From contig JBAIAA010000702.1 of NCBI GenBank assembly GCA_037893245.1, positions 957,938-1,021,937 of the forward strand: DNA of 64,000 nt, in the 5' to 3' direction. Made by a program: the position numbers and the translations under genes. Positions 1-64,000 of this stretch are shown in pieces. This stretch comes from Crossaster papposus (taxonomy: Eukaryota; Echinodermata; Asteroidea; Velatida; Solasteridae). Positions within the stretch are counted from its first letter, which is position 1. The number at the start of each line of letters is the position of its first letter. Below the pieces are notes generated by a model. The model saw only the letters and a program-made list of their open reading frames with translations. It had not been told where the DNA came from and did no database searches.

Positions 1-739
1 TTTTTTTTCTTTTCTTTTTTTCAAAATGGCCGCCCGACACATCTTAATTTGAGTCGTGCATTAAACATGTCACACCCTATCTTCCAAATTAAAATTAAAA
101 CATGGTTCACCCACGATTAAAAACTAAAATTCCTGTGGGTCGATCAAGTATGCACTGTACACAACTACACGTCACACCCTAGCCTTCCTAGAAAAAATAT
201 ATTTCCAGAGCATGTACACAGTGATGCTAAAGTCTAAAATACGATCTTAAAATTGTATTATCTTTAAAAAAAAAAAAATTGTGCTCACAGAATAACCCTC
301 TTGTTTTTTCTTATTATCTCAATGAAGGTACGTCATTTGGTGCAAAAATATAATATTTACTCAACTCTTCTGTACACAACCACTAATATGGTAGCATTCT
401 GCCTCCTTGCCCAAAGTGTTTGTACAAGCTGTGCACCAACCTACAATGTACCAGTAGTCCTACTACTGGGTATCTCCGTGTTAACTATCCATACAATACA
501 TATCAATAGGGTTGGATCGATAGATAAGTTGGGTAACCCTGAATATACTGGATGGTACATACATTTAGATAGGATATTTAGTTTAGTTTTGGCACCGAGA
601 GAGGGAGGGACAATTCAGACAGACAGCAAAAATGTCGTTTTTGGAATTTGCCCGAATGGAGAAAGCTCACTTTCCTACCGGTATCTCAAACAAATGTTCA
701 CATTTTGAATATTAGTTTATGAGTTTGTTTCTTTGACAG
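1..739. other. Sequence upstream of exon 1
   Basis: AT-rich, with homopolymer T and A runs. It should hold the promoter and a noncoding first exon of the tandem-START gene, but I cannot place them. A 135-codon open stretch at 301-708 lacks coding character. A short ATG frame at 629 followed by a GT at 681 cannot join exon 1 in frame. Confidence 0.4.
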
Positions 740-910
740 GTGTTCACCTGCAAATGTGAGAGTAGATATCCGACACGATATATCCCTACCACCATGGCAA
801 TATTATCTGCCATAACTCTACTAGAGTGGGACATTGTAGTCTTTTGGTGTATGGTCACAGCGTCGCTTGTTTTCCTACTAGTATTGCTTGCTACCGTCTT
901 CTTCCAGGAG
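740..910 (+). CDS. Exon 1 of tandem-START gene: start codon and membrane anchor
   Basis: The acceptor tttctttgacag ends at 739 and the donor GAG|gtaagt begins at 911. The exon is open throughout in a phase that joins exon 2. The ATG at 794 has a near-perfect Kozak context (ACCACCATGG), so I take it as the start, with 740-793 as 5' UTR and an unseen upstream noncoding exon. The first 39 residues include about 24 uninterrupted hydrophobic residues (14-37), a signal anchor or single transmembrane helix. Few charged residues flank it, so orientation is undecided. The frame is also open from 740 to 794, so a longer N-terminus is possible. That this exon joins the START exons rests on matching phase and strand only. 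Confidence 0.55.
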
Positions 911-3900
911 GTAAGTCACACACACTTCAAAATTCTCCAAAGTTTTTTTGGGGGTGGGCAAGTCTACTATATTGTAACCTTTATATGTTGGTCATGTCAA
1001 AGGTCAAGTACTGAGGTCATTTGAGGTCAAGTTCTAATTGAGCTTGAATTGTAAAACTTGTCTCTTTTGAAAACTTGAAGTCCAATTGCAATCAAACTTG
1101 GGACCTGTTTACAATATTGTGACCTGTATACAATATTGTGACCTGTATACAATATTGTGACCTGTATACAATATTGTGACCTGTATACAATATTGTGACC
1201 TGTATACAATGTTGTGACCTGTATACAATATTGTGACCTGTATACAATATTGTGACCCACAATATTGTGACCTGTATACAATATTGTGACCTGTATACAA
1301 TATTGTGACCTGTATACAATATTGTGACCCACAATATTGTGACCTGTATACAATATTGTGACCTGTATACAATATTGTGACCTGTATACAATATTGTGAC
1401 CTGTATACAATATTGTGACCTGTATACAATGTTGTGACCTGTATACAATATTGTGACCTGTATACAATATTGTGACCCACAATATTGTGACCTGTATACA
1501 ATATTGTGACCTGTATACAATATTGTGACCTGTATACAATATTGTGACCTGTATACAATATTGTGACCTGTATACAATATTGTGACCTGTATGCAATATT
1601 GTGACCTGTATGCATCTGTCAAAGGTCAAGTGCTGAGGTCAAAGGTTATTTAAGGTCAAGCTGTTAAAGAGGCTGGAATTGTAAAATTGGTCTTATTTGA
1701 AAACTTAAAGTTCAATTTAAAGGTACCGTAGGATACACCATTAGTAATTGCATGAATTATCATGAATGGTTGGATTTGGGAAGTAAATACCGTTTAACTG
1801 ACCTGTCTGAAGTTTTACAGTCATTGATGCCGAGAAAAGCATGAAAAACAGCGTTTGTTTTCAACCGGCGTCGAGCAGTTATTCTTATGTTCTTGTTTTT
1901 TCGCGATCGTTGTCCGGCGATCGTGAATTTTGTTTTATACAAATTAATTATTTCGAACAATTACAGGATATCTACCGGTATCTACCAGTACATGTGGGTC
2001 TTTCCATAAATAAGGGGGCCAAAGCGTGACATGGTGTTATTTCTCAAAATGTAATTTACTTTCTATATTCTTTGCATGTTCGTATGGTGGGGATAGCTCA
2101 TACGTTTAATGTATAACTTCAATTTCTCGAATCAGATTTTTTGTTTTCATATACGATCCAAAACTATCCATCACACTGTAATGGAGACACCGGTGTCTCA
2201 GTTACAGTGTGAAGTGTGAAACTTGTGACTTGTTTTGCCATAAATTAGTAGGTTTTCATTGAAAATTTAAATTTCAAAGGGTAATATGTAAACATCATTG
2301 GTATACTGTAATTCAGCTATTTTCAATGAAAACCTTCAAACGTTGGCCAAGCAGTAAAGGCCGACAGTTTTACGCGTAACCGTGACACTGGTGTCTTTGT
2401 TACACCGTGACTCAAAAAGTCCTGTCTCTCTTATTATGCATCATAAATGTCTGAATCGAGCAAAGTGCATAGTAATACATGCTGTACATATGATAGATTC
2501 AGACATTTATGATGCATAATAAGAGAGACAGGACTTTTTGAGTCACGGTTACGCGTAAAACTGTCGGCCTTTACTGCTTGGCCAACGTTTGAAGGTTTTA
2601 ATTGAAAATACACATGTAGCTGAATTACAGTATACCAATGATGTTTACATATTACCCTTTGAAATTTAAATTTTCAATGAAAACTTACTAATTTATGGCA
2701 AAACAAGTCACAAGTTTCACACTTCACACTGTAACTGAGACACCGGTGTCTCCATTACAGTGTGATGGATAGTTTTGGATCGTATATGAAAACAAAAAAT
2801 CTGATTCGAGAAATTGAAGTTATACATTAAACGTATGAGCTATCCCCACCATATGAACATGCAAAGAATATAGAAAGTAAATTACATTTTGAGAAATAAC
2901 ACCATGTCACGCTTTGGCCCCCTTTTTTATGGAAAGACCCATGTACAGTGTACGTACAATCAATTTTCTGGATGCCCAGAATCATTATTTACTTTCAAAT
3001 AAGTAAGACATTTCTTAATAATATGATAATAAAGATTTTTGATAGATCTGCAAATGGTGTATCCTATGTATGTACCTTTAAAGGTAGTATACACCATTGG
3101 TCATTGCTTGAATTATCATGAATGAGTAGATTTGGGGGGTTGTATTTATAGTAAATATCGTTTAACTGAGCTGTCCAAAGTTTTAGAATCATGGATGCCG
3201 AGAAAACCACGAAAAACAGCGGGTTTTTTCAACCGGCGTCGAGCAGTTATTCTTACATGTAAGTTATCTGGACGGCGATCGCGAATTTTTCATTATAAAA
3301 TTCGATTTTTCGGAATAATTACAGGATATCTAGCGCAATCATTTTGCTGGATGCCCAGAATCAACATTTACTTTCAGATGAGTAGGATATTTCTTAATAA
3401 TTCGGTAGCAAATATTTTTGATATCTGCAAATGGTGTATACTACCTTTAGGCAAATAAATGTTGGTCATACTACCGGTATGTGGATGCCAGATATGCAAT
3501 ATTATGGAAATGTCCATGTGATTGTGATAGTACACATGTTGTAGGTCAAATATTGAGATCGAAGGTCATTTGAGTTTAAGTTGTAAAATTGGGTAATACT
3601 ACTGGTTGCAAAACTTGGCAAAACTTGTGGTTTTGAGAACCATTTTGTTTCATATTCAGTTTGAATTTATTTAGTTTTGATTTTAAAAACAGAATACTTT
3701 AAACCAACCAAACAAAAATTAGGCTCTTATTTTTTTGTGACGCGGCTTATGCAAACAGCTGCAACATCCTCTAATTTGATTTTAACTACTGTACATCCCA
3801 TTCATTTTTGTCTCCATGTTACAGCTCTGGAATGTTTTCTGTAAAGACCCAGTGGTCACAAAATCCTACATCCTACAAAAGTACATACTGGTACATGTAC

Positions 3901-6900
3901 ATGTACCTGCATAATTAAAGAACACATTGTCCTGGTAATATTGGGTGGATCCCATCATGGAGGAATAAGAGCAGCCCTCTGTGAAGTACATGTACTATAA
4001 AGGGTACATGTACAATACGTGTACATTGTATTATGTCCTATAATCCCCCAAAATATCATGTTTTGGTTTGTTTATTTGGTTGAAAGGAAACCAACCTAAT
4101 GACTTACCGTTACCGAGAAAAGACAGGAAAAGCCTGGTTGTTTACATAAAACATGATGATGTACGCATATGTTTTTCCTGTCGTTTTCATTCAATGTTCG
4201 AAACACGTTGTGTGTTTCCCATGACCCTTACGAAAATGTCCTGTGGTATTACCACAAAAAATACCACAGGACAGTACCACAGGAAATGTCCTGTCATTTT
4301 TTGGGACATTACCACAGGACAAATTCCTGTGGTATTCCTGTGGTACTTTTTCCTGTGGTACTTTTTCCTGCGGTACTTTTTTCCTGCGGTACTTTTTTCC
4401 TGCGGTACTTTTTTTCCTGCGGTACTTTTTTTCCTGCGGTACTTTTTTTCCTGCGGTACTTTTTTTCCTGCGGTACTTTTTTTCCTGCGGTACTTTTTTT
4501 CCTGCGGTACTTTTTTTCCTGCGGTACTTTTTTTCCTGCGGTAATTTTTTTCCTGCGGTAATTTTTTTCCTGCGGTAATTTTTTTCCTGCGGTACTTTTT
4601 TCCCTGCGGTACTTTTTTCCCTGCGGTACTTTTTTCCCTGCGGTACTTTTTTCCTGCGGTACTTTTTTCCTGCGGTACTTTTTTCCTGCGGTACTTTTTT
4701 CCTGCGGTACTTGTTGAACTATTCCTGTGGTACCTGTGGTACTATATTCCTGTCGTACCATTCCTGTGGTAACATGTTCCTGTGATACATGTTCCCAGTA
4801 CTTGTTCCTGTGGTATCGATCATGTGGTATTTCCCTTTCAATGAGTACCACTTTCTTCTGTTGAATATTCCTGTAAAAACATGGCACTTTGAAATTAAAG
4901 TGATGCACTAAAACCCTTTAAATATGCTCTTTTAGATTGTTGTTTATTGAAAGCCCTTCCACCATCACCACCACCAATCCTACATGTACTTGTGTCGATT
5001 TTTAAGATATACAGCAAACAAAGTAGATTCAGGTTACATTCAAATTTTTGATTCAAGGAGCAACTGTTTGCATTCATACATTTCTTTGCAATGAAGTTTC
5101 ATGTCCTTAAACTATAATGACGGTAATAACAGCAAGTCAGCAAGTTATTTTATATATATTTCTGAGTCAACTTGTGCGTAATTTGATTAAGTAAAGTGGA
5201 AGGGTTTATTGGGTTTTTTAAACAAATGAATTTAGGTTCTGTCACATTTGATTTACATGTGATGATACAAAAGTCATAGAACAGTCTCTTCGCTTGATAT
5301 TTGCAAATTGTACTGATTCAAGAAGAGGAAAGAAACTACTGATTGCTTAGTTTCAAACCTAATGTATTTGACTTACAAATACAATTATGTTCAAGTAAAA
5401 TTACCGGTAGCTGTTAAAATCTTTGTGGTGCGAATGCGAAAAGGAATAATGAACATGCATACACAAAAAAGTCCTTCAACATTTCTTAGTGTCCAGAGTT
5501 TACCCTTATAATGCACAAGTTTGTTCGATCACATCAACAATTAAGACTTCATTTATAAAGTCTCTGTACGTATGCTCCTCTCGGTGTTTGCTGAATTCCC
5601 CCATCTACATCTGTTTCAACCATGCAGCCACAAATTTGATCTAAGCTTCACTAGTAGTACGGTTGAACTGATCTTCAATCTTGACCAACTCCCTGGCATT
5701 GAGAACAAAAATAAAAATTACAAAAAGGACAAATCATTAACAAAGTTCAAAACCAAGGGAAAAAACAAAGACTATAATCTGAAAGAATCAAACGTAGTTT
5801 AAGACGTACACCTTAAAGAATGGCACCAATCACAAACCTAGTCTTTTCAGCCTTCAAAATTTTCAGTCATTACATTGACATTGTTTGTAGTTGTTTAAGC
5901 ACCCATGGTGATGTTTTAATATTCCATTACATTGGTTTTTAATAAAGTCTTCTTATTATCCCTAAAGTACATGCAATGTGATCAAAAAGTGTTGATCGTA
6001 AGTTGCATATTGGAATAAGCAATCAGTTGACTATAACATTACAGGATCACAACAAGTATATAAAAGATTGACACGATATAAATGTTAAACATTGAAGTCA
6101 ATACAAAAAAACTTACCACACAACCGAGTCAACCGACAGCCATGACAGCAGGACTATATGCAGAATGCAGTGAAGATCTGTCCAAATGAAAGCCTTATGT
6201 TTTCAACCAAAACATACATAAACTCAAGTCATTTGGTCATGATATCTTGACAGGCATGTGAGATACATTTTGGCAGTTCTGGGTCACCATTATACTATGA
6301 ATAGTTGCAGTTTTCTAGCAAACATTGATGTACATATACCACTGATAAACTGCTCTTTCCCCAACCCAATTCAAAATATGCAGCATGTGCAGTGGAGTAG
6401 CCAAGCCTAGAGTTAATGCAAGGTCATTGCACCTTGAGACTTGCATGCACTGTATAGGGGTCAAAGGGCAATCACATGTCCTTGCAAGACAACCACAAGC
6501 CATTGTGTGCCTATACTGCACCAGAGCTGTGTACATTGTATGTACACAATGACTGAGAGATAAGCATTTAGTTTGAGATTGTGTGATGTGTGTATTTAAT
6601 TAACTGGAATAAGAACAGCATTTCTTGTCTGGTATCTTCTTCCAGCGTCCACACAAAAAAAACGCAGACAGTTCTGTGAAACAATTTACCATTTCTACCT
6701 GCCCTCAAAATTAAAATCCCTATGAAAATTACAGCAAAAGTAAATCTAACTCGAGTACCACAGGGATACCACAGGACAGAGATGTAGTAGGAACCCAATA
6801 TATGTGGTACGATGTGTACTGTGTGGTATCTCAGTTTGTACCACAGGGATACCACAGGGATACCACAGGGCAACAAGATGGGAACTAATTAATTAGTACT

Positions 6901-9900
6901 TCAATGTCTTTAATTTGTGTGTTATCTCAGCATTTACCACAGGGATACCACAGGACAGAACGGCAATATTGCGGTACTTATTTTTGTGTGGTCTCTTGAT
7001 ATTTACAACACATGAGTACCACAGGGCAGAGATGTCCTGTGGTACTTACCACACAGAACCATTTTGTATGACATGTTTGTGTCCTGTGGTAATTTGTGTG
7101 GTATCTAAGTAAATACCACAGGAATATACCACAGGACATCTCTATCCTGTAGTATTCTATGGTATATTACCACACAAAACCATTTTGTATGACATGCCCT
7201 GTGGTAATTTGTGTGATATCCAAGTAAATACCACAGGAATACCACAGGACATCTCTATCCTGTGGTATATTACCACACAAAACCATTTTGTATGACTGTC
7301 CTGTGGTAATTTGTGTGGTATCTAATTTTATTACCACAGGAATACCACAGGGCAGCAATGTCCTGTAGTATCCTATGGTATATTACCACACAAAACCATT
7401 TTGTATGACATGCCCTGTGGTAATTTGTGTGATATCCAAGTAAATACCACAGGAATACCACAGGACATCTCTATCCTGTGGTATATTACCACACAAAACC
7501 ATTTTGTATGATGTCCTGTGGTAATTTGTGTGGTATCTAATTTTATTACCACAGGAATACCACAGGGCAGCAATGTCCTGTGGTACATACCACACAAATT
7601 TGTGTGGTATTTGACTGTCCTGTGGTAATTGTGTGGTATACCACAGGAATACCACAGGACATTTTCGTAAGGGGAATTGCACACGGCACCAATGCACAAT
7701 TAATGTGGTTTCATACACGTCCGTCCGCAAAAGCAAACACTTTCTGGCTGGAATCATGACTACACCCAAGCAGCTTGAGTTTCGGAGGTCACTTTTGTGA
7801 ACCCCAAAACTCTTCACATTCACACAAAAACAGTACTTACAAGAACATGATTTGATTTTTGTATTGTTATTTTTCCAGCATCTACGAACCTAAAATGATA
7901 AAAAAATTCCCATTTAACATACTAACACCCCAAATACACGGGTCCATTTCTGAAAATTACAGCAAAAGCATTACATGTATGTATATACTGTACCAGTACA
8001 AGTTTATTCCCCTTAAAGGGTCCTAGAAATGTGGTTTTTATTAGTTTAACCCTAACCCCCTAGGCCTTACTTTGGGCTAAAGAACTACTACAGAATACTA
8101 CTGGTACTTAGTATTTTGTAGCATTGGGTCTTTCTGTGACTGATGATGGGGTGTGTACTGACAGAGTACAGATACTGCCAACTACAAAATACTAATAGTG
8201 GCAATACAGGTCAGTAATGGTACTTACCTGGCAAAAAATGCAGTTAGTCCAGCCTTGACCCATTGCTGTGTCCCAAGTGACAATTTTTGCTGTAGAGTTT
8301 AGAACACCTTGGGCCATGCACACTCAGCAAGCAGAGGGACCCAATGCTAAAAAGTACTACGAGTGCAATATTAGGGGTGAAGTACCAAATACTAAAAATT
8401 ACTACTGTACAGGCATTGCACACAAGTCAGTGAGAGTACTGGTACTGCATACTACTTTTTACTACTAGTAGTAAAAAGCATTAGGTAGGGTTAGGGTTAA
8501 ATGAAAGATTATAACTAATTGAGTGATTTTCAGTTTATAAATTTTTTATTATTTTTAAATTATTAAACAGCAATTCTCCTCGAAAGGTCTGCGTAGAACC
8601 TTTAAATGTAAGATACCGGTATATGTACCATTTGCAGATATTGAAACAATTTACTACCGAATTATTAAGAAATATCTTTCTTTTTTTAAAGTAAATTATT
8701 CTAGGCATCCGCGCCACTGCTGAATGAGTAGTTGACTGCATAAAGCCGCTATTTTGAAAATACCGGTACATATTTATGGTCGAATTTGCATGAAAAGGTC
8801 ACGCCCCATTTTCGCAGGTTATGAATGAGCTAGGGAGCTGGAACTATCGTGTCGTTAGTGGCTGCACTGCGTGAACAAATTTTACGCGACGTGCACGATC
8901 AAAATACTGTCTTCTTTGGCAACTTCTAGACTAATATTCACAGTGTTTGGGCAAATTAAATGCCCCTGTTTTTTGGTAAGTCACTGCGCGCGCTCTATAC
9001 ACAGCTCCATGGTCACTGCAACAGTTTGTTCATCACTCTGTCTCCTCACCAACTTGTGCATTGTGAAGTTTGTTGACCCAAGAAGTTTGTTGACCCCCAT
9101 ATCTGGTGACCCTTTCTCATAATGTACACAACCAGATTTGTCATACAGTTTGGATGATGAGTCATCACTCAGGCTGATTTGTGTTGCTGCCAATATTGTA
9201 CAGTTTGTTGACACATAGACCCTGCTGGGTTTGACCTCTAGTTTTTAACTTGACAAGTGCTGTGAACTAGGTACATGTGTTTGTACACATAGGTTACACC
9301 AAACTAAACAAATGATTACTGAACTATTAAACAAATCTTACTTATTTGAAAGTAAATAATGATTGTAGGCATCTAGCAAAATTATTATTATTAAACAATT
9401 TTTTTTTTTAATCAGGATACCCGGACCTCGATTGCGAAAAAAACAAAAAAAACCATAAGAACCACTGCCAGACACTGGTTTTCTTGCTTTTCTCAGCATA
9501 CATGTATCATGATTGTAAAACTTTGAACAGGTCAGTTAAACAATACATGTATTTACTATAAAATACAACCTTAACCTACCAAATTCACCCATTCCTGATA
9601 ATTTGCCTCTTTTGAAATTTTTTTCAATACATGCTTGTAAAGTATAAACTGTTTTTTTTCTTTTTTGTACATTGCTGTAGCTCCAAATTACTGAGCAACA
9701 TATTTATTAGGACAGATTAACCCTAACAGTCCCAAATCCTTCGATTTCAATAATGATTTTGCACACCCTAGGAAGTTGGGGTAAAACAAAAATGTTTTTG
9801 ATGTGATTTGTGTTGTTGTCAAAGAATTGAAGTAGCCATAGCTAAATACATGTACATGTAGGCCCTGTTTTCAAAATATTGCCACCTAAAATATGAATTT

Positions 9901-12900
9901 AGTTGTTCAAAATATATACTGTAGTGTACCGGTAGGTTCCTTAATTTGTTTTTGAGCATGCAATGTACCGGTACATGTACAGTAGGATATGTAAGCAAGA
10001 TAGACATGTACATGTGCACTCCTTCTTTCATGTTTCATACAATTTTAAAATGCTTATGATCATAATGTATACAAATTGAATCAAAATGCAGTGTTGTTGA
10101 GTGACGAAAACAATTGTCCTCAAATTTGTATCCTTGTGGAGACATCTCGTTGTTCTCGTGTACATGTACAAAATGGTTAGAAAGTCGAGCACGTTTTTAA
10201 AAATGCTCCCATAACCACAATTAATCTCCTGGGTTGAAATTTTAACCCAATATACCCTATACATGTATTAATACCCTAACTCGAACACTAACCCAAACCC
10301 ACATCCTAAACCTAGTTTTTAAGTAATTTTTTAATCAAAATATCAATTTTGTTAAATTTCTTGTTGAGACCTATTCATATAAATTACCATGTGGAGACCT
10401 TTTGACTCCCATTGTCCACATTGTGTTCAGCTCTCCACAGGATACCAAAATTAGAAACATGGTGAGGAGAAAAACCAAAAAGGGCAACATAAACACCAGT
10501 ACATTGTACACACAAGTACATGTACCGTACATGTACATCCAGATATTCTTGCATTTGGTTATTTATTTTTCATTGCAAAAGTGTGTGGTTTAAAAGTTTT
10601 AGGTTAAAAGTTTTAGTGTGAACGGTGTGTTAACGGTTTTAGTTTCAACAGAATCGGTTTTATCTCGCCGCTAAAACGGTGATTTAAAACACCTCGGAGG
10701 GAGGGTCTAGCTAAAACTCTGACCGTTTTATCTTTTTAGTACGTACGGTGTGTGAACGGTTTTTAGCGTTTTAGCTAAAACACTTCCTGTTTTAGCCGCC
10801 GCAGTTGACCTGGTGTTGCGTAAGCTCTTTTTGTGGCGCGCTTTTGGTGTAAACAAGTGCGGTTGTTTACATGCTCCGGCAGCTATACGTTATGTAGCCA
10901 CACGCCGCATACCCACACGGGCCGGTCTTAGCCAGCCAGCCGTGTACGCCGTGTTTTGCACAGCCACGTTCGAAATAATGCGGCCGATTTTCAAATACAA
11001 CGGCCCAAGCTTCAATACGCACTTGTTGTTATGGTAAAACGCCTGTTATATTTCTGCTGTCTGTGTATTTTGTTTAAATACTTACAATTGCTATTTTCGG
11101 AAGCAAAACTCCGCTGTTTTTGCCCCAATGAATCAACAAGGCTTTGCGTGCTGGTATGGTATGGTACGGTGCGGTACGGTGATATGGGTACGGGTGCCAG
11201 AAGCCACGTGCTCGCCCCATGCAAGCACGCATAATACATGCAGCATTTTTGGAATGGTTCCCGCCGCACGCTTCAATAGACAAAGTTAAGGACCGGAACC
11301 AGTCCATTGCCGACACGCATGTATTTTTTCGTTACACGAACTGGTCGAATTTGACATCGTAAGACGTAAAAATGCCCGGCAAACAAACGTGGATGAAGAA
11401 GGTCATATCCTGCAGGTTAATTCTCAGATCATGTTCACCCTTTTCTGTGTTTTCTGTTTTAATGTATTTATTTCGAGGTAGTAACGCTCGTCCTTGAGCG
11501 ATACAGCGTAGCGTGTTTCTGCAAAATGTTCTACCGCGGCATGTTTTCTGCATTCGGGCAGTTTTGTGTACCGGTGAGATTCAGTATGACTGAATGTTTT
11601 GAGGTGCACACGAATTATTTAGCGCGCGAAATATGTAAATGAGCGGAAGTTATACGTGACCCCAGAACAGAGATAAAACGCTATAAAGTTAAAACTCGCT
11701 ATACTTAAAACGGTGTCTGAACACTTGGTGTTTTAGTTTTACGACCGACAACCCATGGTGATCTACCATTTTAGCTAAAACGCTGTGTGAACATGGCCAT
11801 TGTCTTGCAAACTGTTATCTGGGGTTGTAGCAAACACTACAGTACATGTAGGTCAAGCCTTTTCAGATTACGTAACACGCATCCCGTGTGTAAACAATGT
11901 ATTGATAGGTGTGTGGTCCAAGCAAACATGAACGATACATGTATTAAAATACGCATGGAAGAAGGAATACGTTACAAAAAACAAATTGCAATCAAACGTC
12001 AACTCACCAGCAAGGAAAACAGAGTTTACTGCGTGCACGTTGATAGAGGAAGGAACACAAACAGTTGTTCCTGCACATTCAATGCGGATCCGCTCAATGA
12101 AACCTTCGAGAACAGTCTTCAACATGCCGGTAATCCGAGCTAGTCCGTGAACTGAAAATAATAAATGACTGATTCAATTTTGTTGTCTAACTAAGTCGCG
12201 CTATTCTTATTCCTCCATGCGCTAATCATACTCTACGAAGCGTAAATCAAACACATTTTGTCCGTTGCTGAAGGAAGGACGAAACCCTAGACGATGCGAA
12301 GCGCTGAGCAGTCTGCAAAACGCAAATTCCGTGGACGATATTCGAAGCGCCATAGCGGTCTACAAAGCCATGTCTCGTCAGCGCGGGGAGACATAAAATA
12401 GACGGGCTCCCTTCCATACTTTGCCTCGCCACCGCAAACCGGCACGGAACCTGCGCAGACACCGCGCAATGCCGACGGGGGCCCGTTCAAAAGACGGGCT
12501 CCCACGTCCGCTACCCCACACCAAACCGCGCCGGGCAAACAGGACACCACACCCAAAATGGCGCGACCCAGGTCCCGGCAAAATAGACGGGCTCCCTCCC
12601 ACCCTCCGCGGGCAAACAGGTACACGGCACACGGGGAACCATCCCTAACATGGCGCTAACCATGTCCCATCTTCAGGATTAATAGTATACCGGTACATGT
12701 AGATGGCTGTTTAGTTATGGTTCAGATCTTCGTAAAAACAAACTAAATAGAAAACAAAATCAACCACATGTAAAAGTCCTATAGCCGGTGACTCAATTGT
12801 GCCAAGAAGTTCAATCGTGGCCTTTGTGCGCGAGACTTACACGGTCTATAGCGCCGGGACGACCCGCAGTGAATCAAAAGAGCAACCGCATGATGCAAAA

Positions 12901-15900
12901 TCCAACATGAACAATGATGTGTAGCCGGCCTTAATGATTAAATTTTGGCTGGGGCTTTGTGCTATCCATGCCAGCTGCAAGAATTTTATTAATTTTCTGA
13001 GTCTGAGACACTAATTTGTTATTATTTCAGAAGACAACGTTATTGTTTCAAATTGTTTTCTTACTTGTCCTAAATTATACCACTGCAAACACATTCAAAT
13101 CTCTTGTCTATTATGGTCTATCTGTCATCTTTGTGTTTTTGAACAGTGGAAATGTCAGAATAAAAAAAAAAGAATGGCGGCCATCTTTTCTTTTCGAAAA
13201 CCCTGACGCTAAACATGATTTGTTTAACTTGGCCTTATGGGCACAAAAGCAACCCAAAATAAAAACACATGCACTGTATTTTCAGTGTTGAAAGTTTAAA
13301 AAAGAAAAAGATAAAATATCTCCATTCATAATCGCGCATGCAAATTAAAAATTGGGAGGAGAAAAAGCCAAATCCAATATGTTGAGCATACATGTACCGT
13401 GCATGTATACGTACCGGTAGGTACATGCATGTACGGTACATGTAGAGCAACTTTAACGAACATGCTCCATCTGGTTTGTGGTGTATGTCACCTGATGGCA
13501 ATTGATGGAAATTCCAGCACAATGCTAGAGGCAATTTTCATAACATTCCAAAGCTAATATTGGAATACCATTGCCGTTTTTCAAACCCCCGCTTCGTCTC
13601 TGTCTTTGGCTTCATTCATGCAGTTTGGCAATGGTATTGGAGCCAGAGATGGAGCTCAAGCTACCGGTATATAGGCTTTGGAAAACAACCCTACATGTAG
13701 CATGCCTAGTGTTCTGCTACAATGTAACATGGAGGAAGACGTGATAAAACATGTACAACATAAATACTTCTTACTACTGGTATAGTTGTACCGGTATGTA
13801 CCAGTACATTTACATACCGTATGTTCTTTTCTGAATATCTATCAATTGATTGCACATATGTACACTATATGAATTGTGAAAATGACTCATCCTCATGACT
13901 TGGGGATTTTGAAAAAGTACTTGAAAAGTACTTGTACCGGTACCACAAATAACATTTTCTAACAACAAAATTACACATTACATGTATTTCAAAAACAATG
14001 CAGACAGTTCGGCGCAGAGGTGTACACAATCGTACATGTATGTACTTTTGCACACAAACCTTTATGCACCAAAATGTGACTCAGGACTCGGGAGTTTATT
14101 AGACTTGGACTTTGATGACTCAAATACAAGTCTCAGATGTACATTTATGCTATTTTCCTGAGGAGGTGGGAAAAAATGTATTAGCTTACTCAGGTGGAAT
14201 TCGAACCTTAGACCTCCTGCTTGAGTGCAGAAGTCTTACCATTAGCCCACCAAGCTTGCCAGGCTAGGCTGGCTGGCCAATTTCCTCTTACTCTGGTCTT
14301 GTTTTTGTTCTTCTCTTTTCTCTGATGTAGGACCAAAAGCCCAGCAAATATCACCAACAGCAAAGAGCACTGCAGCTCCTCCTTGGCCAGAAGGTACCGG
14401 TATAGGCTGCATTTTACACATTTTATTTAAAATTTGTAGAAAACATAATGACCTGTCATCACAAAATAAGCGTAAAGTCGGCAAAATCTAAAATTGTGAT
14501 ATGGGTATTTCTAAATTCTGTGGAAACGGAGCTTTCCAATGGTATATAACACTTGGAGGTTTGATACTCAATATTTTTTTCTTAGCAAAACTTCTGACAG
14601 GTCAGTTAAACGATATTTACTATAAAATGCAACCCCCTCAATCCACCCATTCCTGATAATTCAAGCAATTACCAATGTGTATCCTAACTTTAACTGCATG
14701 GCAGATGCACATGTATGCCAATTCACAGAGATGTGTGCATTGGAAGATACACAGGTTTTTGTTTTTTGTGTGCATGATGAACTGCCTTGGGGGATAAACA
14801 AAAGCAAGGGTTAACCCTAAATACCAGTACCCCAAGTTTATAAAACTCCAACTGCAGGTTTTGGCAGGTTTGGTACCAAACATTAGCAACTTGTTGTTAG
14901 ACTTTGTTTGACTCAGTACCAAAGGCCCAGGGAGACCCTGTTGAATTCTGTGAGGTTCATGGCAGAAAGGCATGAGACTTGTAAAAATGTTGGAGTTTGG
15001 GGGAATGCACAGGCATTTATTCGTGGGTGAGCTCAGGCTGGTCACAGCACAGTTCCTGGTCAACTATAAGTGTGATGTGTACACCCTGTGTGTCCCCACT
15101 CAAACACAGCCCAATACACAGAACCATTGGCCAGTTATCACAGCCCTGATCCTAAACACTGAACAATGCACATACCCATCTGTACCAAGTCAATCAAACT
15201 AACAGGTACCGGTAGGTGTTTTTCAGGTTTAGGTTACATGTAGGTTAGGTTCAGTACCAATAATTACTTAACCTGTGTGCAGTTGTTGAAATTTGCCCAT
15301 TTTTATTAGTTAAAATTAGCATTAATATTCCGGTTTTATTTGTTCTCTGTTTCCACCCTGTATTATCAATGTACATGTAGCTTACAAATTTGTCTAATTG
15401 TCTGCAGTTATTACCGATTGAGCCGAGCCTGGGTTGGCAGCTTACCGGGGTCGTCAACAATCTGAGGGTGTGGACCAGGCCTGTATCCACAGCTACTGAT
15501 CGCAGTCAGACTCTCCATGGATGCTGCGCAGCGGTGGATGCCGAAGCTGAGGTATATACACACATGTACTGTCAATGGAACTCCAAAGTCCAACCCCTTA
15601 TGATTGAATGTATCAGTTACCGGGTTTTCTCCTTGCTAGACATCGTTAGCCTCATAGTATTGTTCTGCTGAGCAAGCAATACTTGCTTCATAGCAAGTGT
15701 ACAGTAAACTTCTGTAACCCTCCTATAGTGCAGTTGCCATAGAATTGTCTGACCTTTCAAAACATTTCAAGTTACCTGGACTGCAAGGTTTTGAAAGGTA
15801 AGAAAACTGTCTGACAAAAGGAACCTACAAGTACATGTATGAAAGATTTTGAAAGGTAAAACAACTCTCTGAACAGACTGGTGTGAGAAAAAAATACCTT

Positions 15901-18900
15901 TCAAGTTTCTTGTACTGAAATGTTTTGAAAGGCGAGAAAACTGTCTGACAAAAGAAACCTATGAAAGATTTTGAAAGGTAAAACAACTTTCTGAACAAAC
16001 TGGTGTGAGAAAAAAAATACCTTTCAAAAGGTATTGAAAGGTGTAGTAGTGCAGTAGCAACAAATTCTGGAGCGTTTTGAAAGGTTCATACTTATTTATA
16101 GCCATTTTGTCAAGTAAGCCGATTTTGAAAGGTTTTGAAAGGTAAAACCATATAAGGGTTAAAGTCAAATCTAAAGGGAATGTCGAGGAAACAAATATGA
16201 TGTATCCGAATTTAAAGCGACGTTTTTTTAGTTTTCCAACTGTCTTAACTCATTCTGCCAGCCAAAATGGAGATGTTATTTGGCAAAATCGCAAATGTTT
16301 TTATTGATTGAAATTTTATTTTGACATACATACATGTACAATTAATCTGACGCCTCATAAGCCTGAAATGTTAAAATTATGAGGCGTTAGATTTATGAAG
16401 CATTGGACTTTATATAGAATTTGGTCTATACCTCCAGCGCCTCCTAAGTCTGATGCCTCATAAGTTTGATGCCTTATAAATCCGACGCCTCATAAATCCC
16501 ACGCCTCATAAATTCGACGCCTCATAAATTCGACGCCTCATAAATCCTACACCTCATAAATTTGGCGTGTATAGTTTGTATACAGTACAACCAGTACACA
16601 TGACCTGCAGTTTGAATGACCTGCACAGTTAAACACACTTGTAAATCTGCAACCAAAATAGTACATGTGTATGACCCTTGGCTCTTGGCTTAAGCCCTGT
16701 TCGCACTGGACTTAAAATGATAAAACGTACCTAGACGATGGGTCCTTCTCCCATTTTAAGTCCAGTGCGGACAGCCCAGGACGTTTTCCTCTCAGGTACT
16801 TCTCCCGAGTCCAGTGGGTACTTCTACCGGCCAACTGCTGCCCGGGAAAACGTCCCTGGTCCCTTTTCCCCAGACGATAAGTCCAGTGCGAACAGCGCGA
16901 CTCGGTAAAAGCGTCCCAGGAAAACGTACCACCAGGGATCCAGTGCAAGGTCACGCTATACAAGGCACTGCGCATGCGCTCTTTGCATCGTTTACGTGTG
17001 GGCACGCTGATGCATGCAAATCGCATCGTTATCGCATCGAATGGGTACACCGGGGTCAATGCAGAAAGGTCACGCAAAGCGCCCTCATGAGTCATTATAA
17101 TGACAGCTCGGCTACTTCTCCCACGGTCTCGGTAAAATTTTCCCGTGTCGAAAGTCCAAGTGCGAACAGTGGTCACATTTGACCATTTTTTATTTGACCA
17201 TCGTCTCAGTAAAACCTTCCCCAAAATAAGTCCAATGCGAACACGGCTTTACATTACAATAAAAACAAAATAGTGACTTGAGCAGTTTTCATCTTTGACT
17301 ATGCAAACGTAATATTTACACAGATTTGTGGATAAGTTGGTTATAACTTGGTTACTTTATAACTTTGCAAATAAATGTTAATGCACCATTGATACCGGAC
17401 AAAGTTTGCGATAATGAACCCAAACATATTTGAAGTTTTGAACTTCAAACTCTTTTACAGTATAAAATACCAAACAATTTGTTGAACTTGATATTGCATA
17501 TAATTTAAATTTAAAGAATACAAAAAGTTTAAAGAATAAAAAGAAAGCAGAATTTAATTCTTAACTGGGTAGCTCATTCAGTAGAATCCATTAGTTTCCC
17601 AAAGGGCCCAGTGAAGGATTATGGAAGAAATTTCCACTTTTAGATATTGACCCATGTACAGGTACAGTACCGGTAGGAAACGAACTGGGCAACAGCGCTA
17701 TGCCAACCCGACTTCCCAAGAAATGACATGTACATGTACAGTGTAGTAGAAACTAGAAAAGGAGAAGAGATAATTTAATACCAAAAGCCCATAATGCAAT
17801 TATACAGTACATGTACAAAAAACTGTAGGTTGCTGCAGGTTAGAGTCGGGTTGGCACAGTGGTATACTTTCCTCGCCTTCCACCACTTTGGCCCAGGTTC
17901 AGTTCCCGGCCTGATCCACATGTGGATTGGGTTTTCAGTCTCTACCTGATTCCGTGGACTTTTATCCAGGATATTTTACTGGGGTTTTTTTTCCACCTCT
18001 AATTTGTAAACTGTAAACTGTAATTTCTTCTTATTGGCTTTTTTGCATTTTTGCGAAAAAGCCTTTGTTTTTGTTCTGATTTTTTTTAAATAATTTTTTT
18101 GTAGTAACCTACATTGTAAACCTCATAGACTTTGTACATGTTTTGTTCTGTCTAGCACTTTTAATAGAAAGCAAAGTCGTATTTCCATAAAACTTAACCT
18201 ACTGGTAGGTAAAGGCCCTATAGTGAACTCGTGTCTCGCAGACAGACGTCAAGATGGCGTCACTCAGGGGTCAAAGGACGTCGTCTTAAAGGTGCAATTG
18301 ATCTTTGAAAAATAAAAAAAATCAACCGCAAAAACCGAAACTTGATGTTTGTGGCAATAGATAGAATAATCTAGGATCTTCATTTTATCTCAGTGTGTGC
18401 CTGAAATTACGTGACCCTTCCTTCCAGTTCTAACCGGAAGTGCCTTATAAATTTGAAAGTGAAAAATGCTATGAACTTTAGTTTCAACGATGTTAGTGTC
18501 TGGCTAGATAGTCCTTAAAAAATTACCGGCGACATCATAACATGTTATAGAGCGCTCTAGTGGCAGGTTGAAAAATGGTTAAAATGAATAGTCAGTTGAT
18601 TCGCATGGCGAAGTTTGCTGAAATTATCTTATAAGTGATGTACAGTATGTTTACACCAGCTTCCTGCATGCTAAGAACAAGTTGACAGGAGAAAGATTGA
18701 TGACGTAATGTGACCGGGCATCATGTTACGTCATCTTGAAGGAGCATAAATATTCCAAGGTCCTTCATGTACATAGAGAACTGTAAGCCCAATTGGGTTC
18801 AAACTTGGCATGTACATTGTACATGTACACGGTTATAGTAGATGAAAGTTGAAGTGGCCTCTTGATAATGTCATCCTACGATTTTATATAAATTATTACT

Positions 18901-21900
18901 TCACATTTAATACAAGTTTAAATTCGTTTTAGTCTTTAAATTAAATTTTTCAATTTTTTGAATGGTTTTATAGTACATGTACAATGGTTCAATTTCTGGA
19001 AATGAAAAAAAAAAAGTGCGAAAAAGCCCTATAGATGTTATGTTCATCTAACAGACATACAGGTAGTTCTACATGTAGTTGTCTTATGGGTTTCTTCAGG
19101 CTTACAAACTTACAGTGCCTCTGGGGCGCTCCTGAGGATTCCTTGGTTTCAGTACCAGAAATATAATACGGAATGGACACAAAATAGTTAAGGTCATTTA
19201 ACCAGTTCGCGCCGGATGATATCCTTTACATGTAATTAAACGCAAATTTTTCACCAGATTCAAAACGGATGACGCATAAACACGCCACGGGCAAGGCCGG
19301 AAATATCTGTCAGCAGCGAGCAAGTCCGGAAATGTGTGGGTGTTTTCCCGGCACTATCGGCCTGAACCCGCTTCGGATCGAGTTTCGTTGAAAATAACCC
19401 CCCCCTCAGCTCTGTGATGTTAAAATAATCCTGGCGCGAACTGGTTAAAGCTTGTAGGCCTAAAGAAACCTGTATAGAGAAAAGACAATGAGAAGAAGAG
19501 CAATTCTACGATGAAGTGGACATACCGGGTATTTGAAAAATTGATGGAATCAAATTAAAACGGACAACAAGATCTTTCATTTAAGTGGTATGACAGTGAT
19601 ATTGAATGTAGTTTAGCATGATTTTGTGCTAAAAACATAGATTTTGGGTATTCATTGTGGCACCTATTCATTGTGTGCGCCAATCGTAACAACAAAAAGC
19701 AAGATGCTTTGCTTTTCATGCAACGAAAGTTCTGAATCGTTTTAAAATAATAGATTTTACAGTTAGCCCCATAATTAGGATTCATCGTGTGTATAAATCA
19801 TGTCTTTTGCAAGGTAGAGTGCCGTAGCCTAGTGGTCTAGTGCATTAAATTTGTAATCTGTAGGTAAAGCTACAGGTTGTGGGTTCGAATCTGGCCTGGG
19901 ACTACGGTGCGTGTCCCCTTGGACAAGGCACTTTGTCACTCATTGCTTCTCTCCACCCAGGAGTAAATGGGTACCTGATGAGAGGGCGGAGATGGTTATT
20001 GTGGTTGATTTTAGCTGCTTTGCGCCAAAATGACAGCATCGAGCTGTATACTCCCAAGGGAGCTGAAATGGTATTTGGAATGTTTCATGGGCCCAATGAC
20101 CGGGGTAATAATGTGAAAGCGTCCGAGTACCACTCTTTCAGAGAATTAATGTAAACTCTCTTTTCCTCTTTGTGTGTGTGTGCGGTTTTAACCATAAACT
20201 AGGACATTCTAGCCGCGGTGCAGAACATCACCAAGCAACAGGAATGGGACCCCTCAATCACCAGCATCACCCAGTCTTCCCCGCCTTGGGTGCTGGACAA
20301 CTCAGACACAGAGAATCCCGTCATGATGGACGTGGTGTGCGTCACGCTGTCCTCTTTTATTTACCCCAATCCAAACCAGGAGCCTGTAGGCCAGGGTGTT
20401 CTGAGATCAAGCCTTCAACAGCTCTGGAGGTTGCTACCAGGGACGAGCACGACAAGGTTGATAAGGAAGCCGACAAACGAGGTGCAAGAAGATAAGGAGA
20501 TTGTCATAAACAGGTAAAGATTTCTTTCATATTAAAAACAAAACAATCTATTTGAAGGCCAATTGTCAGTTGTCTGCAGACTGGGCATCGGGAGGTTCAG
20601 GGCGAATCCCGATGGGCTGGTCCAGAATCTCGAAGTGGGCTGGCACGGCGGTGAGACGTTTTTATATACTGTATAATAGTAAATGTACGTGTAATGTGGT
20701 CCACAGCTGAGCATGGGTCGGCCCTCCCTCTTTGTCTCTGTGCATATTGCCCCGGCTACGAATGTTGAGCTGCACCCGTTGGCCAGTGTGTGGGCCGGGC
20801 CGGTGCGTCTGAACGTCCCAGGCCGCCCCTGTCTGAGTGCTCTGTATTTAAACTGTACACGGCATTTCATTACCACTCAAGACATTATGGAGACAGCAGA
20901 AAGTCCCCAAAACTTTTTATTATTATTAATTATCTGTCCGGTAAAATGAAATCAAGGATTCCTCAAAAGAAACTTGTAGAGAGAACACAATGGGAAGAAA
21001 ATGCAAAAATTCAATGAACATAATTTGTTCAGGCTAAAGTTTGTGTTTTATTCTCTCATGCGGGAGAATCGGTTTCTTTAGAACATCTGTTTCGTCAATC
21101 AGTAACAACAAACGGCCACAGATGATTCACGCTGCCTAGGATGCATTTAGTAAAATCAATGTTTGGACACTTCTCTGCTAGGATGGGTCTTAGAGATCAG
21201 GGGATTGCCTTAAGCCTGGTTTGGCATGGGTGGCTTGTGCGTAAAGCGCTCTTACCCCTGTGGCCCGGGTTCGATTTTCGGCCCGGGTTCGATTCCCAGC
21301 CCAGACCATACCGGTACATGTGAGTAGAGTTGTGCATTGGTTCTCTCCTGTGCCACAAGGGTTTTCCTCCGGGTCCTCCATTTTTTCTTTCTCTGGAATA
21401 AATAAAACACTTTCGATCTGAGGCTGTGCTCCGTAGTCATATGAGTCGATGTGGCCGGCTGCCATAGGCACCTTTACGTGCCAGCGACTCGACTACAGTA
21501 CGTTGTAGCCGCGTCCTTCGCAATTCAGCACACCAGCTGCAAGTAAGGATGATTAGCCTTCCCAATTATTTTTATTATTATTATTATACTTCACACGAAT
21601 GTGTATGTGAATCGAATTCATTAACCTTAAACTACCCCAAGCCCATTAAACTCCAGCTGCAGGTTTTGGCAGGTTTGGTACCAAACATTAGCAACTTATT
21701 GGACTTGGTACAAAAGGCCCAGGGAGACCCCGTTGAATTCTGTGAGGTTCAGGGCAGAAAGGCATGAGACTTGTGAGCATGTTGGAGCTTAGGGGAATGC
21801 ACCTGTAGGCATTTATTTGTGGGTCAGCTCACCAGTGGTCACAGCACAGTTCCTGGTCAACTGTAAGTGTACTGTATGTGTGTATGTTTAGTACCGTTGG

Positions 21901-24900
21901 GTTCAGTACCATTACCTAATGTGTGCAGTTGTTGAAGTTTGCTAGGTTTAGTATATGCTTTCTAGTGGAGAGCCTAGATGGGTTAGGGTTAAGGTAACAA
22001 AGAACGTCACAATAAAACTTGTTGACATCATGAAATTCACTTTGCATTGGCATGAAGTATTAGCCGGGCTTTAAAGGTAATGCACCAGTACATGTACAAT
22101 GTACATTGTACATGTACGTACATGTAGTATACACCATTTGCAAAAACAAAACTACTGAAATGTTATGACATGTACCTTACTTGAGCTGTCAGAAGCATTT
22201 GGTAAAATCTCGGCACCTGGCATGGTGTGCCGTGCTTTTCAAGAAAAGTTAAATTTTGTATCAATTTCCAAAGACTAATGAGTTGTATTAGATAAGACAA
22301 GTTTCATGAAATTGACTACAGGCCGCTAAAACTTTCAATGAACGCCTTGACCAAGGCTACCATTGTGGCAGAAGCAACTCAAAGGTTGACCTGGGGTCAG
22401 CTTAGTTTACAGCATAGGGAGTGGTCTGTGTATTTTCCAGGTTATATTTAATTTTGTTTCGTCTAAACAGAATCTGGAAGGTAGAACGGGATGGATCGTG
22501 CTGGATGTTTAGTAAGAATGAGGACAGTGTCAAAGCTAGCCACACACCATGGTGCTATTTCTTAATCCAGCCGATACTTGAATGTAAGTCTGATTGAAAC
22601 TCATGAAAGTCAAATTATGTACGGTACCAACTAATCCATAAGATGAAATTTATAAGAGGTAAATTCAATATTGGGGTTTTTGCCCTTCGCTGACACTGTA
22701 TTTAGTGCTGTCTTGAGTGATTATGAAAAGAAGAAAAATACCCAACATTTAAATTTGATCTTCTTTGAATGCATAAACAAATATTTCCACATCTTGTCCA
22801 AACATTTGTTTGCATTTCTCAATCTAATTTTGCAGCATCTGGTAGGAGCGTACTTCACATAATTTCGAACCCCTCAATGGACCAAGCGTCCAAAGACGTC
22901 AGCAAACGCCTTGCCACGCGCCTGGCAGCACTCTGCCAGTACATCAGGCTCGTACAGTTGAAGCTTCCGCCCCTAGCGCACACGACCCTGCAGCACGTCA
23001 TCGACGTGCTGCCTATCTACACAGAAGGGGTTGAGGAGGAGGAATTAATTCAAACGTGGGATGCGGTCGCGGAGAAGCCGCAGCGAAGCAGAATCCCCAA
23101 GGGGAGAAAGCAGGGTTGGGACAGCGGGGAGCTGCCAGAAGTAGAGGCAAGGACAAATGCCCCCGGCCGGTCGAAAGCAAAGCCTGGCCATAAGAGCTTC
23201 TCGCCTGCCGGTAAAGTGAAGAAAACGGTTGCCTCCCGAGGCAGGCGACAAAGAGGGAGGACCTCCAGGATTGGTGGAAGCGGTGGCATGGGCGTTAGCG
23301 TTGCCACTGGTGGTGGTGATGGTATTGGTGACACGGCTTCTTCCTCCAGTGAAGACACAGGCTACTCGGACTGGATGAGCAACAAGGGGAGCCTGGAGAG
23401 AGACGGCAAAGCCCCTGTGGTCATGACCTCTGAACCAGGGATCATGACAGGGTTAATGGATTACATGCTTTGTGATGAGCAGCCGACATCTCTGAAAGGT
23501 TAGCAGGCCTCAACCTTAAGCTTCAGAGGGTCACGGCCACTTGGCCTCAAAGGCTCCAAAAAAGAAAGGGACACCAAGGCCAACCTAAAGGGCACCAAGG
23601 CCATTTTCAAACTGTTATTTGTTCATCCTCGGATCACCACCGCCCCAACTCTCCGAGTTGGGTCACAACGTTAACATTATTTTTAATAATGGAATCAATG
23701 AAAAGGGGCACGACGGCCAAGTGGCCGTAAGGTACCGGTACGTGTTTTTTTAAGGGGCTTCACGGCAATTCGCTGGGGCATCGCGGCAATTCGCTGGGGC
23801 ATCGCGGCAATGGCCGCTGGTGGCTGCTGTAGAGGTTACCCCACACAGTGGCCATTCAATCGCCAATTTCTGAAGTCATAGTTTGTATCTAGTGATCTAC
23901 CATAAACAAGGCAGGGGTACATGGGGAGGGAGAAACTTAGATGCAAAATTATTTGAATGCACTTGCAGACCAAATGTTCATATTTTTCAAAGATGGCAAA
24001 TGTCTGAATAACAAAGTCAAAACATCTTACAGCTGAACAGTACTGATCGCACAGAAAAAGCAATGTTGGGTCATTCTACTAAGTTGAAACACTGTGTCAT
24101 TGTTTTGTTACAGCTTTGCTGTGCATGTTTAAGTGTAACACACAGCATAGACTCGTACAAGCTTTATTTTAGTTACTCTTACCGGAAACTTGTACAAGTG
24201 AATCAGTAGCTATAACAAATTTCATATTGTGTACCCTAGTGCGACACTTGTCAAAACCTATTTTTGTATATATATCCCTTGTAATTATGTCATTACAATA
24301 ATCTTAAAATAGATATACATGTACATGTCACTTTAGTATACCCAGCACGATACAGTATGTGACCTGCTCCCACGAAATCAGAGTAAAGTTGACCTTTTGA
24401 TATTTTGTGATATTAGTTTTTCCAGATTCCTTATATTATTATCTTTAAAATGATATATAATTTTCTGGGTAGGGTACGTATTAATGCCGCGGTTTTTGAC
24501 GTTTAAATATGATAATTTTATCATGATATTTTTATTAATTTTGTTACATTTTACTTCTTTGGTACGCTTTCAAAATTGTATCATGTATCAAATTGTACAG
24601 GCCCGTACGCAGGGGGAGTGCGACGGGTGCGTACGCACCCCCCCCCCCCCCCCCCCCCCCCCAAATTACCAAAAGGTTCAAATTTTGGGGAGTAAATAAT
24701 GGTATTTTGATGTAGAAATAACGGTACTGGCACACACAAATTGTTGGTCCCATCAAGTACAAATTCCCACCCCCCCCCCCCCCCCCCCACCCATAAAAAA
24801 TCCTGCGTACGGGCCTGTTGTATCATGCCAAAACCCAGAAAACAATTCCCCACTGTCAAATCGGCTATTTTCAAATACATGTATATAACTCAATAGCATA

Positions 24901-27900
24901 CCGGTAGCGCGACTTTACGCCGTTTTCATGGGAGCAGGTCACATACATGTATGAGACCGAGGGACTTCCCCAGTCCCCCATACCTATTCACTCTCTAGAC
25001 TATTGTTACCTAATGCACCTTCCTTAAAACCTAAAAAGAATTCCTGAGAAACCACAACATTTCGCAAGCACAATGACTACCACACAAAGGAGGGGGGGGG
25101 GGGGGGGTTCTCACTGTCTCACTGTCTCATACGGTATCTTGCTTGGAATAGTTTGTACAATAAATCTTGCAAAACAACAACAAAATGTAAGAGACGCGGT
25201 ATTCCCTGTTACATCAGAGTCCTCATTCTTTTTTGGAAATATCCAATTTATCAGGAAAATAATGTTCAAGTGATACAAAACTTCTGTCCAACATCCGAGA
25301 CAAATATCAGAGATAAATATTCAAATAATTTATTCACTAGATGGAATGTAACTAGAAATGTAGCAAAATGATACACTTTGTTTCTCATGAAATGACCCAT
25401 AGAAAGCACCCCATCAAATCGGGCTCGGGTCTCGACACCACCAGACACAGCACTCTGATTTCACAGAGCTGCTTGTCGGGAAAACATTGCTCTGCAAGCA
25501 AAACCCTAAGAACACACCTTTTTGGCTGGTACAGTAGCTGTACGTTTACCGTTAACCAGTTCGCGCCGGGATTATTTTAACATCACCGAGCCAAGGCGCG
25601 GGATTATTTTTAATGAAACTCGATCAAAGGCGGGTTCAGGCCGATGGTACCGACAGAAAATTTCGCCCTTGCTCGTGGCGTGTTTATGCGGCATCCGTTT
25701 TGAATCTGGGGAAAACTTTGCGTTTATATACCGGAATTCATCCTCTGGCGCGAACTGGTATAAGCAGATGTATTTTTTTTCTAGCTGTTTTTGTGTGTGT
25801 TAGTCTTTGTTTGGGGTTTTGCTGAATAAGCAGCCCCTTAAAATTAATCAATACTTATAATGTACATTGTAACTGATCCCTAGAAGACCAAAATTACCTT
25901 CATTTTGTTTGTCTGTGTTTGACAGATGGATCAGAGGAGCTGTTCACATTAGCCAATCAGTGCACGGCTGAGCTCTTGGGACAGTCCAATCGGGTTGCAG
26001 CGATCAATGTGAACACCAGTGTGGCTGAGCAGAAGGCTCAGACTGGAGGCTGGTTGTAAGTGGTCTTTAGTATTATTATTTAGCCCTTAGGAAGGTTTGC
26101 TTGTAAGGTCAATGACTAGGTCTGTAAGAGATCAAGGATTATTAGGGGATAATAGTCTGATGGAGCAGTTATACATGTGACGTTGAACACTGGCTAGGGC
26201 TTGGCCACCAAAAATATAGACCGAGGCTGAAGATGAGGCTGTTATTGCTATTAATCCTAACTTTACTGAATACTACAAAATACTACTGGTAGTAAAATGT
26301 AGTATGCAGTACTCTCATCTACTTGTGTGCAATGCCTGTAGTAATGTATAGTATTTGGTACTTCAACCCAAATACTGTACATACATGTAGTAATACCGGT
26401 ATGTACATGTACATGTAGTACTAAGGTTGAATGTACCGGTAGGTTATGTACATCTGAAGAGGACTTTGCAGGATTTGGGATGGTTAGAGTTAAAGATGTC
26501 CATCCCTAGTGATCTTTTTGGCTTTGGAACCACATGGAACCCATTATGCCCTATTTACATGTACAATTCTAAAACCAGAAATCCATCTGAAAAGGGATGC
26601 CGAGGTTGGTTTACTGGCCAAGCCCAAGGGGGGGCGGGGGGCGGGGGGGGGGGGGGGGGGGGGGGGGTGTAGGGTTAATGTATACTCAACTGACTAAGAC
26701 AATTATAAAAGCTTAAGATGACATGGTAATTGTATTATATTCTACATGTATTCACCTCAGCTTCCACTCACTAGCCAAAGATGTTGTGATCCTGCAGAAA
26801 ACCCCAGTCCAGGGAAAGTACTATTGGTAAGTTAATGTTTTAATGAGTTTGCGCCGGAGGACGTATATATCCAAAATATTTTCCAGAGATTAAAAACGGA
26901 TGACGAAAAAACACGACCCCAGCAAGGCCCAATTTTTTTTTTACTATCCACGGATGACGCGTTACTCCGTCAGGCACAGCTGAGTTAAATTTCACAGAGG
27001 ACGTGTATATACACTGCAAACGTTTTCTTGGTTGTTGCGGTTGACGTGTATTTATGCCAAAGGTGACCCGCTAGCGTTTATGGAGGACGGGTATACACGA
27101 TAATGGCATACACAACGGTGAACGTGAATATATGTCGACATTGCCAAGTCTATTCAACACCCTAGTTCCATTGTCTCCATTGAATTCATACGGCCGAGGA
27201 TTATCAGCTGCGTCCAGTAATTCTTGACATTCAAACTTCCCAACTATTGTTACTAAAGCCGTGTTCGCACTGGACTTTTTTGGAAGATTTTACCGAGACG
27301 ATGGTAAAATAAAAAATGGTCAAATGTTACCACTGTTCGCACTTGGACTTTCGACACGGGAAAATTTTACCGAGACCGCGGGAGAAGTAGCCGAGCTGTC
27401 ATTATAATGACTCATGAAGGCGAATGTGATCACAATGCGATGTGCATGCATCAGCGCACGCACCGTAAACAATGCAAAGAGCGCATGCGCAGTGTCTTGT
27501 GTTGCATGGCCTCACACTAGGGGGCCGGGTGTACGTTTTCCTAAGCTGCTTTTACCGACCCGCGCTGTTCGCACTGGACTTATCGTCTAGGGAAAAGTTA
27601 CCCGGGAAGTTTTCCCGGGCAGCAGTTGGCCAGTAAAAGTAACCACTGGACTCTGGAAAAGTAACTAAGAGGAATACGTCCTAGGCTGTCCGTACTGGAC
27701 TTAAAATGAGAAAAGTACCCATCGTCTCGATAAGTTTTATAAAAAAGTCCAGTGCGAACAGGGCTTTAGTCTCCTTTGAATATCTTGAAAGGTTGCTTTT
27801 CAGCTGGGCTTGCAAATATTTGTATATATTACCGCGTACGTCTTTAATGAAAACATTCTCTATAGTCCTATGTATTAATACCTGTATGCACTGTTTACTG

Positions 27901-30900
27901 CAGTGCATCGAAGGGGAATATAATAATAATCATCCTTTACTCGAAGCTGGTGTGCTGATTTGCGAAGGACGCGGCTACAACGTAGTCGAGCCGCTGGCAC
28001 GTAAAGGTGCTTATGGCAGCCGGCCACATCGTCTCATATACGACTACGGAGCACAGCCATAGATCAAAAGCGTTTGATTTTTCCAGAGGGAGGAAAACCG
28101 AAAGACCCGGAGAAAAAACCTCGTGGCACAGGAGAGAACCAACGCACAACTCTACTCACATATGGTCCGGGCCGGGAATCGAACCCGGGCCACATTAATA
28201 ACAGGCGAGCGCTTTACGCACAAGCCACCCATGCTAGTGGCGGTCACCGCTGCGGTTTCCTATAGAAATTGTACGTACATGTACACTAGCACATTCCACG
28301 CTCAGTCTTAGACTTTCTGTCTCCCAAGGAAAATCCTCTGCAGAGTAATTTCTTTCCCAGTCTTCTGACGTGTTTATATCTCCCCCGACTGACAGGACAG
28401 AAACTGCGCATTTCATTGTCCTTTAATTTAAACAAAAAAAACGATCGCATGTCAATATTTTGCACGTCAAAGTATAGTGAACATCGAGCAATAACCACTA
28501 CTGAAAACTGCAATGTCTTTCGGTAAACATTGGGTAACTTCATACAGTGTTTCAAGAGATGAAGTCATTTATCATAGGTTTATTGCCCACTTGCTCCTTT
28601 CAGCTTCCTTGGGAAAGGCGTCATCCGTGCACCCCCGGAAGACATCTTCAAAGCTGTGAAGAATCCCAGAACCCGGTTTATCTACGACAACATGCTAAAG
28701 GTACAGAACCAGCCTCAGGCTTAACTCTGAGGTTTCTGAATACCTGCATTTTTATTATCACTTCATTTCTTTCATATATGTGAGGCGTTCTGGCAAAATG
28801 AGACGGAACTGGGCACAGGGCATAGTGGAGAAAACTGCCAAATAATTAATAATTTTCAGATTTATTTATATTTGTAACCTTTGGTATGCCTGCTAACTCT
28901 ATTTTGTAAAAAGAAATAGTATGAAAGTTGTGGAATAGTAGTGTTTTCAAGGAATTGTTTTTACAATTTTCCATATCACACGTACAAAACTCGAAACTCA
29001 AAATGCCTTTTTCTCAATATTTTACTCTTGCGACATGTTGAGGAATGCGAAATGTAAACAGCCATAACTTGTCAATGAAATGTCAGATTGGAGCGCAACA
29101 AACAGCATTGTCCAGTTCCGTCTCATTTTGCCAGAACCCCTCACATAATGTGACCCACGCCACAAAAAGGGGTATTACACTGGGTAGCTAGACTTTTTTT
29201 AGTGCCGGCTGTTTTCGGGCTGCCGGTAGTTTCAGCTCATTCAACTGCAAGATCGAGGAGCGTGCTCGCGCTCGCGGGCCAACTGAGTAATGTATACTTG
29301 TGTGCATCAGTGCATGTATATACATGTGTGTATAGTGTATACCTTTGCAGTTAATGATGAATGTTTAAGTTCTTCCTGAATAAAGTTATGTTAATGCAAG
29401 AAATAAGAAATAAAATACCTTCTTTACAGCAACTTGACTTTGTATCTCCTCTTCTTTAAGGATGCCCACAGCTTAACAGCTTTGTCAAAGGGGAAGTGTT
29501 CAATTGAGGGGCCTTCAAGTGCGATGCGCATGATGGAGTCTAGTGTGTCCTCTGCCATCCTGTTTCGGATCACGCTCTTAATCAATTTCATTCTCGAAAA
29601 ATCGCGTTCACAGTCAGCTGTGTGAGGAGGCAGCACTTTGTAAATTTGTGCCAGTTCCGAGAGTGTGGGGAAAATGTTTATGCTGGACTCTGCTGCCAGC
29701 TTGTTGACAAACTCATCCACTTTAAGCTTGTAGTCCTGTGCAGTGTGTGCATAGTGAATAAAGTCCCTCAGTTCACTTAGTGCCTGTTCTTTGGGAAGAG
29801 CAAACCTGTCTACCAATGTCTCTAGGTGCTTGAACAACTTCTGATGATGATCACCTGCAGTAGGTTTGGGATCTGTCTGGGCTGTTGTATCAGGCATGTA
29901 CAATGTAGCTTCCTGGATCAAATAGGCAGCTGAGTGCAGACATGATTTCAGTTTCTTTAAATCTGTTTTCCAGATTTTCTACTAAGCTGCTTATGAATAT
30001 GTTCTTTGTTTTCTGATTGAATTTTAATGTTTCTTCCTCAAGACTAAAGCCTATGCTTCACAGTGACCTTATTGTCCTCCAGTTTATCTACAATAGCCTT
30101 GAGGCTCGTTGTCATATCTCTACTCTCTTGTGCTTTCAAAGATGCCACAGTGGCTGCTACTGACATGTTCATATTTGCCATCTCAATCTTGGATGTCTGC
30201 AATACTCTGCTCAGTCTATTGACAGTAGGTAGAACATCACACAAAAGAAGCAGTGTTGCTAGGAAATCAAACTTGGTCATCAGATGGAACAGACCTGTTG
30301 CACGTATATCAGCTCGTTCTTCCCCTTCACGCTCAAGACTGATGAGTACACTTGGTAGGATATTCTTCAGCTTTACTGCACACTCTCCTAGAGCCAACCA
30401 CCTTGTTTCTGCAGGATTAGTGACTTTTCCTGATTCCTGAAGAGTGCTATGCAACATTTGCTGCACTGCTGACAATCCCCTATCCCTCACAGAACTCCTG
30501 TGATAGAAAGCATACAGTTGCTTCAGTGTTGTCTTGAACTGTCGAACTGAAGGAATTTTATCTCCTGCATGAGACACTGCCAGGTTGAGTTTATGTGCAG
30601 CACAGTGTTGTCCAACTGCCCTTGCAATGGGTCTATCTAGCTCATACTTGTCCGTTTGCTTTTCGACTTGTCTTTCAATTATTTTTTTCACTGCCCCATT
30701 TTTCTTTCCTGTCAGCACTGCTGCACCGTCTGTGCCAATGCCCCTCAGCTTTGCATACTGCAAGCCATTGCTTTCAATATATCCCGTCACTTTCTGGCAT
30801 ATGTTGTCAGCATTGAGAGTCACGAAACAATCACTGGTATCTTTGGCAGCAATGGCATGTTCCTCACCAAGCTGAATGTTCTCCTCCGCATCACTGTCGG

Positions 30901-33900
30901 TATCATTGCTGAGTTCAGTTTCTTGTCTGTCCGCTCCTTCCTTGTTAGATTGTGATGTGGTCAAACAATCCAATATTTTCAGGTATCGCACACAAACATC
31001 ACCATTCTTTGTGATGAATCGAGCATGGATGACCATTTGTTCGATTACAGAACAGTCTGTTGTTTCATCAAACATTAATGAAAAGTTTCTGCTCTCCTTC
31101 AATTCTTCTAAAATCTCTGTTTCAATGACTTCGCTCATACACTTCAGAAATTCCTTGACAGCAGTGGTTGATGTGTATTTTGCATTTTTTCCTTTACATA
31201 TTTTCCCCAGTATGTCCACACCTAGTAACTTTGCCAGGTTCAGTAATTTGGGGAAATTAGTCGAATGGGCAATGTTGTTTTTGCACAAAAAATACAAGCA
31301 GTGAAATGCCTGCACCATCCCATCTGTAGAAATATGTACAGGTCTTGCAAAGGCTTCTGGAACAGAAAGACTTTGCTGAAGAAGGAGTTCAGTCTTTACA
31401 GAGTCCTTGTGCTCTACTGATTCAGCATGATCCTTCACGCTTTGCAATCTCAGCCTAATACATGGAGCTGTGTTCCAAGCAGTGCGACCATAAGGCATTT
31501 TGTTATATTTTTGACAACACCTACAGTACATACCATCATTTTCGACGTACTTCAACCATGGTCGACATTTCTGCCATGCAGGGACAAATTTAGATGCGAC
31601 CTTTAATTTCTTGCTTTTGGCAACGAATTCCGCTCTTGACTGGCTACAACCAGGCCCACTACTACATGCAGCATGAGTAGTAAAAGCTGTTTCAGTATTT
31701 TCGCTAGCTTCGGTGTTCGCCAACTTCACGCATTCATCCTGCTCTTCAACTTTGTCCTCTTTTCGCTTTAAAAACCTGGTCATTGACGACTGCATTTTCC
31801 TTTCAAAATCCCTGACCTTGCACTAGGGCAGGCCTACAGCGTGCACGTGCGCGATCATCGACAGAACTAAATTTGTTTACACAATACACAACTAAACTGC
31901 ATCCGATTACACACACTGCGCTGTGTACAGTTGTACATGTACATGTACATGTACATGTACATGTACATGTACGTCAGCAGTACGATTCATGCGTTCCGTT
32001 TCTGGCCAGCCGCAAGCATGCAGCGCGTGCTAGCGTGACCCATATAAACATATTAAGCCCCATGGTTACCAGCCAAAACCGCAACGAAGGCAATGTACTG
32101 GCTACGGCTTCAAATTACATGAATCTATGGTATATTAGCAGCAGCCACTTGGCATTAGATGCAACATTGGATAGTCTGGTTCCCGGACACAACGAACCAG
32201 AAAGTCAGACCAAAATATGTTGGTTTCCAGACCAAAATGTTTTGGTCTGGAAACCGGAAAACCTGCGAGCGCTACATATCGGTGGTGCGTGCATAATAAC
32301 CATGCGGCCAGTGCATCAGTGATTGCGGCATGCAGCATACATGTACAAAATAATGGACACGTGGAACACAAAGCTTTACTTTTATTACGTACAACAGCAG
32401 ATCATTTTAGGTAAGATAAAATGTATAAAAATCAAAACAAAAAGACAATTTTTCATAAAGAAAAACCTTTCAAAAAAGTCCTTTTCTCTGTCAAAACTAC
32501 AAAATTGCTATGTGATGTAGCAAAAAGTACAAAATCGCGATGTAATTCAGCAAAATTTGTGCCGGCCGGCAAGCTTCATTTTTACCCCGAGTGCCGGCCG
32601 GTGATGTTGAGTTCCGGCTACCGCCGGCCGGCGCCGGCCAGCTTAGCTACAACCCTGTGTGTCCTGGTCACACACATGGTTGGAAAGCCTACAATGTAAC
32701 CTTTCATTTGGTGTATAATAGAGCTCTATAGCATCGCATCTTTCATTTTGGAGATATGACGTGTTTAAACAATGATTACTTCCTTGGAGTTCAAATTACA
32801 CAACTGAAAAAGCAGGCTTTGAAATAGCCGGCTCTGTTGTAGTACAACAGAACGATGCACACACAATGGTTGGGGTTTTCTCCCACTTTATTCATCAAAA
32901 CCATGTTTCTTTGAATGAAACCTGAAAGTATAGATTTTTAGAATGTCATTTATGACAAAAAATGTAAATCACATTTTGGTGAAATGTTTACCTCTCAATG
33001 GTGAGTGGGCCATTACATGATAATGCACAGTGCGACTTATACTTTTTTGTAGAGACGGTCACAAATAGGTTTTCAAAACCCACTGACTTCAGAGATTTAA
33101 AGTTACTTTTGCTGTGTTATTATAAAGTTTCACCCTCGCCCTTCCGAAAAATGATGCATCAAACCAAAAATCCACCAATGTTTAGATATGAAATGTTTAC
33201 TATAACATTTTAACAACAATTCAGGCATATAGTTTTTGGACTTATAGGTGCAAAAGCAAACATACAAATTTAAGAAATATTAGGAGAAAAATAATAGATT
33301 TTAACTTCTTTTAGGATACAAGTAAATAATGATTCTGGGCCTCTACCTTTAATTAATAAATACCTAGGAGAGTTGATGGCAGCTGATTGGTCGAGACTCG
33401 ATCTCGTGGAGGGCATTATTTTGTACTAATTGCCCGGCTTTCAAGAAGAAGCGAATATATGTCCCTTGAACCAGCATTAATCAAGCATCATGTACATTGT
33501 AAGCCAATGATTGGCCGAATGCAACAGTCCTACGGTAACTTGTAACAAGGACGCGTCAAATATTGATACTGCGCGCTATAAATGTACGCGTAGAACGTTT
33601 GTATCTACATGTACGATGTATACGCACGGCATTTTTCAAAATGAGTTTGTCGTCTGTTAACGCTAGCGCGTTGCTATGCACGGTGGGCATCAGTAGTCAG
33701 CTAGTCTGGTCTCAAAGTATGGGTAATAATAACAACACATATTGAAGAGACAGGGTACCATGCATAAGCTAAAATATGGCCCCTGAACATGAAAACAAAA
33801 CACTGAAAATATCGCCGAAAGAAAAGTCACGAAATTTGGGAGATTTTTACCATTTTTCTTGTTAAAAATGTATTTATTAAAAGGAATAACAGTCTGAGGA

Positions 33901-36900
33901 CCCGGTCATTACTGCGTTATAATGACCGGGTCCTCAGACTGTTATTCCCTAAGTAAAACATACAAATTTAAGAAGTATTAGAACAAAACAATAGATTTTA
34001 AGGACACAGAAAGAATAACAATTAAGCAATAGAAAAGACTTTTAAACTTGGTTAGCCATGATATTTCTTTTCTTTAGAATAGTTTTTACGTGTTCCTGTA
34101 TAAGAATCTGGTTTTTTTTTTATAAATCCAATTTAAAATTGTTGGGGCCTATTATCAAATTATTCATTCTCTATTATCTTAAACTTGTTAATCTGTGCAT
34201 GCCTATGCTAATAAAAGGTGTCTGCTTAATCAAAGGAAAATTGATGTTTGTAAAAACATACTATCTTCTAATATAAATAATAAAAATATTTTCTGGATAA
34301 TTCGCTAATACTACTATCTGGTATATTTTATCTCTCTTTGTAGAAAATGGACATCATTAAGGAACTTAATGACAGAGTTCAAATTGGTAAGTACTGGTGG
34401 TGATTCAACATGTTCTAAGAGAAAATGTTGCATTGTCATTGTGTTAAGTACACTAGCCTCCTTCAACCTTGATTTAAAACTTAAAGGAAAACTTAAAGGC
34501 AATGTATACAACATTTGCTTGTGCTGTGAGCTAAGTTATCCCTATCCCTGCTACACGCAGCACATCAGAGAAAAAAAGTCTGGTGCACTTTAATGCATTC
34601 TCTGCTGTCAACACAAGTGCATAAACGACCACAGTCTCGGACTACTCAGAGCTAGTTGAACAATACCAGAGATGGATTCTGCTGCGTTTGGGAACTACAG
34701 ACTCTGAAGCAGTTTGACCTTACGATTTTTGACCCGATGGATTTTGCTGCACTGTTCTATCACGTCATTTGGATATCTGCTGCACTTTGCTGGGTGTAGC
34801 AGGGTGTCTAGCCAAAATACACTGGATGGTTATAGGGTTAAAGAACAATTTTGGAAGCACCTTAGACATACAACATGCATGTGTTTCTTGCATAACACTA
34901 TCGCACCTTTTCCCAGAGGTTGCAATTTTAGGGTTAATTTAGTAACTATTTCTTCATGCAAATTTGTTTTGTAGTTACTAATCATGGTTTTTTTGGGGGG
35001 CGGGTCGTATTTATCATTGTGCAGTTTATGCAGTTCATGAAGTCCCTCAGCTTCTGAGAAAAGAATCCAGAGATTTCTGCCTTCTACAAACTAGCAAAAT
35101 TGAGGTATTTATGGAATTGTTTAGTTCTACCCTAACCATGCACAATCCAATATAGATTGTCAATATTAGACTTAAGTTTTTTACAATTTGTAAAGGTAAA
35201 AAAAGTGCACTTTTCACTAAAAATAACAAGTTAGTTTTTGTATCTTTTTAAGAGGAATAGAATGTTGGCTAAATATGTTCCCAAGACAAATTCATTAAAA
35301 TTTGAGTAAACGTCAAAATCCGGTTCAAGTGACTTTGTCATACACGCGCATTCATAATGTACCGTATTACTAGTGCCCATTGGCTAAATATGCTGTAGCA
35401 CGTTAACTTGGTACCAATGGTTCAAGTTGAAGTAACATTACACTTTTGAACTGGATAGTTAGTCACAGGAATATGTTAAGAATCGTCAGAGAAAACATCC
35501 ATAGTAACTTCTGCCTTTTTCTTAAAGGGGCATTCCGTCCTGGAACCACCAAATTGGGCTACAAAACGCATATCGAAATGCTATTATATGGAAAGAGCAT
35601 TTAAAAGTAGGATACAAATGTTCATACAACCACCCTTTAAAAGTTTATAGTTTTATGTTACTCTTGTAATGGAGTTATTATTAGTGTATTAGTGCTGTGT
35701 CTGTGTGTACATTGAATCTTCTGCATGAAGGAGATTCATGGCTGTAAATATGTATGTGACAAAATGTCCGCTGCAGGGTTTTGTCCGAGATTTTTACAGG
35801 AAGAGTAAGACATCAGGTTAGCTTCCTTTCAACCAGGGGCCAAGTTCATCTAGCTGCTTAGTACAAACCTTTGCTTAGCACAAACAAGTCTTGCTCAGTA
35901 AAAACAGGTTACCAGCAAAAACTCCACATGCTTTTCATGCTGAGCGAAAACCAGCTGAATACCAGTCACAAACAATATACAATACATCACCTGAAAGTTT
36001 GGTTTGTAACCCTGTTTTTATTTTGGCCAAGGAAGAATGTTCATTTTCATGTATAAGCAATTTGTTGTGCTTAGCAGCTTCCAGTAATTGGCCCCAGACT
36101 ATTGAAATAGGACGTTAAGTAAACAGTCAAAAACATGAAATTTGCGGGTATTTTAGGACAGAATGATCCTTTATAATGCCTGACTTTTCAAACTCCTCCA
36201 CGCACCAGGGTTCGTCACACATTGTAGCCTTCACATCGGTTAACATGGCCGAGTGTCCCCCATTAGATGCCATCCCCCGGGCCCACGTCCTTCCCAGCGG
36301 TTGGATTATTGAGCCTGTGGTTGACAACAGAGGATCATGCTTCTCCATGGTCACCTACATGGTGCAGGCAAGTATTGCAATAAAAAAAAAAGGGGGGAAG
36401 TGCTGTATTTTGTGTGGTTTTTTTTATATTATTATTTCAAGTCTTGCTAATATTATTGTATAGAGAGAAGACAATGAGAAAAGGGCACAGTTTGTAGAGG
36501 TGGGAGGAAAACCCCAGAAGAATATCCTGTGGAAAGCCCACGGAATCAGGCAGGTCTGAAAACCCAATCCACATATTGGCCAAGGTGGAATTTGAACCCG
36601 GGTCATAGTGGTGAAAGGCGAGGACAAAACCGCTACACCAACCCGACTCCCAATTTGCTGTAGTGTTGGTTTGGCGCCATTTGGCATCTACAATGTACAT
36701 GTATGTAGGACATCACCAGTTAATTTTAATGCTGACACTAAATGGTCCTTTGTGAATGCCAGTGGAGTGGATTTGGCACCGCAGTTTTTGCAGTGTAGTT
36801 GTATTTCAATGAAATGTTAATGACATTTCTTATGAATTTTTATGACATTCTCTAAAATTGACCAATGTAATTGTTATGATCTCTTATTTACTTATTTTGG

Positions 36901-37343
36901 TGAATTTTTTTCGTACACATTTCGATTGAATGTTATAATGAATTGTCAACCGTTGTAATTATTATATATTTTAAACAATTTCATAATTTGTTTACCTGTT
37001 TGTATAACTCTGCAATTTGGCTTATTCATGTGAGATTTTAAAACAATAAACCAGTAATAAATGATTGAATGAATAATGAAAATTACAACCTTGCTTTTTA
37101 TTGGTATGTTAGTTGTCACGTGATCGCCAACCCACTGCAGCTTGGCATGTGGGTCCCAGTAAGACTTCGAGACTTTGAGACCACGAAGGTTTATTCTTAC
37201 ATTCCTTTCTACCTTATATTTATTTCTTACAGGTGAGCATAGGTGGTAAGAATGTGCCGGCAAGCTTCATTCATTTCCTGTCCAAGCGTGTGCCTCTCAG
37301 TGTCGCCTATCTTCGATTCTTCGTTGAGGCAGAGAACATGTAG
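794..37343 (+). CDS. Membrane-anchored tandem-START domain protein (12 exons, 677 aa)
   Basis: The exons are 740-910 (coding from 794), 15408-15551, 20203-20513, 22471-22583, 22836-23498, 25926-26055, 26761-26826, 28604-28700, 34344-34386, 35025-35104, 36209-36367 and 37233-37343. Every junction keeps frame; the coding sum is 2034 nt. Residues 14-37 form a hydrophobic helix. Residues about 48-267 read as a divergent START domain (EWD motif, an R-x-W-x5-DG strand, YFLIQP). Residues 270-449 are an acidic-to-basic, Gly/Ser-rich linker. Residues 451-675 are a second START domain with FLGKGVIRAP, SRDFCLLQ, LPSGWIIEP and the YMVQV strand. START domains bind a lipid or sterol in a helix-capped beta-barrel. 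By family knowledge the protein should transfer or sense lipid at a membrane; the ligand and organelle cannot be read from the sequence. The second START resembles STARD9's C-terminal domain from memory. An extra exon inside intron 1 is possible, because START1 lacks its usual N-terminal helix. Confidence 0.85.
990..1716. repeat. Direct duplication flanking the minisatellite
   Basis: The segment 990-1096 (GGTCATGTCAAAGGTCAAGT onward, through the ..TTTGAAAACTTGAAG block) recurs at 1612-1716 with moderate divergence, on either side of the 19-bp array. A third, weaker copy lies at about 3540-3610. Confidence 0.75.
1102..1614. repeat. 19-bp minisatellite (ACAATATTGTGACCTGTAT)
   Basis: About 26 near-identical copies of ACAATATTGTGACCTGTAT, with four shortened units where CCC replaces the CCTGTATA step (near 1255, 1325, 1475), so there is a coarse higher-order pattern. 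Each unit contains the palindrome ACAATATTGT. The minus strand reads open in all three frames only because 19-bp units without stops repeat. The array sits between two copies of a 100-bp direct repeat. Confidence 0.95.
1716..3079 (+). mobile_element. TTAA-type MITE, copy A, carrying a palindrome insertion
   Basis: The ends read TTTAAAGGTA..GATACACCATT and AATGGTGTATCC..TACCTTTAA, inverted repeats with a TTAA border as in piggyBac-like elements. Without the inner palindrome (1991-2943) the element is about 400 bp and aligns with the copies at 3078-3449, 37401-37704 and 47570-47782. No coding capacity. Confidence 0.75.
1991..2943. mobile_element. Long foldback palindrome (arms about 450-467 bp)
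   Basis: The arm 1991-2457 is almost perfectly the reverse complement of 2496-2943, around a 38-bp loop (2458-2495). Outer ends are CATGTGGGTCTTTCCAT and ATGGAAAGACCCATG. The arms differ by only a few changes plus a short indel, so it is young or kept uniform by conversion. There is no open frame. It is inserted in MITE copy A. Confidence 0.9.
3078..3449 (+). mobile_element. TTAA-type MITE, copy B
   Basis: Complete 370-bp copy with ends TTTAAAGGTAGTATACACCA and TGGTGTATACTACCTTTA. It abuts copy A, sharing the TTTAAA at 3078-3083. The body contains the family's markers: CTGTCCAAAGTTTTAGAATC, an AACCGGCGTCGAGCAG block and TTTTGCTGGATGCCCAGAAT. Confidence 0.85.
4321..4725. repeat. 17-bp minisatellite (TTTTTTTCCTGCGGTAC)
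   Basis: About 23 copies of TTTTTTTCCTGCGGTAC with T-tract length varying from 5 to 8 and a GGTAA subtype at 4545-4590. This is the left arm of the foldback element. Outer units read CCTGTGGTA and inner ones CCTGCGGTA, so the homogenised variant is internal. Lysine-rich minus-strand and cysteine-rich plus-strand frames are artefacts of the repeat. Confidence 0.95.
4841..6740. other. Central region of the foldback element
   Basis: 1.9 kb, AT-rich, between the two arms. The longest frames are under 80 codons and match nothing I recognise; there is no transposase motif. It may be captured host DNA or the decayed core of the element. Confidence 0.5.
6745..7660. repeat. Right-arm array of the foldback element, 105-bp modules
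   Basis: Dozens of TACCACAGG or CCTGTGGTA cores. From 7040 the array has a longer period: a block with ACCATTTTGTATGA recurs near 7060, 7182, 7286, 7398 and 7499, about 100-120 bp apart, with two alternating subtypes (GATATCCAAGTAAATACC or GTATCTAATTTTATTACC). The left arm lacks this longer module. Confidence 0.88.
8090..8490. repeat. Dispersed TAGTAGTA-rich repeat
   Basis: Blocks such as GGTACTTAGTATTTTGTAGC and CTACTAGTAGTAAAA, with GCATTGCACACAAGTCAGTG, recur in inverted order at 26255-26430. It is bounded by AACCCTAACC-like sequence. Noncoding. Confidence 0.6.
8600..8715 (-). mobile_element. TTAA-type MITE fragment
   Basis: ACCATTTGCAGATATTGAAA followed by TTACTACCGAATTATTAAGA is the reverse complement of the 3' part of the 3078-3449 family. 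Only this end survives. Confidence 0.7.
9330..9602 (-). mobile_element. TTAA-type MITE, degraded copy
   Basis: From TTATTTGAAAGTAAATAATG through CAGGTCAGTTAAACAATACA to TTCACCCATTCCTGATAATT, this matches the reverse complement of the 3078-3449 element with several small insertions. Terminal repeats are missing. Confidence 0.7.
9603..10590. other. Intron 1 sequence without a recognised feature
   Basis: AT-rich, with scattered GTACATGTAC palindromes and no coherent frame or repeat end. Confidence 0.4.
10595..11795. mobile_element. TIR element with GTGTGAACG / TTTTAGCTAAAAC ends
   Basis: Both flanks carry repeats of ACGGTTTTAG-like and GTGTGAAC motifs in inverted orientation (10610-10790 against 11670-11795: GGTGTCTGAACACTTGGTG, CTAAAACGCTGTGTGAACAT). 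The 0.9-kb middle is GC-richer and lacks a recognisable protein. A nonautonomous DNA element is the simplest reading. Confidence 0.5.
11800..12960. other. Noncoding stretch with a GC-rich triple repeat
   Basis: 12397-12620 is CpG-rich and holds three degenerate modules of about 90 bp, each with a GACGGGCTCCC core (12400, 12494, 12586) and an AAACAGG or AAACCGG partner. A 118-codon frame at 11787-12143 is cysteine-bearing but unrecognised and has no supporting context. Confidence 0.45.
12960..14160. other. Intron 1 sequence without a recognised gene
   Basis: AT-rich with several ACCGGT and TACATGTA palindromes (13395-13445, 13785-13820). No frame with coding character. Confidence 0.4.
14180..14265 (-). 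mobile_element. tRNA-headed SINE fragment
   Basis: On the minus strand it reads GGTGGGCTAATGGTAAGACT as an A-box-like start and GGTTCGAATTCC as a B box, 50 bp apart. The acceptor and anticodon stems do not pair, so it is a tRNA-derived SINE head rather than a tRNA gene. Confidence 0.6.
14590..14690 (-). mobile_element. TTAA-type MITE fragment
   Basis: GACAGGTCAGTTAAACGATA, then CACCCATTCCTGATAATTCA and CCAATGTGTATCCT, is the reverse complement of the 5' part of the 3078-3449 family. Confidence 0.75.
14810..15260 (+). repeat. Dispersed repeat shared with 21620-21980
   Basis: About 230 bp from the CAACTGCAGGTTTTGGCAGG block to GTTCCTGGTCAACTATAAGT recurs at 21650-21870 with roughly 85-90 percent identity by eye. 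Neither copy has visible terminal repeats. They lie in introns 1 and 3 of the same gene. Confidence 0.75.
15408..15551 (+). CDS. Exon 2: start of first START domain
   Basis: The acceptor tctaattgtctgcag ends at 15407; the donor GAG|gtatat starts at 15552. It is 144 nt, 48 codons, phase 0 at both ends. It encodes residues 40-87, including GWQLTGVVNNLRVWTRPV, the typical opening START pattern (W-x2-hydrophobic, then a V-W-x-R strand), and the AAVDAEAE strand-helix turn that runs on into exon 3. Confidence 0.8.
15745..16150. repeat. Locally duplicated GAAAGGT-rich repeat
   Basis: The block TTTTGAAAGGTAAGAAAACT..CTGTCTGACAAAA..GGTGTGAGAAAAAA occurs at 15788-15900 and again at 15930-16020. TTTTGAAAGG recurs about ten times in both orientations. 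Confidence 0.75.
16330..16565. repeat. 16-bp tandem repeat (GACGCCTCATAAATTC)
   Basis: About eight degenerate units of GACGCCTCATAAATTC between 16436 and 16562, with two inverted relatives at 16343-16400 (CCTCATAAGCCTGA, TATGAGGCGTTAGATTTATG). Confidence 0.8.
16691..17251. mobile_element. TIR MITE, TAAGCCCTGTTCGCACTGGA family
   Basis: The ends TAAGCCCTGTTCGCACTGGA and AGTCCAATGCGAACACGGCT are inverted repeats. A related 515-bp copy lies at 27254-27768. Internal TTTTACCGAGACGATGG-like motifs also repeat inverted. The 170-codon minus frame over it is not a gene. Confidence 0.85.
17260..17835. other. Intron 1... exon 2-3 intron sequence, nothing recognised
   Basis: This lies in intron 2. It is AT-rich, with scattered TACATGTA palindromes and no frame or repeat end seen. 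Confidence 0.35.
17840..18010 (+). mobile_element. tRNA-headed SINE (GAGTCGGGTTGGCACAGTGG)
   Basis: The A-box-like GGCACAGTGGTATACTTTCC and B-box-like CCAGGTTCAGTTCCC are followed by a body ATCCACATGTGGATTGGGTT..TGATTCCGTGGA. A minus-strand copy at 36462-36660 has the same head and body. Confidence 0.75.
18020..19195. other. Intron 2 sequence without a recognised gene
   Basis: AT-rich with a possible diverged repeat near 18230-18740. No coding frame with splice support. Confidence 0.35.
19200..19446. mobile_element. TIR MITE, AACCAGTTCGCGCCGG family
   Basis: The ends AACCAGTTCGCGCCGG and CTGGCGCGAACTGGTT are perfect inverted repeats of about 15 bp. Relatives lie at 25554-25760 (inverted), 58234-58477, and a fragment at 26848-27000. 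They share CAAAACGGATGACGC and CTGAACCCGCTTCGGATCGA. Confidence 0.9.
19812..20125 (+). mobile_element. tRNA-headed SINE (CCTTGGACAAGGCACTTT type)
   Basis: The A box region GCCGTAGCCTAGTGGTCTAG and B box GTGGGTTCGAATC are followed by TGTCCCCTTGGACAAGGCAC and CTCTCCACCCAGGAGTAAAT, the body of a SINE family I recognise from sea urchin. It ends shortly before exon 3. Confidence 0.8.
20203..20513 (+). CDS. Exon 3: core of first START domain
   Basis: The acceptor ends ..aaactag at 20202; the donor is AACAG|gtaaag at 20514. It encodes residues 88-190 plus two bases. DILAAVQNITKQQEWDPSIT matches the START helix followed by the conserved E-W-D. A stretch of about 40 residues after it (from VTLSSFIYPNPN to the TRLIRKP segment) looks like an insertion relative to compact START domains. 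It ends in the strand EIVINR, which continues into exon 4. Confidence 0.88.
21200..21600 (+). mobile_element. tRNA-headed SINE, about 400 bp
   Basis: The head has TTGTGCGTAAAGCGCTCTTA and a doubled GGCCCGGGTTCGATT B box. The tail runs through GGCTGTGCTCCGTAGTCATA and CGTGCCAGCGACTCGACTAC to an ATTATTATTATT end. A minus-strand copy lies at 27925-28250. Confidence 0.85.
21620..21980 (+). repeat. Dispersed repeat, second copy of 14810-15260
   Basis: TTTTGGCAGGTTTGGTACCA through GTTCCTGGTCAACTGTAAGT aligns with the copy in intron 1. Confidence 0.75.
22471..22583 (+). CDS. Exon 4: first START domain, central strands
   Basis: The acceptor gtttcgtctaaacag ends at 22470; the donor GAAT|gtaagt is at 22584. 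It encodes residues 191-228. The piece RIWKVERDGSCWMFSKNE is the classic START strand pair (R-x-W-x4-DG-x-hydrophobic), and TPWCYFLIQPILE sits where other START domains have GWLIEP. The second exon base set makes a split codon with exon 5 (T|CA). Confidence 0.88.
22836..23498 (+). CDS. Exon 5: end of first START domain and long linker
   Basis: The acceptor tctaattttgcag ends at 22835; the donor AAAG|gttagc is at 23499. It encodes residues 229-449. The first 40 residues complete START1: a GRSVLHIISNP strand and an amphipathic C-terminal helix with KRLATRLAALCQYIRL. The other 180 residues are low-complexity: an acidic cluster (EGVEEEEL), then many K and R (KGRKQG, KVKK, RGRRQRGR), then glycine-rich and serine-rich runs. 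This looks like a disordered tether between the two START domains. The exon is more GC-rich than its surroundings. Confidence 0.9.
23499..24358. other. Intron 5, first part
   Basis: A degenerate CACGGCCAA / GGCAATTCGCTGGGGCATCG repeat lies at 23530-23830 (the latter duplicated at 23765-23810). The rest is plain AT-rich DNA. Confidence 0.45.
24359..24943. mobile_element. TIR MITE, GTGACCTGCTCCCACGAAAT family, with nested element
   Basis: The ends GTGACCTGCTCCCACGAAAT and TTTTCATGGGAGCAGGTCAC are inverted repeats, and the next GAGTAAAGT / ACTTTACGCC also pair. Relatives: 42185-42528 and, in a GTGACCTGTCACCACAAAAT subtype, 58540-59169. It is interrupted by the element at 24601-24816. Confidence 0.88.
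24601..24816. mobile_element. Nested C-tract MITE (GCCCGTACGCAGG ends)
   Basis: It starts GCCCGTACGCAGGGGG and ends with its complement CCTGCGTACGGGC. Two poly-C tracts (24639-24661 and 24769-24788) lie inside. It sits in the MITE at 24359-24943. Confidence 0.85.
25554..25760. mobile_element. TIR MITE, AACCAGTTCGCGCCGG family, second copy
   Basis: Same ends as 19200-19446, with the body in the opposite orientation (ATTATTTTAACATCACCGAG near the left end here, near the right end there). Confidence 0.88.
25926..26055 (+). CDS. Exon 6: start of second START domain
   Basis: The acceptor gtctgtgtttgacag ends at 25925; the donor TGGTT|gtaagt is at 26056. It encodes residues 450-492, beginning DGSEELFTLANQCTAELLGQ, an amphipathic helix like the N-terminal helix of START domains, and ending with GGW just before the first strand. 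START1 lacks such a helix in the exons found. Confidence 0.88.
26255..26430. repeat. Dispersed TAGTAGTA-rich repeat, second copy
   Basis: ATACTACAAAATACTACTGG, then TTGTGTGCAATGCCTGTAGT, matches 8380-8470 in reverse complement. Confidence 0.6.
26636..26668. repeat. Poly-G tract
   Basis: Nearly uninterrupted run of G with single C and T breaks in intron 6. Length is likely polymorphic or assembly-limited. Confidence 0.9.
26761..26826 (+). CDS. Exon 7: second START domain, first strands
   Basis: The acceptor tgtattcacctcag ends at 26760; the donor TATTG|gtaagt is at 26827. The 66 nt encode FHSLAKDVVILQKTPVQGKYY, with split codons at both ends (TT|C and TG|C). The pattern fits the START element W-x2-hydrophobic-x3-K-D-V-x-hydrophobic. 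Confidence 0.86.
27254..27768. mobile_element. TIR MITE, TAAAGCCGTGTTCGCACTGG family
   Basis: The ends TAAAGCCGTGTTCGCACTGG and CCAGTGCGAACAGGGCTTTA are inverted repeats. The body is inverted relative to 16691-17251 (GCCGAGCTGTCATTATAATG against CATTATAATGACAGCTCGGC). Confidence 0.9.
27925..28250 (-). mobile_element. tRNA-headed SINE, minus-strand copy
   Basis: Reverse complement of the 21200-21600 SINE: GAAGGACGCGGCTACAACGT, GGAGCACAGCCATAG, and a GGGAATCGAACCCGGGCC B box near 28180. Confidence 0.85.
28604..28700 (+). CDS. Exon 8: second START domain, FLGKGVI segment
   Basis: The acceptor cttgctcctttcag ends at 28603; the donor CTAAAG|gtacag is at 28701. It encodes residues 515-547: CFLGKGVIRAPPEDIFKAV then RTRFIYDNMLK. 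It matches the START beta-strand, omega region and helix, with R-x2-Y-D standing in for the usual R-x-E-W-D. The donor is weaker than the others in this gene. Confidence 0.9.
28781..29143. mobile_element. TIR MITE, TGAGGCGTTCTGGCAAAATG family
   Basis: The ends TGAGGCGTTCTGGCAAAATG and CATTTTGCCAGAACCCCTCA pair over about 33 bp (through AGACGGAACTGG). Relatives lie at 61002-61300 and 61324-61760. Confidence 0.92.
29180..32657 (-). mobile_element. Decayed hAT DNA transposon in intron 8
   Basis: The transposase region (29424-31795, minus) lies between hAT-like ends: CTGGGTAGCTAGAC at the left and, read inward, CAGGGTTGTAGCTAAGCTGG at the right. Both ends carry GCCGGC-rich subterminal motifs. 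No matching 8-bp target duplication remains that I can see. It lies antisense to the tandem-START gene. The right flank includes a TACATG microsatellite (31933-31972) and a perfect 34-bp palindrome at 32222-32255. Confidence 0.75.
29424..31795 (-). pseudogene. hAT transposase (ZNF862/KIAA1586-like), frame-broken
   Basis: A 583-codon frame (31795 down to 30044) begins MQSSMTRFLKRKEDK. It shows a TTF/BED-like zinc knuckle (YCRCCQK, then HAESVEH), the DDE/RNase H-like segments FSLMFDETTDCSVIEQMVIH and LRGIGTDGAAVLTGKKNG, and a helical insertion domain. The C-terminal 165 codons (29921 down to 29424) carry the hATC dimerisation domain (FPTLSELAQIYKVLPPHTAD, then CERDFSRMKLIKS). Two frame changes lie between these parts, near 30045 and 29915, with homologous sequence readable between them in the third frame, so it is a recent pseudogene or has unrecognised splicing. 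Cut-and-paste transposase by family. Confidence 0.9.
32658..34343. other. Intron 8, distal part
   Basis: No gene seen. It contains a MITE remnant (33300-33360, AAGTAAATAATGATTCTGGG), a perfect short hairpin (33883-33948), and a local duplication: about 50 bp at 33260-33310 (ACAAATTTAAGAAATATTAG) recurs at 33961-34005. Confidence 0.5.
33883..33948. repeat. Perfect 29-bp hairpin with 8-nt loop
   Basis: 33883-33911 is the exact reverse complement of 33920-33948, loop CTGCGTTA. Arms begin GGAATAACAGTCTGAGGACC. It could be a miniature palindromic element or a transcribed hairpin in the intron. Confidence 0.9.
34344..34386 (+). CDS. Exon 9: 43-nt microexon of second START domain
   Basis: The acceptor tctctctttgtag ends at 34343; the donor CAAATTG|gtaagt is at 34387. 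It encodes KMDIIKELNDRVQI plus one base. It joins exon 8 in phase 0 across a 5.6-kb intron that contains the hAT element, and completes its last codon with the T of exon 10 to give valine. Confidence 0.85.
35025..35104 (+). CDS. Exon 10: second START domain, RDFCLLQ motif
   Basis: The acceptor ..tcattgtgcag ends at 35024; the donor GAG|gtattt is at 35105. With the carried base it gives 27 codons: VYAVHEVPQLLRKESRDFCLLQ and six more. The S-R-D-F-C motif is a hallmark of START domains (P-R-D-F in many members), which makes this short exon convincing. The flanking splice sites are ordinary and slightly weak. Confidence 0.88.
35522..36177 (+). mobile_element. TTAAAGGGG-family MITE with nested GGGGCCAA MITE
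   Basis: The left end TTAAAGGGGCATTCCGTCCT and the right end TAGGACAGAATGATCCTTTA are imperfect inverted repeats. The body matches 56853-57339 (CAAATTGGGCTACAAAACGC, AAAGTAGGAT). It is split by the element at 35836-36095. It fills most of intron 10 and ends 31 bp before exon 11. Confidence 0.8.
35836..36095 (+). mobile_element. GGGGCCAA MITE, copy 1
   Basis: Ends GGGGCCAAGTTCATCTAGCT and CAGTAATTGGCCCC, with inner GCTTAG..CACAAA repeats that also pair. The body has AAAACAGGTTACCAGC and CTGAATACCAGTCACAAACA. It is the most frequent MITE family in the window. Confidence 0.9.
36209..36367 (+). CDS. Exon 11: second START domain, LPSGWIIEP motif, GC donor
   Basis: The acceptor ..ctccacgcaccag ends at 36208. 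The 53 codons (residues 589-641) include SSHIVAFTSVN, the acidic loop AECPPLDAIPRAHV, and LPSGWIIEP, the most conserved START motif. The best donor is CAG|gcaagt at 36368, a GC-AG intron; it yields YMVQV, matching the family strand. A GT donor six bases upstream (ATG|gtgcag) also keeps frame but would lose V-Q. A MITE ends about 30 bp before the exon. Confidence 0.9.
36462..36660 (-). mobile_element. tRNA-headed SINE, minus-strand copy
   Basis: Reverse complement of the 17840 family: AAAACCCAATCCACATATTG, a TTTGAACCCGGG B box, and CTACACCAACCCGACTC at the head. Located in intron 11. Confidence 0.8.
37233..37343 (+). CDS. Exon 12: C-terminal helix of second START domain and stop
   Basis: The acceptor tatttatttcttacag ends at 37232. 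The 36 codons plus TAG at 37341-37343 encode VSIGGKNVPASFIHFLSKRVPLSVAY and ten more residues, the amphipathic C-terminal START helix that closes the lipid pocket. The expected 3' UTR contains a TTAA-type MITE copy from 37401. I see no convincing AATAAA close downstream. Confidence 0.9.
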   Translation: MSIGGKNVPASFIHFLSKRVPLSVAYLRFFVEAENM

Positions 37344-37400
37344 GAGGGTTTAAAACTCCTAGCACATCTACAGAAAGTTTGGTATTAATATTTATGCAGT

Positions 37401-37704
37401 TTAGGTAGGATACATCATGGGTAATTGTTTGAATTATCATGAATGGGTGAATTTGAGGGGTTGTATTTTATACTAAATATCGTTTAACTGACCTGTCCGA
37501 AGTTTTACAATCATGGATGCTGATAAAAGCAAGAAAAAATGCGTTTTTATGTTCTTGGTTTTTTTCGCAAGAATTACTGGATATCTAGCGCAATCATTTT
37601 GCTGGATGCCTAGAATCATTATTTACTTTCAAATAAGTAAGATTTTTCTTCATAATTCGGTTTTAAAATGTTTTATATTTGCAAATGGTGTATCCTACCT
37701 TTTA
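37401..37704 (+). mobile_element. TTAA-type MITE in the presumed 3' UTR of the START gene
   Basis: TTAGGTAGGATACATCATGG at the left and GGTGTATCCTACCTTTTAA at the right. It is a 300-bp member of the 3078-3449 family with an internal deletion. Confidence 0.85.
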
Positions 37705-38027
37705 ATGTGCATATAATTTGAAAACCACAATCTGCAATTTTTTTGTTTTGTTTTTGTTTTTGCTTTTTTAAAGGTTTTTAATGTGGACAGTTAGGTTGTC
37801 CAAATGTTATATTAAGGCCTCTGTCAGATCACCGAGTATTTGCAGTAATGATCAGTAATCCCCATCAAAATCATATTGAAATTGGACTGTTCGGGTTAAG
37901 AGAGTGGATTGGAAAATAATATGTTAAAATAAACAGATTGACTAGGGCCAGATACGAACCTGTGCCTAGGACATGTAGCATGTAAACGGGTGCTAAAAAA
38001 AAAGGTAGGACACCATTAAATTATACT

Positions 38028-38892
38028 ACAGGGTGTCTCAAAAAAAATTACAACGCACCTTTAGGCGATCGTAACTAAATAAGTGTCGGAATAGAAAAAT
38101 TCAAACGACAAAATAAAGTCAAATTAGTTGGCTATAATTTAAAGAAAACCGCGCTTGATTCGGTTCAGTCATTACGGAGAAATGAGCAATTACGTCACAG
38201 TGGTCAAAGAACACTTCCAAATTTTTCTTTTTGAAGGTGGTTACTTTATACTCTTTCCCTTTTCAATTAGCCAGCACTGTTTAATATTTTGATATGCATT
38301 TCTTCATATAATTAGAGTACTGAGTAATAATTGATCGTGACATTCCTAACAACTATAAAACAAAACATTACAACTCATTGTAAGGAGAGGGATTACGAAT
38401 TATAAAGTCTCTTGAGAAAGTGAATAAGATGCTTGAATTTTGTTTGCAATTGTGATAACAGATTTAATTATTGTGCAAATTGGCGATAGCAAACTTCAAC
38501 CTTTATCAAATTTTAAATGTAAAAAATTATCTCGATAACTTTTAGGTGCAATATTATGTTGAACTTGGTTAACACCTGAAATATTATTTAGATTAAAAGA
38601 AAAAAGAGAACAAAAATAAAGGTTTTGAATGTTATCTTTGAAAGAAGTATTGATTAATTTCTTGTATGTGCTGTCTAAATCACTCGATATGCGCAAACTT
38701 GGATGGAAGTGTTCTTTGACAACTTTTACGTAATAGCTCATTTCTCCGTGATTACTGAACCGAATCAAACGCAGTTTTCTTTACATTATAGACAACTAAT
38801 TATTTGACTTTATTTTGTCGTTTAAATTGTTCGATTCCAACACTTATTTAGAAAATTACGATCACCTAAAGTAGCATTGTAAGAGACATCAT
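38028..38892. mobile_element. Mariner-like MITE (ACAGGGTGTCTCAAAAAAAA end)
   Basis: The left end ACAGGGTGTCTC plus a run of A is the classic mariner/IS630 terminus. The right arm (38720-38892) pairs with the left (38028-38200) over about 170 bp, including TCAGTCATTACGGAGAAATG. There is no transposase frame in the 520-bp middle. Confidence 0.85.
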
Positions 38893-39870
38893 GTATATCT
38901 CCGACAGTTAAGCACTTGTAAGTTGTTCTGAATATGAATAATTTTGAATAATTTTCATGCCTGCAAAAAATGTTATGGTGCTTATTTGTATTTTTAAATT
39001 ATTGTAAAAAAAGGCTATGCCTATCTGTTTTGCTTATGCATTTTTAATGAGTTGTCTATTACATTTTTATCCAAATGCATTTTTGGTATAACATTTGTCA
39101 AGATTTCGTTTAATCCTACAGCAAAGCCATATTTAAAACAGCAACTGACGTAATGTAGCCCTCATTTGTATTGCTATCAGTGTTATTAGTATTTTAAGTC
39201 AGTTTTTCAACAATAATTTGATTGATTACTTTTTGGATAGCTGAAAATGGTTTATATACTCTTTAATTCAAGTGTGTCCTGCATTGTGCTTTAACTTGTT
39301 AACAGTAAATTGATGACCATTGTTAAAAGCATGTGATTAAAAAGTAATTAAATATACGTACATGCAGTAAAAATACTTTGACTCTCAGTTGTTCATAATG
39401 AATACATGCCCGTTTTATATCGTTACCTTTTAAAAACTGTTGTGCCGTAAATAGAGTACAAAACAATAAGCCAGTTCGGTATTCCAACTGTATGTGCACA
39501 GGTTCTTTTGGGATAAACGCAGCAGATAAATGCACACATGGCTGGGGGGGGGGGGGGGTTGACATACGTGCTAACTGATTCCGCAATTTCTGGTTTTGTT
39601 TGTGCAATCGAAAAGACGATGGAAACATTTGTTTGGACACACAAAACAGCTGAAAACACTTTAAAGTCCAAAAGTTGTTTGAAAAATGTTACTTAAAAAC
39701 CTGACATTCTGTTTAAATTTGCTGGTATATATCCGCTATGCTTTTTTACGCATAGGATGAAATGTTTATCTTGAAATCTTCATGTGCACATATACAGAGT
39801 TAGAATACCGAACTGGGTTATTGTTAATAGCCCACAACAAAGTATTCACACTGCACGAAAACGAATATAG
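38893..39870. other. Intergenic, nothing recognised
   Basis: AT-rich, with one poly-G tract at 39544-39558. Confidence 0.4.
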
Positions 39871-39873
39871 TCG

Positions 39874-40085
39874 GGGGCAAATTTTATGTAGCTGCTGAGC
39901 ACACAAAATGGACGAGCGTAAAAACAGTTTTATGCTCATTTTATGCAACGCAAAAAAAACCAGCTGAATATCAGTCACAAACAATATGTATCGCCTGAAA
40001 ATTTGGTTTGAAATCCCGTTTTTGCCAAGAGAATTGTCATGCTAAGCAATTGTTTGTGCTATATCAGCTACATGAAATTGGCCCC
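39874..40085 (+). mobile_element. GGGGCCAA MITE, copy 2 (diverged)
   Basis: GGGGCAAATTTTATGTAGCT at the left and GCTACATGAAATTGGCCCC at the right; contains CCAGCTGAATATCAGTCACA. Confidence 0.85.
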
Positions 40086-40278
40086 ATGATGGACACAATA
40101 AACATAAGAAAATCTAATAGATACAATACATGCAGATGCTAAGTGTTGTTAAGATGTTGCATGCTTTGTAACAAATATAAAAGTTCTTGCCCAGTTAATT
40201 AATATTGGTTGTAAGTTAAGAACTAGGTAGTGAGTCAGAAACTTGTTTAATTTTTCTGTGGCTGGAAAGTCACGTGAA

Positions 40279-40423
40279 CTAAGGCCATGTTTGAATTGTT
40301 GGCTTTGACTGTGATTCGGATGTTGCTATGCTGTTGCATAACGGAAGACAATGGCCGCCCATGGCAACAGCGTAGCAACGTCCGAAGTCGCAGACAAAGC
40401 CAGCAATTTGGACAAGGCCTTAA
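40279..40423. mobile_element. Short palindromic MITE (CTAAGGCCATGTTTGAATTG)
   Basis: 145 bp, imperfectly palindromic along its whole length: GTTGGCTTTGACTGTGATTC pairs with GAAGTCGCAGACAAAGCCAGC-like sequence, ending AAGGCCTTA. Confidence 0.85.
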
Positions 40424-40916
40424 ATTAAGAGTAATATTTTATCCTTTGCTTATTGATACATTTGTTATACAACACCTGAATAAATCCCTGATTGGTGGAT
40501 CGTTGATCACATGTCGCTGAATTATTTGTCCCAATGCAAACAAAACACACAAGTTCAATTTAACGGTGAATAGAACTTCCATTGCACAGTTACAGATGAG
40601 GATTTATACGTTTTCATGACATTTTTGAAATGGAAAGAATAATTATATTTGGTGACAGATGGAATATGTTTCATTCCATATAGACTTTTTCTTGGGAATG
40701 GAACATTCCACCCGTCATTTTTTGTATAATTTACACAGGCTGTGTAAAATAAATAAAGGGGGGTATTATGACTGGCAGTAAGGTTAGGACTTGTCTCCCA
40801 TCAAACAAAAACATTAAATGTAACAAAACCTTCCTGATGTCCAAAGATATGGATATAAGCGATTCCCAAGAAAAGTAGTTAAGAAAAATTAGGAAATAGG
40901 ACATTGCACTACGGAA

Positions 40917-41143
40917 TTACGGCGCTGCTAAGCACACGGTTTTCTGCTAACAGAGACTACGTCTATTTCACGGAGACCGTAAACAGTAACACGGGAAAAG
41001 GTACGCTTAACCTAGCGGGAAAATATGCTCTCCATGCGCGCGCAAACATTAGCACAAAACGCCGTAAAATAGTGCTTAGATAGTGCTTAATAGTTAGCAC
41101 AACTTTTCTGCTAACTGTTAAGCAGCGCCGTGAAGTTGGCCCC
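40917..41143. mobile_element. GGGGCCAA-related MITE, subtype
   Basis: GGCGCTGCTAAGCACACGGT at the left pairs with GTTAAGCAGCGCCGTGAAGT at the right, ending TTGGCCCC. It shares the GCTAAGCAC core of the GGGGCCAA family but a different body. Confidence 0.75.
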
Positions 41144-41149
41144 ACTTCG

Positions 41150-42180
41150 GTTAAACAAATCACGACTTGTCAAGTGTATTATAAATGTCTTCCTTTGTGT
41201 TTTTGAGGATGAAATAAATGTCTTCCTATAGGGCCTACTATAAATAGTAATGTTTTTCAGTGTGAATTTAGTTTTTGTTATTCCTATTGTGATTTATGGT
41301 AGACACCGTATGCATGAATTAAATGGTCGATATAGTTATTAATGGGTACAGTCTTCAAAATTCAGTTCAATGTTGCCAAGCTTATGAAATATATTCAACT
41401 CATTGCGCTACTGGGGGGGGGGGGGGGGTAGTATTCTATAGTAAATATTATTACACTGACTTAGTTGAAGGTTTGTGTTCGTATAGATGCTGGGGGGAAA
41501 AAACAAGAAAACAGTGTTTTTCTTGTAGTCTAGGTTCAATTCCAAGACTTTATCTTAAGATAAAACGAAGCAGTGTATAAACGTACAGTGGTTGTACAGT
41601 TGGGAAACCAGTCTAGATGGCCTGTACAACGAAATGTGAACCAACTATTTTGGTAAAATGGGTGTAGGCCCCCTATAGTATTTCAAAGAAGCCATTTTTG
41701 TTTACCAAGAACGCTGATCGCCGACTAGCTTTGGGAATATATAGAAATATCACTTTTCTTGAAGCTGCGGTGCCATAATTTAACGGGATGACTAAGTCTG
41801 TCATTCACCAACAGTCCAGTAAGGTATTTCATTAGTATTTTGTTATGTTTGCATAAGCTTTTCAAAGCCCACCACATTTGCTTTTGCTGTAATATTCGAA
41901 AATGGATGAGTTAGCGAGTCATAATTTTAGTGAATATTGCGACGCTATTGTGACGCTTTGCTATTTTTGTAGTCTGGTTTCTTGACTTCCTTTAGACGAA
42001 GTGGAGCAATTTTTGTATTTCTCCAAGCAGGCTCGTAAACTTGTACTTTTTTGCTTTTTGCCTCGGCGCCCAACAGTAATTGAGCCCATCCTGCCCAAAG
42101 ATTTTTCGTCCTAAAGTTTAATTTTGAAAATGTTGCAAATACTATCTTTGCATGGAAATATATCCCTATTATTATTAAGT
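41150..42180. other. Intergenic, nothing recognised
   Basis: No supported gene. Contains a poly-G tract at 41404-41418. Confidence 0.4.
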
Positions 42181-42184
42181 CATT

Positions 42185-42528
42185 TGTGACCTGCTCCCAC
42201 GAAATCATAGTAAAGTTTACCTTTTGATATGTTGAGATATTGGAATTTTCAGATTCCTTGAATTCTAAGATTTAAAATGATATATACTTTTGGGGGTATG
42301 ATATTTAACAAATATCTAATATTGAGCAAAACCAGCAATCATTACACACATCAAATTAGGAATAGTTAAAAATAAATGTTGCTACATTTTACCATTATTG
42401 TGTACGCCCAGTAAAATAAAAAAAATTTCCCTGCTAATCTTTTGCAAAAAATAATTGGTAGTTTGAAAGAAAACATATGTGGGAATTGTATCATGCCAAA
42501 AGGGCTATTTTCATTAGAACAGGTCACA
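42185..42528. mobile_element. TIR MITE, GTGACCTGCTCCCACGAAAT family, second copy
   Basis: Left end GTGACCTGCTCCCACGAAAT and right end TTTTCATTAGAACAGGTCAC. Shares CCTTTTGATAT with 24359-24943. Confidence 0.85.
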
Positions 42529-42659
42529 TTTGTTTACACCCCCAATAAACCGAACAGACACTTCACACCTTCTTCCCTGTGAAAAATTTTGAAACAAAAC
42601 TTAGGATGAAATTCTCCCTCTTGTATGTATTATTTTAAATAATTGTTTGAAGAAACCCT

Positions 42660-42785
42660 TTTTATTTTGTTTTATTTAAGTGAATACAGAAATTAGCAAA
42701 GCGGGACTCGAACCATGTGACTTACACAATACCTAACCGGCGCTCTATCAACTGAGCTATCTTGCCCTATGTTGGCGGTCTTCCA
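42660..42785 (-). mobile_element. tRNA-headed SINE fragment (tRNA-like)
   Basis: Minus strand: GGCAAGATAGCTCAGTTGAT with a well-formed D arm (AGCTCA..GAGC), then a GGTTCGAGTCCCGC B box. The anticodon stem does not pair and the T stem is weak, so I call a SINE head or tRNA pseudogene, not a functional tRNA. Confidence 0.6.
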
Positions 42786-43419
42786 TATTGTCAGTATCTT
42801 TGTTCGAGGCGAGGGCGCTAGTCAGAAGTCATAAACACCAGAATTCGGTGCAGACGGTGCGGCCAGGGATCACCCCGATTCCACGATACAACCTGGGAAG
42901 CGACATTGTGGGAATCACTCAATGAGGACTATGATGATGATAAGACTTCTTTATCTTATAATAACCACAAGGGAAACTGACTAGGTAAATGTGTTTATTT
43001 GTGTAATATATAAGATAAAAAGTCGTATTGAATGATCCCCTGAATCCGCGAATAAATTCACGACGTCGCGACGTGTACCGCCTGGCTTCGTTTGTTCGTC
43101 TAGTTTGACAACTGGTGATGGAGCCGGAATGGAGCCTAAGCTTGGGTTTGGAAGATGGCCTATACAAATAATTATACCAAAGGAACTAAATCGGAATCGC
43201 ACATGATACTCAGATTTTGTCTCTTAATGGTATACTCTCCATTGTCAAAGATTGTATAGATATTATATTTTTATAAAGCTCTTTTTTTCCCTTAATATTT
43301 TTGACCGTTTTTGCTTGTGTGTGTGGTTCTTTTTTTAAATTATAAGGCTTTTTTTCAAGCGGGGGAGGGGGGGGGGGGGGGGGGATAAGACAAAAAGAGA
43401 GCTTACAGCCCCATTTGTG

Positions 43420-44245
43420 GAGCTATTGTACGCTGACGGGAACTGTTTCCAATTACCATTTATCGGTTGTGCATTTTAATCGTTAGAAGCAGCCAAAGTG
43501 TTTTGCTCAAAATCGAAAGAAATAACCATCATAGTCTGGATGCACACAAACAAATTTAAACTGAATGCTGAGAAAACAGAGTTCTTTGTCGCTGCCTCTA
43601 AGAACAACTTGTCACATGTTAAAGATGTTTCTCTTAACATTGGAAATTCTACGGTAACCCCCTCAACTAGTTTGGGTGTCATGTTTGACCCTGTCATGTC
43701 AATGTCATCTCAAGTTACTGTATGTAGCTCTACTAACTTCCATATGCGCAACATTGCAAGGATTCAAAAATACATTGATCACTGATACTTGTCACCATGT
43801 GGTTCGCTGTCTTGTCACTTCTCGTCTCGATCGACTATTGTAACTCCCTGTTATCTGGAATCACCAAAGCACATCTTAAACGCCTCACCAGTATTCAACA
43901 CAGAGCTGCCAAACTTGTTCTCACTGTTAACTGTTGGCTCATGGATCCCCCTTACTCGCTAAACTACACTGGCTACCCATGGAGAAACGCATCCAGTTCA
44001 AAACTCTTCTATATGTTTTTAAATGTTTGAAGGACATTGCTCCACCTTATCTCTCTGATATTTTTTTATCTTCACCAAAGCAATCGTCAAGGACTCCGTT
44101 CTTCTTCCGATAGAAAACTTATCTTTTTCCTAAATAGTAGATTTAAGTTTTGTTCTAGTTTGTTTTAATTTATCCTTTCTGTTGTTATGCGCTTTGATCA
44201 TGTTTTGGAAAAGCGCAGTATAAATGCCTGTTATTATTAGTATAT
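43420..44245 (+). mobile_element. 5'-truncated CR1/jockey-like LINE
   Basis: Reading frames carry the C-terminal part of a non-LTR reverse transcriptase: a relic LLYADG (43436) recalls the YADD site, then WMHTNKFKLNAEKTEFFVAA (43540), LGVMFDPVMSMSSQV (43672) and, in another frame, LVSIDYCNSLLSGITKAHLK with RLTSIQHRAAKLVL (43823-43922). The 3' end AAAAGCGCAGTATAAATGCC followed by TTATTATTA is typical of the group. Several frameshifts and stops break it. Confidence 0.85.
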
Positions 44246-44339
44246 TATGCAGGTGAAGTTTTTAGCTCTGTGAATGCTGCATATTCCGAGAAAACAATAT
44301 TCTAAGATTTCAATTTCATTTCAAAATTTGCTGAGTCAC

Positions 44340-45165
44340 AATTTGAATTGCGACCACAATTCTGTGGTACGTTGCGCGCGGCGTTCTCAGCCAGCGGATT
44401 GCAGCTACTCGCGTGTCAAGCACTAAACTGACCAATAGTAGCGCCAACGCGTGCGGAGTGCGTCCTTTGAACACTAGTCTTGCGCGCACTATTTGCGGAA
44501 ATGTCCGAAAGTGCGTCTCTGATCAACTCGCATAATTATTCGGAAATGACTTCTTTTGTTATTTTATTCAAAATGCCAGCATGCCAGGCGGAATAATTTC
44601 ACATGGAGTTTAGAATTATTATTATCTTTACAACAAGTAAACTTATTTACAGCTTATTTTTAGATAGCTGGAAAAGATATACAAATTATAACCTCTTTAA
44701 ATTGCGACTTACAAGTCTAGCGCCCTCGTTTGTTTATGTTCACATGTAATCACACACCTTTTGCAAAATAAAATGTTCCAGGCTGTTTTTCAAAGCCCAG
44801 CTTAGGTATCATTGTGGCTCCATGACGATTTCCAAACTGCATGAACGAAGCCAAACAGACGAATCTGGAATTTAGAAAACGGGCCAGCTATAACTCGCCG
44901 GTCTGGCTAATCTTGCACCCTGGCTCCTCCAACCAAATAACCCTATTGGTTTAACTCCTGGTCGACCAGACTAAAGGTCGAGAAAAGGGAAAAACAGAGG
45001 CGCCGCCGGGCCCTGGATTGTGTTTTTAACGCGAAGAAGAAAATTTTTCTTTTTTGTGATTTCAGAATGACGTAATATCTTTGGAATTTATCAACGGATA
45101 GCTGTTCAACCCGAGTGAGTGTTTTGCTGTGGATTTATTTGTCGCATAATAAGGATTTCACCGTA
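44340..45165 (+). promoter_or_regulatory. CpG-rich region, possible promoter and noncoding first exon
   Basis: It is richer in GC and CpG than its surroundings (44360-44520, 44880-45050), with a CRE-like TGACGTAA at 45069 and a strong consensus donor, TTCACC|gtaagt, at 45163. It lies 3 kb upstream of a candidate first coding exon on the same strand (48183-48356). The link is inference. Confidence 0.3.
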
Positions 45166-45316
45166 AGTATGGAAGCCGTGTTACTGTTGTTACCGTCCGG
45201 AATCTTTTCACAATCGATGTATGTGACCACACATTACAAACCGCTTGATCATGCACAAAGTTATGGGACCAGTCTAGCTAGCCTAGTTGTATAGTATGGC
45301 CCTGCACTATAGCCCA

Positions 45317-45566
45317 GGGGCCAATTTCAAAGAGCTGCTTAGCACAAACAATTGCTTAGCACCAAAAAGTCTTGCTCAAAAATAAAGGGTTGCCAGCCAA
45401 TACTCCATGTGCATTTCATGCTAAGCAAAAACCAACTGAATATAACTAGGAAACAATATGTGTATGTTACCTAAAAACTTGGTCTAAGTATAACCATGTT
45501 GTTGACAGGGAAGAATTTTCATGCTAAGCAAATTTTTGTGCTTAACAGCTCTATGAAATTGGCCCC
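45317..45566 (+). mobile_element. GGGGCCAA MITE, copy 3
   Basis: GGGGCCAATTTCAAAGAGCT at the left and GCTCTATGAAATTGGCCCC at the right, with the full 250-bp body. Confidence 0.92.
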
Positions 45567-45721
45567 AGGTTGGACGACGTCTGCATTGCACCACTACGTA
45601 CGTAAATGCTGTGTGATGCTGACCTGTATAATAGTTGTGGTTTACCCTTGTAGTGTTGTAAACAGCTGTGTGGCCTAATCAAACAGTAAACAGACACCTG
45701 CTGATGAGTGGTTACCCTAGA

Positions 45722-46368
45722 ACTATATGGGGCTCCCGACGCCCGAAGGGCGGAGCCCCATAGAGAGGGTTTTTACAGGTTAACCGCCGTTAAATAATAG
45801 AAACCATGCACAAACAAAATTACTCCCATAACGCTGCACGGTCTACCTCATACACATTTTTTATCAGTACTTTATCAACTCACCATGCCAGCACTAACCA
45901 TAAAACCGGTTGAATCTCGCCCATTTTCTGTAAAAAAAGGTGAAAACTATCCCCGTTCCGCAAGAAGGCGGATAACTCGTGCGTAATTTCAAGCCGCAGC
46001 CGCATGGGCATTAGCCGTTTTTGAAACACAAGCTTCATCTTGCGAGGCCTTATTCATACAGTTTAGCAAGGGTTTGGAAAACAGCACCCATTAAACGATG
46101 TTATCCGCCATCTTGTAACAGTCGCGTTTGCAGAACGGGGATAGTTTCACCTTTTTTACAGAAATTGGGCGAGATTCGACCGGTTTTATGGTTGGTGCTG
46201 GCATGGTGAGTTGTTAAAGTACTCATAAAAAATGTGTACGAGGTAGACCGTGTAGCGGTATGGGAGTAATTTTATTTTGTTTGTGCATGGTTTCTATTGT
46301 TTAAAGGCGGTTAACCTGTAAAAACCCTCTCTTTCTATGGGGCTCCACTCTTCGTGAGCCCCATAGTA
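45722..46368. mobile_element. Foldback element with 260-bp arms (TATGGGGCTCC ends)
   Basis: Left arm 45722-45990 and right arm 46090-46368 are near-perfect inverted repeats (AGGTTAACCGCCGTTAAATA against TTTAAAGGCGGTTAACCT). Each end carries its own small hairpin, ATGGGGCTC..GAGCCCCAT. No frame. Confidence 0.9.
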
Positions 46369-46451
46369 CTAGGGGTACTGAGTGGTTTGGGGACAGCAGT
46401 TCCTGTAGGGCTGGGGCGCGGATTTTGACATGTACTATTTTTGGCAAATCA

Positions 46452-47366
46452 GTGGTGAACTAACGTCCGTCGATATATCGATATTACTCAAATACTATTT
46501 TGACATCGATATCGCCGCTGTCACTTTTTTAATCATGTTCCTAAATGATATCGAAAACACCGAAAGCGTGTCAGATTATCCAGAAAATCTCAGGGCTTAT
46601 ATTAGAAAAGCTGCCGTCTTTATTTGTAGCTTAAAACATTTGAGTATGCCTATTAAATAAAACACGTTCAACGACCAACTGCGGTTGTGAAGTTGTTCTT
46701 TGTGTTTCACCCGCGGCCCGCCGCTATAATTCACGACCGCTTGTGCAGTGAAATCTCAAAAGAAACCTGCCATGCCGCCCCAGCCTATCGGTTGTTTGGG
46801 ACGTAACCCTCCATTGATCTGATAACATTTTGGGGTGGCCAATCCTGAGTCGGGAATTGCGGGAAGCGTTCTCTGCACCCTGCTATTGGCCTAGCAAGCT
46901 AGTCTTGATTCCAAAACCGAGCTGTTCATTTGTTCCGGGGCGCGCCGTCCATTATTTCGGCTTATTGAGAGCGCCCTTATAATTAAGGGCGCCCTCAATA
47001 AGCCCAGATAGCGGACGGCGCACCCGGAACAAATGAACAGCTCAATCTTGGAATCAAGACTACTGGCAAGCGGAAGCGGCACTGTAATAATTTCTTATCT
47101 TTGTTGTAAAACCATAAACACGCGGGCTGGCGCAATTTGATATTGTTCGGATCGACAATGCGCCGATATGCGCGGAGGATCAAGCCGAAAACCGGTATAT
47201 GCAACGTACATGTACCTATTAAACTGTCGGCCTTCAGTATATTGAGCGCTGTTTTTAGGCTTCATCTTGCACACGGGAAATAATCAATATATCGAGTATA
47301 CTCCATATTGAATTTCCGATATATCAATTATTATACAAAAACTGACATCGACGGACGTTATGGTGA
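46452..47366. mobile_element. TIR element (ACGTCCGTCGATAT ends) with inner palindrome
   Basis: AACTAACGTCCGTCGATATATCGATATT at 46458-46485 pairs with the ATATATCAAT..CATCGACGGACGTT block ending near 47366. It contains the palindrome 46899-47062. Confidence 0.6.
46899..47062. repeat. 164-bp near-perfect palindrome
   Basis: CTAGTCTTGATTCC and its complement close both ends, with GAGCTGTTCATTTGTTCCGG / CCGGAACAAATGAACAGCTC inside and a centre at about 46982 (CCCTTATAATTAAGGG). Arms of about 80 bp with essentially no spacer. Confidence 0.92.
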
Positions 47367-47569
47367 ACCAATGTGTAAATTGCCAAAATGGTTAAATCTT
47401 TGGTGTGTGTGTCCAGGGAACTTCTATTCATCTGTTCAGACCATTAGACCATGATTAGACAAAGATTTGTGCCCCCAAACACAGTTATTTACCCTCCAAC
47501 ATAAAACGCCTTACGCGTGCGCCCCTTCGTGCCTCCATGTCAATTTGTTTTAATCGCTGCTCTGAGAGT

Positions 47570-47782
47570 TAACTGACCTGTCCGAAGTTTTACAATTATT
47601 GATGTCGATTTCAACTAGTGTCAGGCAGTTGTTCTTGTTGACATTATTGTTTTTACGTGATCGCCGTCCGGCTAGAGGTTATCTATCGCAATCATTTTGC
47701 TGGATGCCTAGAATCATTATTTTCTTTCAAATAAGTACAATATTTCTCAATAATCTGCAAATGGTGTATCCTACCTTTAAGT
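47570..47782 (+). mobile_element. TTAA-type MITE, partial
   Basis: AACTGACCTGTCCGAAGTTT through TTTTGCTGGATGCCTAGAAT to GGTGTATCCTACCTTTAA. The left terminus is lost. Confidence 0.8.
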
Positions 47783-48019
47783 TTATAAGAAAATACACAA
47801 GCCGTTGTAAATTGCTGTATCCCAATTAATTCTTTGTACTCCTACCGGTACTTCAATGACATTTCCATACGACAACCAGAGAGAAATGAAAAGTGGCATT
47901 AGAGACTCAATTACATACTTTGTGTATAAGGGGCCATGTCTCTAACGGTGTATCCACAGCTACAATGTATGGCTGCAGTGTATTCTTCAGTAATTGTAAA
48001 TGTCCAAAACGTAGACACT

Positions 48020-48052
48020 ACATGTACATGTACATGTACATGTACATGTACA
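48020..48052. repeat. (CATGTA)n microsatellite
   Basis: Five to six copies of ACATGT-type hexamer. Another array is at 31933-31972. Confidence 0.9.
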
Positions 48053-48182
48053 TCTCTCGACAACGGACACGGTTGCCTCATTCAGTTGGTCTCTCTACCA
48101 TGTCTACATGAACGGTTACACCAGATGTGAATAAATGTTCTTCTTACATGTACTTTTTCTTCTTTTTTGCCCTTCTATTCAG

Positions 48183-48356
48183 TGGACCTATGCTACCGCC
48201 AGTGTTTAACCCTGTGTCTTGGGGCGTGGACTGTTGGAGAGTAGGCCTATCATCATTGTCTCATTGAGGATGGCTCATTGGCGGAGAGTCAATGGCGTTG
48301 AGGAGGATGGGGACAGTGCGTGTGGTCGGCACCCCCATCAAATCGTCTACAAGAAG
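48183..48356 (+). CDS. Candidate first coding exon of a second gene (ATG at 48270)
   Basis: A strong acceptor (tactttttcttcttttttgc..tattcag) ends at 48182 and a donor AAGAAG|gtacgg is at 48357. The ATG at 48270 (GAGGATGG context) opens 29 codons in phase 0, MAHWRRVNGVEEDGDSACGR then HPHQIVYKK, with an in-frame TAA at 48207 upstream. The peptide has coding-like composition, but I do not recognise it. Downstream exons are not established; 54538 is a phase-compatible candidate. A GGGGCCAA MITE begins 40 bp after the donor. Confidence 0.4.
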
Positions 48357-48395
48357 GTACGGTATTATACACATCCCAACACCTACCGGTACATG

Positions 48396-48633
48396 TAGAG
48401 CCAGTTTCATGGAGCTGCTAAGCACACAAATTTGCTCAGCACAAAAAAAGTTTTGTTCGGTAAAACAGGTTACCAGCCAAAATTAGTAAAAACCAGCTGA
48501 ATACCAGTCACAAGCAACAATGTACAGTACATGTACATCGCCTGGAAATTTGGTTTGTAAACCTGTTTTTGCCAAGGAAGAATTGTTGTGCTAAGCAATG
48601 TTATGTGCTTGGCAGCTCTGTGGATTTGGCCCC
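48396..48633 (+). mobile_element. GGGGCCAA MITE, copy 4
   Basis: Left part AGAGCCAGTTTCATGGAGCT, right part CAGCTCTGTGGATTTGGCCCC, body CAGCTGAATACCAGTCACAA. The left tip is replaced by a TACCGGTACATGTA tract. Confidence 0.88.
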
Positions 48634-48778
48634 TGGGGTGGGAGGGGTGGGGGGGGGGGGGGGGGGGGGGGGCAGGGGGGGGGGGGGGGGAAGAGGGTGG
48701 GTGGAGTGTGGGAAGAGGGTGGGTGGGGTAGGAGGAGGGGCAGGGGACGGCAGGGGGGTGGAGGGAGAGGGTTGGTGA
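48634..48778. repeat. G-rich low-complexity tract
   Basis: Long G runs broken by A, T or C, grading into GGGTGGGTGG and GGAGG motifs. Several four-G-run windows could form quadruplexes. Proline-rich minus frames are artefacts. Confidence 0.95.
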
Positions 48779-48789
48779 GTACCATGTAA

Positions 48790-49475
48790 ACACTGGCAAT
48801 CGTGGATTAGAAACAATTGGGTTAAGGCATAAACAAAGGGTCCACAATTGACTAACTGTCCACGATTAAAAAAATTGTGTACACAACATGTACGTATGGG
48901 AGGCCTTCCAAAAAAGTTACACATGTAGTGTACAAACAAAAGAGGGGCAATAGGCGTTCCATGATTGCCGGTGTTAGCATTGGTTAGTGGGTTGAAGAAC
49001 ATAAATTATTGCTACTCAGGCTGGCACGACTACTCAAATAGTTGAAAAACCGAGAGTAGTTTAACGAGTACATGTATGTATTAAAAACTAATCACGAGTA
49101 ATGACATAATCGAGTTACTCGCCCAGCACTAATACGAAAACATTATATTTTTTTGCATTTGCAGGCCATGTACTGTATTTTAAAAGTTGTTTTTATCATG
49201 ACTTTCAAACAATGTTCATCGCTTCTAATATAATCTCTGTGACAGATGTCACAAATGATCAAATATTTTCGCAAAGTACCAAATTATTCAGCACAGTGAT
49301 TGTTCTCACCATTCACTTGGTAGTACCGGTAGATTAGAGTGAGAATTTATCTTGCCTTGAAATTATTGATGACATAGTTTGAAGATACACTTACATGTAC
49401 CTGTATGTAGATGTAGTATGTAAATGTAAACAGTAAACATTTACCTGTAAACAGTAAATGTAAAACCATCCCAAA
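48790..49475. other. Noncoding stretch, nothing recognised
   Basis: AT-rich; no splice-supported frame. Confidence 0.35.
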
Positions 49476-49479
49476 TCCT

Positions 49480-50345
49480 CTTTGCAAATTGCAGGATCTT
49501 GCAGGATTGATCTAAGGAAGTTTGGGGTTTTGCCACTGGAGGATAATTCAGGATTCAGGTCATAAGTCCTAAACTAACGCTGGATGATTTTGCAGGATTG
49601 AGGTTACTTGGGTATTTTTTTCCAAATGAGGATTTTGGAGGATTGAGGTTATTATATTTATAATTTGGTACTTTCCAAACACTGCTCAAATGCTCTATGC
49701 ACATTCTTCCTAAAAATTTAGTCAAGATGTGTACGTACATGTACATGGTTATGTCCAAAGGATCTAGGAAACATTTGCATACCAAGGGTCATGTGTGCAG
49801 ACCCTTGTTGTAGGACACTACCCTACATGTAACTCCCTCACGGCTTTTACTAGAAAGTATCCTGAATCCGCCACAGTCCAGCAATTTTGGTTTGCAAAAA
49901 CTGCTGGTGTCCTGAGTCCATCAGACTCCACCAGTATGCATTCTGGAGAGATCCTGAGTCCATCATACTCCACCAGCAAAAGTTTGATGGACTGTGACGG
50001 ATTCAGGATACCTAGGTGGCATACAACAAATTGCAGTGTGTTTCTCCATAGAGTCCATCACAGTCCATCACCTGAATTTCTGTATCCTGAATCCATCTCA
50101 CTCCTGCAGTAACGCTAGGCTTAAAATCCTCAATCCATCACACTCCTCCAGTTGGTTCAATATGGAGGTATCCTGAATCCGCTAAAATCCTCCAAAACAG
50201 GAAATGGATTTTGATGGACTCAGGGTGGTTAGGGTTAATAGCAGCTGTTTGTTCCTTGTTTGGCTGCTTTATAGCTCAATGGTAAACTCTCTGCAGGATT
50301 TTGCAGGATTCAGGCAGTGGTCACTAGTAATAAATATTGGAGGAT
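49480..50345. repeat. Interspersed CAGGATT / TCCTGAATCC repeat
   Basis: Short motifs (TTGCAGGATT, AGGATTCAGG, TCCTGAATCCATC, CACTCCTCCAG) recur about twenty times in both orientations, mostly inverted across a centre near 49900. It looks like a decayed compound inverted repeat. Confidence 0.7.
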
Positions 50346-50349
50346 TTGG

Positions 50350-51501
50350 CAGGAGTGTTACTTTTCTTCAAGTTTCGAATTTCGAGTTGACTTTTCGAGT
50401 TTCGAGTTGACTTTACGAGTTTCGAGTTGACTTTTCGAGTTTCGAGTTGACTTTTTGAGTTTCGAGTTGACGTTTTGAGTTTCGAGTTGACGTTTTGAGT
50501 TTTGAGTTGACGTTTTGAGTTTCGAGTTGACTTTTTGAGTTGAGAGTTGAGAGTTTTGAGTTGAGAGTTGAGAGTTTTGAGTTGACTTTTTGAGTTGAGA
50601 GTTGAGAGTTTTGAGTTGACTTTTTGAGTTGAGAGTTGAGAGTTTTGAGTTGACTTTTTGAGTTTCGAGTTGACTTTTTGAGTTTCGAGTTGACTTTTTG
50701 AGTTTCGAGTTGACTTTTTGAGTTTCGAGTTGACTTTTTGAGTTTCGAGTTGATTTTTCGAGTTTTGAGTTGATTTTTCGAGTTTTAAGTTGACTTTTTC
50801 GAGTTTTGAGTTGACTTTTCAAGTTTTGAGTTGATCTTTTGAGTTTTGAGTTGACTTTTTGAGTTTCGAGTTGACTTTTTGAGTTTCGAGTTGACTTTTT
50901 GAGTTTCGAGTTGACTTTTTGAGTTTCGAGTTGACTTTTTGAGTTTCGAGTTGACTTTTTGAGTTTCGAGTTGACTTTTTGAGTTTCGAGTTGACTTTTT
51001 GAGTTTCGAGTTGACTTTTTGAGTTTCGAGTTGATTTTTCGAGTTTTGAGTTGATTTTTCGAGTTTTAAGTTGACTTTTTCGAGTTTTGAGTTGACTTTT
51101 CGAGTTTTGAGTTGACTTTTCGAGTTTTGAGTTGACTTTTCGAGTTTTGAGTTGACTTTTCAAGTTTTGAGTTGATCTTTTGAGTTTTGAGTTGACTTTT
51201 TGAGTTTCGAGTTGACTTTTTGAGTTTCGAGTTGACTTTTTGAGTTTCGAGTTGACTTTTTGAGTTTCGAGTTGACTTTTTGAGTTTCGAGTTGACTTTT
51301 TGAGTTTCGAGTTGACTTTTTGAGTTTCGAGTTGACGTTTTGAGTTTCGAGTTGACGTTTTGAGTTTCGAGTTGACGTTTTGAGTTTCGAGTTGACGTTT
51401 TGAGTTACGAGTTGACGTTTTGAGTTTCGAGTTGACGTTTTGAGTTTCGAGTTGACGTTTTGAGTTTCGAGTTGACATTTTGAGTTTCGAGTTGACTTTT
51501 T

Positions 51502-51534
<33 letters not shown>

Positions 51535-52065
51535 TTGAGTTGACTTTTTGAGTTTCGAGTTGACTTTTTGAGTTTCGAGTTGACTTTTCGAGTTTCGAGT
51601 AGATTTTTCGAGTTTTAAGTTGACTTTTTGAGTTTTGAGTTGAATTTTAGAGTTTTGAGTTGACTTTTCAAGTTTTGAGTTGACCTTTTGAGTTTTGAGT
51701 TGACTTTTTGAGTTTCGAGTTGACTTTTTGAGTTTCGAGTTGACGTTTTGAGTTTCGAGTTGACATTTTGAGTTACGAGTTGACATTTTGAGTTACGAGT
51801 TGACGTTTTGAGTTACGAGTTGACGTTTTGAGTTACGAGTTGACTTTTTGAGTTTTGAGTTTCGAGTTGACGTTTCGAGTTTCGAGTTGACTTTTCGAGT
51901 TTCGAGTTGATGTTTTGAGTTTCGAGTTGACGTTTTGAGTTTCGAGTTGACGTTTCGAGTTTCGAGTTGACGTTTCGAGTTTCGAGTTGACGTTTCGAGT
52001 TTCGAGTTGACTTTTCGAGTTTCGAGTTGACTTTTCGAGTTTCGAGTTGACTTTTCGAGTTTGGT
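50350..52065. repeat. 20-bp satellite array (GAGTTTCGAGTTGACTTTTT)
   Basis: About 85 copies of a 20-bp unit with variants GACGTTTTGAG, GACTTTTCGAG and a GAGTTGAGA inset. A composite segment (GATTTTTCGAG twice, a TTTTAAG step, then a TTTTCAAG and GATCTTTTGAG step) occurs at about 50740-50840, 51030-51185 and 51600-51690, so there is a higher-order repeat. The minus strand reads open in three frames with period-20 peptides (NSKSQLETQKV type) because the 20-bp unit has no stop in those frames; I do not call this a protein. Confidence 0.95.
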
Positions 52066-52099
52066 GTTTTTCAAAAACAGTTAATTGATTTGCCATTAA

Positions 52100-52868
52100 A
52101 AAGAGGGGCTATTTCTCCCTTCCATTCTGTCTGGACTTCCTCTGGCATGCTCTCCCAGTATGTTTCCACCAAGTGGTCCACATAGTTCAAGGCTGAATTG
52201 TTGACTACAGTTATTGCTGCAGCTGGACATCAACAAGAAAACTCAATTAAAAGATCATTCGATCCTGGCTGTTTATTGATCAATTTTCAGTAAAAAACAC
52301 ACCAAAGAAACATTTCACTTGCAATATTATTTTAATATAGAATCAGCTCACAAGTTCACCAAATCAGTGTAGACAGGTTTGTTTCCTCTGAAACTCATGG
52401 ACCACACAGCGGGAAATGATAACAGTTATGTACAGAGGTACAGGTACCAATAGCACCCTTTTTGTGTTGCCCCCCCCCTCTTGTTTTTCAATTAAAGGTA
52501 GTATACACCACTTGCTAACATTAAAAAACAAAACTACTTAATTATTATGAATTACTTTACTTCACTGTCAGTGAACAATGTAGTCTCAATGTGAAATCGG
52601 GTGTGCTGTGGTTCTCAAGAAAAGTTGAATTTTGGGAAAGCTGGGAAAACGAAGTGGTACATGAGGAATGAAGAACAACCCGAAGATGAAGGAACCAGAT
52701 TATCAGAAGTATCCAAAAGAGGGATAGAAGAATTAAAACATGACGAAATAAAACAGATGTGTCTGCATATGTACTGTGTGTACAGATTCAACGTTATGCG
52801 AATCAGCATTAGACTTGCTACATGTACCAGTCCAAGCAATGATTAGGATTAATTTGCGTATGCAATCT
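52100..52868. other. Noncoding stretch with a TTAA-like repeat start
   Basis: AAAGGTAGTATACACCACTT at 52494 resembles the TTAA MITE terminus, but the body differs and partly resembles 22100-22280 (AAAACAAAACTACT, TCAAGAAAAGTT). No gene seen. Confidence 0.45.
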
Positions 52869-53317
52869 AAAGGCGCTTTCACACTGTCCAAAATCTCGGG
52901 GTTCGAACCGGTTCCAACCCCGAGATTTTGTTAACCCTTTTCACACTACTAAAATTTCAACCCGGTTCCAACCCGGGTAGCATGCTCTATAGCCGGATCG
53001 AAATCAACCCTGGTAGGGACCAAGGTTGAAAATCTCAACCCGGATTGAAATCGCATTTTTCGGCGTGAACCGTGTCGAAAATGATAGTGTGAACCGCCCC
53101 GAGTTGAGTTCGCTTACCGCCGATCCTTGTTGAGTTGTGGCGCGAAATCCTACGGAAATCGGACAAGCGGTACAAAGGTCAATAAACTATTGTTAATAGA
53201 GATATCTCTATTTTGGATTTAATGTCAACTATGCACGCCATATACATGTACATTCACATACTTGTACGTACATGCATACATGTACAGTACTGTACATGTA
53301 CTGGCATGTCACTGCAT

Positions 53318-53504
53318 TAAGGCCGGTTCATACTCGGCGCGAAAGCAAACGCGAACGGGAATTTGTGACGTCAGGGGGAGTTTTCGCGATGCGAAATCGC
53401 AAAAGTTGAACACATTTCAACTTGGGCGAATGTTCGCAGCAAATGCTTTGTGACGTCAAATTCGTATCGCAGTCGCTTTTGCGTAAAGTATTAACCGGCC
53501 TTTA
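53318..53504. mobile_element. Nested MITE, TAAGGCCGGTTCATACTCGG family
   Basis: TAAGGCCGGTTCATACTCGG at the left and AGTATTAACCGGCCTTTA at the right; GTGACGTCA occurs inverted near both ends. 187 bp. Confidence 0.8.
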
Positions 53505-53594
53505 TGCGCTAGCACACACGTGGTTCTTCACCAAACCCCAACACAATAGCAACAACACGCACTCAGGCATTATTTTCTCTTAAATTTTGTTTGA

Positions 53595-53823
53595 GAAAAA
53601 AAATGGGTCATAACAAAAAATTAAAAAATTGTCCTTGGTAAAAACAAGGTTACTTACAGACCACATTTTCAAGTGATCTTAATTGTTTATGATTGGTAAT
53701 CAGCTGTTTTTTTGCTTAGCATGAATAACACGTAGAATTTTGGCTGATAACTTGTTTTTAATGAGCAAGACTTTTTTGTGCTAAGCAAATTTTTGTGCTT
53801 AGCAGCTCCGTGAAATTGGCCCC
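53595..53823 (-). mobile_element. GGGGCCAA MITE, copy 5, minus strand
   Basis: AGCAAGACTTTTTTGTGCTA and GCAGCTCCGTGAAATTGGCC, ending CCCC at 53823, is the reverse complement of the 5' half of the family. The other terminus is lost. Confidence 0.8.
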
Positions 53824-54186
53824 AGGACGGCACGACTGAATGCGATCCGTGTTGAGAAATGTGTAGTGTGAATGCACGGCGGCCCTAGCCGGATTGAACG
53901 TTACACGGTTCACTAGCGGCTGGTTCGCGGCATGAACAGTGTGAACGTTGCGTCTCCGTGATCCGTGTCGAAAACAACTCATGCTGAACCGGGTTGGAAC
54001 CGGGTTGGTTTCAACACGGTTCGAAACTGAGATAGTGTGAAAACGCCTTAAGTGACCCAAACTGATGAAGATGGTGGTTAAGATAATATTTGCGCTTAAC
54101 GATGATTATTTGAGAAATTGTAAATAAACCAGAAGTTTCATTGTTTATTCTATCCACTTGCCTCAACTGCCTGACTCAGTTATATT

Positions 54187-54480
54187 AGGACAGACTTTTA
54201 GGGCTAGACTTTAGGACAGACTTTTAGGGCTAGACTTATTAGGACAGACTTTTAGGGCTAGACTTTAGGACAGACTTTTAGGGCTAGACTTTAGGACAGA
54301 CTTAGCCTAGACTTTAGGACTAGACTTTAGGAAAGACTTTTAGGGCTAGACTTTAGGACAGACTTAGCCTAGACTTTAGGACTAGACTTTAGGAAAGACT
54401 TTTAGGGCTAGACTTTAGGACAGACTTTTAGGGCAAGACTTTAGGAAAGACTTTTAGGGCTAGACTTTAGGACAGACTGA
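54187..54480. repeat. Minisatellite (GACTTTTAGGGCTAGACTTTAGGACA)
   Basis: About twelve degenerate units built from AGACTTTTAGGGCTAGACTT plus TAGGACAG, including a 65-bp higher-order duplicate with GACAGACTTAGCCTAGACTT at 54295 and 54358. Confidence 0.93.
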
Positions 54481-54537
54481 AATTATGCCCAGTGCCCCCA
54501 GCCTTGCCTTTTCTCGTGCGTTTGCGCGCCAAAGCAG

Positions 54538-54753
54538 ATAATCCAACCCTTCCCTTCCCCTATCCAAGAAGTGAGCTTTGTAAAAGACGCTACCCTCCAA
54601 CTCCAAGCTCCGCCTTCAGACCAACCCTACTTGAGCCAGGTTGACGGGTATGACGGTGACCTCATCGCTGGTCCAGGCCTGGTCAAACACTGCCCAGGTA
54701 GCTCGGCAAACATCATCACCGATATCTCCGGATTAATACCTGCGGGTTTCTAG
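54538..54753 (+). CDS. Possible exon of unknown gene
   Basis: After a weak acceptor (..cgccaaagcag, ending 54537) the frame IIQPFPSPIQEVSFVKDATL..DQPYLSQVDGYDGDLIAGPG runs open to a TAG at 54751-54753, or to a donor CCCAG|gtagct at 54699. Codon use looks protein-like and local GC is raised. Phase 0 would fit the candidate exon at 48183-48356. I do not recognise the peptide. It follows directly after a minisatellite, which argues for caution. Confidence 0.3.
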   Translation: MIQPFPSPIQEVSFVKDATLQLQAPPSDQPYLSQVDGYDGDLIAGPGLVKHCPGSSANIITDISGLIPAGF

Positions 54754-54844
54754 GGATTCGCTGCATGTATATGTACCCCCCTGGGTATAGATCGAGTCCC
54801 CTGTGGTATTCCTGTTACAGTACATGTACGTACATGTACAGTAT

Positions 54845-55005
54845 GTATTTATGTTCTTGATTTTTTTCTGAACAATTACAATATATCTAGCGCAATAATT
54901 TTGCTGGATGCCTACAATCATTATTTACTTTTAAATACAGTAGGTAGGATATTTCTTAATAATTCGGTAGTAACCATTTTCAATATCTGCAAATGGTGTA
55001 TCCTA
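54845..55005 (+). mobile_element. TTAA-type MITE, 3' fragment
   Basis: ATCTAGCGCAATAATTTTGC, then AATTCGGTAGTAACCATTTT and CAAATGGTGTATCCTAC. Confidence 0.78.
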
Positions 55006-55009
55006 CACA

Positions 55010-56850
55010 CATGTAATGTACATGTACCTTCAACTGGCTACATATTTGGAGAAAGGTAAAACAGGACTTGCAGGAAAAAAGGTAAAACAGGACTTGCAGA
55101 TTAAGGTTCGATTCAACGATTTCCTGCAAAAGGGCAATTGTTGATTTTACTCTAATTTTGGTGGTGACAGGTCACAATTTGTCAGGAGCTGTACAAACTT
55201 ACAACATACACGAGTGAACGTCTACATAATTGCACACAAAAAACATGTGTATATACATGAAACACCTACCCGTTTCAGTCATTGTGTGTTGAAGTGTCTT
55301 CATTGTAAAATGTCAAGACCGGCATATCATTAGCCTTTTTGTCTCTTTCCAGTTTGATTGTGTGTTTCATCAGGAACAATGCAAAGGAATTATTAACTGT
55401 ATGATGCACCTTGTCTTCTTGCACCCTTTACATACTCCTACATGTACATTGTAACATGACAATTTAAAATGTGATTTATTGAGAACAAAAAAGTGTTACA
55501 CATCTCTAATTTATCTAAAGCCCGAAACAAGTTACAGTAAGAAATGTTCGAAAATGAAAAAAGGTTTTTTTTTGTTTTGTTTTTTTTTTCTTCCCAAAAG
55601 CGGTGCAATTGAGCCGACGAGACAGGAAACAATAACAGTGATAAAAAACAAGGATATTCGCAGAATAGCTTCCCCTCAATTTGTTAAGTCGGCCCTTCTT
55701 GTCTATTCCTCCTACATCCCTTAACACATAAACACCTGGTATTCATGCGCACCTCCATCGCCTATCCAGCCTGACCAATGGTAATATAATATGTGACCGC
55801 TTATTAATTCTATACATGTACCCCCGCTCCGCCGCACTCCTTGGACGTTGCAATGCGGGGGTTCCATAGTAACAAGAGTAATTAGTTTCTATGGCGATGA
55901 GGGTCAAAAACTATTCATTCGGTGGTCGCGAGCTTCCTATTACAGCCGTTGTCGCTGCGTACAATGTACTGGTACCGAATGTACACGTATGGATGTGACT
56001 GTCTGGGTGCGCATGTCTATGTGTGTGAACGGTGAAATTCAATTTATCAGAGAGGAGAATGGCAGAAATATAAGAACATATTTTTACTCCTAGGCATTTG
56101 GTGTGGATCAATGTGTGCGCTCGGAGCTCTGTTCCGTCTGATTTTTTTTATAAAGTGAAAGACAATTGGGTATGCGTGAACGCTGTGAAGTGACGTACGG
56201 TACCGGTACATGTACATGTATTATTAATAGAGCTCTGCAATTTATTAAAGCTCATTTGGCTTCTTTTTTTCCCAGAAATTTTATTTCTGCCTGTCTATTT
56301 TTAGTAGGGAACTGAACTTGTTAAGAATTTATGATGTTGAGAAAAATATTTTTATTAAAAAAAAAATGAAGTGAAAGACAAAAATAACCTTGATGAAAGT
56401 ATGTACATTACAACAGTACTGTAAGTTGGTACCGGTATTGCCCATGTGTACCAGTACATCTATCAGATGGTTGAGGACCTGCACAATAGTCAGGTTACCG
56501 ATAAATATTGATGAGTAAGAAAAATAATAAGGAAAAACAAATATTTGAAACCAACCTAAAATATAATTTTACATGTACCGGTACTTTTATACTAAGCCTT
56601 CCATTTTTTGTGTGACACGTTTTTAAGAAAACAACTGGAACATTCTCTATTGTATGTACTGCATTGTGGTTTCTTTAGCCTGCCAACTTGAGTTTTCAGA
56701 TAATGTAGTTTCCGTCCGTTATGAGAACTTGAGAATCAAATCATCATTTATGCGGTTAGAGAATATTAGAATAACCGGATTTTAAAATCTCTGATTTCTC
56801 CCACCGTCATGACTGCTATGTTGTGTAGCTGGATCGAACTTTGGATCCAT
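55010..56850. other. Noncoding stretch, nothing recognised
   Basis: A strong acceptor-like T tract at 55566-55598 is followed by a 41-codon frame that I could not connect to anything. 55790-56000 is mildly GC-richer. Confidence 0.35.
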
Positions 56851-56852
56851 CA

Positions 56853-57339
56853 TTAAAGGGGTACTACTGTATGTCCTGGAGTCGCCCAATTGGGCTTCAA
56901 AATGCATTTTGAGCTACCGGTACAATGTAAATGATGTTCATCGGGGAAAATGATTTAAAAAGTAGGATAGTAAACATTCACACAACCATGCTTTATTGTG
57001 TAGAACGAATTTTAAGGGTTACGAGCTGTTTGGGTGTAGTATTAAGATTCCAGCCGGAAAGTGTTCGCCTTTTGCGTACGTGTAAGAAACCATATTTGTG
57101 CATTGGTGCTGTGTGCGATTAATTTATTGGGAAACACGCATCGTGTATCGAACATTGAATGAAAATGACATGCGTACATACAGTACATCGTCATGTCCGG
57201 GAACGGTTCCCGGGAACGGTAAGAAAAGACATTAGGTTGGTTGCCTTCCAACCATGTTTGAAATAGGATTTATAAGTAAACAATCTAAAAAATGATATTT
57301 TAGGGGATTTCAGGACATGTACCGGTAGTACCCCTTTAA
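56853..57339 (+). mobile_element. TTAAAGGGGTAC-family MITE, intact reference copy
   Basis: Ends TTAAAGGGGTACTACTGTAT and CCGGTAGTACCCCTTTAA, with TTAA borders and inner ATGTCCTG / CAGGACAT. Its body identifies the two halves of the split copy at 3995-7796 and the copy at 35522-36177. Confidence 0.9.
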
Positions 57340-58230
57340 GAACCCATAATGAACTGGTCCACATAAATTTATTTATCACTGACCCAAATTTTGTGTCAAT
57401 AAAAATTGTTTGGTCTTTAAAAAAAAAATTATTAGGGGTAAAGGGAAACTGATGTCTTATCTTATTTGTCCTTGCTACTGTGTGCATTGCCTAAGGCCTT
57501 TGAATTGAGAATGGGCTGTACAACAGAACACACACTGTACTGGTACATGTACATTGTATGTCTGCATAATTAACAGTGTATGATGTAAATGTACTTTATA
57601 ACTTTGTGTGTTTTATGTTTCCTGGTGGTTGAGTAACTAGGATGTTACTTATCACTTGGGTTTTTTTTTTTTTTTTTTACATTTTACGAGATCTGGTGAT
57701 AGTCATGTCTGACATACATGTAAACAGCAGAGGTCCTATTTTCTATTAATCAAAATGCCACTTTGCCCCTAAACAACTACTGGTACATACACATATATTT
57801 AACCTTCAAAACGGCCACAAAACAATTACTGGACACGTACACCACATGAGATACAAATAGTCATCAATGATTATTCAATCATGGTACTAAAGTTCTACAG
57901 TACAAATAAAGATCTTCATGAAAAGTAAAATTTCCAGTTGAATTCCGAGAGCTTTTTGCGGTTTCTTGACTGTTAATCCCCCCCTCCCAAGTTAAAATGG
58001 AAATATTAACCTTGATAGGGTCTTAGCGTGTGCAGTCAGTACAGTTATGAAAACATGATTTAATTCTACTGTTCAAGACATACATGTACCGGTACATCAA
58101 AACTGCTTTCGAAAAGTTGCCACGTGATGAACAATGTGTGACGTCATCTTACATTGGTTCACTTTTTTATTAATTTTGAATGTACATGTACCGATTCGGA
58201 CAGGAACCAGTATATTCATCATGCCCATCA
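57340..58230. other. Noncoding stretch, nothing recognised
   Basis: AT-rich; poly-T at 57662-57679. Confidence 0.35.
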
Positions 58231-58233
58231 TTT

Positions 58234-58477
58234 CACCAGTTCATGTCGGATAATGTGTAGAGGCAATTTTTTTCCGGAATTCAAAACCGGAGATACCGGT
58301 ATCTGTCAGCAACCGTCTCGCAGCGAGCAAGGCCAGAAATACATTGAATTCAGGGTATGCTACCGGTACATGTACCCACAGGTGCCAGCCTGAACCCGTC
58401 TTGGATCGAGGTTCATGAAAAACAATCCCACTTCTAGGCCCCGTCAATGTCAAAGTAATCCAGGTACGACCTGGTTA
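58234..58477. mobile_element. TIR MITE, AACCAGTTCGCGCCGG family, third copy
   Basis: CACCAGTTCATGTCGGATAA at the left and ACGACCTGGTT at the right, with CAGCGAGCAAGGCCAGAAAT and CTGAACCCGTCTTGGATCGA inside. More diverged than the first two. Confidence 0.85.
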
Positions 58478-58539
58478 AAAGCCTGTTTTCTACCCCGCCA
58501 CCATTTTAAAACACATCACATTCATAACATACATGTATG

Positions 58540-59169
58540 TGACCTGTCACCACAAAATGAGAGTAAAGTCGCAAAATATGATTTGGAGATATGGCCATTT
58601 AAAGTCAAAATATGAAGGGGTGGTCAATTTTGAGATTTTGCGTAATTTGGAAGGCCTAAGTCCTCCTCTACATATTCCTATTTTTGGGGTGCAATCACTG
58701 AGATGATCGAAAACCTCTTAAATTACGTGATTTTGAGTAGTGTTTGCATAGTTAGTGTTTGGATTAAAGTCCATCAGTGGTATAATTAACACGGTAATTA
58801 AATATACAAATTAGGTCTTCGTAACTGTCCCACGTTTTCGAAATTTTGATATTATGTTGATTATACAATAGTTTAATGAATGGGAAGTTTCAAGAAGAAA
58901 TATTGATTAGAACATAGCCGTTGCTCAACCGAACCTTGTCCTGTTTGGCAATCTTTTGTGTGTTTTGTTTAGGATGTTTATAAGTAAGTTTTCTCACAAA
59001 CACGATTTGTGAAACCCGTGACTTTCTGGAGCGCTGTAAAATGTATTTATCGCAAAACCCCCAAAGTGTTACATGTATACCATTATAGAAAGCTCCCTTT
59101 CTCAAGAAATACCAATATCTCAATTTTCAATTTGTCCGACTTTACTCTCATATTGTGGTGACAGGTCAC
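58540..59169. mobile_element. TIR MITE, GTGACCTGTCACCACAAAAT subtype
   Basis: The ends GTGACCTGTCACCACAAAAT and ATTGTGGTGACAGGTCAC pair and continue through GAGAGTAAAGTC. Related fragments lie at 14450-14510 and 55143-55180. Confidence 0.9.
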
Positions 59170-60600
59170 ATTATTGCAAAATCAACAAGCACATTGATGC
59201 TATATAAATAAAGCATGGCTACATATAATATACATTATCATACTGTACAAATATACTGGTACAAAATGGCCCAGCACATAATGGCCCAGCTGTGAGTATA
59301 CATGTACTATGGTCTTGTACACCTTAGATACATGTAATTAGATGAACCATCCATGGCCAAGCAGGCAGATTGCCAGCATAGTGTACAGTATATATCTACA
59401 CAGCAACCTTCTCTCTCCTATGGGGGCTTAGAAGTGACATTTAATGCACACATGTACCAATACATGTTTATGTACAACATTGTGTAAATGTATGTACCGG
59501 TATACAAGTACCGGTACCATGTATAACAAAAAATCACAAAATAGCGGTAGTCCAGATTTACATAATTTACAACAATTTTCACACTTTTCACAATTTGCTT
59601 TCAAAATGTCGCAGATTTTTGTTTTCATGGCATCAAAAATCTTCACAATATCAGAAATTATCTCTTGAAATAATTTTTTTTTTTTTGAGAACCCAACTTT
59701 GCGTATAGTACTCATGTACTTAATTTTATACCTTTTTCCTCTTGATTTTTCATTGTGGAACTAATGTATCGTACTTCACGTACTGAAGAAATGCAGTAAA
59801 AACCAAAGTGTCTGTTTTGGCCTTGACAGTGGTTGACATTAAAATAACGATTCAAATCACTGAACTAACCACATGCGAGCGGCATATGGGTCTGAGCGAT
59901 TTACTCATACTAGTGAAATATAATTCGTCCTAAAGATGAGTTTGCTGTGGAAAAGATCAAGTGGAGGCTCAAGGTCTGACATTATATGTGATGTATGTGT
60001 AAATGTTGTGGAAAACTTTGCAATGGCATGATTAAAGTCTGCATATAAATCGTGATGACAATTTGCATAATTGTGAAGAAAATTTGCAGAATCTTGATGA
60101 AATTTGTAACATTTTTAAAAGAACAAAAATTGTGAAATTAATTTAATAGATATGGTTCCATTTTGTGGTCAGTTTAATGTAGTACTGTAGTAGGCAGAGG
60201 TTTGTGCAATAAATCTTGCAACATAACAAAAAGATGTAAAAGACGCACAGTGTTCCCTGTTTATAATATCAGAGTCTTCATTTTTCATGAAATGTCAGAT
60301 TTCTCAGGGAACAACGTGTAATGTTCATAGTACAAAATTTGCCCAATTCTGTCCACATCTAAGGCAAATATCAGAAATAAATATTTATTTAATTTAGTCG
60401 ATATACTGGTACATGTGTGACTACACAATGTAAACATGTACGTAGCAAAATGGCACACTCTGTCCCAACCTCATGGAATGACATGTACCATGCAAAGACC
60501 CCTCCTCTTTTAATATTGTGTTTTGTGTTCCTGAGCTCTCAGGAATACTTTGGAAATACATGGATAATTAGGCTTGGGATAACATTAATCTGGCATACTG
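59170..60600. other. Noncoding stretch, nothing recognised
   Basis: AT-rich with ACCGGT palindromes. A block at 60195-60370 (TGTGCAATAAATCTTGCAAC) repeats the 25150-25330 sequence at moderate identity, so it is another dispersed repeat. Confidence 0.5.
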
Positions 60601-60612
60601 GGGGTAGTATGA

Positions 60613-60735
60613 TGCTTTTTTTTTTTTTTTTTTTTTGGGGGGGGGGGGGGGGGGATGGGGATGGGGGATGGGGGATGGGGATATGGGGATGGGGATGGGG
60701 ATGGGGATATGGGATGGGATGGGATGGGGAGTTGA
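60613..60735. repeat. Poly-T / poly-G / (GGATGG)n tract
   Basis: A T run is followed directly by a G run and then GGGGATGGGGATAT-type repeats. Confidence 0.95.
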
Positions 60736-61001
60736 ATGGAGAGTTGAATGGATGGGATTTAAAAATGTATACCCAGTAGCCTGACCCTGTGCACTGTCAT
60801 CAATAGGTTTGTACACATCAATCCATGAGCAATAATTGCATTCAGTCAGCTTTTAGTCAGGCCATTCTGGGCAGATCCCTTGCTTTGTATGTACCGTAGG
60901 TCAGGCAGTGTCACCAGTTGGACAGTGCATGCTGTACGCAGGTGCATGTACCGTACTGTACACAATGTACTAATATGTAACATGTCATTTGATGCTATTT
61001 G

Positions 61002-61300
61002 TGTGGCCTTCTGGTAAAATGAGACAGAACTGACAGAGGTGACAATGAGGGTCTGCGGAGATGAAGGAGAATAAATAAAATATTCCTTTTAATAATACAT
61101 ATTGCACTTCAATAGAGAATTCCGTTGGCAAGTTATGTTGTTTAAAGTTTGCAAATCTTGACACGCCAAAATGAAGGGGACAAAATGAGAAAAAAATTGT
61201 TAAGGTTTCAAGCTTTATATTTTTGAAAATGGCAGGTAAACGATTTTCATAGTTCTCATTTGTTGCCATACTTATAGTTGCCAAATTTTTCCAGAACGCC
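61002..61300. mobile_element. TIR MITE, GGCGTTCTGGCAAAATGAGA family, second copy
   Basis: GGCCTTCTGGTAAAATGAGA at the left and TTTTTCCAGAACGCC at the right. Confidence 0.8.
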
Positions 61301-61323
61301 TTATAAAGGACATCACATTTGGA

Positions 61324-61760
61324 AGGTGTTCAGGCAAAATGAGACGGAAATGGGCACAGGGCATAGTGAAAATAGTGAAAATGGGAGATATTTTTTTAAT
61401 TTCAGATTTATTGGTAATCTTTGGAATGCCTACAGTGCACTAAGTAAATTTTGTTAGAAATTGTATAGAAGTACTGCGGTGGAATAATAGTGTTTTTAAG
61501 AAAGAACAATTGGCATTTTCCCATATCACATACACGTGTACCCGTATAAATGTACAAAACTCAAAGCTTTACAGGCCTTTTTCTCCATATTTTACTTTTG
61601 CGACACGTTGATGAATGCAAACTTTACACAGCAATAACTTATTACTTGAATGTCGATTAAAGCTCAAAAACCATAATTGTAAGGACAATTGTATCCCCTT
61701 TTATGACAACCCTCATTTCCACCTCTGCCCAGTTCCGTCTCATTTTGCCAGAACCCCTCG
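61324..61760. mobile_element. TIR MITE, GGCGTTCTGGCAAAATGAGA family, third copy
   Basis: AGGTGTTCAGGCAAAATGAG at the left and CTCATTTTGCCAGAACCCCT at the right; GGGCACAGGGCATAGTG is shared with 28781-29143. It lies 24 bp from the previous copy. Confidence 0.88.
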
Positions 61761-61764
61761 CATT

Positions 61765-62575
61765 TTATCTTCACGTTCTGCCTTCCATCTATACTCCTTG
61801 TTGTTATTCTATAAAGTCCAGACATATGCACATACTTTTGTGTGAAATCAGACATGCTGAATCTGAGAGAAAGACATTATTACTAGCACAAAAATAATAT
61901 TTCAGACCTTTCAAATTGATAATCCATCCCTAAAAATTGAAGCATTAAGGGTGAATTTTTCTCACAGAAGATCTTTTGAAATTAAGTGACTAAACTACCG
62001 GTTCGTTATATTACAAGAAAAAGCCGTGGTAAAAATTACAATTCACACTCATACTATACACTGATGGACAAATATTGTCAGTGCCCTGACATCATTTGGT
62101 TGTAAGATACAGGTACAGTACAGGTATGTACCGTATACCGGGTACAAATTACAGACGATGAAGATGAATATTGGATACTTTGTTTACACGGAGATTGCAA
62201 GATGTGCTAATGATGAGGGTTTATATGAAAAAAATGGACCATGAGAATAGGTTTACGAGGCAGTACATACATGTAATGTAAGGTGTACATTATGTTGCAT
62301 ACAGTTGTATTAAATTGCCTTGTAAATCTTATCACAGCATAATAATTATGTGTACACTTTTGTGGTACCGTACATGTAGGTTTTGCCAGTAGAAAATGTG
62401 TAAGTCGGAAGAAATAGATTAAATGTACTTATGTACAGTACAGTAATTTGTTTAAATGTACAACATAACGATAAAGTACAAATCATTTTTTGTAATAGAA
62501 TTGGACTAAACTTGACACTTAAAGTTTATTTAGAATTTCATCAACTGGAGAGAAAAACAAAATAGTTTTGAACTG
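61765..62575. other. Noncoding stretch, nothing recognised
   Basis: AT-rich; no supported frame. Confidence 0.35.
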
Positions 62576-62587
62576 GCAATGAAAACT

Positions 62588-62862
62588 TCCCCCCCCCCCT
62601 TCCACTGCGCCCCTCCCCCCTCCCCACTTCTCTCCCCTCCCCCCCCCCCCCCACTTCTCTCCCCTCCCCCCCCCCCCCCCCCCCACTTCTCTCCCCTTCC
62701 CCCCCCCCACTTCTCTCCCCTTCCCCCCCCCCCACTTCTCTCCCCTTCCCCCCCCCACTTCTCTCCCTCCTCCCCTCCTCCCCCCCCACTTCTCTCCCGG
62801 TCTCCAACCTCCCCCCACCTCCCCCCTCCCTCTCAACCCCCCTTCCCTTTTCCCCACCCCCA
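62588..62862. repeat. C-rich microsatellite (CCCACTTCTCTCCCCTTCC)
   Basis: Poly-C runs alternate with CACTTCTCTCCCCT in about eight units. Proline- and glycine-rich frames here are artefacts. Confidence 0.95.
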
Positions 62863-62869
62863 TCCCGTT

Positions 62870-64000
62870 TCCGAGCTAAAGGTATTTTTGTCCAACTGAC
62901 GCAAATCTCTCTATGTCGTAGGTAAAAATAAATTAAAAATAACCATCTAATTATAAGATTGGTAGTAGTGTGCGATGCATACGTCTGTGTTTAGAGGCTC
63001 GATCGGTTATTGCGATCCAGCCAGCTGGCTGACTGCCCACGTTCCTACAGGGTGCCAGCAGTGCCGGTCGGTCGTGACAATTTCATACATTGTTAATGTG
63101 AAACCAGTTGTTTGCCAGACAATTCCTCGGCTGGACAAGTGTTGTAGCGTGATCATATCAAGTGGGGATCGACAGTCGGGGATATTTTGTGTGCATTAAC
63201 ATTGTGTACGAAACAATTTTGTACTTGATATTGCCTACATGTATGTGATCTCATGGCCTCCAAATAATGTGAATCGTAGTCTCTTGCACGGTTTTACAGT
63301 GTGAGAACATTGTATGTCATAAATGTACGTACCGTTACGCTGTACATGTATATTTTAGGTCGTTACAGTCAAGAAGCAGTTTGCAGCAGTTTTATTTTCT
63401 TCCTTTTTTAAAATAAAAAATTGAATACTCCATGTCAGTGAATACACCATGTGATGGGATTTGTCTCTGCAGTGAAAATAGTGAAATTATCCTGCGATAA
63501 ACCCCAGGTGGTACGGTACATGTATACCAGTACATGTACATATGTACCGGTACCTCAGTATTTCAGTTTCATGCTCTGCCTGTCATCCGGATATAGTTTG
63601 TTTTCTGTCATGTGATAACACTACCGGTTCTTCTCAAAACTCAAAACCACTTCTCTTTCTCGAGAGTCACTTCACATGGTGTGATCATCAACCTGACACA
63701 TAACTTCTCTCCACAAATAAAGATTCAAAATTGCCTGTACATTCAAATAAAACAAATAATCTTTGTTAAATACACAATGCTGAACAAAGAGACTTTAACC
63801 CTAGCGTCACCTATTAAACATACTACGTACTTGAGTAAACAGTATTTATACATGGTCTGTCTACACTAAATGTTACAACTGCACAACGTCCCAATTAGCT
63901 CTCAATTAAAGTGTGTTGAAACTCAGGAAATGGTAATAGTAATTGTACAATTGTTGAGAAATAGTGTACACAATTATAAAGGAGTTGGTTGATTTGGTTG
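62870..64000. other. Noncoding end of window
   Basis: 62960-63200 is slightly GC-richer with a 74-codon frame that has no family match or good splice signals. The remainder is AT-rich with ACCGGT/TACATGTA palindromes. Confidence 0.35.

Follow-up and report, generated by a model that had tools for sequence, protein, structure and literature searches.

The window analyzed here, a 64,000-nucleotide stretch of Crossaster papposus DNA taken in full, raises the question of whether a single gene encodes a membrane-anchored protein with two START domains in tandem, as a preliminary description had proposed, and, if so, how such a protein would act. This DNA is best read as encoding a membrane-anchored protein that carries two START-type domains, and the proposal is partly supported, the two domains being unequal. 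With confidence slightly better than even, we favor one gene for an N-terminally anchored protein of 695 residues, in which a diverged START-like domain (domain 1) is followed by a linker and by a canonical, presumably lipid-carrying START domain (domain 2).

Splice-site and codon-use scoring, together with reading of the sequence itself, gives a model on the plus strand that runs from the ATG at 794 to the TAG ending at 37343 and encodes 695 amino acids. The preliminary description had ten exons with consistent phases; the phases hold, all junctions being in frame, and the number of exons rises to 13, as follows.

Exon 1, 794..910, plus strand: residues 1-39; strong Kozak ATG (ACCACCATGG); hydrophobic segment
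Exon 2, 14331..14393, plus strand: phase 0/0; residues 40-60; domain 1, whose first helix probably starts here
Exon 3, 15408..15551, plus strand: residues 61-108; GW...VVNNLRVW, a START-like stretch within domain 1
Exon 4, 20203..20513, plus strand: residues 109-211; DILAAVQNITKQQEWDPSI; middle part of domain 1
Exon 5, 22471..22583, plus strand: residues 212-249; second half of domain 1, weak profile match
Exon 6, 22836..23498, plus strand: last part of domain 1, where a long helix is predicted (as far as ~22957), and the linker (residues ~291-470)
Exon 7, 25926..26055, plus strand: residues 471-513; N-terminal part of domain 2
Exon 8, 26761..26826, plus strand: part of domain 2 (START)
Exon 9, 28604..28700, plus strand: part of domain 2 (START)
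Exon 10, 34344..34386, plus strand: part of domain 2 (START)
Exon 11, 35034..35104, plus strand: SRDF core motif of domain 2, recognized by sequence reading
Exon 12, 36209..36367, plus strand: domain 2; the donor after it is of the GC type (GCAAGT)
Exon 13, 37233..37343, plus strand: C-terminal helix of domain 2 and the stop codon TAG

The reading frame is kept across 12 of 12 junctions, an agreement that is partly built in because four boundaries, in exons 4, 8, and 11, were fixed with phase considered. Eleven introns are of the GT-AG type and one, between exons 12 and 13, is GC-AG. The donors of exons 2, 9, and 11 score below 5 (4.7, 4.8, and 4.9, respectively), and skipping of exon 2 is conceivable in view of its weak donor and symmetric phase. 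Exon 1 ranks first among 45 initial-exon candidates (17.7, the best one at any other place scoring 11.8) when all ATG-to-donor stretches of phase 0 upstream of exon 2, within 100-14300, are scored with nested ATGs counted apart; its donor is also the best in that interval. In-frame stops sit directly at the acceptors of exons 2 and 4, and for exon 3 a stop lies ten codons upstream and is followed by no ATG, so domain 1 needs a start farther upstream. Beyond the stop codon, the next polyadenylation-type signals are AATAAA at 37928, ATTAAA at 38015, and AATAAA at 38112. Two further candidates were rejected: an alternative acceptor for exon 8 at 26775, which is incompatible in phase with exon 7, and an open stretch near 35777-35816, since the SRDF motif is already supplied by exon 11.

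Translated unspliced as whole frames with stops set to X, the three frames of 700-15701 had no Pfam matches, and one of the three frames of 22500-37501 returned START, at exon 12, the other two returning nothing; the unspliced exon at 36209 matches START at 5.8e-4 (19.7 bits, cut-off 22). One raw unspliced frame compared with the PDB by phmmer produced chance rows only, and an Rfam search had no matches.

Other features were noted in the window. Intron 9 holds, on the minus strand at 29427-31822, the remains of a hAT-type transposase in two open reading frames (ORFs), one with DUF4371 and a C17orf113-type zinc finger and the other with a sub-threshold hAT dimerisation match. At 1995-2941 there is a near-perfect long fold-back with nested arms of 325, 69, and 59 nt and 97-99% complementarity. 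Tandem arrays lie at 4335-4712 (17-bp unit, 23 copies), 50380-52062 (20-bp unit, 84 copies), and 54185-54478 (26/88-bp units). Separately, a minus-strand ORF at 59431-59760 matches the C-terminus of the ARF7 effector protein below threshold (E value of 0.0021, 19.1 bits against a cut-off of 27).

Judged by its sequence, domain 2 is a canonical START domain. It matches the Pfam START model (PF01852) at 50.8 bits against a cut-off of 22, over model positions 8-192 of 207, with an envelope of residues 500-681; the E value of 1.8e-13, for a match that covers seven exons, flatters the gene model because exon ends were picked partly by phase and by the START pattern. The preliminary description had placed a second START domain at residues 451-675, and this match bears out its identity; its limits are placed here at 471-695. 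When compared with the PDB by phmmer, domain 2 finds STARD6 (5.8e-8), a carotenoid-binding protein (2.3e-4 to 0.013), STARD4 (0.0022 to 0.055), and StAR (0.12), and a profile built from domain 2 and fragments of three of these chains finds 32 PDB sequences at E values up to 1, the best 23 of which are START chains from many subfamilies, the other nine (E values of at least 0.034) not being START. Searches of non-animal collections, namely viral contigs and prokaryote genomes, found no relatives of domain 2. In the alignment, the columns of Asp332 and Arg351 of STARD3 (numbered by our own count), which we take to be sterol contacts, hold Glu and Gln in domain 2, Thr and Val in STARD6, and Tyr and Ser in STARD4; with Glu and Gln at these positions, a sterol ligand for domain 2 is a guess.

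Domain 1, spanning residues ~45-290, is a more difficult case. The preliminary description had called residues 48-267 a START domain, and profile searches split over this claim: Pfam is negative, a profile-profile comparison is positive for residues 68-130, and the limits have shifted. Among 24,736 Pfam models searched at E values up to 10, there is no START row for residues 1-339, so that the whole-domain cut-off of PF01852 is not reached and the full protein has a single stretch matching Pfam START, located in domain 2. In Pfam, domain 1 is matched solely by Polyketide_cyc2, at residues 103-134, and below the cut-off of that family both in the whole protein (E value of 0.012) and with residues 1-339 alone (0.21); Polyketide_cyc2 belongs to the Bet v1-like clan, the same clan as START.

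Comparison of profiles gave a clearer signal. Aligned by hhalign with four START sequences including domain 2, residues 68-130 fall in register (P of 0.012), and the observed score is reached by 1 of 300 shuffled sequences. Against a larger START profile that excludes domain 2 (58 sequences, comprising four PDB fragments and 54 ORFs from 33 prokaryote loci), residues 68-130 match profile positions 13-72 of 170 with a score of 29.3 (HH P of 5.8e-4), a score attained by none of 300 shuffles (maximum, 27.9) and by none of 528 decoy ORFs read in six frames and cut to 246 amino acids (maximum, 24.0). With domain 2 added to this profile, the score rises to 31.8, again above all 300 shuffles. The matched segment reads GW...LRVW...EDILAAVQNITKQQEWDPSI. 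In its first half (residues 68-130), and there only, domain 1 is thus statistically recognizable as START-like. That domain 1 has an unrelated fold and resembles START by chance would agree with its phmmer search of the PDB, which returned no START chain and had a penicillin-binding protein at 0.05 as its best row; we nevertheless consider this very improbable, given the failure of every decoy and shuffle to reach the score of domain 1 and the fact that the unbiased Pfam scan also indicates, below threshold, a lipid-transport family (Polyketide_cyc2).

As a START-like sequence, the second half of domain 1 is only suggestive. The middle of the domain, encoded by exon 4, contains extra sequence relative to START domains and, taken alone, does not match the START profile; the C-terminal piece is off register when domain 2 is left out of the profile and in register when it is included, with no useful score. 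When the second half is aligned with the C-terminal half of the profile, local mode sees it equaled by 11 and by 12 of 200 shuffles, and global mode by 19 and by 160 of 200. Single-exon structure models, too poor to prove a fold, predict for exon 4 two helices, each followed by a pair of strands (pLDDT of 53.8), and for exon 6 (pLDDT of 49.7) a long helix at exon residues 16-42 (pLDDT of ~70) followed by shorter helices.

These features bear on an alternative that keeps the single gene, in which domain 1 is a decayed START-like or Bet v1-type scaffold or protein-binding module without a lipid pocket, and the whole is in effect an anchored single-START protein on a STARD3-like plan. The missing Pfam START match, the weak second half, and the extra mid-domain sequence all fit such decay, and in yeast Ysp2 the first StART-like domain was reported to be dispensable, its deletion having no effect in the assay used (PMC4463742), a result that lends no support to two working pockets. 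The START core that is in register in the first half of domain 1 is harder to reconcile with it, as are the secondary structure around EWDPSI (helix and strands) and the long helix predicted at the C-terminal end, which fit the START layout, if at low pLDDT. We regard this alternative, which overlaps with one branch of our best explanation, as possible and short of probable.

The two domains do not look like recent copies of each other, since their introns lie at different positions and no pairwise similarity rises above shuffled sequences: the score of domain 1 against domain 2 was equaled or exceeded in 65 of 300 shuffles, and a recent internal duplication was rejected on these two grounds. 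For comparison, 12 of 300 shuffles scored as high as domain 1 against STARD4, none of 300 against the carotenoid-binding protein, and 170 of 300 against STARD6.

Whether the two domains belong to one gene depends largely on the interval between exons 6 and 7. Because exon 6 encodes the last part of domain 1 as well as the linker, domain 1 would be severed if the gene were split between exons 5 and 6. Directly after the exon 6 donor comes an in-frame TAG (23502), and a transcript ending there would therefore encode domain 1 alone. The locus could thus be two neighboring genes, an anchored START-like protein terminating at this TAG and an independent START gene downstream. Besides the position of the TAG next to the donor, this would be in keeping with a polyadenylation-type AATAAA at 25159, no other A[A/T]TAAA site being present in this interval, and with the rarer T at position +3 of the exon 6 donor (score of 6.8). 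The downstream gene would, however, lack an obvious start: exon 7 has no in-frame ATG, its upstream frame being open back to 25877, and exons 7-13 offer no Met before exon 9, midway through domain 2. An initial exon of the right phase, at least 21 nt long and with a donor scoring at least 5, is found nowhere in 23504-25900. Looser limits admit short or weak candidates, namely one, three, and seven with donors of at least 5, 4, and 3, respectively, the best being a 19-nt stretch at 24450 with a donor of 6.4, against 6.8 for exon 6; these donor limits are not strict ones, as 3 of the 12 donors of the gene model itself fall below 5. The end of exon 6 and the start of exon 7 are, moreover, both of phase 1. 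On this evidence a separate downstream START gene is disfavored relative to a single gene, and we consider two genes unlikely and infer a single transcript.

In the single-gene reading, the protein opens with a hydrophobic stretch at about residues 14-37 (833-904), where the Kyte-Doolittle mean over a window of 19 is 2.84 at residue 14, in agreement with the N-terminal membrane segment of the preliminary description. Net charge is -2 on its N-terminal side and +2 on its C-terminal side and, by the positive-inside rule, such flanks suggest a putative signal anchor with both domains in the cytosol. The linker (residues ~291-470) had been described as disordered and basic. Basicity is confined to its middle (residues 331-430, net +10), the linker overall having a net charge of +2; in the single-sequence model of exon 6 there is no secondary structure from about residue 329 (model residue 79) onward, with block pLDDT values of 39-52, and the first part, up to about residue 328, is modeled as helix with low confidence. 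No clear FFAT-type motif was found in the linker, where one loose pattern match at residue 304 lacks an acidic tract.

The topology, lipid carriage, and shuttle geometry that we infer would be as follows. The N-terminal signal anchor would insert the protein in a membrane and leave the remainder exposed to the cytosol, with the diverged START-like domain 1 close behind it (from about residue 45, the first matched residue being 68). A linker of ~180 residues, basic in part and with probable flexibility from about residue 329 onward, would join domain 1 to domain 2 and could let domain 2 reach a second membrane, as has been proposed for yeast Ysp2 (PMC4463742) and for tethered STARD3 (PMC6071762). 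Domain 2 would then carry lipid between two membranes, that of the anchor and one facing it at a distance that the linker can span, its cargo being perhaps sterol, given that its nearest solved relatives are STARD6, the carotenoid-binding protein, and STARD4. Domain 1, having lost most of its conservation, might bind a second lipid in cis or serve as a regulatory or scaffolding module. A stronger version, a non-fungal and probably animal heterotypic two-pocket shuttle in which domain 1 loads or senses one lipid while domain 2 exchanges another, is a tentative proposal that we hold to be somewhat doubtful.

STARD3 combines a multi-pass MENTAL anchor with one START domain, and STARD4, STARD5, and STARD6 are single-domain cytosolic proteins. 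The present protein resembles STARD3/MLN64 in placing a START domain on a membrane-tethered protein and differs in having one hydrophobic segment, no clear FFAT motif, and an additional START-like domain; no MENTAL row, which would mark it as STARD3 (STARD1/3 subfamily), appears in Pfam. Nor does the 695-residue model have a Pfam row for kinesin, whose motor is N-terminal in STARD9/KIF16A. With the STARD4/5/6 group it shares sequence proximity, STARD6 being the nearest solved sequence to domain 2 and STARD4 among the next, although the two presumed sterol-contact columns set it apart from both. STARD3 is described as a START protein tethered by membrane segments, with an FFAT motif, that transfers sterol at contact sites (PMC6071762).

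The closest parallel in overall design is fungal. Yeast Ysp2/Lam2 and Lam4 are described as ER-anchored proteins with two StART-like domains (PMC4463742; PMC12705765), and for Ysp2/Lam the anchor and the second domain are reported there to be needed for contact-site function, with reach to a second membrane proposed for Ysp2 (PMC4463742). The likeness lies in two StART-type domains on one membrane-anchored protein. Lam proteins, however, combine StART-like (VASt) domains with GRAM/PH domains, whereas Pfam at E values up to 10 gives only START and Polyketide_cyc2 here, without the GRAM and VASt that define the LAM/Ltc/GRAMD1 group, and the anchor of Ysp2 is C-terminal whereas the hydrophobic segment here is N-terminal. 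By analogy, the protein would most likely be a tethered lipid-transfer protein that works like yeast Lam2/Lam4 or STARD3 and is a member of neither group.

A tether with two lipid pockets had been put forward as possibly undescribed. The principle is known from yeast (PMC4463742), and an animal protein with two START domains is not reported among the literature matches listed. The 15 mammalian START proteins fall into six subfamilies, and no two-START member is mentioned in the passages seen of the paper describing them (PMC3634439); "two START" is likewise absent from the part of PMC3790746 consulted, and the phrase "two START domain" appears once each in two plant papers. The gene itself may well be annotated elsewhere, as our comparison covered collections other than animal protein databases. 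If the reading is true, the Lam design of yeast would have an independent counterpart, an anchored protein carrying two START-type domains, in which one could test what makes two pockets per tether useful, be it counter-exchange, loading, or sensing. Should domain 1 instead be a decayed pocket, it would exemplify a lipid carrier turned scaffold.

Paired START sequences were also observed in the bacteria sampled. Within the phylum of Salinimicrobium, 77 of 296 genomes have START matches, exactly two in 60 of these 77. Two START ORFs occur in 21 of the 33 START loci sampled (30 from the phylum of Salinimicrobium and three from another phylum), so that START genes lying side by side in pairs may be a theme among bacteria.
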